Source: Siphonodentalium dalli (Eukaryota > Mollusca > Scaphopoda > Gadilida > Siphonodentaliidae). Taken from it: a stretch of 64,000 bases of DNA. Where the stretch lies: NCBI GenBank assembly GCA_032622095.1, contig CP136068.1, positions 162,149,465-162,213,464 of the forward strand, given 5' to 3'. The stretch's first letter is position 1. Every line of letters starts with the position of its first letter. This document shows, one piece after another, positions 1 to 64,000 of this stretch. The position numbers were made by a program, and so were the translations under genes. The notes beneath the pieces were generated by a model that saw only the letters and a list, made by a program, of their open reading frames with translations, was not told the DNA's origin and did not search any database.

Positions 1-994
1 TAAGTAGTTTTCTGTGTATGTTCATCTAAACGTTCCACCTCCAGAGATAGATCAGGCGTGGAGACCACTTAAGCCCATATTGGGCGTATATCCGTTATTC
101 CGTTGAATGGCACGGGCAAGAGTGAAAACACCATATAAACAGAGTGAATCTGGTAAGAATTGTCGATTAAAAATATAGATTAAATAATGCCAACATGGGG
201 TTATTTCGTGTGAAAATAGTCCCACGTTGGACTGTTTTAAAAACCGCGATGTGGTCCATATAGAGCGTATGGTGAGGTCAAATAATGCCAATATGAGCTT
301 ATTATGCTCATTAAAATACGCCCTTTATGTGCTTATTTTCACGAGAACAGGTTGTTATATAAGTAGCCAGCACTTGTCCCCCAATCACGACAGAAGACGA
401 AGAAAAAGAAGAAGAAAACACCATCTAGAAATCATGTCTGGTAAATACAAATGTTAATACCAGACACTGCGCTATATACAAACTTGCTGGCGGGGCAAAA
501 ATAGTATTCGGCATATTCTCTTAACAAACATGCCCTCGAAACCGACATTTACATGTGTGCGGAAATGCATCAGACTAGAAACGATATGCTCATGTTACGG
601 TCATTTAACCCTTTACCCAACAGAACGGCCCTGTGCCAATGCATTCTCTTATATATGCGAGTCGACCATAGGTCGCCTCGCATATATAAGAGAATGCATT
701 GGCTTAACACATTAAAAATTATAAAATTGTTAAAGAATGTAAGAACAAATGGTAAAAAGTGTTAAATGCTAGGCCAATGCATTCTCTTATATATGCGAGG
801 CGACCTATGGTCGACTCGCATATATAAGAGAATGTATTGGCACAGGGCATAACTGTAACCATCACAATGTGGTCAATGAGCCGGTTCCAATGATATCCAT
901 ATTTGTATGGTTTTATTGAGACAGACCCAAGATAATTTAGGCTGTTGCAGCTTTATTTGGCCGTTTTTGGTCGGTTTGTTGGGTAAAGGGTTAA
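1..994. repeat. ~990-bp direct duplication, copy 1
   Basis: This block matches 1705-2685 almost base for base, with scattered substitutions and a few small indels. It contains a dispersed repeat unit (about 46-430, with a GCCCATATTGGGC motif and an A/G-rich patch near 393-420) and ends exactly at the end of a TTAA-flanked MITE. The copy may begin before the window. Short open frames inside it are present in both copies and show no recognisable domain. Confidence 0.9.
605..994 (+). mobile_element. TTAA-flanked MITE, family A, copy 1
   Basis: Termini read TTAA-CCCTTTACCCAACA and TGTTGGGTAAAGGG-TTAA. Two long hairpins of opposite orientation (about 634-701 and 774-841) flank an A/T-rich linker. 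TTAA target duplications with CCC ends are typical of piggyBac-type elements. No transposase is present, so the element is non-autonomous. Confidence 0.85.
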
Positions 995-1319
995 CATAAT
1001 TTTAGTTCGTGCTGAAAATTTGTTAGCATTCAATTTGCAAGAACTAATATAAACCTTTGGGCTGAGATGAGTTTGAGGTCATTTGTCTACAGACAATTAT
1101 CCAGCTGACCAGCTATCTCCAACTATGGTATATGACCTTCATACCAACATTTGTATTAATGGAAATGGATGCTTGCGATTTTCAGCACAAATAACATTAT
1201 TTTAACAGTCTTGAAGCAGTGTTGCTCTCTATAAAATATTTATTCGAGCCAATTCCCACTTCTACACTAAAATTAAAGTTTTTTTTATTTGACAGTTCTA
1301 TTGTCGATGCTTGATGTGG

Positions 1320-1642
1320 TAACCCGATAACATGGATTCCTTCAGATGGTACAGGGGGGCTCGGTGACAGAGTCGGTTACGGGTACAACTCCAAGCCGTC
1401 TCGCCCTCCAGCGCTGACGATGGGGGTCCAAATCAAAATGTTTACACCATGGATTTTGTAACTCGAAGTCGTTATCTTGTGGAGTTGCCATTTACTCGCA
1501 TATGGCCGGTGGTTTGTCGCCACATGTTCGGCGAGTTTATCGGTCATTGAACTCACTGTTAGTTTATAGACGTAATGTCCTTCAGCAGTAAAATTGGCAA
1601 TGTCGTGATATGGCATTAGTTGTTGAAAGCGACAATAAACCC

Positions 1643-1679
<37 letters not shown>

Positions 1680-1680
1680 T
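1320..1680 (+). repeat. Possible SINE-like repeat with (ATCA)n tail
   Basis: A GC-richer stretch starting near 1345 ends in seven ATCA repeats at about 1646-1674. The head has weak resemblance to A-box and B-box promoter motifs, and the simple tail resembles SINE or LINE 3' ends. This is based on sequence character only and no family was recognised. Confidence 0.35.
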
Positions 1681-1704
1681 CAGGTTGTACTCTAGCTTAC
1701 CAAT

Positions 1705-2685
1705 TAAGTAGTTGTCTGTGTATGTTCATCTAAACGTTCCACCTCCAGAGATAGATCAGGCGTGGAGACCACTTAAGCCCATATTGGGCGTATATCCGTT
1801 ATTCCGTTGAATGGCATGGGCAAGAGTGAAAACACCATATAAACAGAGTGAATCTGGTAAGAATTGTCGATTAAAAATATAGATTAAATAATGCCAACAT
1901 GGGGTTATTTCGTGTGAAAATAGTCCCACGTTGGACTGTTTTAAAAACCGCGATGTGGTCCATATAGAGCGTATGGTGAGGTCAAATAATGCCAATATGA
2001 GCTTATTATGCTCATTAAAATACGCCCTTTATGTGCTTAGTTTCACGAGATCAGGTTGTTATATAAGTAGCCAGCACTTGTCCCCCAATCACGACAGAAG
2101 ACGAAGAAAAAGAAGAAGAAAACACCATCTAGAAATCATGTCTGGTAAATACAAATGTTAATACCAGACACTGCGCTATACAAACTTGCTGGCGGGGCAA
2201 AAATAGTATTCGGCATATTCTCTTAACAAACATGCCCTCGAAACCGACATGTACATGTGTGCGGAAATGCATCAGACTTGAAACGATACGGTCATTTAAC
2301 CCTTTACCCAACAGAACGGCACTGTGCCAATGCATTCTCTTATATATGCGAGTCGACCATAGGTCGCCTCGCATATATAAGAGAATGCATTGGCTTAACA
2401 CATTAAAAATTATAAAATTGTTAAAGAATGTAAGAACAAATGGTAAAAAGTGTTAAATGCTAGGCCAATGCATTCTCTTATATATGCGAGGCGACCTATG
2501 GTCGACTCGCATATATAAGAGAATGCATTGGCACAGGGCATAACTGTAACCATCACAATGTGGTCAATGAACCGGTTCCAATGATATCCAGATTTGTATG
2601 GTGTTATTGAGACAAACCGAAGATATGTTAGGCTGTTGAAGCTTTATTTGGGCGTTTTTGGCCGGTTTGTTGGGTAAAGGGTTAA
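1705..2685. repeat. ~990-bp direct duplication, copy 2
   Basis: Second copy of 1-994, separated from it by about 710 bp of unrelated sequence. The MITE at its 3' end sits at the same position as in copy 1, so the MITE was there before the duplication. Confidence 0.9.
2296..2685 (+). mobile_element. TTAA-flanked MITE, family A, copy 2
   Basis: Same structure as 605-994 and part of the duplicated block: identical termini, two opposed hairpins (2327-2393 and 2463-2531) and TTAA on both sides. Confidence 0.85.
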
Positions 2686-2979
2686 TTTAGGCACATTCTA
2701 AATAAAATATATCTTATCGACAATCGTACATCTTAGATCTAAAATCGTGAATAAGTATATAATTTGATTACTGTGTATCGACACAGTGAAACCGTGATGT
2801 AATTCCGGGAAATCGTAATCAAAATTATCAGTACATCAACTCGACCCATTAACCATTATATCACTCCATGCAACCTGCATTATTCACTGACAGAAATACA
2901 GTCACGCCTAATATCCTACTGTCGATAAACAATAAACAAATTATATAGTTATTCCCAATTTCAATAAATACATTAGCAA

Positions 2980-3170
2980 TCCCTGTCATGACGTCGCCGG
3001 GGGCAGATAACTCCGGATCATCCTCGACATTACACGGACGCAGGGACGCGAAACAAGAGTTACTGGGCAGCCGCTGGACAACGCCCCCGGCAGTTCGGTG
3101 ATGCGACGGTGACTTGTGGTAATCTGGGCAATTATTGGGGTATATAAACCAAACGACCGGCATTTATCGG
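2980..3170 (+). promoter_or_regulatory. TATA promoter of gene 1
   Basis: TATATAAA at 3141-3148 lies 39 bp upstream of an ATG (3187) that opens an exon with a GTAAGT donor. The ~150 bp upstream is GC-richer than its surroundings and includes TGACGTCG (about 2988), close to a CRE/bZIP site. A start site near 3170 is inferred from the usual 25-30 bp spacing. Confidence 0.6.
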
Positions 3171-3186
3171 ACATAACGGAAACAAG

Positions 3187-3200
3187 ATGGAACAACACAA
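3187..3200 (+). CDS. Gene 1 exon 1 (14-nt coding start)
   Basis: The ATG at 3187 reads MEQH plus two bases and meets a GTAAGT donor at 3201. Joined to the next exon it runs in frame through KHTD into the signal peptide. The exon is short, so it rests on the TATA box upstream and the preserved frame. Translation could instead begin at the second ATG (6876), which gives a more standard signal peptide. Confidence 0.55.
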
Positions 3201-6200
3201 GTAAGTAGTCTAATTGTTCAAGTTTAAGGTACGAAAGGCCTACGATGTAGGTTTATGCGAAATAGCATAAAGGGCTGTAAAACAGCTCTAATCAATAAGT
3301 GCATGGAAAATTGTTTGTTCGAATTTTCGTTATTAATATCTCTCCAATAATGAGATTTTGCATATCAAAACTATATCTTATGTAAACATTGCTGTTACTG
3401 TGTAATTACCTATACAAGTCCAATTACTACAATAAGATACAAACGTTTTAATCAAAAGTTGACGGCAAATATTGGAAAAAGTTTAAAATATTGAATAATA
3501 TTATGAAAATCATAATTTAGAATAAAATATTTCAACTTAATAGCGATGTTTGTTGACAAATCACTGTAATGCATGTATTTTTGTTTACATGACAATTGTT
3601 TCAACGTTCGATTGGATGTGAGATAAAGATTCCAGGTCCTATAAAACCACAATAATTTTTTATTTTATTTTATCATAAAATACTAAAAACAAATCTAATA
3701 CAAATACTCCCTGTTGACAATATGCTATCTTTTATACTATTTGGATCACTATTTAAACAACTGTTGATTCAATTTTGCTCGTTTTGTGCGCTTCTGTATT
3801 TGATGTCTCACTTACAGTTCTACTGTTCTATCGTGGTGTTGGTGTACATATATCTTATGTTTGCAATTGTATTTTGTGTTTAACAATCATGTCAAGCGTT
3901 TTAGGGCACTTCGGTATATATTAAGCTATACAAAACTGTTATTTTATTTATAATACGTAATAGTTTTAATGTCAGAAAATAATTAGATAGGACTGATGGG
4001 TTCGTTAATGGGAGGAGCCATATACCGACTTTCAAATACAGTTTTAACGAGCTTTGATATTTCGCCTATCAATAATTTCAATCATCACCTCTGATAAAGA
4101 GCGTCCATGCTTCCGTGACCCAAAAGCAGTGGACAATAAAGAGCGTGATGCATACGTTTCAACGTACAACGATGGATTATTGTTTGTATTTCACGGTGCT
4201 TGTGTCATATATAGTGTGGGGGTGGAGTAACACCCCTACCCCGTGCAATCCGTAATCCGGCTTTAAAACAGACATGGGATATGGGATCCAGTTTAACACG
4301 TCAACAGTAATGAATACCGGTATATTAATTATTTTGAATAAGAAAAACATTCCATATTTTGCAATTAAACGCCATTTGCGCGACATAGAACAGAAAAGAA
4401 TCGTTCCGTGGTAGTCTAGTCCTGATATGGTATCAATAAAGAGCGTTTGTCTTAAATATGGCGAAAAGTTGAAAACGGCTGGAAAATGACAAGCGTTTTT
4501 CAGAGAATATTAAACCGGTATATAAATAGTTCGTTTATTTATGGACATATCGTATCCGTCGCTCCAAATTACGTAGAAAAAAATTGGAGGTTCGAATGAG
4601 CCATCTCCGTTTAGGTTGGTGTCAACTCAGACCGTGGATCGCTTAAGTGTTTTACGAAATGGATTTGATTCGCTTGGATTCCATGGAGCATTGGTGAAGG
4701 TTGGTCTGACATTTAGTGAGGGACGTTCGATCAACTTGCATCCATACTCCATGCAAAGTAACGATATCCATTATTTATATTTACACTCTTCGGCTCCAAT
4801 TGTAGATTTGAAGTGGAGTTATCGCCCATTGTGAACATTATTTTGGTGGTGCGTTTGGAAGTTGCGCTCACACAATTTTCTGTCTTAATGTGTCATTTTT
4901 ATCCACTTTTTTTGAGTTCTCCGTATCATAATTATTATCATTCCCATACTTATTTTATGTGCGTTTATCTTATCTTGACATCTCCTCGTGCCAATTGGTT
5001 CATAGTGTACCGACACATATTTGATTCTTAAATAAGCCCATTGTGGACTTATACCCTATATTCCGTTTTATGGCGCGCGGCACAGTGAAAACACATCATA
5101 AATAGCGTACATATGGTAGGTAGATTTATATTTAGCGTAATTCAGATATGGGCTTATTTGTGTTTTTTAAATATAGGGCTTAAATGAACTTATTTCAGGA
5201 GAACATGTTTCTTATCCTCCTCCGTGTTGAGTGGTTTGCTTATCGCTCACTCATTATACACTGTAACCGAGTTTTAAATGTTAAATGTGATGTATCTCTT
5301 CACCGAACGTTCGCTATAGCTTCTGAATTATGGAGTAATAAGTTTGAATCAGGGAGACAATTCAACATGCCCTTGTATCATTAGGAAATTTGTTTTTCTT
5401 CAATTATTTTCTATGAATTAGGACATAACATGTGGCTATGTTTAGAACATTACAACATTTCGTATTGGAAATATAACTTTAAAAGAACACTCAAATGAAA
5501 TATGAAAACATTTGATGTTTCAAATATGTTATTATGATAATAATCACTTAACCAAGTGTTATATGTAAGGTATACTCAAACTAATTTGATGCAAAATGCG
5601 TTTTCAAATTAACAATTTCTATAACAAACAGGCTTTTATCAGTAGTTCCCTTGCTTTTATCAGTAGTTCCCTTGCTTTTATGAGTAGTTCCCTTGGGACA
5701 TATTCATATAATAAGTCGCTTGTTGAACTTATTATCACAACATTTCCCACCAATTAACCCTTTACCCAACAGAACGACCCTGTGCCAATGCATTCTCTTA
5801 TATATGCGAGTCGACCATAGGTCGCCTCGCATATATAAGAGAATGCATTGGCTTAACACATTAAATATTATAAAATTGTTAAAGAATGTAAGAAAAAATG
5901 GTAAAAAGTGTTAAAAAAAGATTTTTTTTAGGCCAATGCATTCTCTTATATATGCGAGGCGACATATGGTCGACTCGCATATATAAGAGAATGCATTGGC
6001 ACAGGGCATATCTGTAACTATCACAATGTGGTCAAGAATCCGGTTCCAATGATATCCATATTTGTATGGTTCTATTGAGACAGACCGAAGATATGTTAGG
6101 CTGTTGAAGCTTTATTTGGCCGGTTTTGGTCGGTTTGTTGGGTAAAGGGTTAATATAAATATATTTTAACTTATATATGTTTGCATATTACATGAACTGA

Positions 6201-9200
6201 ACATCCCTGAATAAAAGACCATTTTAATGCTTTCTTCTATACGTGAATGGGAGAATCCGTGCAGTATAGAGAGGGTTAATGCTTTCTTCTATACGTGAAT
6301 GGGAGAAATTATGATCCGTGCAGTATAGAGAGCGTTAATGATTTCTTCTATACGTGAATGGGAGAATCCGTGCAGTATAGAGAGGGTTAATGATTTCTTC
6401 TATACGTGAATGGGAGAATCCGTGCAGTATAGAGAGCGTTAATGATTTCTTCTATACGTGAATGGGAGAATCCGTGCAGTATAGAGAGGGTTAATGATGG
6501 AGAAGCTCTAACCTGAGTATGTTGTATGGATTCGGGGTCTAAAATAATAATTATGAGTCGACAAATTAGAGCTTATATGTCATCAGAAAATTAATTTTTC
6601 TATGAATTATTTACTATGAATCAAATCAGCTTACTACATTTTTACTACATTTTGATTGAACATATATCTTTTAAAACACGTTTTTATGTGAAATTTTAAA
6701 CACCAAATGTCTCAAATGTGTTTGTTTGGGAACAGCAGCGCTAAGGTTCATTCAAAACGCGTTTCCTAGAATGGTTGCTGTTGTTGTTGTTGTTATTGTG
6801 GTGGTGCCAGGAAAAGAAAATCATCTATAATGTATATTCATAATATTAAAATTATTTTGTAGGAAACACACAGACATGACGCGGAGTATAGCGGCGGGTC
6901 TATTTATTATTATCGTCATATTAACATCAGATATAAATGCACAGGGTAAGTTTAGTCCGCGTTCACACTCGGAACATCTCCATGACATTTGTGTTTGCAT
7001 TCATTTCGATACAGAAAGCTATAATATAACACTTTTCGCACAATGAACGACGACAACTAATTATAACGAGTAAGGTACTACGTCACTGGAATTTGTTTCT
7101 ATTCGTTGTCATGTTTCCCTATAACCGTCGTTGCGATTATGTTTTCCGCAAATATGCGACCCGCCATATCAAATCCAGTCGGAAGTCAGGATTTTTTTAC
7201 CATGTGCCAATGCATTCTCTTATATATGCGAGTCGACCATAGGTCGCCCCGCATATATAAGAGAATGCATTGGCCTAACAATTTTATATCATTTTTTTTA
7301 AATAAACGTTTCTTACAATTTTTAGGACATAAAATAAAAAAACATCCATTACCCTGCAGGGAGCCCCACACATATATAGAAGATTGTCGTCTGCTCATGT
7401 TTGTCTGGGGCTCTGTATGGGTGAAATTATAAAATTGTTAAAGAATACAAGAAAACATTATTAAAATTGCAAAAAATTGTTAGGCATATATAAGAAAATG
7501 CATTGGCACAGGGTAAAAAAAATCCCGACTTACGACTGGAATTGATATGGCGGGTCAAATATAGTAATAAGTTCGCGATGGTTTCTCAGCTCATCAAAAT
7601 GGGAGATGACTCTGAGATTATATCACGAAATTGTGATCGCCTAAAATGTTATCTATTGGTGGCAATAAAATTATTCGTCGTCGTGAAACACGAGAATCTT
7701 GCGAAACACAAAGCGCTAAGATTTCACCTGATAACAGCATAATTAAGTACAAAATAGTCACGACACGAAGACCCGTTATGCCCTTACTGTCACAGAATGA
7801 AGATCCGTTATGCCCTTACTGTCACAGCACGAAGACCCGTTATGCCCTTAATGTCACAGCACGAAGACCCGTTATGCACTTACTGTCACAGAATGAAGAC
7901 CCGTTATGCCCATACTGTCACAGAATGAAGACCCGTTATGCCCTTACTGTCACAGCACGAAGACCCGTTATGCCCTTACTGTCACATAATGAAGACCCGT
8001 TATGCCCTTACTGTCACAGCACGAAGACCCGTTATGCCCTTACTGTCACATAATGAAGACCCGTTATGCCCTTACTGTCACAGCACGAAGACCCGTTATG
8101 CCCTTACTGTCACAGCACGAATACCCGTTATGCCCTTACTGTCACAGCACGAAGACCCGTTATGCACTTACTGTCATAGCACGAATACCCGTTATGCCCT
8201 TACTGTCACAGCACGAATACCCGTTATGCCCTTACTGTACGACACGAAGACCCGTTATGCCCTTACTGTAAATAGTCACAGCATGAAGACCCGTTATGCC
8301 CTTACTGTCACAGCACGCAGACCCGTTATGCCCTTACTGTCACAGCACGAAGAACCGTTATGTCCTTACTGTCACAGCACGAAGTCCCGTTATGCCCTTA
8401 CTGTCACAGCACGAAGACCCGCTATGCCCTTACTGTACGACACGAAGATCCGTTATGCCCTTACTGTAAATAGTCACAGCATGAAGACCCGTTATGCCCT
8501 TACTGTCACAACACGAAGACCCGTTATGCCCTTACTGTCACAGCACGAAGACCCGTTATGCCCTTACTGTCACATCACGAAGACCCGTTATGCCCTTACT
8601 GTCACAGCATGAAGACCCGTTATGCCCTTACTGTCACAGCATGAAGACCCGTAATACCTTACTGTCACAGCACGAAGACCCGTTATGCCCTTATTGTCAC
8701 AGCACGAATACCCGTTATGCCCTTACTGTACGACACGAAGACCCGTTATGCCCTTACTGTCACAGCACGAAGACCCGTTATGCCCTTACTGTCACAGCAC
8801 GAAGACCCGTAATACCCTTACTGTCACAGCACGAAGACCCGTAATACCCTTACTGTCACAGCACGAAGACCCGTTATGCCCTTACTGTACGACACGAAAG
8901 CCCGCTATGCCCTTACTGTAACTAGTCACAGCATGAAGACCCGTTATGCCCTTACTGTCACGGCATGGCGACCCGTCATGGCCTTACTGTCACAGCATGA
9001 AGACCCGTTATGCCCTTACTGTCACGGCATGGCGACCCGTCATGGCCTTACTGTCACAGCATGAAGACCCGTTATGCCCTTACTGCACGACACGAAGACC
9101 CATTATGCCCTTACTGTCACAGCATGAAGACCCGTAATACCCTTACTGTGCGACACGAAGAACCGTTATGCCCTTACTGTCACAGCATGAAGACCCGTTA

Positions 9201-12200
9201 TGCCCTTACTATATGACACGAAGACCCGTTATGCCCTTACTGTACGATTGTCTCTCAAGCAGACTCGTAGTCGTCATTTTTGCGAAAAGGTTTCTGGACC
9301 GTCCGAAAAAAATACGACTAGAAATAGCTTTTCGTAATAATTATCTGTCGTCGTTTATTATGAGAAAGGTGTGTATTGTGACAGCACATGATATGCTTAT
9401 AAATTTCATCTGTACCACGGCTAAGTACGTAGACACCATGTAATTCCACATGTAGCGATGCTGCCGAAATTTGCCTATAAATTTACATCAATTATATCGG
9501 ATATTATACCAGAATAGTACGTGCCATGTCGTTAGCCTTGATAAATGCATGTTATATGCATGTTGTTGTTCATATTTTGGAGCCTGAATTAAATCAATCG
9601 ATTGTTGGGCGATTTTACAGAGTTGAATAAAACTATTACTCAACTCGTTGAGTATAAATAGTTTACTCAACGTTTATCCAACGTTGCTAGAGGCCATAAC
9701 AGCGCAGCTGTTGAGTACTTGTTGAGTAAAATCTTACTCAACGAGAGTTAGAGTGTAGTGATGGTACCCTTTAACTACCCGGTTTATATAAATAAATCCA
9801 GTTGGTGCGGATGTGCCATAACGCTGGATGTGCAATACCAACTGACATGTACCTATACTCTAATTACAGGTTGCACGCCGCCTACTAACACGGATATTAT
9901 GTACGTACTCGACTACTCAACCGGATCCCAATCATACACAAGTGAACAGCTGACACTCGCCAAATACATCTTATCATATCTACCAGTCAACGGAAACAAC
10001 ATTCAGGCCGGAGCAATACTCTATGACGACACAGACGCCAGCGCCACGTCTTCAGAAATAGTCGGCATTCAAACTGATCTCGCTGTATTCGCGTCACTCC
10101 TCGATCAAACGTCATCGAATAACGGAGGCACCAACTTCCGTTACGTCGTACCCGCATTAACGCAGGCGGTGTCGCTGTTGAACGCTGGGCGGTCGGGTGT
10201 TGATAAGTACATCGTCATGATGACAGGCGGAGATTTGACCGAGAATACAGGCACTCTACAGAGCTTCGTCGCGAGCAACAGCAACATTAACATCATTGCC
10301 GTCAGCTTCCAGGCTCTGTTTGCGCAGCGTACCATCTTCCCGAATCTCATCTACTCCAGTGATCCGACGGTCCTGCCCGCTTATGATGAGTACGTCGCCA
10401 GCTTCTTCTGTCAAAGTAAGTCCTGGAAATATAACCATGCAGCAAACGTACGCATGTACACACGTACCCGGTACACACCTTCCCTCACCAAGGCCTCATT
10501 TACGCACTAGCAAAATTCAAACAGGCAACACTGACGTCGGCGAATAGACACCATGCTTAGAAAAGCGTGCTATCTAGGCCAACAAAGTATTATGTCGGCA
10601 TAATAGAGACCTTTCGCATCGTTACTATTACGATTACGAATACGGATAGCTATTGGTAGTCATAATGCTATCCGCATGGCCAAAAAGTACCAAAACGACT
10701 ACGGATAAGAGTTTTGACGAAGACGCACCATCAATGTTTCGTACCACTTTTGCAGCTCAAAGCGCGTGTTTTGGTATGCAGTCCCTTAAACTTTACTTGT
10801 CTCGTTTTATCATTTTTTATCTTGTTCTTACATTCTTTAACAATTTTGTCATTTTTTTCTTACATTCTTTAACAAATTTTATAATTTTGTATCATTATTG
10901 TCGTTATCTGTTTTGCGAAACGAAAGTTTTGGCCCCACGTGAATTTTACGGATGCACCGTAGTCGGTACTCTGTCTATCTATATAATACGAATTGTTTCT
11001 CCTCATGGGAGAATCATTCTATCACTCGGCATTTCAAAAAGTAAAATATTTTTCCCCGCAGCTGCTTATGTCTCAAATGGACTTTCCACAACATTGGCGG
11101 CGACCACAACAACAGCTGCCGCGACCACAACAAACACAGCCGCTACGACCACAACAGCCGCAGTGACCACAACAACGGCAGCCGCTACGACCACAACAGC
11201 CGCGGTGACCACAACAACCACAGCCGCAACGACCACTACAACCGCAGCTGCGACCACAACAACGGCAGCCGCGACCACAACAACCGCAGCCGCGACCACA
11301 ACAACCGCAGCCGCGACCACTACAACCGCAGCCGTGACAACAACAACAACGGCTGTGGCTACAACAACCACCATTGTTTCCGGAAGTGAGTGTTTAGTTT
11401 TACTAACATTTCCCCTGGATGCTCATAATTGTACTACATCTAACAGGAGGTACTCCTTATAATCGTTGATATCCTTAAATGTACATGCAACCCTGGAGTT
11501 AGATGGATTATACAACACATATCATATGTGACCCGCCATATCAAATCCAGTCGTAAGTCGGGATTTGTTTTTACCCTGTGCCAATGCATTCTCTTATATA
11601 TGCGAGTCGACCATAGGTCGCCTCGGATATATAAGAGAATGCATTGGCCTAACACTTTTTATCATTTTTTTTAAATATATGTTTCTTACAATATTTAGGA
11701 CATATAATACAAAACATCCATTACCCTGCAGGGAGCCCCACACATATATAGAAGCATATAGAAGAGTGTCGTCTGCTCATGTTTGTCTGGGGCTCTGTAC
11801 GGGTGAAATTATAAAATTGTTAAAGAATACAAGAAAAAATTATTAAAATTGTAAAAAATTGTTAGGCCAATGCATTCTCTTTTATATGCGAGGCGACCTA
11901 TGGTCGACTCGCATATATAAAAGAATGCATTGGCACAGGGTAAAAAAAAATCCCGACTTACGACTGGATTTGATATGGCGGGTCACATATATGTAACTCA
12001 GTAATGTTGTCGATTAGGTGTACAGCAAGTTTTTATTTTAGGGCATCGTCCGTCCTTTAATTTTATGTGAACAATATAGTATTGTCATTATCTGCATCAC
12101 ATGACGAACTTTCGACGTCATACTTTCGCCTGGATGGGAATATTGATGCAAAGTGTTACAACTAATGTTATCTTTTGTTTTAATACCTAGCAATTAATAT

Positions 12201-14402
12201 CATACGAAAAAAGTGCCAATACTGTTGAAATTAATGGAATAAGGAAATACGCACTGCAACTGATTGTGCTCAACGCTATTGGTATTGTATAGTCATTGTT
12301 CGTTATTGGACACACGGCACTGGTTTCCCTGTTACAGTAATATGTGTCAACAATGGGGACTTTCGTCTCTGTGTGGTTATTGATAATGAACAGAAAAACA
12401 AACTCCTTCTATTTGTTCATGTCAGTATTGACCAAATGTAACGACCGCGAACACCTTTTACACCTATCCCTTTCAGTGCCAAGTCCGATTTTTGTATCAA
12501 CCCATATTTCCTTGATCAATTTTCAAATTTATTGATTATAATAATGTGATACATTGATGGAAAGAGCTCTTAGGACTTGGCACTGCAAGGGTTAACTAAC
12601 TCCGATTGTTATCGATCATGCAGGTTGTGCTTACCCGAACAACACAAATATAATCTTACTACTCGACAATTCCACGGCTTCATATGACCAACCAAAAATA
12701 CTTGGCGAAATACGTCCTATACCTCCAGTGGGAAAAACATAGAGGCGGGACCGACTCAAACACCACTGCATTTGAAATAGTTGTCGTTGTTGTAATTGCA
12801 TGTCGAATCCCTGACATGCCTATAGTTTTTTTCTAATTTATTTTACAGGTTGTGCATACCCAAACAACACGGATATAATATACGTCCTTGACTATTCCAC
12901 CGCTTCACAGCCTTACACATCTAACCAGAATGATTTAGCGAAATATGTCTCGTATCTCCTACCAATAAGTGGAAACAGTGTTCAGGCCGGTGCAGTACTG
13001 TATGACGACACAGACGCAAGTGCGGTTTCTTCAGAGATAGTGGACCTCCAGTTGGACCTCGCGACCTTTGCATCTTTACTTGACCAGACGTCGTCGAACA
13101 ACGGAGGGGGTAACTTCCGTTACGTTATACCCGCGTTAACGCAGGCAGTGTCGCTGTTAAACGCTGGGCGGTCAGGCGTAGAGAAGTATATCATAATGAT
13201 GACAGGCGGAGATTTTACCGAGAATACAGTCACTCTACAGAGCTTCGTCACGGCCAATAGCAACATTAACTTCATCGCCGTGAGCTTTCAGTCTCTGTTC
13301 GCACAGCGCACCGTCTTCCCGAATCTCATCTACTCCAGCGATCCGACTGTGTTGGCTGCATACGATGAATATGTCGCCAGCTTCTTCTGTCAAGGTAAGA
13401 TTTCCCGATGTATTTCCTCCAGTTGTTTTCGATGCACCTCTTTAAAAGGAACTTCTCTTTCATGAATATATAACGCACTTACATGTATAATACGCGGAAT
13501 ATAAATGTGTAACATATGTACATGTATAACACGACTAATGCTTAACCCCCTTTAATGACGGGAGCTGCGCTGGCGCAACATTAAAGACCCTGTGCCAATG
13601 ATTCTCTTATATATGAGAGTCGACCATTCTATAACAATGTTTATCATAATTTCTTATATTCTTCAACAATTTTTTAATTTTTATATTTTTTTCTTACATT
13701 CTTTTAACAATTTTATCATTAAAAAAAATATTACACATTCTATATCAATTTTTTTATTGTTTTTTTCTTACATTCGCTAATAATTTTTATTATTTTTATC
13801 ATTATTTCTTACATTCTTTAAAAAAAAATAATCATTATTTTTCGTTTTTTCTTACAGTTTTTAACAATTATAAAAATTAATATAAAATTTGTTAGGCCAA
13901 TGCATTCTCTTATATATGCGAAGTGTCCTATGGTTGACTCGCATAAATAAATGGATGCATTGGCACAGGGTTTTCCCAAAAATTCAGGAAGCTCCCATCA
14001 TGAAATGGTTAACTCCCCTTTTCTGGCACGCGGGATTCGGGTGGTTTTGAAGTCGTACGCATGCGTCATACCGCTCCATATACAACTGTGGACTTTTACT
14101 CTCAATGGAAATTATGACGGTCAGTAGTTGTGAAATCCACGAGTCTTATTAGTCAGGAAATGTTATGACACTTGAATATAACCCCAGTATTCCTTTTATC
14201 GCTTCCATGACTGGAGCTTCCTGACATTTTGCGAAAAAAACCTGTGCCAATGCATTCTAATATATATGCGAGAATACACTGACACATGGTATTTAACCCT
14301 TTCAGTGCCATCATTTGTTATTATTTTTTACAATTTTTTACAATTTTAATATTTTGTTCTTATATTCTACTCTCTTAAGCATACCCAAAAAAAATTCAAC
14401 CC

Positions 14403-14436
<34 letters not shown>

Positions 14437-17211
14437 AGAGTTTTTTAGGCCGATTTTTCAGACCGTAAATTAGGGCCGATGTGATCGGCCCCTGGCACTG
14501 AAATGGTTAATGCTTAACCAGCGCAACTTCCGTCACGAAAGGGCTAAGAGAAACATAAATCCAATGCGTTATCGCTTATCGAATATTACGTAATATGAAT
14601 CGTATGGGGCACGTAGTGGAGCAACCACACATGATGTGCCTCAAATTTGCCTTTTTCGGCGACATAACGCTACGGATAATTTATGTAACATCATGCAGTG
14701 GTCACGACGGAGACGACATGCCAAATTGACAAGACGTGTCGTGGATTGTAAAATCTTGTCTGGATTATCGTCATGACCTCTTAATTTTTCGTTTTCATTA
14801 AGCTGACCGACGAAATTTGTCTAAATGGAATTAATAGTCTTAAATCACATGTGAATTCTTCGTAAGTTGTGAAGTAGTTACTTTCAATTTTATCGTGATG
14901 ATTTATTTCCGATTCCGCGTTTTTTTCAATCTCCACAAGGTTGCTAACCGGAAGTCACGTGGCAATTTCTCCAAAATATATACCCGCAATCTTGAAAAAT
15001 CACTGATGGATATAGAAAAAATGATATGACGTCATTCACCTGCCTTAGGTATAAGCACTCTTGGTGGTTGCTATAAGTACATGTGCTTTTATAAACTTGG
15101 TAATTCCAGTGTCATTTATCAGTGATGCACTCTCAACAACAACCGCTGCGACAACAACAACAACGGTGGGGGTAACAACAACCACTATCGTTGCGGCAAC
15201 AACCACCGCTGCCGCGACAACAACCACCGCTGCCGCGACAACAACCACCGCTGCCGCGACAACAACCACCGCTGCCGCGACAACAACCACCGCTGCGGCA
15301 ACTACCACAACCGCTGCCGCAACAACCACAGCAGCTGCCACAACAACAACCACCGCTGCGGCAACAACAACCACCGATGCGGCAACAACAACCACGACAA
15401 CCGCAGCACCGACCACTACCACCATTCTTTCCGGAAGTGAGTGTTTTAATTGTACCGTTGATTATCCGATCAGGGACGTGACTAGAGTGTGTCCATGGCG
15501 GTGTTCACCTTGGAATTTCTAACAGCACCCACCCACTGGAGCAGACCGACATTTCCTTATCCGAGAAATTCCATTTGCTTCTAATTGGGGTAAAATTTTC
15601 CAACTGGTATTTAAAACTTTGAAGTTACCCGTGGCTTTAACATTTACCGACTGTGAATGCTACCCTTGGCTTTAACATTTACCCACTAACGCCCCATATC
15701 ATTCCAGCAATATGACTGAAATCATAAAATATTCGAATTCTGGTTTAAAGACTGCTTAAATATATTGTGGTAAAATCCCACTCACTGTCGAAAGGACATT
15801 GTATCCGATATATGGCATACTTGCATAGTGCATTAGACCGACATTCAATTATAAAGCTCGTTCGACTCCCAAATCCCAGTCACCGTGTGGAGACATAGCA
15901 TATGGTGCAAATTGCAAAACATCTGGTTGTATTCTAATGGTTTTACAAATGATGTACGAGAATCTAAAAACGTGTGTGAATGATCAAGCTACTTTCATAA
16001 TGTAATTGGCTTAAAACAAGACAAATTGTCCTATTTCGATTACTTGAATTACAATTAATTTTCTCACTCTGTATGCCACTAAACGACGAGGTGTTATCCA
16101 ATAAATTGAATTGAATTGAATTAATGACAGCAGATGCTGGAAACACAATTTTGTCAAATGATTAACCCTTTACCCAACAAACCGGCCAAAACCGGCCAAA
16201 TAAAGCTTCAACAGCCTAAAATATCTTCGGTCTGTCTCAATAGAACCATACAAATATGGATATCATTGGAACCGGCTCCTTGACCACATTGTGATAGTTA
16301 CAGTTATGCCCTGTGCCAATGCATTCTCTTATATATGCGAGTCGACCATAGGTCGCCTCGCATATATAAGAGAATGCATTGGCCTAAAAAAAAATCTGTT
16401 TTTAACACTTTTTACCATTTTTTCTTACATTCTTTAACAATTTTATAATTTTTAATGTGTTAAGCCAATGCATTCTCTTATATATGCGAGGCGACCTATG
16501 GTCGACTCGCATATATAAGAGAATGCATTGGCACAGGGCCCTTCTGTTGGGTAAAGGATTAAAGTGACACGAAACACTCGGCTTATGTGTTCAGAACGGG
16601 ATTTGTTTTCTTAATCGCATGTAGCTCGACTGAACATAAAGTATTTATACAATAACTACAAAGAATGCATGGTGTTATATGTAACCTTTAAAGGTACGGT
16701 TGGCCTTGGCGGTGGGTATCCTGTAAAAATATTTCCACCCGTCAAAAACCGTCACAAACAGACAGAACATCAAAATGTAGACAGACTTTGTCCGTATACA
16801 AATAAGAAATATCGCATAAACAGTATGTTATTGTCATATATTTGACTATTGTTATGTAAACAAAGGCATACAAAGTTACTTTTCTGGTGTTTGTTTATAT
16901 TATGATGGTAAACATAAAGAGCGTTCTTTGTGGGTGAATTCCTGATATGGAACTAATAAAGAGCGTTTATGCCATTTGTGTGTGATTAGCCAGTAGCATT
17001 GTGCTGTCTTCTGTAACACAATCAGGCTCTTGCTTCTAGGTAAAATATAGTAGGTCTTTATGATAACATGCTGTTTACGCGATGGTCATGATATATATGA
17101 ACGAAACTGTATGCGTTTTAATATTTTTCTGTTTACGGTGTTTGGAACAAATATGTATATTTTCGACAATTAAGGCCTCACGTGCCTTTAATGGACAAAC
17201 GCGATGTTTAG

Positions 17212-17277
<66 letters not shown>

Positions 17278-19197
17278 GACGATCAACAGATATATAACAA
17301 TTAGCATTTTTATTGTTAAAATTTCATCCCAAAAATTTAGCAGACGATCAACTATATATATAACAATTCAGAAGACATGATGAAATGACGAATATTATAT
17401 TAGTATTACAATTCACAGAAGCATCTCCCAATCATAATGTGTTGGGTGGGGGAGATACAACACTGAACTTCAAGAGTAGATTGAAGCTTGTCGGTCGTTT
17501 CAAGCTTGATAAAGCAATACAAAGTCAGTCATGATCAGAGTGAGGCTTGTTAAAGCAATCCTAAGTCAGTTAAGAGCAGAGTGAGGCTTGTTAAAGCAAT
17601 CCAAAGTCAGTCAAGAGCAGAGTGAGGCTTGTTAAAGCAATCCAAAGTCAGTTAAGAGAAGAGTGAGGCTTGTTAAAGCAATCCAAATAATCGAGGTTAC
17701 CAATGGGTGTACACCACAATACTCACCAGTTTCGGAACCTCAATCTGCAGACTGAGGTCCCCAGATGGTGAATTTTGGAGATGCTAGCACGCTATTCGAG
17801 ATAGCGTCACTGCATTCACCCTCTGGGGACCTCATTCTGCAAATTCAGGCACACTAAACTCAGGCTTGATAATCACCTTTCGGTTTTATTCACTGAAGTA
17901 AGTCCATAATATGTCTTTAACTTATGTCGGTGGTTACTATGTACCGTGGAATAATTTGCCAACCTTCCGCGCGGGTTTTCCCTACAATAAACTCGACAAA
18001 TAATACGATGACAAGCCATATGAAATAATGTTTCTCATTTGAACAAATAGTGAGGTTAGACTTTGTATACTGGTGTTGGTCTGGAGCGATGAGAGTTGTT
18101 ATTTGTCATGTTTGTACATAGTACATACCCAACACTCTAAATCACGCTGGGTAAACTTTTACACAAGAAAATGGTGCTTATAGAACCACGCCACATTAGA
18201 TAATTTTAACCCAATGTTGGGCAATGGTTTTAATCAACGCAACGTAACAATTTATCCAATATCATTTCCCTTCTGCGTCGGGCGAATTATTGTACCCAAT
18301 TAATATTGGGTAATTTGTTACCCTGCCTTGAGTAAAAACATTGCCCAAACATTGGGTAAAATTTACTATATGCAACATTATGTTGGGTAAAATTTTACAC
18401 AACGCGATTTAGAGTGAGGAACACCGATATGATAAGCGTAATAGACTATTCCATTATATATTATACTAGAAGGTGACCCGACTTCGTCCGGGCTTTGACC
18501 TTGAATTGACCATTTTGAAGGTCAGGTGGGGTCAAACACCAACACCCCAAAAATGGTGGAAATCGGCCCAGCGGATACCGGGAAATCGGCCCAGCGGATA
18601 CCGAGATACTCTATGCATCAAATTTCGTCCGGTAAAATCCGCCAGTTTAACCCGATTTGATTTCCACTCAAGTATATAAACGCGCCTCATATTCACACGC
18701 TCATTAATTATCAAGTTTCAACGTAAAGATAAATTACCATCGGTGCCCGAGATATCGCCAAGACGTCTGAAACAGTCAAACGCATCGGCCGGTTAAGCGT
18801 TAACGTGATCTAACGTTATGACATCTAACGACGTCATAGAAGTTACGCATTGTTTTTATCCTGATGGAAGATAGTACCACTTCTTCTTGATAATTGAGGC
18901 AGATAACTAAAACGGATACATACGCATTATATATCGTTGGAAAGAGGAAACACGAAAGATTCTCACAGTGTCATTATTATGACTGGCATTTTATTATTCG
19001 CGCTATTTCGAATCGATTTGTAAACACCGAACTCAAATGAAAGTCCCATAACACAGCGTAAAACAGATTTGACCTCGGCACGTGAAAAGTTGACCTCGGA
19101 TCTGAAAATCAATAGGCCCATGTTCGTTCCCGGGTCGAATTACGTGTCCGTACCAAGTTTGGTCGATATCGGTCCAGCCGTGTTCGAGTCCATCGCG

Positions 19198-19246
<49 letters not shown>

Positions 19247-19258
19247 AGATCTTCCAAA

Positions 19259-19332
<74 letters not shown>

Positions 19333-22300
19333 GGGATCACGACAAATTCAACTACTTTACTTTTAACGAATATTCTAGAACAAAATAACACGTTTAGAAT
19401 GCGAATTATTACACGGAAGATACTATATTATTTGACATTGAATTGCCACACGGAAGACATGACATATGTGTTACAATTTGTTTTAAATATTATTTCACAA
19501 AAACAAAAGGTGTGTGAAGTATTGTATGATGTAACATAGTTGTTGTTGTAATTGCATGCTGAATCCCTGAACACACCTATAGTTTTTTTTTCTAATTTAT
19601 TTTACAGGTTGTGCATACCCAAACAACTCGGATATAATGTACGTCCTTGACTATGCCACCGCCTCACAGCCTTACACATCTAACCAGAATGATTTAGCGA
19701 AATATGTCTCGTATCTCCTACCAATAAGTGGAAACAGTGTTCAGGCCGGCGCAGTACTGTATGACGACACAGACGCAAGCGCGGCGTCTTCAGAGAAAGT
19801 GGACCTCCAGTCTGACCTCGCGACCTTTGCAGCTTTACTTGACCAGACGTCGTCGAACAACGGCGGGGGCAACTTCCGTTACGTCGTCCCCGCGTTAACG
19901 GATGCGGTGTCGCTGTTGAACGCTGGGCGGTCAGGGGTAGAGAAGTACATCATAATGATGACAGGCGGAGATTTTACCGAGAATACAGTCACTCTACAGA
20001 GCTTCGTCACGGCCAACAGCAACATTCATTTCATCGCAGTTAGTTTCCAGTCTCTGTTCGCGCAACGTACCGTCTTTCCAAATCTGATATACTCCAGCGA
20101 TCCGACTGTGTTGGCTGCATACGATGAATATGTCGCCAGTTTCTTCTGTCAGGGTAAGTACCCCAAGGGAAGTGATAAATGTTAAAGGGCCAACACAAAT
20201 TAATTGTCTGGTTAAAGACTGGTTTGGTTCGTCAACAATATGGTCGCCAGGTACTCTTACAGTTTTATTTTACTAATTGTATATTCTATTTCGCAGCATT
20301 TAAATTGGTAATGTGCAGTAAATCCCGCCATTTATGGACCATATCATTTTATACACAACAGAAAACATGTATGTGCATCAAATGAATGGATTTGAACCAT
20401 GGATTAGTGCAGAATATACTCATGTGGTATATGAACTGTGAAAATAACATGGTAATTATAATGAAAATGAATTTATGACTCCAGTCATAAATTCATGTTT
20501 ATTATAATGTCGATGTTGTTTTCCATCGTTCGTAACCCTTTCAATGGCAGGGGCCGATCTCATCGGCCCAAATTTACGGTCTGTAAAATCGGCCCTAAAA
20601 AAAATTAAAAACATTTGGGTATGCTATAGCTATAGCGAATTTAAAAACAAACTGGGTAACACCTTTGGGGCATGTTAAAACTCAAAACTATCACCAAGTA
20701 TTCATAGTAATAATTTTGATGCCCATGAAAAACGTAAGATTCCCTGGCACTAAACCTACAAAATAAGTCTGTTAAAGAATATAAGAAAAATTATTAAAAT
20801 TGTAAAAAATAATAACAAATGATGAAAAATTGTTAGGACAATGCATTCTCTTATATATGCGAGGCGACTAATGGTCGACTCGCATATATGAGAGAATGCA
20901 TTGGCACAGGGTATATGAGTTGATACAAAAATCGGACCTTGTACTGAAAGGGTTAAAGTAAATCAGTGTATTTTGCACTCATCTATGGATCAGATTCATT
21001 CATTTGCTGCTTATAATGTGTTGAGTATAAAAGGGGATGGTCCCATATATTGCCGGATTTAGTGTAGAGTACCCTTTTAAAGATAACTTTTATGTCGTAT
21101 ATTAAAGACTGAGCTAAATTTATTTTTTATTTCCGTTATAAACTGTAATAAATAGAATGCTTTGAATGGAACAAAGCAACCAATTCTGAGACATTAAATT
21201 TGTATGAACATTATTACAAACATTCTAGAAGTGTGTAGTGCAGCTATTATGATAGGTATCATAAACATGTGAATTGTCAGTATATATGTGCAGCACCCTG
21301 ACCGGAAAAAAAATACTTCCCGGAGGGGCCAATACAATATTTTGAGTAGCGGTGTTTTTAATGTACAATCAGGGAAGACACATTATATTTTTTAGTATAG
21401 CTTATTTATCATCTCGTTGCAGTGTCATTCATCTCAGACACGCTTACCACAACGGCCGCTCCAACAACTACCACCGTGATAGCAGCCGTTGGTGTGCCTA
21501 GAATGGCGGAATCCCAAGGACTCAATGTTCAACAGAGTTCACCCAACTCTAACACTGACCCGGCAGGTGAGACATACGATATTAATGTAATGGTTCTCAT
21601 TTCGTATTAATTCACAGTTGCGATGAATTAACCCGTTCAGTGCCAAGGCCGATTTTTGTATCAACCCATATTTCCTTGATCATTTTTCAAATTTATTGAT
21701 TATAATAATGTGATACATTGATGGAACGAGCTCTAAGAGCTCTTTCCATCAATGTATCACATTATTATAATCAGTAAATTTGAAAAATGATCAAGGAAAT
21801 ATGGGTTGATACAAAAATCGGACTTGGCACTGAAAGGGTTAAAGACACTATGTCCAGATCAGGCACATGCTGTAATAAATTATTATATCTAACTATTATA
21901 TCTAACTATTATATCTAACTATTATATCTAACTATTATATCTAAATATTATAACTAACTATTATATCTAACTATTATATCGAACTATTATATCGAACTAT
22001 TATATCGAACTATTATAGTTGATCTTGATAATGACAAATCCAGTATTTCCCGTTTTTGTTTATGAAAAACAATTCGCCCTTTACCATGCACAGCAAGATT
22101 ACACTCTTATTAATACTTCAGCGAAATGAACAGTATCCAGATGAATGCCGGTGCTGCAACCTTATGCGTCAGCTTTTGCATTCAATGATGCATCTAGTAT
22201 GCCTTTTCTAAATGACATTAACATGGCGACTCAGTCGCTCCTTCATAATAATAGATAGACTAATTGAATGTCAACTCAGTTATTTATCAAGTACCGTCAT

Positions 22301-25300
22301 GAATTATAATTCGCATAGATCGAAATCGTCACAAAAACAAACATGATACCGAATTACTGCGACAATGATTTTTAATATATTTTTTTGTGAAATTTGGATT
22401 ATTCCTGTTTTATCTAATTAGTGTAAACATATTTTTATTTCCAAATCCAACATAACATAACATAATATACTGGTGATACAAATATGCAAAATAGAAGAGA
22501 TAATGTATGGAAATGAGGATCAGACAACAAGCCCGAGGGCTTATATGAAGTCTTCTCCTTTTATCTAATTCACAAATCGATAACATCTGCATCCAACTAA
22601 TATTCATAAATATATCTATAATAGCTCAATGCAGGATGTGCCTGACCTGGTAATGGAATTGTTCTCAGTTCATGTTAGCTCATATTTGCGTTTAAATAAA
22701 ACTGTATAACGTTTATTCCTTGAGACACTAACACGTTAATAAACATTTGCATACACTATTCGTTACCCTATGTCTGTTCACGTAGTACGGATTGTTACAT
22801 ACCGGAACCCAGCCGACTGACTGATGGTGGGTAAAACCCCGTACTACATGTACGTGAACATACACGGGGTGACGATTTTACCTATACATCAATAGTAGAA
22901 TCAAATCAACATTTTCCTTTGTAAGTGAATAGGGAAATTTAAACCTAATATTTCAAGGCACCTACACGATAAGGAAAAATATCTGTGTTGACCCAGGATC
23001 TCAAAAACAGCAAACGATATTTAGTCATATGCACCACCAATAGGCACCAACACGATGCAGCAAACATTTATGTGTGGTTCACATAATTATCATGGGTTTC
23101 GATCTTGATCACACTATACGGTTATGTCTTGTGTAGCTATCGACCAATCAAATTGAAGATAGCACGCTAGTCAATAGATAAAGTAGTACTCCAGTTGTTG
23201 ATCAAACAATTTTAATTGGTTGATTGAAATGTATGCAGTGGAAACAACACATTGGGACTTTTAAAATGGATTTTTTCCAACCAGCTGAAATATTTGAGGC
23301 ATGAATATTTTGAAAAAAATTTCCCTGAGTTGAAAATTCGGTTTACAATAGGGCTGTAACGATAAACTTGGTTACAATACAAATCACGATACATTATCAA
23401 CGATACGATACATATCACGATACACTAAATTTAGTGTACCCAAATGAATACCACCTGAATTGGCAGAGTAGAGTTCCTTTTTATATAAATACATTTAAAT
23501 TGTTAGCTAGATGGGTCAAATACACACACTGTACATGTAAACTTGAGAGGACATTGCAGGTTGTGCTTTCGTACACATGCCCACCTTCAGAAATTACTTG
23601 ATTTCCTGTATCGCGATACACTTGACACGATACGACTTGCGTTTCGTTTGAATGTGTATCGATAAATTCATAATGGATCTTTACAGCCCTATACCCGATT
23701 TTCAATTGGGAATTCACCGTTGTACATCACACACAAACGACCTCCTTGGCAGGTCCCCTATGTACGGTGACCCATTTCAGGGTTGTGGCATGTTGTTTCA
23801 TGCGTATTGAAGAAGGGGGGGTTCGCTTCGGGCTATAACGGGACAAACCAGGTGTGACAAGACGCACTCTTTGCGGTTATTATATAATTAATAACACCGG
23901 CTAATTGGAGATAATTATTTTAACAAATCAGATAACTTTATCGCTAGTTAATGACATGCGTCTCACTTAACCCTTTCAGTGCCAGGGGCCGATCTCATGG
24001 GCACTAATTTACGGTCTGTAAAATCGGTCCTAAAAAAATAAAAATAAATATTATTTTTTTATTTTTTATTTTTTGGGTTGAATTGTTTTTGGGTATACTT
24101 AAAGCATGCTATGGCGAATTTAAAAACAAATCAGATAAAACCTTAGGGGCATGTTATAGCTCAAAACTATCACCAAGTATTCATATTAATAATTTTGATG
24201 CCCATGAAAAACGTAAGATTCCCTGACGCTAAACCTACAAAATAAGTCTGTTAAAGAATATAAGAAAAAATTATTAAAATTGTAAAAAATAATAACAAAT
24301 GATGAAAAAATGTTAGGCCAATGCATTCTCTTATATATGCGAGGTGACCTATGGTCGACTCGCATATATAAGATAATACATTGTCACAGGGTATATGGGT
24401 TGATACAAAAATCGGACTCTTTGGCACTGAAAGGGTTAAAGTGACATCGAACACAGCGCTGGTGTGAAAGAATGACAATAGAGTTAAAAAAAGTAGTAAT
24501 GTTCATAACATTCTTATTCAAATTGGCATCACGCAACGCCATTCTTGAATATGAATAGCCGGCTATTGCATCTTGTTGGTGACATTTCCCAAATTACTTC
24601 TGATGTCGACGTTATGATCCATATTGTGAACAATTTATCTCTATATATATGCTGCAAAGTTTATTTCTGAAGCACATACCATAAGACAAACAAAACTTTC
24701 CAATTCGTAATTGTATGTGCATAATCTGTAAATAGTATACGTACACAGAGTGACTTATAGGCCCTATGTGCCGGATGTTTGTATACATTATGTCACTATA
24801 ATAAACATATTCATTCATTCATTCATTCTTACATGTATAAACAGCGAATATCATTGGCGAAATCCTTACCGTTTGCGTATCCCTTTGATTACGGGGGCTG
24901 CGTTGGCTCAACATTAAAGCCTGTGCCAATGCATTATCTTATATATGCGAGTCGAGCATAGGTCGCCCCTCATATATAAGAGAATGCGTTGGCCTAATAA
25001 TTTTTTATCATATTTTCTTACATTATTTAACAATTGTTATCATTTTTTTATCATTTTTTTCCTCACATTCTTGAACAATTTTTAAAATTTTATATAATGT
25101 TTTCTCACATTCTATAACAATTTTTATAATTTTTTCTTTCATTCTTTATCAATTTTATCATTTTGTTTTATCATTTTTCTTTAATTCTTTTACATTCTTA
25201 CAAATTTGATTGAATTCGGCCAGGGGTCTGGGAGAAATCTCGCGAACAGACAGATTCTACTCTTTTATATATACATATCTACACAAGAGAACATACATTC

Positions 25301-28300
25301 TTTTCGCCTTTAAATGTGAAAATTATGACGAGTGTCATGCAAAATGAAAATATATGTTATAACCATGGAATAATTTTCAACATCATTGCGCAAATAGAAA
25401 TTTCAGTACATTATGATTTGACACCAAAAATGTTGTTTGCATATAGCCAATTTACCAGTTAATGTATGCATGGACATCCAAATTCTAGTTATGAAAGATG
25501 GCATCAGAATTGTTACGCAGCCAAAAACCGACTAAGTCGCTCTTGGTCGAACATATCTGCTAATAATTATTTGATTCACAGCTGTGGAAAGGTCCATTGG
25601 AAAGTATGCTCCCTTTCTGGACACATATTATATGTGACTCATGATGTGTCAATATGTTATTATTATCATAATTTTAGTTTAGCACGTCCGATTAAAAATG
25701 TTTTCACGTGCTTCATCACCAAGCACACACGATACACACGAGCGAAAAACATTACATATTCAATTTTATGTATGTCTACTAATATGATATTGATGGCGCT
25801 ACCCGTTTCTGACTATGGTTTTCTTGTTCTATAAATTGTACGTCACTATTTTCAGCTCAGTGTGCGAGTGCAGTGAGGACACACAGCCTTATTAGTACGA
25901 GATACAACTATTTCCCCGGAGACTTGTCTAAATTCTACCTCTGTTGGGACGCCCTGCTCGACACGTGGTATCAGATCAGACAGTGTGGTCGAGGCAAGGT
26001 GTTCCGACTCAACCCACCCGCCTGTGTGGACGCCAATGATGCATCAGCATTTGGGGGTAAGTCTATTACTGCATGCTAAGAACTATACTCAAATTATAGA
26101 GGAGGAAGTAGTAGCATGCCTTGAAAACTGGCAACACAATATTATTTACTGCAAAAGTCACTGTTTAACCCTTTCAGTGCCAGGGGGCGATCTCATCGGC
26201 CCTAATTTACGGTCTGTAAAATCGGCCCTAAAATATTGTGGTTTTTTGTTTGGTTTTTTTTTGGGTTGAATTTTTTTTGGGTATGCTTAAGCATGCTATA
26301 GCGAATTTTAAAACAAACTGGATAAAACCTTAGGGGCATGTTATAACTTAAAACTATCACCAAGTATTCATAGTAATAATTTTGATGCCCATGAAAAACG
26401 TAAGATTCCCTGGCACTAAACCTACAAAATAAGTCTGTTAAAGAATATAAGAACAAATTATTAAAATTGTAAAAAATTGTAAAAAATAATAACAAATGAT
26501 GAAAAATTGTTAGGCCAATGCATTCTCTTATATATGCGAGGCGACCTATGGTCGACTCGCATATATAAGAGAATGCATTGGCACAGGGTATATGGGTTGA
26601 TACAAAAATCGAACCTGGCACTGAAAGGGTTAAAGGTACTGGAGGCCTTGGCGGTGGGTATGCTGTGAAAATATTTCCACTGGTCAAAAACCGCCACAAA
26701 CAGAAAGAATATATTAAAATGTAGACAGACTTGTCCGTGTACAAATAAGAAATATCGCATTTAGTAACAGACCGTTTAGTAACAGACTTTTAGTAACAGA
26801 CTTTTAGTAACAGACTTTTAGTAACAGCATGTTAGGGACAGACTGTTTCCATCGAATGTTCATTTCCGTGATGTTGCAAACTGAAATGTCGATATCCAGT
26901 CAGTGAGCCCACAAGGAAGAATGTAACACAGCCAGTGTCAAAACGCAGCCCCACGTTACCTCAACATATTTAGGAAAGGGCATAGTAATCATTTGTTCAT
27001 ACTGGAATGTGAACCACATATTAGCGAGATGTGTGATTACATAAACTTTTGATGTGCAACTGAATTTACCCTCGGTGTGTATTTCCAGTTCGGATAAAAC
27101 ATTCTAACAAAACAACCTATTATGGTGCAAATAATTTCATATTGGACCTAAATATTCACACAGGTTCACATTGGATTAATTCAATTCTGAAATAAGACTA
27201 TATGGGACTTATATATGTTATTCCGTTGGATGCTGCGGGCCGGAGTGATAACACATTACAAAGAGCGTAAATATGGTGAGTCGTGAGTTGGTTCATTCGT
27301 GTTAATTTCCAGCCAGGTCTCGTGAAAATAACCACAATACGGGCTTATTTATTATTGAAATAATCCCATATAGTGCTGTTTTAATATCCAGCGTGTATGC
27401 CAATATAGAGCGTATTTAAGATATACATTATTGCCAATATAACTTAGTTTGCTCCATTATTAAATAAGCCCGTTTTGTGCCTATTTTTCACGAGAACAAG
27501 CTGAACAAAACATTGTTAACCCTTTACCCAACAAACCGGCCAAAACCGGCCAAATAAAGCTTCAACAGCCTAAAATATCTTCGGTCTGTCTCAATAGAAC
27601 CATACAAATATGGATATCATTGGAACCGGCTCCTTGACCACATCGTGATAGTTACAGTTATGCCCTGTGCCAATGCATTCTCTTATATATGCGAGTCGAC
27701 CATAGGTCGCCTCGCATATATAAGAGAATGCATTGGCCTAAAAAAAATCTGTTTTTACCATTTTGTCTTACATTCTTTAACAATTTTATAATTTTTAATG
27801 TGTTAAGCCAATGCATTCTCTTATATATGCGAGGCGACCTATGGTCGACTCGCATATATAAGAGAATGCATTGGCACAGGGCCCTTCTGTTGGGTAAAGG
27901 GTTAAGCGAGATTGAAAAGACGCCACAAAACAAAACAAAACAGAACATTCTGCACCCCTTTACTTATTCTGATATTTTTCAGATATCTGCCCTGGTTCGG
28001 CGACTGGGCGTGTTGACTACAGCATATCTTGTCAGTCATACTGGAACTGTGACAGCGGCACAGCAACGGCCTCATGCTGCCCCGCTGGACAGAGCTATGA
28101 CAGCGGAAGTTCATCGTGTCATACTGATGCCTCGTGCCCGCCCACGTGTTCCCTGTCAGCCAATCACCCCGGAATAAACGGTAAGTATCCCATCTGTAAT
28201 CATGCACTGCTTTAAGTGAGAGGTCGAGTGACCAATTTTGAATAGGGATGTCCATGCAAATCTGCGATGCAAAAGTTGAAAATACTTAAAGGAGTACTGT

Positions 28301-30767
28301 ACGCCTTTTTCAATAAATTTCCGTTGATAACAACGATCTATTATAGATAATATATAGAAACATAAGTAATTTAAGTCGAAGATATATTCTGTAAACGCTC
28401 AGGTTAATAGGCTATCTTAAAATTTAATAATTTAAAAGTTAATAATTTAATATAAATTGAATTTATGGCTGGAGCCATAAAATGGCGTAAATTAAAATAC
28501 GAATTTCCTTGTACAAGACGTAATCAAATTATAATTGAGGGATACTGGATTAGTAAACCCATTGCACACACGATCGTTTGAAACATTATGCTGATACGGG
28601 GAGAAAACCCAAGCCACTCACTGACTAGTGACGATACAATAACATAAATGAGTACATGACACTAGTATGCATATATAATATAACTTTTATTTGATACATT
28701 TGGTTGAAAACTGTACAAAAATTACTCGACAAAAACAATTTGTATTTTTGCATTCCGGTAAATTTGCCATCCGTAACACTACTTCGTACTCAACAGACTT
28801 TCAAATAATGGAAAAATTGTTACCTTATTCTCCGACTCAGAGACTATAGAAACCAACAACAACATTTGGGTGCAGTATCCCTTTAAGCATGTAACTTGAT
28901 GTCGTATTGAAAATAATAGGTATTTATCTGGGAGTTGGGGTCACTTGGAACTCGTTCTGTTATATAATATGTTGGTGCATTTATTTTTGAAATTTATTTT
29001 GATTTGTTTGGAAAACAATTATCATAAATATTTTTTTACAATTTACCTAGCGCGTCGGACAGTTAAATGTTATGACATCGCAATGATATACATTCTTTGG
29101 TTCCCGGACAAGTTCTTCATACACAATATCTCCATTCAAATTGTATAACTTCGCAACCCCTTTAATCAACAACTCAGTTGCTATTGTCCATTATAATTTT
29201 ATGTAAGTGTTATTTTCAAAATTATTTGTGTCACACATTCTGGCACCAATCCGATCAACTTGCGCTGTCTAACCATCCCCTACTGTGTTGGATTAGACTA
29301 TATAGTGTCGAGCGACTTTGTTGAAATTGATCAGCTGTTTTGATGGAAGTTTGGGAAATTCGAAGTATATGTGGAAAATAATTAGACAAATTTATGTATT
29401 GAATGTAGAGCGCAATCATGTCACAATGTTCCTGCTGATCGATTCCATCTTGGATGTCATCATTTGAATCTATCGGAAAACTATATAGCCCGCATTTATG
29501 AGCAGATAATTTTCAAATTGTACATGACTGAATAAGCTTCACATCTGTGTGTAACTTGGCAATGTTAGTATCATGAGCTTCGTCGCGCCTATACACCAAA
29601 CATCGTGTTCTGATAGCAGTCACGTTCTGTTTCTCAAGCGATCGGTTTTACTTATAGTATATGGCGTGTGGTGACATGAATCTGGTATATGCATTCCGAT
29701 TGTTCCTTCTAAACAATTCGTTTACAAAACGTATGCGTTTAACCATTCCGTAAAGGTGCTCAATCCGATTCGACGGTCCCCATATCATCAGATTCCAACA
29801 ACAACAACATTTTTTGAAATGCCGCTTCAGTTATCCGAATCGATTAATTGCCCAAAAATAATGCTAACCACAGTCAACTATAGTATAAAATTGCCCAAAA
29901 TCTGTTATTTATCAACGTTTTGCTCAACGAAAATTTGCCGGTTGTCAAATATCTGATACAAAAAAGCCACTGGATTTTAGAGTTATCGATCTTCATCCGC
30001 TTTCTGATCAGATAAGTTCTTCTCGTCGACAGTTTACTGGGCCACCGAAAATTAGAAAAATAGATTTCAAACATCGAAATGTGACCACTCCTAGCTTTGA
30101 TGGGTGGGTTCCTCGACTCGAATCAAATATTTTTTACCATCGAAGCCAAGGAAATAGTAATTTGCGAGCGTTAATTCGGATTGAGTACCTTTAACCTCTC
30201 CATGTTGGTAGCTGCGCTGGTGCAGTATTACAAACCGTGTGCCGGTGTATTATCCTATATATGGTAGTCGCCCATATGGAGCCTCGCATATATAAGATAA
30301 TGTATTGCTTACAATGTAAATATTTTTGGGCATCAGTTCCCTTAGGAAATGTTCACATTATATGTTCAACAAATATGCCGTCTGTTGAACTCATTAATAT
30401 TATCTGAACATTTTCATGCAAGTAATATGAATCAATCTGCACGTGTATCGTCTGTCTGTTGCCATGACGAAACTATGCTCATATTTATTAAACATCCATC
30501 CAGATGAATAATACACACTTCATGTGTATACGTTTTAATAACTGAATGGAGTCAGTTTATTAGAGACAGGTTTAACTTGATTCACATTTGATTTTGTTTG
30601 CAGAATCATGTCGCCGGAGGCCATCAGAATTGGGAGCGGCGTACTACATAGAGGACTTACTGTACGGATACAGCGGGCAGCGTAAATGTCCGGATGGTCG
30701 GATTTACAACCCCGTCTCGTGTGCATGTAACGAAAGTGGAGCACTGTATTCTATTGGCGAAAACTAA
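3187..30767 (+). CDS. Pif/BMSP-like shell-matrix protein (VWA x3, chitin-binding), whole gene
   Basis: Assembled from eleven exons: 3187-3200, 6863-6945, 9870-10415, 11062-11385, 12849-13394, 15110-15436, 19608-20153, 21423-21566, 25856-26056, 27983-28180 and 30604-30767. The frame is continuous for 1030 codons. Residues 10-32 form a signal peptide. VWA domains lie at about 33-214, 323-504 and 614-795, with Thr/Ala-rich linkers at 215-322, 505-613 and 796-843. Chitin-binding-type modules follow at 844-910 and 911-976, then a four-cysteine C-terminal module. VWA plus CBM14 is the arrangement of molluscan Pif and of BMSP (blue mussel shell protein), secreted proteins of the nacre or shell matrix that bind chitin and calcium carbonate. 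The family is assigned from domain order, not from a search. There is no laminin-G domain here. The Thr-rich linkers are probably O-glycosylated spacers. Confidence 0.8.
5029..5205. repeat. Dispersed AATAAGCCC repeat, family E
   Basis: It shares with 46-350, 1751-2055, 27165-27500 and 32332-32880 the motifs AATAAGCCCATATTGGGCTT, TTCCGTT-TATGGC-GCGGGC, AGTGAAAACACAT and a terminal CAGGAGAACA. The copies occur in both orientations and no protein is encoded. Confidence 0.6.
5636..5695 (+). repeat. ~21-bp tandem repeat, three copies
   Basis: GCTTTTATCAGTAGTTCCCT is repeated nearly three times just upstream of a MITE. Confidence 0.8.
5754..6153 (+). mobile_element. TTAA-flanked MITE, family A, copy 3
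   Basis: Same termini, two opposed hairpins (5784-5851 and 5930-5999) and TTAA on both sides, inside intron 1 of gene 1. It has slightly more linker sequence than copies 1 and 2. Confidence 0.85.
6225..6495 (+). repeat. ~52-bp tandem repeat, five copies
   Basis: The unit begins TTAATGCTTTCTTCTATACG, continues to GTATAGAGAGGG, and repeats five times with small differences (CTTTC/ATTTC, GAGGG/GAGCG and one copy with an extra ATTATG). Confidence 0.9.
6863..6945 (+). CDS. Gene 1 exon 2, signal peptide
   Basis: The acceptor TTTTGTAG ends at 6862 and the donor GTAAG starts at 6946. From the ATG at 6876 it reads MTRSIAAG, then a hydrophobic core (LFIIIVIL), then a polar TSDINAQ end with a likely signal-peptidase site after the Ala. 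It ends in phase 1, matching every following exon, which marks a secreted product. Confidence 0.8.
7153..7560. mobile_element. MITE family C, copy 1
   Basis: Long inverted ends carry GACCCGCCATATCAAATCCA at the left and its complement at the right. One intact hairpin (7205-7274) and a half hairpin (about 7484-7510) lie inside. It carries a GGGAGCCCCACACATATATA segment shared with the other family C copies. Confidence 0.75.
7763..9245 (+). repeat. 32-bp minisatellite, about 46 copies
   Basis: The unit contains CACGAAGACCCGTTATGCCC and TTACTGTCACAG. Variant units have GCATGAAG, CATGGCGACCCGTCATGG, TACGACACGAAG (shorter) or an inserted AAATAGTC. Because the unit lacks stops and is not a multiple of three, several overlapping long open frames appear; they are artefacts. 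The array lies in the intron before VWA1. Confidence 0.95.
9620..9758. repeat. ACTCAAC/GTTGAGT inverted-repeat fragment
   Basis: Repeated TACTCAAC and GTTGAGTA motifs end in AGTTAGAGTGTAG. The end resembles the terminal sequence of the 18132-18418 element, so this may be half of a related MITE, about 110 bp before the VWA1 exon. Confidence 0.45.
9870..10415 (+). CDS. Gene 1 exon 3, VWA domain 1
   Basis: A 546-nt exon of 182 codons, phase 1 at both ends (ATTACAG acceptor, GTAAGT donor). It encodes one whole VWA fold: the first strand DIMYVLDYSTGS, the GGTNFRYVVPALTQAVSLL helix region, and KYIVMMTGGDLTEN. The metal site (MIDAS) is degenerate: DxSxS is DYSTG, the threonine of GGTNF remains, and the TDG aspartate is a glycine. 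It starts and ends with a cysteine (C near the start, FFCQ at the end), the usual disulfide closing a VWA. Confidence 0.9.
10416..11061 (+). other. Gene 1 intron between VWA1 and linker 1
   Basis: No repeat family recognised apart from A/T-rich TTCTTACATTCTTTAACAA stretches (10800-10900) that resemble the linker of the MITEs. Nothing coding is seen. Confidence 0.5.
11062..11385 (+). CDS. Gene 1 exon 4, Thr/Ala-rich linker 1
   Basis: A 324-nt exon, phase 1 to phase 1. After a short lead-in (AYVSNGLSTT) it is a run of TTTTAAA-type repeats coded by ACC/ACA/ACT and GCx triplets, ending IVSGS. Low-complexity threonine runs of this kind are usually O-glycosylated extended spacers. The opposite-strand valine-rich reading is only its shadow. 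The acceptor CCCCGCAG and donor GTGAGT are good. Confidence 0.8.
11524..11990. mobile_element. MITE family C, copy 2 (best preserved)
   Basis: Ends carry ~40-bp inverted repeats beginning ATGTGACCCGCCATATCAAA. Two opposed hairpins (11578-11647 and 11863-11933) and the GGGAGCCCCACACATATATA segment lie between. It sits in the intron between linker 1 and VWA2. Confidence 0.85.
12466..12595. mobile_element. MITE family B, short copy
   Basis: Termini CCCTTTCAGTGCCAAGTCCG and its complement (GGACTTGGCACTGCAAGGG) then TTAA. It lacks the hairpin core, and contains the TTTATTGATTATAATAATGT motif found at 21628-21842 and 57498-57705. Confidence 0.7.
12624..12786 (+). pseudogene. Decayed VWA exon remnant
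   Basis: After an intact-looking CAG acceptor this reads CAYPNNTNIILLLDNSTAS, clearly the first strand and metal-site loop of the VWA exons. Deletions then break the frame and it stops at about 12739 (GKT, stop). Weaker similarity continues to about 12786, where the sequence changes into the intron that precedes VWA2. It is a truncated tandem duplicate and cannot be spliced in without truncating the protein. Confidence 0.8.
12849..13394 (+). CDS. Gene 1 exon 5, VWA domain 2
   Basis: Exactly 546 nt like the other two VWA exons, phase 1 to phase 1. The protein runs CAYPNNTDIIYVLDYSTAS through DYSTAS, NNGGGNFRYVIPAL and MMTGGDFTEN to DEYVASFFCQ. All three metal-site elements are altered; even the threonine kept in VWA1 is glycine here. 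It is nearly identical to VWA3, including the last ~60 bp of the upstream intron, so the two arose by a recent tandem duplication. Confidence 0.9.
13541..13998. mobile_element. MITE family D, degraded copy
   Basis: It begins TTAACCCCCTTTAATGACGG and GAGCTGCGCTGGCGCAACAT, with a damaged hairpin at about 13593-13620, a long T-rich linker and a better hairpin at 13896-13966. The right end is unclear. Confidence 0.5.
14293..14510. mobile_element. MITE family B, internally deleted copy
   Basis: TTAA-CCCTTTCAGTGCCA at the left and TGGCACTGAAATGG-TTAA at the right. It contains a long A-run (about 14406-14433), and the CGGCCCCTGGCACTG end is shared with other copies. Confidence 0.7.
14511..15109 (+). 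other. Intron sequence before linker 2
   Basis: Apart from the family B element just upstream, this has no recognised repeat or coding exon up to the acceptor at 15108-15109. Confidence 0.4.
15110..15436 (+). CDS. Gene 1 exon 6, Thr/Ala-rich linker 2
   Basis: A 327-nt exon, phase 1 to phase 1, opening VSFISDALSTTT and continuing as Thr/Ala repeats to TTTTILSGS, then GTGAGT. The opening VSFISD is shared with linker 3 and the closing SGS with linker 1, so the linkers duplicated together with the VWA exons. Confidence 0.8.
16080..16120 (+). repeat. Possible LINE 3' end, TTGAA tail
   Basis: CCAATAAATTGAATTGAATTGAATT resembles the repeated 3' tails of non-LTR retrotransposons. The upstream body is not clear. 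Confidence 0.35.
16162..16562 (-). mobile_element. TTAA-flanked MITE, family A, copy 4
   Basis: Reverse orientation relative to copies 1-3, with two hairpins (16315-16382 and 16467-16534) and TTAA on both sides. It lies in the intron between linker 2 and VWA3. Confidence 0.85.
16689..16820. repeat. Dispersed 130-bp repeat, copy 1
   Basis: Shares GGCCTTGGCGGTGGGTATCC and CAAATAAGAAATATCGCAT with 26633-26762. Confidence 0.75.
17213..17275. repeat. (TA)n microsatellite
   Basis: About 30 uninterrupted TA dinucleotides. Confidence 0.95.
17505..17690 (+). repeat. ~42-bp tandem repeat, four to five copies
   Basis: The unit contains GAGTGAGGCTTGTTAAAGCA and ATCCAAAGTCAGTCAAGAGC. Confidence 0.85.
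17745..17840. repeat. Inverted repeat around CTGAGGTCCCCAGA
   Basis: GAGGTCCCCAGATGGTGAAT at 17754 pairs with ATTCACCCTCTGGGGACCTC ending near 17836, separated by about 40 bp. Confidence 0.7.
18132..18418. mobile_element. MITE with ACACTCTAAATC ends
   Basis: About 38-bp inverted ends (ACTCTAAATCACGCTGGGTA at the left and TTACACAACGCGATTTAGAG at the right), with GGGTAA motifs repeated inside. It is non-coding. Confidence 0.7.
18466..19332. repeat. Dispersed repeat ending in CA and TA arrays
   Basis: Starts TACTAGAAGGTGACCCGACT, carries two similar GGTGGAAATCGGCCCAGCGG-like motifs, and near its end has ACCAAGTTTGGTCGATATCG before a (CA)n array (19199-19240) and an interrupted (TA)n array (19261-19332). 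It has the look of a degraded mobile element; the class is uncertain. Confidence 0.45.
19608..20153 (+). CDS. Gene 1 exon 7, VWA domain 3
   Basis: 546 nt, phase 1 to phase 1, acceptor TTTTACAG and donor GTAAGT. It differs from VWA2 at only a few residues (for example ATASQ for STASQ and FAALLD for FASLLD). The same degenerate metal site is present (DYATAS, GGGNF, TGGD); here even the first MIDAS serine is alanine. Confidence 0.9.
20466..20497. repeat. Short perfect hairpin
   Basis: ATGAATTTATGACT and AGTCATAAATTCAT pair across a 2-base loop. Confidence 0.7.
20532..20956. mobile_element. MITE family B with hairpin core
   Basis: Ends CCCTTTCAATGGCAGGGGCC and the complement-like GTACTGAAAGGG-TTAA. 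Internal hairpin at 20838-20905, and the ATCACCAAGTATTCATAGTA segment shared with 23967-24439, 26165-26633 and 60142-60581. Confidence 0.8.
21423..21566 (+). CDS. Gene 1 exon 8, short linker 3
   Basis: A 144-nt exon, phase 1 at both ends. It opens VSFISDTLTTTAAPTTTT like linker 2 but the repeat array is short. It then turns into a Ser/Asn/Gln/Pro-rich hydrophilic stretch (MAESQGLNVQQSS and on) before the donor GTGAGA. It links the VWA block to the chitin-binding block. Confidence 0.7.
21628..21842. mobile_element. MITE family B, near-complete palindrome
   Basis: TTAA on both sides, and the two halves are almost exact reverse complements (AATATGGGTTGATACAAAAA opposite its complement). It would form a ~100-bp stem centred on GAGCTCTAAGAGCTC. 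It lies just after the linker 3 exon. Confidence 0.85.
21884..22018 (+). repeat. 13-bp tandem repeat, about ten copies
   Basis: TATATCTAACTAT is repeated and drifts to TATATCGAACTAT at the 3' end. Confidence 0.9.
22090..22260. repeat. Dispersed repeat shared with 56330-56560
   Basis: Both contain AACAGTATCCAGAT and TGCAACCTT, followed by similar CTTTTCTAAAT-rich sequence. Confidence 0.5.
23350..23690. mobile_element. hAT-like MITE
   Basis: Ends AGGGCTGTAACGATAAA and its near complement GGATCTTTACAGCCCT. The interior is rich in CACGATACA/TGTATCG motifs. GGGCTGTAA ends of this kind are common in hAT-type elements; no coding. Confidence 0.6.
23967..24439. mobile_element. MITE family B with hairpin core
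   Basis: TTAA-CCCTTTCAGTGCCAGG and TTGGCACTGAAAGGG-TTAA ends, hairpin at 24315-24387. It lies in the intron before the CBM14 exon. Confidence 0.85.
24750..24836 (+). repeat. Possible LINE/SINE 3' end, (ATTC)n tail
   Basis: GTGCCGGATGTTTGTATACA is followed by AATAAACA and four to five ATTC repeats, the look of a retroposon 3' end. Confidence 0.4.
24884..25200. mobile_element. MITE family D, degraded copy
   Basis: GATTACGGGGGCTGCGTTGG at the left, a hairpin at 24922-24995 and a long T-rich linker with repeated TTCTTTAACAATTTT. The right end is lost. Confidence 0.45.
25856..26056 (+). CDS. Gene 1 exon 9, CBM14 chitin-binding domain lacking one disulfide
   Basis: A 201-nt exon, phase 1 to phase 1. 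It reads AQCASAV, YNYFPGDLSKFYLCWD, QIRQCGRGKVFRL and PPACVD, the peritrophin-A (CBM14) pattern. The two homologous exons on the minus strand have six cysteines; here the second (GDC becomes GDL) and the sixth (ISCG becomes SAFG) are both missing. The aromatic YNYF and FYLCW positions used for chitin contact are kept. Confidence 0.8.
26165..26633. mobile_element. MITE family B with hairpin core
   Basis: TTAA on both sides, CCCTTTCAGTGCCAGGGG end, hairpin 26515-26582. It follows the CBM14 exon by about 110 bp. Confidence 0.85.
26633..26762. repeat. Dispersed 130-bp repeat, copy 2
   Basis: Matches 16689-16820. It directly abuts the family B MITE. Confidence 0.75.
26766..26836 (+). repeat. Short tandem repeat TTTAGTAACAGAC
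   Basis: About five copies of TTTTAGTAACAGACT. Confidence 0.85.
27165..27500. repeat. Dispersed AATAAGCCC repeat, family E
   Basis: Degraded copy of the family described at 5029, with a CGTGAAAATAACC / CACGAGAACA pair at its edges. Confidence 0.5.
27516..27905 (-). mobile_element. TTAA-flanked MITE, family A, copy 5
   Basis: Reverse orientation, two hairpins (27669-27736 and 27807-27874). It ends about 75 bp before the acceptor of exon 10. Confidence 0.85.
27983..28180 (+). CDS. Gene 1 exon 10, second chitin-binding-like module
   Basis: A 198-nt exon, phase 1 to phase 1 (TTTTTCAG acceptor, GTAAGT donor). It is cysteine-rich: DICPGSATGR, SCQSYWNCDSG, ASCCPAGQ and CHTDASCPPTCS. It aligns along its whole length with the minus-strand exon at 58358-58570. 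The spacing is like a divergent peritrophin/CBM14 unit with a CC pair; substrate binding is inferred. Confidence 0.75.
28285..28887. mobile_element. MITE with CTTAAAGGRRTACTG ends
   Basis: CTTAAAGGAGTACTGTACGC at the left and GTGCAGTATCCCTTTAAG at the right form ~20-bp inverted ends. It is 600 bp, AT-rich and non-coding. Confidence 0.7.
29752..30192. mobile_element. MITE family F, copy 1
   Basis: Ends AAAGGTGCTCAATCCGATTC and GAATTCGGATT-like TTCGGATTGAGTACCTTT. The interior includes TGGGTTCCTCGACTCGAATC, shared with 45076-45346 and, inverted, with 42149-42255. Confidence 0.75.
30193..30320. repeat. Diverged family D hairpin
   Basis: TTGGTAGCTGCGCTGGTGCA is followed by a diverged hairpin (about 30237-30310) that has drifted from the standard core. 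Confidence 0.5.
30604..30767 (+). CDS. Gene 1 exon 11, four-cysteine module and stop
   Basis: After TTTGCAG the exon reads ESCRRRPSELGAAYY, then QRKCPDGRIYNPVSCACNES and ends SIGEN and TAA at 30765. The C...CPxG..YxP..CxC pattern matches the minus-strand exon at 55983-56156, which lies just before the laminin-G exons there. Here the protein stops instead. An AATAAA follows 38 nt after the stop. Confidence 0.75.
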
Positions 30768-30804
30768 CCCAGGTACAGTGGTCATTAATCATAGTATTCC
30801 CATT

Positions 30805-30810
30805 AATAAA
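30805..30810 (+). terminator. Polyadenylation signal of gene 1
   Basis: A canonical AATAAA 38 nt downstream of the TAA, consistent with the mRNA ending near 30830. Confidence 0.6.
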
Positions 30811-30879
30811 GTGAATGATGGATTCCACGTATCCAGCATTTCATCCGTCAGTCCAAACAGCCGTCACGTTGTACATTCT

Positions 30880-31000
30880 GGGATATGTTGATACCTTCTG
30901 GGATATGTTTATACCTTCTGGGATATGTTGATACCTTCTGGAATATGTTAATATCTTCTGGGATATGTTGATACCTTTTTTGGGATATGTTGGGATATCA
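30880..31000 (+). repeat. ~20-bp tandem repeat, six copies
   Basis: TTCTGGGATATGTTGATACC is repeated six times just downstream of the polyadenylation signal of gene 1. Confidence 0.9.
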
Positions 31001-31742
31001 GGTCGACGAGGGGGCAGTCGTACCTGATGTTGGACATTCGGTTGAACCAGGTTAATCGCAGTAAATGCAAGCACACTCTGTGTACCATTGTCACACTTTT
31101 CTCTTACTTGGGTCCCTTTCCCACAATTGTCCCTAACCTGTTTACCTGTCTCAGAAGTTACCCAACTTCGGTAACTGTCTCACCGTGTTCCCATAATGTT
31201 TACCACCGGTTGAGTGACCCACCCATGCAGTTGTACTAATTCTATACCGCCTTTCGTTCCAGCAGTATTGACCAGATGGCGAATGAGCGGACACAGAGAA
31301 GCGAGATGATGAATTCACTGAGCGGGCGGACAATTGGAGAGACAGTCAACATTCAAGATCATGAACTATATTTCTGTCATTAAAAAATTAAACTTGTTAT
31401 ACCACTCTCATCACTTCTTGTGAGTTTGAAATGAAGTCATTTTAGACTAAATTTCAACAGACTAACGCCAAGATCAGTAGTATTGATTGCATGCCGTATG
31501 AGTTTTCGCGCCATTGGAGTGAGAAGCCATTGCATTGGTGTCGTTTTCTGTAATCAATATTTTAAATGCAACACACAAAGCTATGTTCGATGATTCACAC
31601 TAAACCGTAGTTACTACCAACATAATGGTATAGGCCAAGTGAGCAACACAAGGGTATCTATGATCAGCAATATGGGTTATACTTCATCAACTCACCGTGA
31701 TTCCACCACACGATCGACGACCGCAGTTATCCGTGTTAATGA
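31001..31742. other. Intergenic, nothing recognised
   Basis: Mixed composition, somewhat GC-richer near 31100-31330. Short open frames exist on both strands but none shows a domain or splice context. Confidence 0.4.
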
Positions 31743-32280
31743 GCATCACCCGGTATAAACCACATGATCATGTCTGGCAATTCCCATTTATAGATACAAT
31801 AGCTATATGTAGCCATTGTAGCTACATTTGACTATCTTAAAACAATACCAATTTACATTGCATGCAAGTATTACCGCGAGCTGATGTTACGAAGGGTGAG
31901 GGGTATTAGGTTGTTAACTTATTAAGCCACTACGATGACAATTCGGTTGCACCAGCTGGCGGAATATCTGAGAACCATAGCTACGCACTTGCATCTGTTT
32001 TACATATTGGTTATGTTATGTTTTGGAAAAAGTAACAATATTGGAATATTTTCTTAATTATAAGGAAAATAGCAAACAATATTTATTTACTGAGTATAAT
32101 CAAATCATGTTCTTATATATTTAAATGATTGCTTGTTGGATTGAGTTATCTCTCTTCAACCATATTCACCCATCATCAATAGCCATTTGCAGCTATTGTA
32201 GATACATATGGCTGTTGTAGCTATATTTGGGAATTGCCGGACCTGATAATGAATAAAATAAACATCTCCGGGTGAATATT
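31743..32280. mobile_element. Inverted-repeat element (CACCCGG ends)
   Basis: CATCACCCGGTATAAACCAC with TCTGGCAATTCCCA at the left mirrors TGGGAATTGCCGGACCTGAT with CCGGGTGAATATTG at the right. The inverted arms span about 90-110 bp and include AGCTATATGTAGC-type short palindromes. Confidence 0.6.
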
Positions 32281-32331
32281 GAGGGAGCCGTCTCGATTGT
32301 GATGTTGACAGTTATATGTTGTAATACAGTT

Positions 32332-32880
32332 TGTTCTCCTGAAAATAGGCTATTATTAAACTTATTTCAAAAACACAAATAAGCCCATATCGGCATTATT
32401 TGAATTTGAATTACGCTCTATACGAACATTATTTGAATCTGAATTACGCTCTATACGAACATTATTTGAATCTGAATTACGCTCTATACGAACATTATTT
32501 GAATCTGAATTACGCTCTATACGAACATTATTTGAATCTGAATTACGCTCTATACGAACATTATTTGAATCTGAATTACGCTCTATACGAACATTATTTG
32601 AATCTGAATTACGCTCTATACGAACATTATTTGAATCTGAATTACGCGGTATACGAACATTATTTGAATCTGAATTACGCTCTATATACGAACATAAATC
32701 GACTTATCATATGTACGGTCTGTATAATGTGTTTTCACTGTGGCCCGTGCTATTAAACTGAATAACGGATATAAGTCCATCCACTATGGGCTTATTTAAA
32801 AATCAAATAAGTCCAATATGAACATAATTATGTGAATTTTTAGGTTCAATATGAACTTGTTTGCACGATGATTTGCTTAG
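32332..32880. repeat. Dispersed AATAAGCCC repeat, family E, with expanded core
   Basis: The same family as 5029-5205, here in the opposite orientation, and containing the 33-bp tandem array at 32397-32690. Confidence 0.6.
32397..32690 (+). repeat. 33-bp tandem repeat, nine copies
   Basis: The unit contains AATTACGCTCTATACGAACA and TTATTTGAATCTG. At 33 bp it preserves one frame, giving an 11-residue repeat NLNYALYEHYL. Because it sits inside a known non-coding dispersed repeat it is read as satellite expansion, not a gene. Confidence 0.9.
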
Positions 32881-33325
32881 TAATACACACACTGTCTGAA
32901 CAATATATGGTATCTTTAACCATAAAGGTTCACAGTCCGATTTGCACAAAATTAATCCAGAAGTTAATTGTCAACATACTGTGCAAAATATAAATGAGAA
33001 ATACTTGCAATAACAATCATTCGTACTACAGAAGCGAAAATGCACAAATGAATTCACCATGTTCCGTTAAATACGAGTACAAATTATCGTCATTCAAGAC
33101 GGTCATCTGCTGTTTGTTTTTGTTGTGACAAAACAGTAACGCTCATTATCATCTGCCGCTTTTTTATGACAAAAATTAACGCTCTTTACAAGAGACGACC
33201 GTTGGAGTTTTTGCTCGGCTGCCACAAAATAAAAACTTGTTAAAAGCTATTTGGAAGTCGATATCTCAGACTGGCCATCAAAACCTCATGTAATACATGG
33301 GTTCATGAGTATCATCTAATTAGTT

Positions 33326-33592
33326 AACGCTTTCATGACTGGAGCTTCCTGAAATTTTGCGAAAATCCTGTGCCAATGCATTCTATTATATTTGCGAGTC
33401 TTTCATAGGGAGCCTCGTATAATATATAAGAGAATACATTGCCCTAATACTATTTACTTTGACATTGTAAGCCAGTGCATTATCTTATATATGTGAGGCT
33501 CCCTATGAGAGACTCACATATATAAGATAATGCACTGGCACATGATATTCAATGCTGCAGCAGCACAGCTTCCGTGATGACGGGGTTAAAAG
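33326..33592. mobile_element. MITE family D with two diverged hairpins
   Basis: TTAACGCTTTCATGACTGGA at the left and TTCCGTGATGACGGGG-TTAA at the right, with two opposed diverged hairpins (33370-33447 and 33470-33540). A second damaged right end follows at about 33655-33692. Confidence 0.6.
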
Positions 33593-33889
33593 CATAGCAA
33601 ACGTAGTGGTTTATTGGTGGTTTATATTAGAGAATGCTATGCCACGCGATATTTAATGCTGCAACAGCACAGATCCCGTCGTGAAAAGATTAAAACCATA
33701 GCAAAATTAATGTAGAGATGATGGTTTAATGGTGGCAATCGGACGTTGAATATTAAATGTGTTCTAGTGATGCCATGCTACCAGTAACGACAGCTTACTT
33801 CTCACCTCTTTCGAAACTCATGGCTGGATTCTCAACAGATCGATAACTTATCATTACAGTCCCAAGGCGCTGCCAGCTGTCGGGATGCA

Positions 33890-34285
33890 GGTGATCGCTA
33901 CAGATTATGGCATATCCAGATACACACCTGGCCAAATGGTTCTGCTAATTGTATATCATGTTGATGGGTCTAGCTGAAATGATACGATTCTGTTAGGGGA
34001 AACCGATTCCGTTAAGAAAAAGTGCCGTTAATTTTTGTAAATTTGTCAGTTACGTGGTGTTTGTAAACTGAGAGAAATGAAAAAGTGTCAGTGTCTGTAT
34101 GACTCATGCAAGAACATAATTAATATTTTGGGGGGAAAATAATAATGACTGCACTGGTGTTTTGTAAAAACGACGTAAATTGTAATCGTTATTATAGTCG
34201 ATTTGAAACAACTAACAAACCCAGTATTGAAATATTTCGCAAATATAAGTTTTTGAATGTTTGATACTCGTAATGGGGTTTCCTG
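33890..34285. repeat. Duplicated segment, left part of occupied site
   Basis: Similar along its length to 46911-47240 (for example CTGGCCAAATGGTTCTGCTA against CTGGTCAAATGGTCCTGCTA). It continues after the transposon at 36349-36460. Confidence 0.75.
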
Positions 34286-36344
34286 GGCCCTGTTTAATGA
34301 AAGCAACTTATGACATAGTTGGGACTTAAGATGGTCATAAGTTCAAACTTCAGTCATAAGTGCGTTTCACGAACAAGGTCATAACTTAAGATGGTCTTAA
34401 CTTTGATCTTAACTTTAAGACTGCTGTGAGGTGTCATAAGATAATCTTAAAGTTAAGACCCACGTGATAAGTGGAATATCGATCACACGTATGGCGGCCT
34501 ATGTTATTTTGCAATTACGGAGATATCTGTACTTTGTCTGGGTGGGCAATTTGTCGTCTGGTATACAGAGTGAGAGGGGGTGTTCGCCTCGAAATGTCCA
34601 ACTACACCCCCTTAAACAACACCAAATTCTCTTTGGGTGTAAACCATAGAGTTAATTTGGTAAAAACAATTCAGAGTACAGACTTATCATCAGGGACGTG
34701 CGAATCGGGTTTGTGTGTTGTCTACCCCCCCCCCCCCCCCCCCAACCACACACACACACTTTGGTCAAAATGTTTATCAATTGGAAATTTCATGCATGAC
34801 AAGAACATTAATCGTACACTATATATAGGTTTCAATTGTTTGAATTTCTAACTAAAGGAATGTGTTGTTTTAGACAAACAGCAGCAACCGAAAATCACCG
34901 ACTTTAGGGCGTCAGGTTAGAAATTTCGAACTGTTGGAATATTTGAGATACCAATTGGAAAGTTTAAATCAAACGTGTGTGGTGGACATTGCATTTCGCG
35001 AACATGGAAGTTTGGCCCGGTTCAATTAAGGGGCGGATGCAGTTGGAAATTGCACGATGTACCCCCCTCCACACAGAGACCAACTAGCCACCCGAGCCTA
35101 GTCGAATGTAGGATATAGTCAAATATCAGCTGGGTATGTGACCTATAGATAATATATATTATAAAATTGTATTACCCACGAATTAAGCTTTTGATAAGAA
35201 TTATGGCCTAGCTCAAAGCTCACAATCTCCTCTATGTTATTCCATGTGTGTGTGTGAGATGGGGTAAAACGAGATCAATTAATGTATTGATTCTTTCCTC
35301 TTTCCAAATTTCCGTCGACTGTTTACAAAGCAGATATGTCATATAGGAAAGGTAACATAAACGCTCTTTATCAAAATATGTTTTAGAAATAGTGACAATT
35401 TTATATAGAGAATATTATTTTTATTGAGTTTATGCCCACGCCCATATGTCGTGATTTTCAAGGCTGTCCAAATTTTTGTCATGTTCTTTTTTGCAGGGGT
35501 GGGACAACCGTTGTACAGCATACTGTATGTATGACATACACACCCGTAACGATGACACCCCTTAATACGAGTGTGCTAACGAAAAGGTAGTTTTATATAT
35601 ATATCCATGGTATGACAACCACATGAAACATCTGCATAAAAATATTTTTCATTTCGCTTTGAATCGAAAAATTACCTATGTGTGTCCTGATGACATCGTC
35701 GATTTATTTGTATTATTGCTACACGTAGAGAGCGGTGGTCGATAATATACGAGTTATGTCGGCTCACATAAAAAAAATCGCCGCCTGATCATTGCTCTCA
35801 GTTGATTAACTCGGCGTTAATGCATGGTCGCAGTCATGCATCGATCCATATAATTATATTGTCTTATTTCTGACACCGCCACTCGTCAGTAAACGTAAAG
35901 CTCGTCATTTTAAGAGCCTGCGATGTACTCATGTTCGAATTCACATCGTGGAACTCATACAAGTCTAAGATCCATATGCGAATATAAGGCCATGCATTGA
36001 CTATATACACTAAGATGCATGCGCTGATTCGCCCACCCCACCCCAGCAGCTATCCAGCATCCCTGTCACACAATAATGTCAACTCGGACTCGGCTCTTTC
36101 TCGATAACCTCTCAATGCCGTACATACAGATTGCACAAGCCCACATGTTTTCGTTCCGGACTGTAGAAAATTGTCGATAACCAGTCTAAATGAGCGGGAA
36201 CTTAACTTACTACTTAAGTAGGACTTAATCTTGTTTTGTGAAACGCGTTCTTGAAACGGAAAAGTTACATCATAAGATCCACCTTAGATCTTAGATTAAG
36301 TCCATCTTAAGATAATCTTATGACCTTGCTTCGTGAAACAGGCC
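34286..36344. mobile_element. 2.06-kb non-autonomous TIR transposon
   Basis: Ends GGCCCTGTTTAATGAAAGCA and GCTTCGTGAAACAGGCC are inverted. Subterminal CTTAAGATGGTCATAAG-type motifs repeat in both arms. It is flanked by CCTG on both sides (34282-34285 and 36345-36348), and a related locus lacking it exists at 46911-47430. No transposase was recognised inside; a C-run (34725-34743) and unremarkable AT-rich sequence fill the middle. Confidence 0.8.
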
Positions 36345-36699
36345 CCTGGATATGTTCAGATTCGCGAAAATGACAACATTAGAAGAAATAACGATACTTC
36401 TTCTCAACAGCATCAGCTTGCCCAAACAACATCACAGCAATCCAGTAGGACTCCTCAGCATCATATATTATATATATATTATTATATAATCATAAGGTTC
36501 TTTCCCCAATTTCTATGGTAAAAACGTAACGAAAACATTGAGATATCTAACGATGTTCACCTCATTTATAAAACAACAGGTTAATAACAGTTCTGAGTGA
36601 CGTCAGATACTTCAGGGGTTATATATCTTTATTGCCTCCTGTGTTGAGAGATTATACAAACAGTATAAAGGAAGAATACACACACAAGCATTAATCTAT

Positions 36700-36714
36700 A
36701 TCTATATTTGCGAA

Positions 36715-36745
<31 letters not shown>

Positions 36746-36770
36746 GTTCTATCGAAATTCACAGGGGACC
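36700..36770 (+). repeat. (CTGT)n with repeat family G head
   Basis: GCGAATGTCTGTCTGTCTGT is followed by TTCTATCGAAATTCACAGGG. Related heads occur at 38075-38200, 43410-43540, 48890-48995 and, inverted, 49551-49675. Confidence 0.7.
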
Positions 36771-36849
36771 ATCTAGATGATGCCAAAGGGGTCTACTAGG
36801 AGTAGCTTTTTACGAGAAAGATAATGGTCGGGGCTAGAATTTTCTAAAG

Positions 36850-38490
36850 TGACGCCGTTGTTGTCAGGGGCAGAAAAGGGGGAGGGGCAGAAAAAAAATT
36901 AGTCGCCGATTGCAACCAAACTTATATATAATCATCCCCATAATATGAGGAATCTAATGGCGAGGTTTAAATATGGCAAAAGTCGCGCCGTTCGCGTCGG
37001 GTGTGCCCGGGAGGGGGGGGGGGGGCAGATGTTTTTTCTGTCGCCGATTGCCACGAAACTTAAATATAATCATCCCCATGATATGAAGAATCCAACGGTG
37101 TGGTTTAAATATGGCAAAAGTGGCGTCGTTTGAGTCATGGATGAACGGAAGGGGAGAGGGGCACCAAAATTGATAAAACTAATTTTAGCGCCGATTTCCA
37201 CCAAATTGATATATATTCTTCTTCATGATACAAGGAATCTAATTGTGCGATTTAACAACGCCAAATTGTTGTTTTTGGATGAGAGATTGGGAGGGGTTGG
37301 GCACTAAATTTGATAATAAGTCGCCGATGCCACCACACTTATACAAAATCATCCCCATGGTATGAGGAGTCTAATTGTGTGGCCTTTATCTGTCAAATGT
37401 GGCCTCATTCGAATCAGGGTTGCATTGAAAGGAACAGGGGCACCAAAATTGATGCACAATTTTTTTAGCGCCAATTTCCACCAAATTGAAACACGTTCTT
37501 ATCCATGATACGAGGAATCTAATCGTGATTTAAAGACGCCATAGTGGTGCTGTTTGGGTGAGAGATGGAGAGGGGAGGGATTGGCACCAAATTTGATAAA
37601 AAAATTGTTTAGTCGCCGATTATCACCAAACTTATAAACAATCATCTCCATGATATCAGGAGTGTGATCGTGTGGTTTAAGGATGTCACAAGTGGGGCCA
37701 TTCGAGTCAGTGGTGTATAGAGATGAGCGGGACACAAAAATTATATCTATATGTTTAGTGCCGATTTCCACCAGATTGATACATATTCTTCTCCGTGATA
37801 CGAGGAATCTTATCGTGTGGTTTAGATACACCAAATTGGTGCCCTATGGGTGAGAGATATGGGGACCTTAAATTCGATACGAATTTGTATACTCGCCAAT
37901 TTTCACCAATTTCATATATATGCATCTATAATCTCTAATGAGTCTTAGTGTGTGCAGCTTGAGTCCGAAATAGGGACGGGAGGGTCACCAAAACTGATAC
38001 AAAATATTTTTAGTACCAATTACCATCAAATTCAGACACGTTCTTCTCAAATGATACAAGAAATACAATCGTGCTGTCTGTCTGTCTTTTTGTCTGTCTA
38101 TGTGCGTTCTATATATAACTTCACGCGGTACAATCGAGATGGCACCAAGGCGTTCTAAGAGGGGTAACTTTTTACAAGGAAGATAATGGTGCAGGTTAAA
38201 ATTTTCTAAAATGACGCTGTTGGTGGGAGGGGAAATTTATAAATTATGGTGAAATAGTTTTGTCGCTGATTTCCACCAAACGAATACATAATCACCTTCG
38301 CAATATGGCGTCGTTCGAGTCAGCGTTGCATCAACAATTGATTTAATAAACAAAATTCCACCAAATTCATACACGTTTTTCTCTAATGATATACGATTAA
38401 TTAAATCACATTTGGTGTCGTTTGCGTCACGGATGGCGAGCGGATATGCACTATCATTGATAAGATTGCTATTCGCCGATATCCACATAT
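36850..38490 (+). repeat. Degenerate ~128-bp tandem array
   Basis: Blocks recur with TCGCCGATTNCNACCAAACTTATA, ATCATCCCCATGATATGAGG and a G-rich run (up to twelve G at about 37013-37024), alternating between two subtypes (TCGCCGATTGCC and GCGCCGATTTCCACCAAATT). The open frames within it are by-products. Confidence 0.75.
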
Positions 38491-39761
38491 AAGTTATATA
38501 CAGTCACCAGGCCATCTCCATATCATTTTAAGTAGTTGGGCGTTCACATTTCACAATCCCGACATATGGTGACCCACATAAGTCACTTGAACAATTATAT
38601 CTTCTTAACAGTCATATTTATATGGGAATGGCAATCAAGGCATTCACACAATGAGATAGCAAAAAGAGATAACTAGAAGAAGCATTTAAACGTATATTGA
38701 TCATTCTATTGAAGAGATACATATATTCGTGCAAACTGAGAGACATCGAACCGTCAGAGGATTGCATATATATAATAACAAAATTTAGTCTGTTCCATTC
38801 AATACAGTTTCCACAAAAAGTTACAATTTGTCAAGAGACATGGAAGGCCTGTTCAAAAATAGTGGCCACAGTGTGCAGTCAAATATAGTTTCTTCTAATA
38901 TACAAGAAAATGCAGTTAGTAGCACACGACTTTTCAGGATCCTACCAATACTGACATCTGACAAGGGTTTTAGAACAGACTCATCGACTGACATAAACAA
39001 CTCAAAATATCGCTCTGTGCCTGGCACATGTAGCTGATATATGTGCGCAGCAACATTTCGTTTAAACTAAGAATATTTAGCCAATATATAGCACCATGAA
39101 CAGAGGAGCACCTGGAATTTTTTTTGAAACATCTGTATCTTCATGGAGATATGATAGCCATGTGTCCCCGAGATCTTAGTCCAACCCACTAGATTGATTG
39201 ATACATCTCAATATGTAAAACCCAATTATCATCTTTTATCGAACTAATGTGTTTATGATGTTCATATATCATATTATAACGTCTAATGTATACGCGCAGT
39301 TGTAAATAAATAAATACTTCATTATTGGTGGAACGGATTAATCGCGATAAACAGAATGACAATTGACAAGGTGAGCCTCTACTTATATTCCATGACTGTA
39401 ATAATCATGTTTTGTGATGCTATTTGAATATACAATTTATAAGAAAACTCTAAAAAAAATTCGAAGAAGACAAGGAAAATAGAGCAACCAAATTTGAGGA
39501 CTGCATGATTACCAGTACAGTGAGTACTGCAGTGCAGTAGGCTAGTCCAAAATTTACTATATCTTTAGTATCCCGTAGAATTTCGACTACCAGTAGGCCT
39601 ATCCACTCATTCACTGTCAGTGTGAGTGTTAGTACTGTTACTGTCTCCAGTGTGTGTCTGTCAAAATATGGTGGAGAACTTAGGAGGTGTGTAACAAGTG
39701 CTAACAGCACCATCAGAGGATCGTTCAATCTACTGCGTACTAGCACTGTACATTACTCATT
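38491..39761. other. Intergenic, nothing recognised
   Basis: AT-rich, without clear repeats or exons. Confidence 0.4.
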
Positions 39762-41144
39762 TGGCCTAAAAAAATTATACCTTTGTTTCCGCTAACGAGC
39801 TAAAAAAAATTAGGGTAGGTAGGTAGGCTTAACTTAATTGTTTTTGTTAACTTTTTTTTCTTCAGTATCTTTAAAAATAACTGTATAATACTTGTCAATA
39901 ACCCAAACTATGCACTTCTTAGCCCCAATCAGGTAAATCCAGATGACAGAGGAACTAGAAACTCCAATTCAATCTTACATACTAGTATGCTTTAATATTT
40001 ACATATATACTAGTCTATATACTAGTCTTTGATAATCCTAATATTTCCTATATGGTCTGGCGACAACTGGAGTCAGTCCAGCACCACTGCACTGTTCACA
40101 TATTGGAGTGACCGTCTTGTACCGATCTCTTAAGGATGGCTTCACAACACCACCTTCTCCGCATTCAGTGAAGGATATAGGTATTTTTTGGGGACACCTG
40201 TTTTTGGGCAATGATATGCCGAAGGCATAACCTGAAGGCCTGATCGGAGGAATGTTTGGGAAGGGTGACCCCCTGATGACGGTGGGGGTTCTTCCCCTGG
40301 AAACATTTTGAAAATCCATTGCATTTAGAGCTAATCTAAGGCTCTTTGAGTCAGTATTTTGAATTTTACAGAGAGGTCAATTTTATCAAGTTTCTCAAGG
40401 ATAACTTTGGAACTTTTTATATATGTATGGATTGGAAATGCTTATAAGTTATTGTCAGATATCTTTTGGTTCTATGGATTATGCTTATCGGAAGCCTTAT
40501 CCTACTTGAAATTAGACTTGCCATCATCACTCTAATTCATAAATAGGCTATTTTATAAAATTCAAGTGAGACACATACCGTACATAATATACTACATGTA
40601 CATGTAATACAGAAATCCTACATGTACATGTAGTACAGAAACAATGTACATGTATTAAGGTAGTAATGACTATATATGGTACTATAATCTCTATGTTAAT
40701 TTTTCATTTGGTATTATGAGATCCCACTTGATAACCAGGCTGATTTGATCAAATTGTTAATGTTCCTGTGCTGTAATTGATTGAAATACTGAAGTCTGAA
40801 CGCTGGATGCAGATAACATACCGTACCTGAACTCAAATTATTTGAAGTTTTCACAGATGAAAGCTAGATAAAGCCAAACATACTTTACAGTATGATTCCA
40901 ACTGTTAAACTTAAATCTTTTTGTAAACTTTCTTATGTCAATATATATAAATATATAAATGTTTAGCATCTTGTTATGATATGAATTGGGACCTAAATTA
41001 AAAAAAAACAAAAATAAATTTTTTTGTTTTGTTGGTCCAATTTTTTTTGTTTTTGCAATGGCAATACAAAGTTTAGGGTCGGCGGTTTAAAATAGCGTCG
41101 GTCGGGTTAGCGGAAACAAACGTATTTTTTGTTTAGGCCTTAGT
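39762..41144. mobile_element. ~1.4-kb TIR element with GGCCTAAA ends
   Basis: Ends GGCCTAAAAAAATTATACCT with TTTGTTTCCGCTAAC at the left mirror GTTAGCGGAAACAAACG with TTTAGGCC at the right (~34-bp TIR). The interior holds a GC-richer patch (40040-40340) with short open frames on the minus strand and no recognised domain. Confidence 0.7.
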
Positions 41145-41599
41145 CATTACGATGACTTCTTAAAAACAACCATTGAGTGGAACCGCCTTGAACATTCAGT
41201 TGTTGAGTCTGGAGATCGGTAACACTGAATGTCTGAATGATTTATAATTATATTAAATATGGATTCTAAGTTCTAGACGCTTCATACCAGTTTCGTTGAA
41301 TATCAATGGATAGGATTCTGAACATTGCCGGAGTAGAACTTGAGTACACCTGAAGTCGAACAGAACATATGTCATATCAACTTTCACGTTGCATTATATA
41401 TATTGTGACCATATAAATGATATACAACTATAGTGACTTCTTCATTATTTCACTATCCGATAACATGGTCGTTTCATACCATATTTTGTGGTTACTTTTT
41501 TTTATTTCGTACTTTGCAGAAAATCATTTATTTGTTTCCCTATGGTGTGACATACATGTACATGTATAGTGATATGGTATCATTGGTATGAAAAGACTA

Positions 41600-41710
41600 A
41601 TTGATTTCCAACATGGTGCGAAACGACCAAACAATAAGGTACGAAACTACAAAAAATATGGTGCGAAACTACAAAAAATATGGTACGAAACGACTTAAGA
41701 CGATCCAAAA
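41600..41710 (+). repeat. GGTACGAAACGAC short repeats
   Basis: Four or more copies of ATGGTGCGAAACTACAAAAA-like sequence. Similar ATGGTACGAAAC motifs recur near 45480-45610, suggesting a dispersed repeat. Confidence 0.6.
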
Positions 41711-42148
41711 TGTCGTGTACCTCTTTATATCTCCTCTGCAAGGGGAACAACCAGACACTGACCCTTTAGACTATCAGCCTCTAACATAATCAGACTCCAC
41801 CAAAGTGCCTACTCTTGTGTGCCAAATAATTGTATCTGTATGTTTATTAATTTTATGAGAAAAATCCACCCTGCACGATGCTTAAGCCTTATTACCATAC
41901 ATGTAGATCTGCACATTTAAATAAAATTATGGCTCTGTTCTAAATTTAAATAACAAATGCTACAATGTATACAAATAGTTTAATTACAAATACTAGTACA
42001 AGAGACTGGATTTTTCATTTGAGATGTTGCGCACACTGGGCATGTAGACAACGATGGTTACATTTCCCCATGCATATATCAATTTTAAGCATGTCAATTG
42101 CGAAAACTTGCTTTATAATCAAGTCTAGACACAAAAATAATTGTTTAA

Positions 42149-42420
42149 CAGTACTCAATCCGATCAGATGCTCCTAAATTACTATTTCTTTGGCTTCGGG
42201 GGTAAAAAATATTGATTCGAGTCGAGGAACCTACTCGTCAACACTCCGAGTGATCAGATATCAATTTTTGAAGTTTATTATTTCTATTGTTTGTGGCCCA
42301 AAAACACGCCGTCAAAAAGGTGGTCTCGGTCAAAATTGCGGATGAAGATGGATAACTCTAAAATCAAGTTATTTTTACCACTTGATTTTATAATTATCCA
42401 TCTTCATCCGCAATATTCCA
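42149..42420. mobile_element. MITE family F, partial inverted copy with hairpin
   Basis: AGTACTCAATCCGATC then the inverted GGTTCCTCGACTCGAATC segment. It is followed by a hairpin pairing GCGGATGAAGATGGATAA with its complement (about 42338-42410). Confidence 0.6.
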
Positions 42421-42679
42421 CCCTGCAGTTAGTATTTGGCACACAATATTATACCGATAGCTGTAAACAGTAAAGTCTGAACAGTAGAGACTAAAGGCTT
42501 TATACCGAATCACAAACACTGATTTAATATCAGTTTGTGATCAGCATTTGAAGATGGATTTATATCTATAGCTTCCTAAATATGTTTTCTATAATTCCCA
42601 GGGTATAACATAATAAAATAGAGTCGAAGACTGTGTTAGACACATGTCAGGAAATGCTTATATCAATTATCGATATTCA

Positions 42680-42850
42680 TACCCCCTTTTAAAAAAGGGG
42701 GGGATACTGTTTTGCACTTGTCTGTCCATCCGTCTGATGTCTGTTCAGGGCATAACTTGAACAGTAGTGCTAATATTAAACCGCTTGGATCTCAATGAAA
42801 TTTGGTATACATGTTACGTAGATGTTCACCACTATGAGGGCATTCAATTT
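42680..42850. repeat. Repeat starting with a CCCCCTTTT hairpin
   Basis: ACCCCCTTTTAAAAAAGGGG is followed by TACTGTTTTGCACTTGTCTG, GTCCATCCGTCTG and ATCTCAATGAAATTTGGTAT, resembling a common invertebrate dispersed repeat. The class is unknown. Confidence 0.5.
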
Positions 42851-43671
42851 CTTATATAATGTGATTATCAATTGGGACTTATTTTTCGTTACTATTTTTA
42901 CAACAAACCGTCATGTCATAAAACTTTCAGGCGATCTCAGATAGAGTTCTCCCACTTGCTACACTCCAAACATTTTTGCGAGCTGTAAAATATCCCAAAT
43001 TAGTTGCACATGTGTATGTACTAGTATCTAATATACCAGAAAATATAAAATAAAATCATTATTGTCAGATAGAAACATTTCCGGACAGGGGTTTTCAATT
43101 CATATTTATTATTTTTAATATTTCATACATATTTCAGGAAACTGCTGCATATAAAACTTGGTTTAGGGAGAGATAGACCATCTTTAAACTGTAATTACAT
43201 TAAAAACCAAAATTATTCCTTAAATGAAAATTGAGAGGGGGCACTGATTTTCTAATCTTTCAACCCAAATCAAATCACCACATGTCTATCAACTTATCAA
43301 GCAATACTACCGGTATTATACCGGTACATGTAAATTAGAAGGTAGCACAAGTTTGAAGTCAGAATCTCTGAGTGCATTCTATTTACAACCACAGGGGTCC
43401 GGGAACTTCTTAAAAAATCTTTATCTATACCTATATTTGTGAATGTCTATTCTATATTAATTCACGATTCACGAGGGACCTTCTAGATGGCTCCAAAGGG
43501 GTCTAACGGGCAATTTCTTACGAGAAAGATAATCAACATAATTGTGCAGATTAGAAATTTATACAGCGCTTGACGGTATAGGGGTAAGGGACAACAAGTG
43601 GGAGGGGCAAAACAATACCACACTGCATTAACATGGATAATGACCCTGCTAGTTACTTAATATTTAGAGGA

Positions 43672-43835
43672 TATAACTTGGTTGGTTTGATATTAGACCA
43701 AATATCGGCCTGAGGTAACCTCATATCTCTATCAGCCGGACATCGAAGGTCGAAGGCTGATATGAGGTTACCGAGGAGGCTGAAATCAGGCCTATATATT
43801 CAAACCAACCAAGTACATGTAATACCCTACACGTA
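43672..43835. mobile_element. Palindromic MITE, copy 1
   Basis: ACTTGGTTGGTTTGATATTA at the left mirrors AATATCAAACCAACCAAGT-like sequence at the right. A long imperfect hairpin carries ATCGAAGGTCGAAGGCTGAT near the middle. Confidence 0.85.
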
Positions 43836-43991
43836 TCTATTAATTTGTTATTTCTTATGAGAAAGATAATCATCATAATGGTGCAGATTAGAAATGTCTA
43901 CAGTGATGGTATTGGGGTCAGATAAAACAAAGTGGGAGCATTAACATGGGCAACGACTGGTCACCCTGCTACATTGTAGTTATATAATAAT

Positions 43992-44150
43992 TAGAGGACA
44001 TTTCTTGGTTGGTTTGATATTAGGCCTGATATCAGCCTAATGTAACCTCATATCACTATCAGCCTGACATCGAAGGTCGAAGGCTGAAATGAGGTTACCG
44101 AGGGCTGATATCAGGCCTATAATATCAAACCAACCAAGTAATACCCTATC
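43992..44150. mobile_element. Palindromic MITE, copy 2
   Basis: Closely similar to 43672-43835 (TTGGTTGGTTTGATATTAGG to TATAATATCAAACCAACCAA), 160 bp downstream in the same orientation. Part of the flanking sequence (ACGAGAAAGATAATCA near 43523 and ATGAGAAAGATAATCA near 43858) is repeated too, so the pair came from a segmental duplication. Confidence 0.85.
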
Positions 44151-45075
44151 CATAACATTAATTACACATGTAGTTTGCCTCTTAGTAACAGGGTACTATT
44201 GACAACTCTTTCAAATGAGTGACATCCCAAAAATCATTGTCTATGCATTATTTAACAGTGAAATAGAATTATGCCATGTTGTAAAGCCATATTACTCGGA
44301 TCCGTGATGTCATGAAATCATATTACTCTGATTGGTGATGTCCTAAAACTATATTACTCAATTTAAAGCAAATTGAAGTGATATTCACCTACGGTAAGTA
44401 CATGTACAAATGTAATTTGATAACAAGCCGTACCGGGCAAAAATTCGAACAAATTTTGGACCGATATAGCCATCAGTAGGAAACTTCCTTCCAAGGGGTG
44501 CTGTCGTAACATACATGTATCAAGGTGGACCCCCTCTCCAATGGGGAGACTATCTAGCCACGTCTCTGATTTCAGTGGTCACACACTGAGTGAACAAGAG
44601 ATCCAGAGCTCTTTCGCAGATAAGTCGTGGCTTCCTATACTTAAACTGAGGCCACCGGGGCTTGTTAAGAAAACAAGTAAACATATATATACAAACACAT
44701 GCGTTTGTAAAGCATTACATGTACCTGTATATCAATAGAATATTGATGCATGTTTAATGTTTGATAAAGTGGCACCTCAATTTTACTTGTTTTCTTTACA
44801 ACAAGCCCCTGTGACTATATCACATGTACAATTAGTTCAAGATTGAACTTAATACTAAACGCTGCTTTTTAGTATTTAGTATTACCTTTATTTGGAAATA
44901 AATCATAATGTGCAATGGACTGAACAGCCAATAGGTTGCTGGACAGTTCGTGCCATAGAAGTTTGACATAGAGATGTTTCGCACCAGGGTTCTGGACATT
45001 TCATACCAGTACATGTATCATTTCGACAATTTGTACCATTGAGTAAATACCGTATTATTTTTTTTAAATAACATT

Positions 45076-45346
45076 AAAGGTACTCTAACCGATTTGATGG
45101 TTCCATATTATCAGATTCCAACAACAAACATTTTTGTTTTGAAATGCCGCTTCGGTTATCAGAATCGATTAATGGCCCAAAAAGAAAATGCTAACCAGTC
45201 AACAATAGTAAACAATTGCCCAAAACCTGTTATTTATCAACATTTTGTTCAACACGGGTGGGTTCCTCGACTCGAATCAAATATGTTTACCCCCGAAGCC
45301 AAGGAAATAGTAATATACAAGCGTTAATTCGGATTATGTATCTGTA
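45076..45346. mobile_element. MITE family F, copy 2
   Basis: AAAGGTACTCTAACCGATTT at the left and TTAATTCGGATTATGTATCT at the right. It matches 29752-30192 but lacks about 170 bp of its interior. Confidence 0.7.
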
Positions 45347-45349
45347 ACT

Positions 45350-46910
45350 TTGTTGCCACAATTTCAATTTGTTAAATTTTTTCGCAAAAAAAGAAAGAAA
45401 TATGTTTACATGTAATTGTCGTGTTGTCATCATCATGTAACTTTAAATCGTAAACATGTTCGTTTTCATTAAGTTAACAAAATTAAAATAATTTTTCACA
45501 TGGTACGCTGCATACGCATGACCAATTTACCATTTGTGGGAACCAATGAAACATACAAATGTATATGGTGTGAAATGACAACAAATATGGTACGAAACAA
45601 TCAACTGTGTGGTTCAAATTAAGGGTATATATAAACCGGTCATGGTAGGAATATCTTAGGAAACATCGTTTGAGCCATCCAACGAACCTGGGTGAATCAC
45701 CGAGTGATCTATAATAGCCCGGAAGTGCTTAAATAGACCAATCGGTCTTCCACAGTCAGCATGCATCTGGTAAGAGGTGAGTCAATCTAAACTGTTATAT
45801 AGTTATCTTTCAACCAATACTAGTACTTGCAAACAATAACAATTATTCTGATTTCTTTTGAAACAAACAAACGGAATAATTATTTACTGTGTCAATTTGT
45901 TTCAATTCCGAAAAGTCAACCTCCAGAATCGAAAATCCAATTCACAATATTCATCGAAAATTCTCAAAATAGCGTCCAACGTATAGTCCTAGCACAACTC
46001 CGTGATATTATATGATTACACACTTCAGTCATCAATACTTTCTAAATGTCCAAATTGTTGAAAATAGTAGATTTGTATCGTAAGTCGCCATTAACAAAAC
46101 AAATGAGAAAACACGTGGACATGTTTACGTCTTATTCCCTCATCCGAAAATAAGTTGCGTTCCCACGTTGACGTCACGCTTCTTTGTGCACATAAAACTG
46201 GCGAGTGGCTTTTTAGTTTTTCCTTAGTATTTTCGACGTCAAAAAGGCCTTTTCAATCTCGATGTTTACGCTATAAGTTGGTATTTTCGAATATGATTCG
46301 TTTATAGTAACCTTAATTCTACGTTATGACACTGGTATAGTTTATTTTACTGAGCAACTCAGTTTATTAACAGTTCCCTTTTAACGAGTCGAAACGTAAT
46401 GTGGCATGCGCTTAGCATGACATGTAGTCAGCAAACTGCAACTGATGATGATCTTATCCAAACATTTTGGCTTTTTTAAAACTCATTAGGAGTAGTTACC
46501 AAAAATGTCTAAATTCTACTTTTGGCATAAAATAAAATTTTGTTTTTGAGGGGTTCGTTCTAAAACTATTTTCAAAATTCCATTAAACCGCTCCAGGATC
46601 CAGCTTCCACCTCATGTCATTAGAACAAGGAGCAATTTGTCTGCGAGAAATTGGTCATAGTTAGCCTCGGATCTTCTTTAATATGCCTGGCAGTCATCCT
46701 TTACTTTCTTTTGACATCCATACATGTATGTACCACCTTCAATATGCGGGGAAATTATATGGCGGATAGGTTGAAAGCCATTATTTTTTTCACATTCAGA
46801 GATTTTAGAGCCTTATAAACATCAACAGACGTATTATCAATACTGTCTATATAAGGTAGGTCGATGATTAAATCGACTTCAGGTAGATCCCTCCCGACAT
46901 CATGGACTGA
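45350..46910. other. Intergenic, possible orphan promoter
   Basis: Mostly unremarkable AT-rich sequence. GGGTATATATAAACCGG at about 45624 and an ATG at 45761 followed within 9-15 bases by GT-donor-like sequence resemble a first exon, but no downstream coding exon was found. Confidence 0.3.
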
Positions 46911-47430
46911 TGACATCCCTGGTCAAATGGTCCTGCTAATATCCTGTGATGCCGGTCTTCCGGCTGAATTGCTATGATGCGGTAGGGCAAACTGATACCG
47001 TTATTTTTTCTAAAGTTGTCATTTTCGCGGTGTTTGGCTAATCCGAGCCATTTAAGAAAAAATCAGTGTGTGTATGAAAAGAACATATATATTTTTTAAC
47101 AATATAATAATGCCTACGCTGGTTTTTCTAAAACGATGTCAACAACCATCTTGATTATAATCGATTTTCAATAACTAATAAAACCATTATTAAAATTATT
47201 TAGCAATAAATGTGTTGTTGAATGTTCGATACGCGTAATGGTTTTTACCTAGATATGTTCAGATTATCGGAACACCACGATAAAGAAAAATACAAAAATA
47301 TATCTGTACTTTTTGTTAACATCGTCAGTTTGCCCTAACAGCATCATAGCAATTCAGCAGGACTCAACCGCATTATAGCACATTAGCAGGACTCAACCGC
47401 ATTATAGCACATTAGCAGGACCACTTGACC
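46911..47430. repeat. Duplicated segment, empty-site relative of 34286 insertion
   Basis: It aligns with 33930-34285 followed directly by 36349-36460, with the junction at GGTTTTTACCTAGATATGTT near 47250. The ~2-kb element is absent here. Confidence 0.75.
47341..47418 (+). repeat. Short tandem repeat (AGCAGGACTCAACCGCATTA)
   Basis: Two to three copies of a ~33-bp unit. Confidence 0.7.
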
Positions 47431-47714
47431 AGGGGTGAGATATTTCACAGAAAAGGGAGAGAAATGCATTTGGTTTCTCAGTCGGCGAAATCAGGAAAAA
47501 GTCAGCTGATGTCAGAGGTGAAACTGCGAGTTTATGATCGCAAAAAAGTACCAGTGGAATAGTGTTCAACCACGTTGATTTATCATTACTTCCATTGTTT
47601 GGTATAAATTCATATTTTCATCAAGTTCGCGTTTGCTTTTGCTAATGGCACCAATGTTCTCGTTGTGATGTACCCGGCAGTTGGCCCAAGTAGGTTGCGT
47701 GTCTTTTCTTTTTG

Positions 47715-47960
47715 CTATTTTATGAAGGCGATTTCTTTGCCTGTTATAATCATATACGTTTCAGGCGTAACGTCTTTGCGCTGTAGCAGCAGCATTGATG
47801 GATCGTCGAAATTCATGTCGGCTTCGCGGAACGCATTAACGGAACGAATGCAGAATAGTGACAACGTATGTGGAATGGAACGGCGGTCACGATGATACCA
47901 TTTTCTAATGATTTGGACAACTATCAGTGATGTTTCTGAAGAGTGTATTATGTTTTAGTG
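47715..47960 (-). CDS. Unrecognised short open frame, fragment
   Basis: Without needing an ATG, the minus strand is open for about 80 codons, ending IITGKEIAFIK and stop, with a composition unlike the surrounding AT-rich DNA (YHRDRRSIPH, FREADMNFDDPSMLLLQ). It directly abuts a LINE fragment on the other strand. It may be an exon or a transposase remnant. I do not recognise it, and chance is possible. Confidence 0.2.
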
Positions 47961-48084
47961 TTAATTCTACTGAATTATTCTGGAATGGAAGTTGACGACG
48001 TCAAAGCCGTGCATAACATTGGCGCTGTACTGGAAACTAGAACTGAACTTGTTATAGAGAAAACAACTGATGGTAGGGAACTGC

Positions 48085-48272
48085 GCTCGAATGGGATGAA
48101 CTTATTAGAAGAGCGCAGAAGTTACAGTCACTCCGGAGATCGTGCTTTCAGTGTTTGCGCTCCATCATTGTGGAACTCTCTGCCTGGTGAAATTCGAGGC
48201 TGTTGGGACTTAACGGAGTTTCGTCATCTGTTAAAGACTCATTTCTTTAAATTAGCTTTTGAAACTGACTAA
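48085..48272 (+). pseudogene. C-terminal fragment of a non-LTR (CR1/L2-like) reverse transcriptase
   Basis: The frame reads RRSYSHSGDRAFSVCAPSLW, NSLPGEIRGC, LTEFRHLLKTHFF and stops at 48272. The GDRAFSV-APxLWNSLPxEIR motif followed by a LK(T)HxF end is the usual C-terminus of CR1/L2/Jockey-type polymerase proteins. The catalytic palm and the endonuclease are absent, so this is a 5'-truncated dead copy, the usual state for LINE insertions. Confidence 0.7.
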
Positions 48273-48884
48273 CATGCAGCTACTGGTATCGTAATTTGTA
48301 TTTCTCGACAACTTTTTTCAGACTCGTGTAAACTATAACTTTGTTGCGCATGTGAACATGTATATGGAATTTGTGCGTAATAAATGTACTAAATAATAAT
48401 AGGAATTCCCTTAAAAATGTATGTGCGTTTAGCACAGCATTGAATGTATGCGCATTTATCACACTTATGGTGAACATTGCTTGATCAATGAATCAAGCGA
48501 CCGGCTCATGCGCTGATTGATAGAACATATTTACTAATATTCATTTAATTGATATATGTGGCGAAGCCTATTGACCCTATCAGCATTTATAACATAGCAC
48601 GTGAAAATCGGCGATGAAAAAGAATCACTTGTGGTGCTCCTCACGGTGTCAGCGACAAAGAGTTATTGCACTTGGTTATAAGCGGATGTATGTGATTATA
48701 ATTATATCGAATGTTAGTTTCATGTTTGCGAATTTCGTTTTAATTTCAATTGAGAACCGCCCAGAAAACGAGGATTTAATTTGGCCAAAGTGTTTTAATT
48801 TGGACAAAAAACATTTGGCCTAATATTTTTCGGTCAACCGCGAAAACTGCCCTCCCCCAACCCATAACACGAACGGCACCACTT

Positions 48885-48998
48885 TATATATCTTAATCAG
48901 CGAATGTCTGCGTTCTATATGAATTAGCGGGGGACAACCACGATGGAACCAAAAGGGTCTCACATGGGTAACGTTTTACGTGGAAGATAATGGTGTCT
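48885..48998 (+). repeat. Repeat family G head
   Basis: CAGCGAATGTCTGCGTTCTA then GGGGGACAACCACGATGGAA, as at 36700 and 38075, interrupted at 48999 by a MITE. Confidence 0.65.
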
Positions 48999-49419
48999 TT
49001 AACCCTTTACCCAACAGAAGGGCCCTGTGCCAATGCATTCTCTTATATATGCGAGTCGACCATAGGTCGCCTCGCATATATAAGAGAATGCATTGGCTTA
49101 ACACATTAAAAATTATAAAATTGTTAAAGAATGTAAGAAAAAATGGTAAAAAGTGTTAAAAAAAGATTTGTTTAGGCCAATGCATTCTCTTATATATGCG
49201 AGGCGACCTATGGTCGACTCGCATATATAAGAGAATGCATTGGCATTGGCGAGGCGAATGCATTGGCACAGGGCTAACTGTAACTATCACAATGTGGTCA
49301 AGGAGCCGGTTCCACTGATATCCATATGTGTATGGTTCTATTGAGACAGACCGAAGATATTTTAGGCTGTTGAAGCTTTATTTGCCCGGTTTTGGCCGGT
49401 TTGTTGGGTAAAGGGTTAA
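48999..49419 (+). mobile_element. TTAA-flanked MITE, family A, copy 6
   Basis: Two hairpins (49026-49094 and 49175-49245) and TTAA on both sides. A short extra GGCGAGGCGAATGCATTGG follows the second hairpin, a local duplication of the hairpin edge. Confidence 0.85.
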
Positions 49420-49679
49420 ACCACAGCATCAGACTCGTGTCATGCAGATGATTATGTATAATACATAACAAATAAATGTCATTGATTGTGTTTATATTCA
49501 CTCTTTACTGTCTCTGGTACAAACAACGTCACTTTAGTAAATGTTAACCTGCACCATTATCTTCCTCGTAAAAAGTTTCCCACGTGAGTCCCCATTGGCT
49601 CATCATGATTGTCCCCCATCAATTTCTATTGAGCACAGACAGACAGACAGTCGCATATATATACACCTAAATCCAGTCA

Positions 49680-51050
49680 TGTATGTGACCATCTCTTACT
49701 ATAATCAATTGCAAATATGTAACAAATGAATGAATTTGAGTCATGGGTGAGTGCAAAATACACTAATGTACTCTATGAATGATGCAAAAACAACCTTGTA
49801 ATTATAATGGAAATGAGTAATGGCGTAAATCTTTTAAATTTCTTTATAATTATCATATTGTTATACATAATTCTTTTTGTACGTGAGTGTAATTAACTCT
49901 CATTCTTGACTCATATTAATTATTTGGTTACTGCCTGTTGAGTATCGTAGAAGATGCTCAATAATTAGTTGTGATTATGTACATTATCCCTTTACAACTC
50001 CCCATTAAAACTCAGCTTTTACATTAGCCCACTTCATGCAGTAAACAAACAAACTGATTTGAATGAAATAAATAATGTATTTTCTCCATTGTATGTACAC
50101 CAAACAAAACAACGTACATATGAACAATGAGTAGAGAAGAGGGAAAGGCAATGAGAGCTTGACATAATTTATGTAACATGACCGAACTTATAACTTAAAT
50201 CATATATCATTTGTATAATAATACAAAAGGGATCGGGGCAAAAGTTTTGTCAGCATGAAAAAAATGTCAGGATTAAAAACCATAATTATGGTGGTTTTAA
50301 ACCATGTGACTGATTTTAATTCGATATTTGTGTGAAAATTCGGAAAACATGTTTTTAACACAGGGGTGTGTTGTTAAAAACGAGTAAAATCTATATATAA
50401 AACATATAAATTAAAAACGACCAGGCCACTTTAACAAACGCATCGCTATTGATGTAACGGATTATATCGATATCAATTTGTTTGTATAATTTATATTTTT
50501 ACTCGTTTTTAACGACACACTCCTGTGGTTTATAATTAAGATATCTCTTTTAAGTTGTAGATATTCATTGGATAATAATTAAAATGTATTGGTTTATAAT
50601 TAAGATATTTCTTTGAACCGGTAGAAAGCTATCACCTTAATAATTTACATAGACTTCGCGGGGATCGAGGGCGGAGGGTGAGAGACAGTTCAGCTTTGAA
50701 GAATCACAATCATGTCGAGATTACATGTATGTTGAATAAAGAGACAGACAATCCTAAGCAGCATAGTGTTGATCACACAGTGTAGCTGTGGGATGTGGGC
50801 GGGGATACATCATTGACCAAGTATGTCCCACAAGTCATCTACGAGTAGCAGACAAGAATTGTAACACATAACATAGTAGACTGAATGACGTGGCATCGTT
50901 GACAGTCGGGTCCATATTTAACCAGCATTCTTCCGTTCCTCGCCCACTTCCGCGCGCAGTGCTCCTCCCTCATTCTTCCGTTTATCGCCCACTTCCGTGC
51001 GCAGCGCCGCGGACAGGACACCTGCGTACCCCATCGCAATTAACTCTCCT
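49680..51050. other. Intergenic, with one dispersed pair of AT-rich repeats
   Basis: No gene found. CACAGGGGTGTGTTGTTAAAAACGAG (50360) has an inverted partner at about 50500-50530 (CTCGTTTTTAACGACACACT), making an inverted repeat ~165 bp long. No clear polyadenylation signal for gene 2 was seen; a weak GATAAA lies near 50985 on the minus strand. Confidence 0.4.
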
Positions 51051-51077
51051 TTAAGATCCGCACTGGTATAGTTCAAG
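51051..51077 (-). CDS. Gene 2 terminal exon, distal alternative
   Basis: After ATTTTCAG it reads LELYQCGS and TAA. Same length and same layout as the proximal copy; about 50 bp of flank is duplicated with it. Confidence 0.6.
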   Translation of the reverse strand, partial: LELYQCGS

Positions 51078-54000
51078 CTGAAAATAAATAGGTGAATATT
51101 AAGATAAGGGTATGTTTTATCAAGATCGGCACCGGTAGAGTTTAAGCTGGAAACAAAACAGTGAGTATGGAGACATGTGCATCTTACAAGGATAAATTCA
51201 CTGTCACAAGGCTGGGATCGATTTAGTTTATCAACACTAGTCGACTTATGCCACTATTATATAAACTTATAGACGGATAACATCGTTCATTGACGTTATC
51301 ATTATCACATATACTTTAAATGGTAAACTGCCGCCTATGTGGCTGCAAGTCTGAGTAATACATGTGAAATTCGCGGCGTTCTTTTTCAACTGTTTTATAA
51401 TGGGAAATGGTAGATCTTCAGAACCAGTAAATAACCGACGTCAGATCACATTCAAATGTTAAGCCGGTATGTTGGTCAGTTCTATGGAATAGTTCAATAT
51501 AACACAATTTGAAGGAACACACCGACAAAGAAGAAAGTATTTCACCCCTACCACCTAAATTCGGAATATCGGAGGTTTGATTTACGCGCACCAGTTAAGA
51601 AATAAGAAATAAAAGAAATAGTAATTTCACATTAATATGTTCATTTTCACATAAATTATTTACTAAAGCAATGTCAGTAACTTTAACATATGAAGAGTTG
51701 CAAGGCTGAATTACATCACCATTTGTTATTTGAACTAAGAAATTATTAACATATGATACGTTTGTGTTATAAAATCTGCATGTCAGCATTTTAGATGAAT
51801 ACCGAATACCAATTAAAATCAGAATATGAATCCCGGATATCATGTAGTGGGGGCTGTATGAGTCATGTGTACCCCTCAATGGTCACCCTAGAATTCCGCG
51901 TTCCTAAAAATCAGGAGACAATCCTTGAAATTGCAGACTTACCTGATCTATGCTTCCAGTGAAAGCACCGAGGTTGCCACACGCCGTTGGACACATGGAA
52001 GTATCCAAGGAACCGACGTAAAGAGCTCCATTCGAAGTGCTCAGTTTACCTGAAAAAAAAAACAATTTGTCGTCAGCAATTAACCCTTTCATGACGGTGG
52101 CTGCACAGCAACCAGTGTCTCTCGACCAGGACAAGTCAGGGACAGAGACATATATATTAAGTTAATGAGGTGGAGGAGCCAGGGGACAAAGGCCTACTAA
52201 GTTAATGAGGTGGAGCGAGTGTGATTGTGACGATTGTGATTGTGATTGTGTTGCATATCGCCGTGCTCTATATATACTGGGAAGTGTACATATATGTATA
52301 TATATTTTGCATGTTCTGTGTTAAATCATAGCTTTTGCAATAAACTGATTGATTGATTGAAAATATATGGCATTACATAGGATAGGATAGGATAATTTAT
52401 TTACAATATACATGAATTATACAAAGGCAGAAATACATAATAAGGTAAAGCAGTATATTGTCGGGGGTAGCCTAGCCCTATCGGGCTGTCTCCCTGCTAC
52501 CCCCTAAAACAGGTATCAGTGTAAATAATAGAATAGATGCTTGTATCCATATCCACGCACACGTACAGACTATAATCATATATAAAACTTTGTAGAATCC
52601 AATACTTAGGGCATAACAAAAACAAGTATTGGTGTGGTTGTGAGCCAATCCAGACGAGTTATAAGATCGAAAATGTATTATCTATCCATATGAATGTTTT
52701 GAACTGTTCAGATTTTCTAAACATATGACAGTTTCCGTTCCAGTTCCATGGGTTTATTAGGAACAAAACAGTTAGTTTTTTGTTGCTATAACGGATTCAG
52801 GCGAGAGATACCACCATCTTTAGTTCGGTAAACACAATGAGGATATATAAAGATCGCCGGGAAGTCTCTTTGTTGAGGTTGCAGTACATTGCAGTATTAC
52901 GGACAATTCCGGGAATTTCCACAGTTTAAGTATTCGAGCAACGTATAAGGCTCAAAACTTGAACACTTTATATACTGCATATATTTGAATAAATGTTCAG
53001 GAATAGGCCAGCGATAAGCAAAATACACACAACGTTATACAATATAATATAATACATGTACGTTGTGCCTAAATATAACACCAACTGTTCGTTCCAGTTA
53101 ATTTGTTCTCAGTCATTCAAAGTGAGAAAACTATGAATAACGTGTGTGTGTCATTGGACAAATGTCTCTTATGCAGTATAGAAACACATCTCTGGGTTAT
53201 TGACAGATTGTAAACAATTGGCGAGTGTAATACATACCGGGTATATTGACTGTGCTCTCAAAGCCGTTGATGGAAGCTATGAGATTCGTGTTGTTGTATT
53301 TAAGAACAACTTCCTTGTCACCATCATCCTGAAATCAGAGAGAACAATGCTTTTATGAATTGGTCGCACTGGAAGGATAGGACAGCGGATAGGCGCGAAA
53401 TAAAATCGCGATAGACTGTAGCAAAGCCGCCCTTAGTAAGGTGGTGAAGTCTTTCTAAAAGTCAAACCTGGTTATGTGGAAGGTAATACATGTACAACAT
53501 GTACGGGTGTTGTAAGGATGTCATTTAAAAAAAAATATTTATAAATTGTATTTCTTTTTCTTATAGTTTGTCATCACATAGCAAGTTAAAAATAAAGACT
53601 GCTATAGTCCACCAGTGCCGCGAATAAGTGTGCGTCAGTTAGTATAATGTAGCGACTCTCCAGCTAAATATATTGACACTGTCAATCTTTAAATTACACA
53701 ATCAATGTTTAGTGATCAGTCTTTGTACATTGTATATGTTAAAACTTTTTTTTAGATGGGAGATAAAGTGAACGGCTATGGTGTCAGTGTTGCTGTTGTG
53801 TCTAACTTCGAATGGTTGCGCAGCCTTTCTTGAAAACCACAATCTCAACTCTTCATGGAATAGGATAAAGTCCTCGACTCGAACATGACACATTGAAAAA
53901 CACAACGGTACATCACTTTCTCACGCCAAAGTGATTGTTATATCGACATATGTGACCCGCCATATCAAATCCAATGCCAATGCCAATGCCAATGCATTCT

Positions 54001-57000
54001 CTTTTATATGCGAGTCGACCATAGGTCGCCTCGCATGTATAAGAGAATGCATTGGCCTAACAATTTTTTATCATTTTTTTTAAATAAATGTTTCTTACAA
54101 TTTTGAGGACATAAAATAAAAAAACATCCATTACCCTGCAGGGAGCCCCACACATATATAGAAGCATATAGAAGAGTGTCGTCTGCTCATGTTTGTCTGG
54201 GGATCTGTATGGGTGAAATTATAAAATTGTTAAGAATACAAGAACAAAATATTAAAATTGTAAAAAATTGTTAGGCCAATGCATTCTCTTATATATGGGA
54301 GGCGACCTATGGTCGACTCGCATATATAAGAGAATGTATTGGCACAGGGTAAACAAAATCCCGACTTACGACTGGATTTGATATGGCGGGTCACATATTA
54401 CGTACCTCAAAACTTATTACCATGAAAATAAGTTTGTATCATCGTCATCTTGATTTCATGTATGTTGTTATATTGTATTGGGAGAGGGGCTTCATAAGTT
54501 ATAAAAACTTGTGCCCAAATCCCTTTTGTATATTATACAAATAAAATATGTTTCAAATCAAGTTAGATCGGCAGAACACACCAACTATCACAGCATTTTA
54601 TCAGGACCTAACTACATCATAGAAAAATGGTGGGAACCCAACAGTGCCACACATATATCGAATTAGCATGACCTCGTGACCAGGTGGTCGAGCCAGCTCG
54701 TACTCAATTTATTCTCATATTAGAGTACTTTTGGATGTTAGAGTGGAGCTGGTTATGCCAATAACGAGGCTACACTTACCGTTGTTCGCATAACTATTCT
54801 CGTCATTCGTCCGCCGTTGATGCGCGCTTCGATGATGACGTCATATTGACTTGCGGCGGCCTGCGTCCCGTCGATGTAGATAACAATTGACGGGGAACTC
54901 CAGCAGTTACAGTTCGAGATGATGACCTGTTTGGCGTTGGTGTTGCTCGGTCTGAATCTGATCATGACGGACACTCCATTCATCCAATCCATGCTAGCAT
55001 AGCGCCAGATAGTGAGGGCTTCTGACCCAGAAAACACACCCTTCCCGTTCTGGATTTGAATGTTACCTCTGTGTGCCACATAGACGGAGTTAGATACGGC
55101 GTGAGTGTCAATCGAGAAAGGAATATCCATATCGACATTACAGCTCAGACCTGCAGAAAAAAGTCAAACTCATATTCTGGCCATTGTTCAATTCAATTCA
55201 TTTATTTCTCATTTCCTTAACAAAGGCATTGAGATAAATATATATATAAGATATGTACATATATACATGTGGTCAACATGGCGAACAAACATATGCATCT
55301 ATCCAACATGATATCAATTAAATAAATAGTGTTCCTTTGTATAGAGGTCATACATGTCATATAATTTAGCTACTATACATGTACATATATATTTCATTCG
55401 ATTTAAACAGTTTTATAATATTATAATGTACTTTATATGATATACAAATCTAAGAAGTCGTCCGGTCAGGGAAACGACGACACTAATGTAATCTCTAAAC
55501 TGTTGGTTCAGGTGTTCAGGAACCTACGTCACTAATGTAATATATAAACCGTCGCTTCAGGCAATTTTATTGGCGCTATCTGTAATTCTTGTTAGGAACG
55601 TGGGAGTTGTAAGTTAGTACTCAAGCGCTATGTCAACTGGAGAAATTCTACTAACATCGCTGAAAATTCTCAAACAAATTGACCGTGCAACTCCATAGAA
55701 AACAACGTTTGAACTACACTGAATTGTAAATATTTACTTCTCGATTCGGATCGCATTGACTATCGGCGATAAACTGTATGTAGCGCGAACAATTTAACCA
55801 TCGAGAGTCACTGAATTTAATTAATATATAAGCATGACGATGTGTGTTGTCAATTTGGATATAACATTTGTAAAAATACCTAAGTTTGAGCAAGATTATT
55901 CTCCATTTCTATTTGATCACCCTATCGGAGTGTTTCACATAACATTAAGAGGATATCGATTTTGAACAATTCAACTACCGACCTGCTTGGACTGGGGTCA
56001 GAGACGCTACGACGGCTGTTCCGGCGTGGTCACATCGACATATTGGTGGCACGAACACAGTCCCAGGTGGACAACTCCTCAGCAAGGTGAACCCTAAGAA
56101 CACTTCCTCTCTGTATTCATCAGCGGCGGTGGTACTTTCGTGCATACGACAGACAGCTAAAATTAGGACGCCATGTGTTAACCCTTATATACTAAACATA
56201 TCAGGCACATTCTGATTTCATCTACATGTATTATAGTTATATATAACTATTTTAGTTGAATTCGACAGTGCGAAATCCATAATTTCCTCGCCTTTTTGTG
56301 GAAACTATGAGATCGCGTATCCTAGTACGCAGCCATAATACACTCCTAACAATACTGCAGCGAATTAAAAGTAACAGTATCCAGATCAAAATAGTTTTGC
56401 AACCTTTTGCGCCGGCTTATTTCATTTAATAATGATACACTGACGCCTTTCTAAATAACTTTAACAGGAGAAATCAATTGCTCCTTGATAGCAATATTTG
56501 GACACATATAATTTTAGTTGACTTCCTTGTCACGTGACTTCCTTATCACGTGACTTCACGAGTAAACATTCTCACGGATCTAGGCATATTACTTCGTCAA
56601 AAAACAAACAAACATGGTACGGATTTAGTATGACACTGCTTTTTAATATTGTTCTGTGAAATATGATGTTGGGTTATGCCTCGAATTCACAAAACGGCGA
56701 TATCCATATATACCTATTCTAGTTCAATATAACTATAATAATTGAATTCAGGATGTATCTGCCCCTTCTAAACATATTATCCCAGTATGCTATGCAAGTA
56801 TTTGTGGTTTGGTACATTATTCAAGTTTAATGTTCGGGTAATAACAACAGACTGGAAAAGCCTGATAAAAGTGCAGGGATATGCCTATGCATTGGTGAGA
56901 ACTATTCAGATAATAAGTTGAACTGAACATCTGAAATATTCAGATAATACATTGAGATTATGTCAACATTTCCTGGAAACTATCCGTATAGAAAAGACAA

Positions 57001-60000
57001 GGTTAGCAAGCGGATTGGCGCCGGTAGAACTTTCGTGCATACGACTAACATTAGTACGTTGCATGTTATTGGTAAACATTGTTACAGTTAATGTGCCTCA
57101 TCTCTTTACTCTCATGCATACGACAGACGGATAAAATCAGGACGTCAAGTGTTACTGGTCGATTAATTGGGATTTAATAGTGTTACAGGTATCATATTAT
57201 AGTTGAATATAACTATAATTATTCAATTTATAAAGCGCCTGGTCTGGCTAATGTGTCGTATGTATAGGTAGTTAACGTTGTCTGCGGTAGAACGTCCATG
57301 CATATGTCGGCTAAAATTAGGACGTCAAGTGTTGTAGATCGACTGAATGAGCTTCTTTTTTTTTTTAGATTTCACATCTATGTGCGGATTCGCGCCGATG
57401 GAACTTACCATCAGTTAAGTGTTTCTAGACATGTTTAAACAGACACTGCATCGATGACATATCTATATAAGCAGTGGTACCGAGATGTAAAGACATGTTT
57501 ACCCTTTCAGTGCCAAGTCCGATTTGTGTATCAACCCATATTTCCTTGATCATTTTTCAAATTTATTGATTATAATAATGTGATACATTGATGATCTAAG
57601 AGCTCTTTCCATCAATGTATCACATTATTATAATCAATAAATTTGAAAAATGATCAAGGAAATATGGGTTGATACAAAAATCGGACTTGGCACTGAAAGG
57701 GTTAAGCGACAAAGCTCGCTATATCTATTTGACGCGTTTGAGGTATTTAAATGTCATCGTATTGTACTAATGGCACCGAATATCACGGAGGAAACCACGA
57801 TAAAATGGATGATTTTTGAGAAATAAGTTTGATTGAAAACTTTAGTAAGAATGTGGCGTGACTGCTTATGGATGAAGGTTTGTGGTCAATGGCATATCTA
57901 GCAAATAATATCTCAGTCAGGTAGTTTGCCATATATATCAAATTAACACAAGGAAGTCACTTAATCGGTTGTATATAAATGCAAATTAACTTAAACAGAC
58001 CATATACCTACGGGACTAACGGAGCATGGAGTCATCATACACGGAATTGGTGAAATTTTGTTATAGTAAGCGCTAGTATAATGAAATAGCATTGGCGTAC
58101 TGGGCGATGGAGCCAGTCTAACACGTGTTATTTGCGTACTGAGCGATGGAGCCAGTCAAACACGTGTTTGCTAAGACACAGTACATCCAGTAAAGCATTT
58201 CGAGAAAACTGCACGGTGCGGTGTAAACATGCTCCGACTATAAATGATGTCCCATGTACCTTTGTATGAGTTTGTTTTGTATATTTTCTTCAATAACGGC
58301 ATTTATCATTTATACTTGAGACCATGGCTTGGTATGCTTTTCAATAAATAAACTTACGGGGAGGTGGGACAGCATTTCGTCCTTGACTCAGCGATGGGGT
58401 AGAGCATGTCCCTAGGCACGTGGCATCTGTGACGCAAGCGTTGGTCGACCAATCAAATCGCTGACCTGTGGCGCAACATGACGCGGCGGCTGTTCCGGAA
58501 GTACATCTCCAGTAGGAGTTACACGTCAGACCATAGAACGCTCGTCCTGTTGTACTGCCCGGGCACACATCTGAGAATAAAAAGATTATTAGTGTCCTGT
58601 GAATATGAAATCTACTATAACAAATATGTCTATGAAGTTTGGTATGCCAGATTATGATACCAACGCATATAGCGTAATTCATTCAGATTTCTTTGAAAGA
58701 GGACGTTCGTCTTTTCTCAGACAAGGCGGAATTTATATATGTCATCCAACTTGTGTTTGAACTATGCGCGAATGTGAATGAAATTTCTAAACTAGAAATA
58801 TATATTCATTATATCACATTTTGTATATGATGCTACATCTTTTAAGCTCTCACAATCACCACGGCATATATATATATATCACATGAAACCCCTATAATAT
58901 AATTGAAAAATCCATTACATATTTTCTTATCTGTTACTAGTGGCTAATAGTTAATAGTCCAATCAGTAATCACTTTCATTGTATACCTGCGCGCGTGAAA
59001 TTATAACGAGAAACTGTGAATTACTATTGAAAACTGATTACTTGTTTTCATTAAAATTATATTATTGAAAAATGTTACCAATAAATAACCAAATAAAGAC
59101 GAAACTAAAAAGGGACTATATTTCGTTTCGCGTGTAGCGCAGTACTGACGTATAGTGGTGAACCGTCTGAACCAGCACAATACTTGTATACAGTTTACGC
59201 GTTCTCTACAGAGCTGATGTTGTTAACAGGGCATAAAGCTTTAGTTTTTTTCATGTGATATACAAGATCTTCAACTCATCATTTTGGGATATAAGATTTT
59301 ATGAAACTCGTTTGATAAATTTGATTCAAAACTCGTCTACGACTCGTTGTGAATCAAATTTATCAAACTCGTTTCATAAAATCTTATATCCCAACATAAC
59401 TCGTTGGAGATTCTCTATATAAGTCATCCTCGAGACAAATATTAGTCTAGTGTAAACTTACCGCAAGCTATTCCGGCCTGGTTTGGTAACACACATGAGA
59501 AAGAGCTCAAATCGAAAACGTATCCAACATAGCATTGGAAGATTTCGAAGTAAGTAATGTTGGTCTGGGGGTCTGTGTAGCAGTGGTATGCTTTAGAACA
59601 GTCGCCCGGGTAGTCAGCGTATTTATGTGGACTACCACTGGTTTGTGTGACGGCGGCGGCGCAACGATCTGAAACGAAAACAAGAATGATACACAATAGA
59701 GCAATCACCATAACAACGGAACTGATTAATTTTATGACAGAAGTATCTGTGTGTCATATATATGACCGCAGTCATTCTACAATCCAATTTCCAGGTGCGT
59801 ATTTGTATTCCTGGCAAAATAGATATGCAACCAAAATATGTTACTTAGCCTGTATATGCTGATTGAAGATATGTGTTGCAACTGTGGCTGCGATAAAGCA
59901 AACTCAGTTAACCCGTTCATGGCGGGAACCGCACTGGTATAGCATTAAATATCCTCTGCCAGTCAATCTGTTATATACATGTATGAGAGTCCCACAGGGA

Positions 60001-63000
60001 GCCTTTCATATAGCAGGGAATGCACTGACTTACGCGGTCATGGTAAATAATAATTAGGCCAATGTATTCTCGTTTATATGCGAGGCTCGTATATGGCACA
60101 GGGGTTTCACAAAATGTCAGGAATCTCCAGTAATGGGAGCATTAACCCTTTCAGTGCCAGGTCCGATATATGTATCAACCCATATACCCTGTGCCAATGC
60201 ATTCTCTTATATATGCGAGTCGACCACAGGTCGCCTCGCATATACAAGAGAATGTATTGGCCTAAAACAAAATCATCATTTGTTATTTATTTTACAATTC
60301 TTTAACAGACTTATTTTGTAGGTATAGTGCCAGGGAATCTTACTTTTTCCATGGGCATCAAAATTATTACTATGAATACTTGGTGATAGTTTTGAGTTAT
60401 AACATGCTCCTAATGTTTTTTCCAGTTTTTTTTAAAGTTCGCTATAGCATGCTTAAGCATACCCAAAAAAAATTCAACCCAAAACAATCTATAAAATAAA
60501 AAAGAAGGTTTTTTTCAGGGCAGATTTTGCAGACCGTAAATTAGGGCCGATGAGATCGGCCCCTGGCACTGAAAGGGTTGAGATTGCGAAGATATGGCGT
60601 ATATCATTTCGTATGTTATGAGGAAGGTATTATTGGTTTTCCAACACTTGTGATAATAAACTAATAAGGGTTACCGTTTTGTGTTGCTTATATATAAGGA
60701 AAATACATTCACAAACACAGTATGATAAGTGAATTCGGTGTTACGGGATGGTGGTGAATTATACATATTAACCTTTTGTCGAACTGCTTTAAGTCCGTTG
60801 GTAATAATGTCCAATACTTTGTCAAATCCGTGTACACATATCCACACAGTCCTGGCATTTTGCATTACCAATATTATGTGGGGAAATGTATATGAAAAAT
60901 TAGTTTTTAAGACGCCTTGCTTTTCACTCAACTACTTGTTTGACTTTCCATATGGCCGTTTTGTTAAACTGTCAGTGCATTCATCTGACTTTGATTCGGT
61001 TATTCGAGTGTGCTAGGAGTGGGTTCGCTTCGCATGGCATTCGTGATACCTAGTCAGACATCCACTTACCTATAATGGTTACACGTAAAACATCACGAAT
61101 ACTGTGCAACAATAACAGAAACGTTATGTATGTTAACCCCCTTTATATACTAAATGTATTCTCCCAGTCAGTTATAAGCAAATGGTCTTTTATTTATCTG
61201 GAGGGATATGAAGGGGATACAAGACGACATATAAATGCAGAACATGTTCGATAAACGGCCTATGATGACCAGTGAACTGAGGTGAGCCAGTGAACTCATC
61301 TGCCGAATTTGACTAGAATATAGAAACAATAATTATCGACATGGCTCGCTTCATTTATGGGATGCGTCATCTGATCCAATGCCATATATAATACGTGTAA
61401 ATAAATACGCGAGTGCGCTGAACTCGCATTAACATGAACATGGTCGTATTCAAGCTATAACGCAGGTGATCAGCCTCGCGTCGGTTCTGTTCACTTAATT
61501 ATTTATATTTGATGTACATCTGTTCCATGTATGTATGTATTCTTCTCTGGCAAGGAGATATACAATAACATATGGTGATAAGTAACATGGGTTTAAAACT
61601 TTAGATGAGCGTATTGTATAAACCAGTTTTTGCCCTTTTGGGGGTCAGTGTGATATAAAATATTACATCACACTTTCTCCAAACTGGGTGCACGTTTGTC
61701 TGGAGTGGATATATAGCCGTGTAACCGACTGTCCTCCTGTCCATCCTATCATAAATTTAGGATCAACTCAGGTTATGACGGAGATCTAAATCAAATATAT
61801 AAGATTAAGTGTTCATCTACTGACCTGCTGGGACCGGCATTGCTGTTGTGACTGGTGCGACAGTAGTTGTGGTTAGCATGAACACTCCAGTTGAGACCGG
61901 TACAATAGCGAACGTTGTCGTGGTAGCAGCAGCTGTTGTGGTTGTTGCCGCAGCGGTGGTTGTTGTTGCCGCAGCGGTGGTTGTTGTTGCCGCAGCAGTT
62001 GTGGTAGTTGCCGCAGCTGTTGTGGTAGTTGCCGCAGCGGTGGCGGTTGTTGCCGCAGCTGTTGTGGTAGTTGCCGCAGCGGTGGTGGTTGTTGCCGCAG
62101 CAGTGTTGGTAGTTGCGGCGACGGTTGTGGTTGGAACTGTCAATTTAGTAATAGCATATACACATCAAATGAAGTGATATTACCCTTGCATGTATAATGG
62201 ATGAGTTCCAATATTTTTGGACAAGATTACGGAGATTGTTGAATTACACTTGATAGATTAAGATATATTACGAACAATCAGGGATGTCAGGATGTGACTG
62301 TCAGGTTTTCTGCTTGTGGTTTGTTATTCATATGTCAGCTTATTAAAAAAATGAGATGAACACGAAATGTATTATGAATGTTTGTATCGCTGTATCGAAT
62401 GGCATATATATGTACGTTACCCCTGTTATAACCCTAGGCTAACTCAATATTGCACCAAGCTTGGTTTGGTTGTATGAAGACAACATACTGACTCAGGTGT
62501 AAACGTGTTACATGCTATCGGAGCTTGAATGGTTTGTACATCAGTGTAAAGATATATAAAAAAACACTCAAACCCAAAGAGATTACCCATCAATATATGG
62601 TTCGAATTCAACAGCGAATTCAAACTGAAACCGAATGATAAATCTTTCAAATCCGCACTTTAAAAAAAAATGCTATGCCCTGTGCCAATGCATTCTCTTA
62701 CATATGCGAGTCGACCATAGGTCGCCTCGCATATATAAGAGAATGCAATGGCCTAAACAAATATTTTTCTACATTCTTTGACAATTTTATCATTTTTAAT
62801 ATGTGTTAAGCCAATGCATTCTCTTATATATGCGAGGCGACCTCTGGTCGACTCGCATATATAAGAGAATGCATTGGCACAGGGCCGTTCTGTTTGGGTA
62901 AAGGGTTAAAAAAGCTACCATATTAAAAATATTTTTAGTCGATACTTCGCAACAATGCATTGGAAATAATCCAAGATGCATATAATGTTGTAATATCAAT

Positions 63001-63212
63001 TACGTTATAGTTATTGTATTATGTAGCATGCGCGCTATCACTTGCGGCTCTCCTGTTAAATTGTTATTTCATGAAATAACATTTATATTGTTTGGGCCAG
63101 GGATATCATTAAGTGTATTATACAGGATTGTGTATATATGTTATTAATACTTACGTACATCGTTATCGGCGCAGAGGGACACCACGAAGACAGTTATTGA
63201 GGACCATGTCAT
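51051..63212 (-). CDS. Pif-like chitin-binding/laminin-G shell-matrix protein, whole gene
   Basis: Assembled on the minus strand from 63155-63212, 61825-62136, 59462-59668, 58358-58570, 55983-56156, 54780-55150, 53238-53328, 51943-52049 and a terminal exon (51120-51146 or 51051-51077). Either terminal exon gives 519 codons with a stop. Order: signal peptide (1-19), Thr/Ala-rich region (20-123), CBM14 (124-192), second chitin-binding-like module (193-263), four-cysteine module (264-321), laminin-G-like domain (322-519). In molluscs CBM14 plus LamG is found in Pif and related shell-matrix proteins, which are secreted and bind chitin. No VWA lies in the window part. The 5' end is uncertain because a further CBM14 exon is present upstream at 63414-63620; the gene may extend past the right edge. 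Confidence 0.75.
51120..51146 (-). CDS. Gene 2 terminal exon, proximal alternative
   Basis: After TTTCCAG it reads LKLYRCRS and TGA. SIDQ followed by LKLYRC completes the last LamG strand, and the cysteine is a likely disulfide partner. Confidence 0.6.
   Translation of the reverse strand, partial: LKLYRCRS
51943..52049 (-). CDS. Gene 2 exon 8, laminin-G domain, end
   Basis: A 107-nt exon, phase 1 to phase 0: GKLSTSNGALYVGSLD, two cysteines (MCPTACGN) and LGAFTGSIDQ, the usual closing strand of LamG (F-x-G-x-I-D-x). The donor is GTAAGT. Confidence 0.75.
52080..52135. repeat. Fragment of MITE family D
   Basis: TTAACCCTTTCATGACGGTG and GCTGCACAGCAACC, the family D terminus without its core, about 30 bp upstream of the LamG end exon. 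Confidence 0.5.
52190..52362. repeat. Possible LINE/SINE tail (GATT)n
   Basis: ATTGTGATTGTGATTGTG array, then GCAATAAACTGATTGATTGA as a simple tail. Confidence 0.35.
52370..52520. repeat. GGATA repeat and GGGGGTAGC hairpin
   Basis: ATAGGATAGGATAGGATAAT is followed by a hairpin of GGGGGTAGC with GCTACCCCC around a nested AGCCC...GGGCT pair (about 52464-52506). It could be part of a degraded retroelement. Confidence 0.45.
53238..53328 (-). CDS. Gene 2 exon 7, laminin-G domain, middle
   Basis: A 91-nt exon, phase 0 to phase 1: DDGDKEVVLKYNNTNLIAS and NGFESTVNIPG, two strands of the same sandwich, with an N-linked-type NNT site. Confidence 0.7.
53947..54399. mobile_element. MITE family C, copy 3
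   Basis: ATGTGACCCGCCATATCAAA end and complement. Hairpins at 53987-54057 and 54276-54343. A GCCAAT triplicate (AATGCCAATGCCAATGCC) marks slippage at the first hairpin. It lies in the LamG intron. Confidence 0.85.
54780..55150 (-). CDS. Gene 2 exon 6, laminin-G domain, first part
   Basis: A 371-nt exon, phase 1 to phase 0 (TTTTCTGCAG acceptor, GTAAGT donor). GLSCNVDMDIPFSI leads into the LamG sandwich: NGKGVFSGSEALTIWRYA, VMIRFRPSNTNAKQVIISNC, SPSIVIYID. The C-x-C-W pair (NCNCW) is unusual for LamG. The fold is recognised by its strand pattern. Confidence 0.75.
55983..56156 (-). CDS. Gene 2 exon 5, four-cysteine module
   Basis: A 174-nt exon after TTTTAG. VCRMHESTTAADEY, then RSCPPGTVFVPPICRCDHAG and a tail ending PVQAG. 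Same C...CPxG..P..CxC spacing as the last exon of gene 1. The donor is a weak GTCGGT, set by the frame of the next exon. Confidence 0.7.
57020..57345 (-). pseudogene. Three relics of the exon 5 start
   Basis: Upstream of the real exon 5, three degraded copies of its first ~40 bp and its acceptor lie at about 57020-57065, 57108-57160 and 57285-57340 (for example GTCCATGCATATGTCGGCTA). They lack the cysteine-coding remainder. Confidence 0.6.
57498..57705. mobile_element. MITE family B, near-complete palindrome
   Basis: CCCTTTCAGTGCCAAGTCCG and its complement, almost identical to 21628-21842, with TTTA on the left and TTAA on the right. It lies in an intron of gene 2. Confidence 0.85.
58358..58570 (-). 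CDS. Gene 2 exon 4, second chitin-binding-like module
   Basis: A 213-nt exon, phase 1 to phase 1. DVCPGSTTGRAFYG, TCNSYWRCTSG, ASCCATGQRFDW, ACVTDATCLGTCS. It aligns throughout with exon 10 of gene 1, confirming the two genes are paralogues. Confidence 0.8.
58855..58880. repeat. (TA)n run
   Basis: A short TA dinucleotide array in the gene 2 intron. Confidence 0.6.
59268..59400. repeat. Long palindrome with ACTCGT insets
   Basis: TTGGGATATAAGATTTTATG at the left pairs with CATAAAATCTTATATCCCAA at the right, and TTTGATAAATTTGATTCA with TGAATCAAATTTATCAAA. ACTCGT occurs in the same direction in both arms. Confidence 0.8.
59462..59668 (-). CDS. Gene 2 exon 3, CBM14 chitin-binding domain
   Basis: A 207-nt exon, phase 1 to phase 1 (GTTTCAG acceptor, GTAAGT donor). 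Six cysteines in CBM14 spacing: DRCAAAV, YADYPGDCSKAYHCY, FQCYVGYVFD, SCVLP, IACG. The aromatic residues and the G-Y-V-F motif are intact. It matches the upstream exon 63414-63620 closely, and exon 9 of gene 1 more distantly. Confidence 0.85.
59908..60146. mobile_element. MITE family D, degraded copy
   Basis: TTAACCCGTTCATGGCGGGA at the left, two damaged hairpins and TCCAGTAATGGGAGCATTAA at the right. It abuts a family B element at 60142. Confidence 0.5.
60142..60581. mobile_element. MITE family B with hairpin core
   Basis: TTAA-CCCTTTCAGTGCCAGG and CCCTGGCACTGAAAGGG end with TTGA at the right. Hairpin 60190-60260 and the ATCACCAAGTATTCATAGTA segment (as complement). Confidence 0.8.
61825..62136 (-). 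CDS. Gene 2 exon 2, Thr/Ala-rich region
   Basis: A 312-nt exon, phase 1 to phase 1. Starts VPTTTVAATTNT, continues as ATTTTAA repeats and ends TTTTVAPVTTAMPVPAG. The same composition as the linkers of gene 1, though with its own flanks. Probably O-glycosylated. The donor is a weaker GTCAGT. Confidence 0.75.
62670..62909 (-). mobile_element. MITE family A, truncated copy 7
   Basis: Both hairpins (62683-62752 and 62811-62880) and the CCGTTCTGTTTGGGTAAAGG-end with TTAA are present; the other terminus is missing. It lies between the signal-peptide exon and the Thr/Ala-rich exon of gene 2. Confidence 0.75.
63155..63212 (-). CDS. Gene 2 exon 1, signal peptide
   Basis: Reads MTWSSITVFVVSLCADNDV plus one base, then GTAAGT: a hydrophobic core followed by a small-residue cleavage region. 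Two in-frame upstream ATGs (63236 and 63248) would add 8 or 12 residues. Read as an internal phase-1 exon the same DNA hits a stop, so it must be a first exon. It ends in phase 1 and joins 62136 in frame. Confidence 0.6.
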
Positions 63213-63315
63213 TAATGGCGAAATATTTATCTGCATGTATGGATACATGTTGTATATATTCCACGTATATCGCTAAACAAACAGCCAATTAAATACTATC
63301 CCTGATATAAACTTA

Positions 63316-63470
63316 CCGCACGATATTCCAGCCTGGGTTGGTGGTACGCCCTGATATAAACTTACCGCACGATATTCCACCCTGTGTTGGTGGTACGCCC
63401 TGTATAAACTTACCGCACGATATTCCAGCCTGGGTTGGTGGTACGCATTCGAATGTGTACAGATTGAAGA
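63316..63470 (-). repeat. ~50-bp exon/intron boundary in three tandem copies
   Basis: The unit includes ACCCAGGCTGGAATATCGTG and the GTAAGTTTATA donor. It occurs three times, giving donors after 63414, 63366 and 63317. Confidence 0.9.
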
Positions 63471-63620
63471 CGAAGCCGGAGTTACATTGTCCTATTTCGT
63501 ATGATATCCCACATAGCAGGCATTGTTTGTAGCAGTGGTAGAATTTAGAACAGTCGCCCGGGTAGCTGTTATAACTATGTGAACTTAACAGTGACACTTT
63601 GACGGCCGACGCACATCGTT
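63414..63620 (-). CDS. CBM14 exon upstream of gene 2, with extended reading
   Basis: A 207-nt exon, phase 1 to phase 1 (CTTTCAG acceptor, GTAAGT donor). It reads RCASAV, YNSYPGDCSKFYHCY, QCNSGFVFN, ECVPP and ISCG, a full six-cysteine CBM14 with two extra cysteines (KQCLLCG). It can splice in frame to 61825-62136. It belongs either to a longer form of gene 2 or to a gene continuing to the right. Confidence 0.8.
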
Positions 63621-63803
63621 CTGAAAGTTAGATTATATCCTTTTAGAGTTGACCCAACACCTTACATTTTCGCTGGACGATGCGTAAACTTGGCATTTAT
63701 AATCAGATGAATACGAAATCAATTAACAGCGATTTTGAAAGGCTCTTATTTTTGTCCTACGTAAAACCATATTTCTGCCAGACGCTCTTCACCCCTGACA
63801 AAT

Positions 63804-64000
63804 TAATATTAAACCCAGTCCACGATGCAGCCATCCCATATAAAAATAGTAAACCCAGTCCACGATGCAGCCATCCCATATAGCAATATTAAACCCTGTC
63901 CACGGTGCAGTCATCCCATATAACAATATTAAACCCTGTCCACGGTGCAGTCATCCCATAGAACAATATTAAACCCTGTACATGGTGCAGTCAACCCATA
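63804..64000 (+). repeat. ~40-bp tandem repeat at the window edge
   Basis: About five copies of AAACCCAGTCCACGATGCAG and CCATCCCATATAACAATATT, drifting to CCACGGTGCAGTCATCCC. The array runs off the window. Confidence 0.9.

Follow-up and report, generated by a model that had tools for sequence, protein, structure and literature searches.

In the available text of PMC11291548, the Pif/BMSP family is defined via a tree of VWA domains (125 sequences), and an LG domain (at least its N- and C-terminal parts) follows the CB domains in 34 of 50 members. As described there, Pif of Pinctada fucata (Pif97/Pif80) has VWA, CB, CB-like, and LG-type sequence together with an RMKR dibasic site and an Asp-rich Pif80 region. 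The PifN subfamily of bivalve nacre, assigned by VWA phylogeny, has a VWA, a poly-Thr insert, and CB domains; its four members are bivalve, and the LG domain of PfuPifN is uninterrupted. BMSP and BMSP-like proteins carry tandem VWAs: four in bivalve BMSPs and, for Lottia gigantea BMSP-like, three according to the introduction of that paper, the discussion of which gives two for Lottia proteins. At the level of loci, the available text of PMC10543319 (BMC Biol, 2023) describes the oyster/bivalve Pif_LamG3 cluster, in which several Pif-type genes lie on one chromosome. Its authors hypothesise repeated "reverse tandem duplication", after which some copies lost domains; the loss of VWA led there to LamG3 genes, and the N-terminal LG disappeared from one copy.

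The window analyzed here is a stretch of 64,000 nucleotides (C8:162149465-162213464) from a genome of 2.23 Gb in nine contigs. Flanks of 36 kb on the left and 100 kb on the right, and then chosen stretches further right, were added; coordinates follow the window numbering, continued beyond 64000 into the right flank. Judged by sequence, the two facing genes of the window, gene 1 (plus strand) and gene 2 (minus strand), appear to be the leftmost members of a cluster that comprises at least five related genes resembling mollusc shell-matrix (Pif/BMSP) genes. We read them, with a probability of roughly 0.8, as members of a local cluster encoding Pif/BMSP-type VWA-CBM14(-LG) proteins, in which gene 2 is full length and a recent inverted duplicate with gene 3, and gene 1 is a distant three-VWA paralogue in which no LG was found.

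A Pif cluster attributed to inverted duplication has already been described (PMC10543319), and the locus described here is a further case. It differs from the oyster cluster, as far as that is set out in the available text, in that the member lacking a detectable LG is the three-VWA gene 1, whereas genes 2-5 keep VWA and LG exons. Genes 2-5 resemble PifN in domain layout and, like PfuPifN, appear to have an uninterrupted LG domain. Gene 1 shares tandem VWAs with BMSP and BMSP-like proteins, three of them followed by CBM14 and CBM14-like exons; unlike the four-VWA bivalve BMSPs of PMC11291548, it has Thr/Ala-rich linkers between the VWAs. The dibasic site and the Asp-rich region of P. fucata Pif are absent from the five models, which have Thr-rich linkers instead. 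A literature search restricted to sources other than subscription journals found no description of the C8 locus.

The two facing genes

Exons were picked from open reading frames, and the joints alone test the models: all five exon-joined models (genes 1-5) proceed in a single frame with no internal stops, those of genes 1-3 from the signal peptide through to the stop. Most exon modules are in phase 1 at both ends, so that duplication or loss of a module keeps the frame. Gene 1 was modelled from the following exons; the three VWA, CBM14, second CBM14-like, and four-cysteine exons of the initial annotation were confirmed on the plus strand.

6876-6945, plus strand: exon 1, signal peptide MTRSIAAGLFIIIVILTSDINAQ with a phase-1 donor (hydrophobicity and splice-site search)
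9870-10415, plus strand: VWA 1 (Pfam VWA 25.5 bits for the ORF; splice sites)
11062-11385, plus strand: Thr/Ala-rich linker 1 (phase and homology favoured this acceptor over a higher-scoring one further upstream)
12849-13394, plus strand: VWA 2 (Pfam VWA 25.2 bits for the ORF; splice sites)
15110-15436, plus strand: Thr/Ala-rich linker 2 (acceptor at -2.1, preferred for its phase and homology to another that scored higher)
19608-20153, plus strand: VWA 3 (Pfam VWA 21.7 bits for the ORF, below the cut-off when taken alone)
25856-26056, plus strand: CBM14 (Pfam CBM_14 16.9 bits, below the cut-off when taken alone)
27983-28180, plus strand: second CBM14-like exon (Pfam CBM_14 23.7 bits for the ORF)
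30604-30768, plus strand: four-cysteine terminal exon with a TAA stop (AATAAA at 30805)

The encoded protein is 973 aa long, and all joints fit phase 1. Three VWAs separated by Thr/Ala-rich linkers are followed by CBM14, CBM14-like, and four-cysteine modules, the stop, and AATAAA. The predicted signal peptide was the sole candidate in 1-9870 passing the thresholds for ATG, hydrophobicity, and phase-1 donor. After splicing, Pfam assigned VWA at 30.3 bits (cut-off 23.8, three stretches) and CBM_14 at 31.5 bits (cut-off 22.1); the four-cysteine exon reached 15.0 bits with CBM_14 over half of the profile, below the cut-off. Identity is 94% between VWA 2 and VWA 3 and 78-81% between VWA 1 and either of them. 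A 48-aa ORF at 12596-12739, matching the start of the VWA exons, is a partial VWA copy and was excluded from the model.

The MIDAS pattern of VWA domains is DxSxS. At what we take to be this position, the three VWAs of gene 1 read DYSTG, DYSTA, and DYATA and are thus all altered, which presumably sets gene 1 apart from bivalve BMSPs; genes 2-5 read DGSQT or DGSQS there.

No LG domain was found downstream of gene 1 with a profile, a genome-wide search (E 1e-3), or the Pif LG motif. The best plus-strand LG profile match for this gene, at 47.6 kb, had an E value of 0.28 and was judged to be due to chance.

Gene 2 is encoded on the minus strand by 11 exons, listed here from its start.

69198-69246, minus strand: signal-peptide exon MWGLLLLLATPAVLGQ with a phase-1 donor, beyond the right edge of the window (hydrophobicity and splice-site search)
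66305-66853 (C8:162215769-162216317), minus strand: VWA, 2.3 kb beyond the right edge (homology, splice sites)
64917-65429, minus strand: Thr/Ala-rich linker 1, beyond the right edge
63414-63620, minus strand: first CBM14 exon (Pfam 27.0 bits for the ORF)
61825-62136, minus strand: Thr/Ala-rich linker 2 (acceptor score -0.9)
59462-59668, minus strand: second CBM14 exon (Pfam 21.5 bits for the ORF, just below the cut-off)
58358-58570, minus strand: CBM14-like exon (Pfam 21.7 bits for the ORF, just below the cut-off of 22.1)
55983-56156, minus strand: four-cysteine exon (acceptor -2.1; CBM_14 14.7 bits, below the cut-off)
54780-55150, minus strand: LG exon 1 (splice sites, homology, Pif LG motif test)
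53238-53328, minus strand: LG exon 2 (homology, splice sites)
51904-52049, minus strand: LG exon 3, ending at a TAG stop or, alternatively, at a strong donor after 51943

The model comprises 943 aa (22% Thr) with no internal stops and has the order signal peptide, VWA, Thr/Ala-rich, CBM14, Thr/Ala-rich, CBM14, CBM14-like, four-cysteine, LG. The chitin-binding and four-cysteine exons which the initial annotation considered to be shared with gene 1 were found in the same order, CBM14 in two copies, with LG after them; the CBM14 exon of gene 1 is 43% identical to that at 63.4 kb. Tail-to-tail arrangement of the two Pif/BMSP-like paralogues was likewise supported, gene 1 ending with its stop at 30768 and the gene 2 model at 51904.

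In the window, gene 2 had appeared to lack a VWA. A phmmer search of the window exons against six-frame ORFs of 200 kb gave a minus-strand match at 66300-66884 with VWA 1 of gene 1 (E 1.9e-14); the three VWAs of gene 1 matched those of genes 2 and 3 with E values from 6e-13 to 1e-14. Pfam gave 16.2 bits for the gene 2 VWA alone, below the cut-off of 23.8, and its assignment rests on homology. Since this exon lies just past the right edge, the missing VWA was an edge effect, whichever ending of LG exon 3 is taken. As the VWA and signal-peptide exons occur on the minus strand no further than 5.3 kb past the edge, the model of gene 2 is that of a complete VWA-CBM14-LG gene, and it was the other suggestion of the initial annotation, a Pif locus extending beyond the right edge, that was supported.

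Some details of the model are to be read with care. Four of its acceptors have negative scores, namely -0.1 for VWA, -1.4 for the first CBM14, -0.9 for the second Thr linker, and -2.1 for the four-cysteine exon, and the acceptor of LG exon 3 was located by eye. The signal-peptide exon has a near-identical counterpart in gene 3; a longer in-frame start is possible at 69312. A minisatellite of three 49-bp units (63300-63446) repeats the 3' end and donor of the first CBM14 exon, resulting in three equal donors. Read-through to TAG, as modelled, completes an LG strand aligning with the published C-terminus of the Pif LG. No poly-A signal was found within 900 nt of the modelled stop, and a search downstream of the strong donor at 51943 gave no convincing candidate for an additional LG exon. 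In the spliced sequence, Pfam identified CBM_14 (49.0 bits, cut-off 22.1, three stretches) and nothing else.

Extent of the cluster

Three further genes were located to the right of gene 2, all on the plus strand.

102565-132987, plus strand: gene 3, head-to-head with gene 2 and a near-mirror copy of it
181326-231469, plus strand: gene 4, 919 aa, modelled without a first exon, no internal stops
278216-303984, plus strand: gene 5, 722 aa, modelled without a first exon, no internal stops

Gene 3 has the layout signal peptide, VWA, Thr, CBM14/CBM14-like/four-cysteine, Thr, a second CBM14/CBM14-like/four-cysteine set, and LG. For its CBM14 exon at 125337, homology was favoured over a better-scoring upstream acceptor. 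A frameshift in its last LG exon was only apparent: the differing stretch is an intron before a CAG acceptor. Gene 4 encodes VWA, Thr, CBM14, Thr, CBM14, CBM14-like, four-cysteine, and LG; neither a first exon nor a signal peptide was found in the 2.3 kb before its VWA. Absence of the four-cysteine and LG exons from gene 4 was considered and rejected, both being present at 224-231 kb, beyond a 36-kb intron. Gene 5 encodes VWA, Thr, CBM14, CBM14-like, four-cysteine, and LG. By homology, the CBM14 and CBM14-like exons of genes 3-5 match those of gene 2; for genes 4 and 5, the protein sequence beyond LG is uncertain.

Genome-wide searches scored the best candidates only, and the counts that follow are lower bounds. 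With VWA 2 of gene 1 as a query (E up to 1e-3), seven VWA matches were found, seven of seven in the cluster; the VWA of gene 2 again gave seven, all inside the cluster, and the matches span C8:162.159-162.428 Mb. They correspond to three VWAs in gene 1 and one apiece in genes 2-5. LG-exon matches numbered eight (four in the cluster, in genes 2-5; two on C5, one on C7, and one on C1), and CBM14-like matches eleven (six in the cluster, two on C5, two on C1, and one elsewhere on C8). The initial annotation had proposed a candidate shell-matrix gene cluster; it stands as a candidate, now with at least five genes, and the false "split Pif" claim gives way to a mapped five-gene cluster.

Relation to Pif and BMSP and putative role

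The support for Pif/BMSP-like identity of the cluster genes is good but incomplete. Among the traits of the family, a signal peptide was predicted in genes 1, 2, and 3 (hydrophobicity and splice-site search), and CBM_14 and CBM_14-like modules are present downstream of VWA in spliced genes 1 and 2, the four-cysteine module being weak. Thr-rich exons lie between VWA and CBM14 in genes 2-5. Four tandem VWAs, the bivalve-type BMSP trait, were not found in any of genes 1-5. An R-X-K/R-R cleavage site was found in none of the five models (two of them partial), nor was any Asp-rich stretch (at most 7 acidic residues per any 30). In a VWA tree of this genome's sequences only, the seven exons of the cluster stand apart from eight other VWA loci with a weak support of 82/100; the bootstrap had not settled, and two of the outgroup rows have very long branches, one being only 62 aa in length.

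In the models, no long insert interrupts the joined LG exons, and their LG identity rests on motif matches. The comparison with Pif/BMSP proteins used two LG motif strings printed in PMC11291548 and no other Pif/BMSP protein sequence. For the N-terminal motif, 8 of 2000 shuffles equalled or exceeded the score of gene 2 and 0/2000 that of gene 5; outside the cluster, the exons on C7 and C1 gave 0/2000 and those on C5 gave 1/2000 and 16/2000. Controls without LG gave 434-987/1000. The C-terminal motif was not significant (124/2000 for gene 2, 921/2000 for gene 5). In a ranking of every ORF in the 200 kb by the N-terminal string, the LG of gene 3 came first, an unrelated ORF second, and gene 2 third; with the C-terminal string, no LG exon was among the top eight. 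Pfam found no LG in any form of the sequence tried, and a single-sequence search of PDB with the LG exons gave no matches. A PDB profile search with these exons returned five sequences, all of PvuII restriction enzyme (best E 1e-4), which were judged spurious.

CBM14 modules with Thr-rich linkers also fit mucin-like matrix proteins, and no acidic stretch was found in the models. The cluster could encode secreted VWA/CBM14/LG proteins of a non-shell chitin matrix (mucus, gut lining, egg case, or cuticle), tied to Pif/BMSP mainly by domain make-up. According to the available text of PMC11291548, VWA-CB proteins probably have two or more separate origins in molluscs, and some fall outside the Pif/BMSP family. 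Such a non-shell role is possible, though we consider it rather unlikely: the order VWA, poly-Thr, CBM14, CBM14-like, LG is the published PifN layout (PMC11291548), and the N-terminal Pif LG motif matches.

If the proteins are shell-matrix proteins of the Pif/BMSP kind, the mantle would secrete them, secretion being predicted for genes 1-3, the ones with an identified first exon. Judging from their families, the CBM14 modules would hold chitin, while the VWA and LG modules may bind other matrix proteins; as described in PMC11291548, Pif80, nacrein, and a pair of protease inhibitors were recovered in pull-downs with the VWA of PfuPif. The Thr/Ala-rich linkers could serve as O-glycosylated spacers, and the proteins as a whole would connect the mineral-forming matrix with the chitin framework. 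As neither the Asp-rich part nor the R-X-K/R-R site occurs in the five models, a direct mineral-binding role similar to that of Pif80 is not indicated. Should the animal not be a bivalve, the occurrence of Pif clusters with inverted duplications and poly-Thr linkers would extend beyond bivalves.

Probable inverted duplication and possible module turnover

An inverted chain of blastn matches links genes 2 and 3: of its 29 blocks, 28 pair 48.9-74.4 kb with 100.0-136.9 kb, with DNA identities of 78-95% across the mirror blocks, introns included. The chain is greedy and collinear, and non-collinear matches and those below 80 bits were left out. The 29th block (29.8 versus 141.5 kb) looks like an unrelated repeat.

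Between genes 2 and 3, dN was 0.024 and dS 0.056 over 577 shared codons. Gene 4 had a dS of 0.137 from gene 2 and 0.123 from gene 3, and gene 5 had a dS of 1.13 from gene 2. The VWAs of gene 1 are 22-25% identical to that of gene 2. In view of the latter value and of the dS between genes 2 and 3, the inverted partner of gene 2 is, by sequence comparison, gene 3 and not gene 1. The inverted duplication proposed in the initial annotation is supported as lying next to the facing pair, with gene 3 as the partner of gene 2.

These data bear on the proposed inverted duplication of an ancestral Pif with subsequent reciprocal domain loss, gene 1 keeping VWA and gene 2 keeping LG. The convergent orientation of the two genes agrees with it, as does the missing LG exon of gene 1 (profile, genome-wide search, and Pif motif). 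We regard it as very improbable: a VWA and a signal peptide belonging to gene 2 lie shortly beyond the right edge, the mirror copy of gene 2 is gene 3, and the VWAs of genes 1 and 2 share 22-25% identity. Of the complementary losses, a single one fits, that of LG from gene 1.

The low coding dS could also suggest that genes 2 and 3 are one gene doubled by assembly error, as uncollapsed alleles in inverted order. Such an artefact is hardly credible given that non-coding blocks are as little as 78% identical and carry large insertions, that the three-exon module is present twice in gene 3 and once in gene 2, and that the first type of CBM14 exon of gene 2 is absent from gene 3. Gene 4, a further copy oriented like gene 3, has this first-type exon.

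Recent inverted duplication thus remains our preferred origin of genes 2 and 3, with gene 1 as the more distant paralogue. Gene 3 contains an extra CBM14/CBM14-like/four-cysteine module at 118397-119721, where genes 2 and 4 have a single distinct CBM14 exon. The two modules of gene 3 are 88-90% identical in protein sequence, with a dS of 0.067 and an overall dN/dS of 0.98, pointing to a recent internal duplication. Tentatively, the locus may represent module turnover caught in progress: a near-palindromic pair at a dS of about 0.06, in which gene 3 has an extra three-exon chitin-binding module replacing the single CBM14 exon, next to a distant gene 1 with multiplied VWAs and no LG found. How candidate shell-matrix proteins gain and lose phase-1 chitin-binding modules can be followed in this youngest pair. 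Should the palindrome favour gene conversion or changes in copy number, the chitin-binding valency of shell proteins could differ among individuals.

Over the shared exons, dN/dS was 0.42 for genes 2 and 3, 0.27 for genes 2 and 4, 0.30 for genes 3 and 4, and 0.19 for genes 2 and 5. This overall range of 0.19-0.42 suggests purifying selection on the coding sequences. Single exons vary, some reaching 1 or more: CBM14 (1.23) and CBM14-like (1.04) between genes 2 and 3, the first CBM14 (1.00) between genes 2 and 4, and CBM14 (2.57) between genes 3 and 4.

Candidate Pif-like loci on other contigs

Outside contig C8, which carries the cluster of genes 1–5, the genome-wide searches pointed to the following loci:

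C5:75430727-75441037, minus strand, CBM14-like and LG exons (genome-wide exon matches)
C5:75546765-75549307, plus strand, CBM14-like and LG exons (genome-wide exon matches)
C7:141321379-141332642, plus strand, VWA and LG exon (Pfam VWA match, Pif LG motif score)
C1:46060407-46067766, minus strand, LG and CBM14-like exons (genome-wide exon matches)

The two C5 loci are arranged head-to-head and constitute a second such pair; an in-frame TGA lies inside one of the two LG matches. No VWA was found near the pair either among the Pfam VWA matches (150 of the 204 genome candidates scored) or among the matches of two genome-wide VWA-exon searches. Because no neighboring VWA appeared among the matches scored, we regard these loci as candidate LamG3-type genes. 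On C7, a Pfam VWA match of 55 bits precedes the LG exon by 11 kb. Of the six LG exons scored against the Pif LG motif printed in PMC11291548, this one reached the highest Z, with 0 of 2000 shuffles as good; the locus is perhaps another Pif-type gene. The C1 locus, where 7 kb separates the LG and CBM14-like exons, is a candidate for another Pif-like gene.

Additional VWA-like sequences

C4:203600092-203655861, minus strand, run of VWA matches
window 12596-12739, short ORF directly upstream of gene 1 VWA 2, resembling the start of a VWA exon

The C4 run comprised 32 matches in series, with a spacing of ~1.8 kb and almost equal scores (same Pfam search, 150/204 candidates scored). The short ORF, similar to the first 23 residues of VWA exons, is by this resemblance a partial VWA copy.

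Repeats within and around the genes

window 601-994, 2292-2687, 5751-6154, 16161-16562, 27516-27905, both orientations, ~400-bp dispersed repeats
window 7757-9243, 32-bp minisatellite, 46 copies, first intron of gene 1
window -885-994 and 806-2685, direct repeat left of gene 1
window -25117 to -23981, left flank, weak CBM14 matches (E 4e-5 to 0.02)
window 63300-63446, 49-bp unit ×3, spanning the end of the first CBM14 exon of gene 2 and its splice donor

All five ~400-bp repeats share 94–98% identity with a copy at ~131 kb, between LG exons of gene 3 (the inverted copy of gene 2), and probably represent a mobile element. The minisatellite is open in several frames and has a higher GC content than its surroundings. 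The direct repeat showed 97% identity over a 1893-bp alignment, with an offset of 1.7 kb. The left-flank CBM14 matches fall in ORFs of a tandem array with a 33-bp period and are probably low-complexity matches.

The 49-bp repeat produces three equal donor sites for this first gene 2 CBM14 exon; likewise, the end of the four-cysteine exon of gene 5 occurs in many repeat copies at ~290.6–293 kb.

Follow-up and report, generated by a model that had tools for sequence, protein, structure and literature searches.

The window analysed here, 64,000 nt of Siphonodentalium dalli contig CP136068.1 (GCA_032622095.1; positions 162,149,465-162,213,464 of the forward strand), harbours two related genes on opposite strands in convergent orientation, gene 1 on the plus strand and gene 2 on the minus strand. 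Gene models were assembled from stop-to-stop frames, listed from 75 aa upwards, splice-site modelling and Pfam. The tail-to-tail arrangement described in an earlier note on this DNA holds, and 21 kb separate the stop codon of gene 1 at 30767 from the last laminin-G (LamG)-like exon of gene 2 at 51943. The same note had placed the start of gene 1 at 3187; the first coding exon is instead predicted at 6876-6945, and nothing else in bases 1-9870 passed the cut-offs of the scan. Over the whole of both strands, the signal-peptide scan picked out two other loci on the plus strand and one on the minus strand. The model of gene 1 extends from the signal-peptide exon at 6876 to the stop at 30767 and encodes 973 aa, in the order signal, VWA1, Thr/Ala-rich spacer, VWA2, Thr/Ala-rich spacer, VWA3, CBM14-like, Cys-doublet CBM14 and four-Cys module. 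Its features are the following.

6876..6945, plus strand: gene 1 exon 1, predicted signal peptide MTRSIAAGLFIIIVILTSDINAQ, with a phase-1 donor; the only candidate in bases 1-9870
9870..10415, plus strand: VWA1 exon, phase 1-1, with AG/GT sites; PF00092 E=1.8e-5, above cut-off
11062..11385, plus strand: Thr/Ala-rich spacer exon 1 (53% T, 31% A), from its open frame, phase 1-1, splice sites and composition
12624..12790 (approximate), plus strand: remnant of a broken VWA exon, truncated and with several indels, acceptor kept
12849..13394, plus strand: VWA2 exon, with splice sites; PF00092 E=2.2e-5, above cut-off
15110..15436, plus strand: Thr/Ala-rich spacer exon 2 (53% T, 31% A), from splice modelling and composition
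19608..20153, plus strand: VWA3 exon; PF00092 E=2.7e-4, just below cut-off
25856..26056, plus strand: CBM14-like exon with four of six Cys; PF01607 E=0.016, below cut-off, with tblastn matches to both gene 2 CBM14 exons
27983..28180, plus strand: second CBM14, with the Cys doublet; PF01607 E=5.3e-5, above cut-off
30604..30767, plus strand: terminal exon with four Cys, spaced 25-10-1 in both genes, ending in stop TAA; a candidate relic donor lies at 30773
30805..30810, plus strand: AATAAA, likely poly(A) signal of gene 1

Gene 2 reads leftwards from 63620 in the order CBM14, Thr/Ala-rich, CBM14, Cys-doublet CBM14, four-Cys and three LamG-like exons.

63414..63620, minus strand: first visible exon of gene 2, CBM14; PF01607 E=5e-6, above cut-off
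61825..62136, minus strand: Thr/Ala-rich exon (46% T, 32% A), from splice modelling and composition
59669..59711, minus strand: in-frame ATG (59711) and hydrophobic run MVIALLCIILVFVS, a possible alternative start directly before the second CBM14 exon
59462..59668, minus strand: second CBM14 exon in order, with six of six Cys; PF01607 E=2.7e-4, just below cut-off
58358..58570, minus strand: Cys-doublet CBM14; PF01607 E=2.2e-4, just below cut-off
55983..56156, minus strand: four-Cys exon, frame intact to the donor, from splice modelling and Cys spacing
54780..55150, minus strand: LamG-like exon 1, from splice sites and phase, without a profile match
53238..53328, minus strand: LamG-like exon 2, from splice modelling
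51943..52049, minus strand: LamG-like exon 3, from splice modelling

By splice-site modelling the seven internal exons that follow the signal exon of gene 1 are all of phase 1-1. The same start phase behind an AG acceptor, with GT at the exon end, is found in all eight post-signal exons of gene 1 and in five of gene 2, counted from its first visible one. Ten other long open frames of the window were compared with Pfam, eight without a match and two with sub-threshold matches only. A scan for bacterial-type promoters upstream of the signal-peptide exon was uninformative (1 site against 1.4 expected).

Structure of the two genes

The three VWA domains previously credited to gene 1 correspond to three plus-strand exons, two of which lie above the PF00092 cut-off and the third just under it. 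VWA2 and VWA3 are 94.5% identical (dS 0.26, dN/dS 0.11), and the VWA2/VWA3 block takes in, besides the exon itself, 66 bp of the intron ahead of it and 5 bp past the donor; VWA1 stands at a dS of about 1.1 to both, with a dN/dS of 0.13. Just upstream of VWA2 lies the first third of a fourth, broken VWA exon, and the array must accordingly once have had at least four VWA exons or have been in the course of being copied. In an alignment judged by eye, the DxSxS metal-site motif reads DYSTG, DYSTA and DYATA in the three domains, GGT is replaced by GGG in VWA2 and VWA3, and TGG stands in every VWA where TDG is usual; these are the positions that we take to be the VWA metal site in gene 1. The array may bind its partners without metal. 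In the first CBM14 of gene 1 the missing Cys are the second and the sixth, which form a bond with each other in CBM14 domains.

Gene 1 ends in the four-Cys module, as had been proposed: a TAA at 30765-30767 lies within the four-Cys exon and AATAAA follows 38 bp on. Up to the GT at 30773 this exon measures 169 nt in gene 1, a length not divisible by three, where its gene 2 counterpart has 174 nt, and the TAA, in the frame that carries the four Cys, sits five bases before that GT, a candidate relic of the donor that gene 2 uses. The three LamG-like exons of gene 2 had no match on the plus strand (best E=0.28) in a search run that recovered, as a positive control, three control exons of the gene pair at 3e-23 to 2e-7. 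The absence of LamG from gene 1 is thus supported by the stop, the poly(A) signal and the lack of a plus-strand match to these exons. We infer that an indel in the four-Cys exon would have put the stop before the ancestral donor, whereby the LamG end would have been lost. Decay of the 3' end or a sequencing indel may lie behind the early stop; an indel of the latter kind would produce such a stop but leaves the lack of LamG exons unexplained.

The continuation of gene 2 into laminin-G was not confirmed. Three in-phase exons, their position and a sequence pattern recognised by eye make the C-terminal region of gene 2 a predicted laminin-G region. The LamG-like region had no match in Pfam, PHROGs, NCBIfam or PDB sequences, and the AlphaFold model of LamG-like exon 1 was too poor for use (mean pLDDT 38.8; Foldseek best E 2.3, none at 0.001). 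A terminal exon after LamG-like exon 3 was looked for and not found. For an Asp-rich LG insert, the mark of the Pif subfamily in the strict sense, no minus-strand stop-free frame of at least 75 aa lies between the LamG-like exons, a length that smaller exons could escape.

At its other end, gene 2 shows two CBM14 exons with a Thr/Ala-rich exon between them, an arrangement absent from the earlier note, and both CBM14 exons retain six Cys. It contains no VWA in the window, as the note had stated: the best minus-strand match of the three VWA exons had E=1.9, with 380 bp visible upstream. The first visible exon opens with an acceptor, which implies more exons to the right unless transcription starts inside. 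The Thr-rich exon before a CBM14 suits PifN-type proteins with a VWA and so favours the note's own alternative, a gene that runs past the right edge. Gene 2 likely continues there to a VWA, and the claim of a VWA exon beyond the edge, taken alone, is one towards which we lean. The proposal that the Pif domain set is split between the two genes is upheld on one side, no LamG-like exon having been found for gene 1; a VWA loss in gene 2 would be judged on the 380 bp of upstream sequence in view.

Paralogy and relation to the Pif/BMSP family

As previously noted, the CBM14-like, second chitin-binding-like and four-Cys exons are common to both genes in the same order. In cross-gene tblastn, CBM14 reached E values of 4e-13 to 4e-8, the Cys-doublet CBM14 of 3e-25 to 9e-21 and the four-Cys exon of 2e-7. 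The Cys-doublet CBM14 (13-5-8-0-12-5-3) and the four-Cys exon (25-10-1) each have the same Cys spacing in the two genes; that of the first CBM14 is not shared, gene 1 having four of the six Cys. Exon content and order, intron phase and Cys spacing together give good support to an inverted pair of paralogous Pif/BMSP-like genes. For the two CBM14 types cross-gene dS was about 2 or saturated; for the four-Cys pair, which aligns poorly, it was 1.5. Synonymous sites are thus near or beyond saturation and the duplication is old; a recent duplication was rejected on the same ground. Nucleotide matches between the two gene regions, the hits not being classified singly, look like dispersed repeats and Thr-rich repeat DNA, and one unclassified 66% match (22000-22396 versus 56237-56665) lies in non-corresponding introns.

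Searches for homologues contributed little. With the full model of gene 1 as query, 215 proteins passed, and 119 of the 120 listed showed no alignment with it in BLASTP. Mucin-like and cohesin-domain proteins were among the few that carried names; the matches were read as driven by the Thr/Ala spacers and were rejected. The chitin-binding and LamG-like part of gene 2 gave 4568 candidate proteins with none at E 0.001, and VWA1 gave 946 with none at E 10. Mollusc proteins may be thinly represented in these searches, or the word filter may be too strict. PDB sequence searches with the VWA domain gave no match. The best match of a gene 2 CBM14, a weak one to a chitin-binding beak protein at E=0.06, was set aside, as chance-like matches to sodium channels came close to it at 0.086, 0.091 and 1.3. 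The AlphaFold model of VWA1 was likewise discarded (mean pLDDT 43.6; Foldseek best E 1.2, none at 0.001). Membership of the pair in the Pif/BMSP family is likely on the strength of Pfam matches, domain architecture and published descriptions rather than of a tree.

The family is divided into eight subfamilies in the excerpts of PMC11291548 drawn on here, which describe bivalve BMSP with four VWAs and a complete LG in PfuPifN. In the same excerpts CBM14 lies downstream of VWA in 38 of 50 family members, and LG or partial LG downstream of the chitin-binding (CB) domain in 34 of 50. The former order is present in gene 1, and in gene 2 the VWA side is beyond view; LG downstream of CB is absent from gene 1, where the LamG-like exons had no plus-strand match, and is not universal in the family. 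A Thr-containing low-complexity cluster stems, according to these excerpts, mainly from between the VWAs of BMSP and from the VWA-CB interval of PifN, though BMSP low-complexity regions fall almost exclusively in the LG region (zone 4) and the Thr-containing inter-VWA ones are a minority (PMC11291548). The Thr-containing regions of BMSP zone 2 are matched by the two spacer exons of gene 1, each 53% Thr. In zone 3 of PifN the Thr-rich region lies between VWA and CB, whereas that of gene 2 is preceded by a CBM14, with a VWA not in view. A Cys-doublet second chitin-binding-like domain directly after the first is described for BMSP, Pif and Lottia relatives in the part of PMC3374290 consulted, and is present in both genes; the authors there doubt that this domain binds chitin, and describe in Lottia a Thr-rich motif before CB. 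The legend to Fig. 2 of PMC6907788 marks the MIDAS motif DXSXS and six completely conserved Cys in a Pif/BMSP alignment, so that gene 1, without DXSXS and without a six-Cys first CBM14, departs from the family on both metal motif and Cys, while the CBM14 exons of gene 2 keep all six. The evolution of VWA, CB and LG is discussed in excerpts of PMC7747718, and MIDAS is mentioned in those of PMC4660305.

Gene 1 resembles BMSP in its predicted signal peptide, tandem VWAs, Thr-rich inter-VWA regions, CBM14 and Cys-doublet second domain, and differs in that a LamG end was not found, the VWA metal site is altered (by eye) and the first CBM14 lacks two Cys. BMSP has four VWAs in bivalves, two in the gastropod Lottia and one in Octopus and a scaphopod, and gene 1, with three and a broken one, fits none of these classes exactly. 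Its several VWAs with Thr-rich spacers between them suggest that it is BMSP-like. Gene 2 resembles PifN in its Thr-rich exon before a CBM14 and its LamG-like region without a visible insert, features by which it would be PifN/LamG3-like; unlike PifN it has an extra CBM14 ahead of the Thr-rich exon and no VWA inside the window. With LamG3 proteins, which are relatives of Pif, it has in common three CBM14-type domains and a LamG-like end, its own VWA side lying beyond the window edge. The likeliest reading of the locus is that a BMSP-like and a PifN/LamG3-like gene lie side by side. In the literature, judged by titles and the starts of abstracts, no tail-to-tail BMSP/PifN pair was among the matches listed. 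A close likeness is the oyster Pif_LamG3 cluster, for which PMC10543319, as excerpted, proposes a formation by reverse tandem duplications, with a VWA loss proposed to have given LamG3 and a Pif-d copy said to have lost the N-terminal part of its LG. Linked paralogues, a proposed reverse tandem duplication and domain loss are common to that cluster and the present pair; unlike there, the LamG-less copy here carries three VWAs (PMC10543319).

Alternative readings and the evolution of the pair

We read the two genes as long-diverged paralogues in convergent orientation that probably belong to the molluscan Pif/BMSP family; our confidence in this assignment and in the lost end of gene 1 is good, though not full, and the alternatives overlap. 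Another reading, which we find doubtful but worth weighing, takes gene 2 as a complete VWA-less gene of LamG3 type that starts at the ATG at 59711, so that the genes truly split the Pif domain set; the CBM14 and Thr-rich exons to the right of that start would be leftovers or parts of a longer transcript. VWA-less LamG3 proteins have been published, as seen in the excerpts of PMC10543319, and the run MVIALLCIILVFVS, 14 residues long and mostly hydrophobic, leads in frame into the second CBM14 exon with a site hydropathy of 3.76. At a hydropathy of at least 3.0 it is the only one of 931 phase-1 acceptor-like sites in the window to pass, and among the run-ins of 14 of the 16 post-signal exons, compared by eye, none is as strong, the nearest being that before the Cys-doublet exon of gene 2. 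However, the run was noticed after the fact, looser cut-offs let 8 (2.5) and 18 (2.0) of the 931 sites through, and one of the 28 acceptor-like sites with a pyrimidine score of at least 14 passes. A splice acceptor occupies the same place as the hydrophobic codons, and hydrophobic residues are in any case what a pyrimidine tract encodes. The CBM14 and Thr-rich exons that lie upstream are, moreover, intact, in phase and co-oriented, and in judging the upstream end of gene 2 the Thr-rich exon weighs more than the ATG and its hydrophobic run. Gene 1 might in turn be a decaying gene, an early-stage pseudogene, in view of its shortened last exon with a stop, its VWA remnant and its CBM14 with four of six Cys. 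We consider this improbable: the remaining modelled exons have open frames and canonical splice sites, the VWA exons show a dN/dS of 0.11-0.13, the more recent VWA2/VWA3 pair at dS 0.26 included, the two missing Cys are ones that pair with each other in CBM14, and a poly(A) signal follows the stop.

That the two are instead VWA/chitin-binding matrix genes which fall outside the shell-related Pif/BMSP clade, or which come from a related phylum such as brachiopods, phoronids or nemerteans, is given little weight. VWA-CB proteins of such a kind exist, according to excerpts of PMC11291548 and PMC7747718, and the protein searches gave no mollusc match, but in the literature cited here mollusc shell proteins are described with each of the traits in question: multiple VWAs separated by Thr-rich spacers, a Cys-doublet second domain, and a Thr-rich motif ahead of CB. 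Equally speculative is a Pif of two polypeptides, in which gene 1 multiplied VWAs with decayed metal sites and dropped LamG through its early stop, and gene 2 dropped its VWA and gained a signal peptide from the acceptor tract ahead of its chitin-binding exon, the two chains rejoining on chitin to act as a single protein. The pair is probably an unexceptional case within a known family, with a history resembling that published for the oyster duplications. Since VWA-less LamG3, multi-VWA BMSP and a reverse-tandem Pif/LamG3 cluster are already published, it is a further case of a known pattern.

As likely members of the Pif/BMSP family, the two genes have predicted products that are secreted, bind chitin and would contribute to building the shell. 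Mantle cells would secrete the two proteins, and their CBM14 domains would anchor both to chitin. The VWA array of gene 1, whose spacers are presumably glycosylated, would bind further proteins of the matrix, and with LamG the product of gene 2 would have a binding end of another kind. Once duplicated, the genes would in this way have divided their work by losing domains. Domain shuffling, duplication and domain loss are regarded as the routes by which shell-matrix proteins evolve; in this linked inverted pair such steps can be read from the DNA as an early stop, a candidate relic splice donor and a broken VWA exon. If gene 2 is truly without a VWA, the pair would offer a clean natural experiment on the role of each Pif domain.

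Repeats in and between the two genes

A near-perfect palindrome of 67 bp, with the arm CCAATGCATTCTCTTATATATGCGAG, is repeated across positions 636-62877 of the window, frequently as two neighbouring palindromes, and is sited in introns and in the gap that separates gene 1 (the Pif/BMSP-like gene on the forward strand) from its convergent paralogue gene 2. The arms numbered 55 half-sites in the 64 kb (25 paired and 5 single), as against none in 100 shuffles of the sequence. Tandem repeats were also found; the first one listed below falls in the 4 kb of the window where GC content is highest.

Tandem repeats
7757-9243, minisatellite with a 32-bp unit and about 46 copies, inside gene 1's predicted first intron
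32394-32695, 33-bp tandem array, 9 copies with 97% match, in the gap separating gene 1 and gene 2

Other sequence is common to introns of both genes. One intron of gene 2 holds an inverted repeat (57498-57705) that has similar copies in gene 1 introns (12465-12573 and 21628-21842), and 22000-22396 matches 56237-56665 at 66% of nucleotides, in the same orientation, in non-corresponding introns of the two genes.

Repeated exon sequence

The 3' end of the first visible CBM14 exon of gene 2 is present, together with its donor, in three tandem copies with a 49-bp period (63300-63446, reverse strand), and this triplicated donor may possibly provide the exon with alternative donors. For the VWA2 and VWA3 exons of gene 1, nucleotide comparison gave 92.4% identity between 12783-13399 and 19539-20158. 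Since this block keeps close to the exon, from 66 bp 5' of it to 5 bp beyond the donor side, an exon-sized duplication or gene conversion is suggested as its origin.
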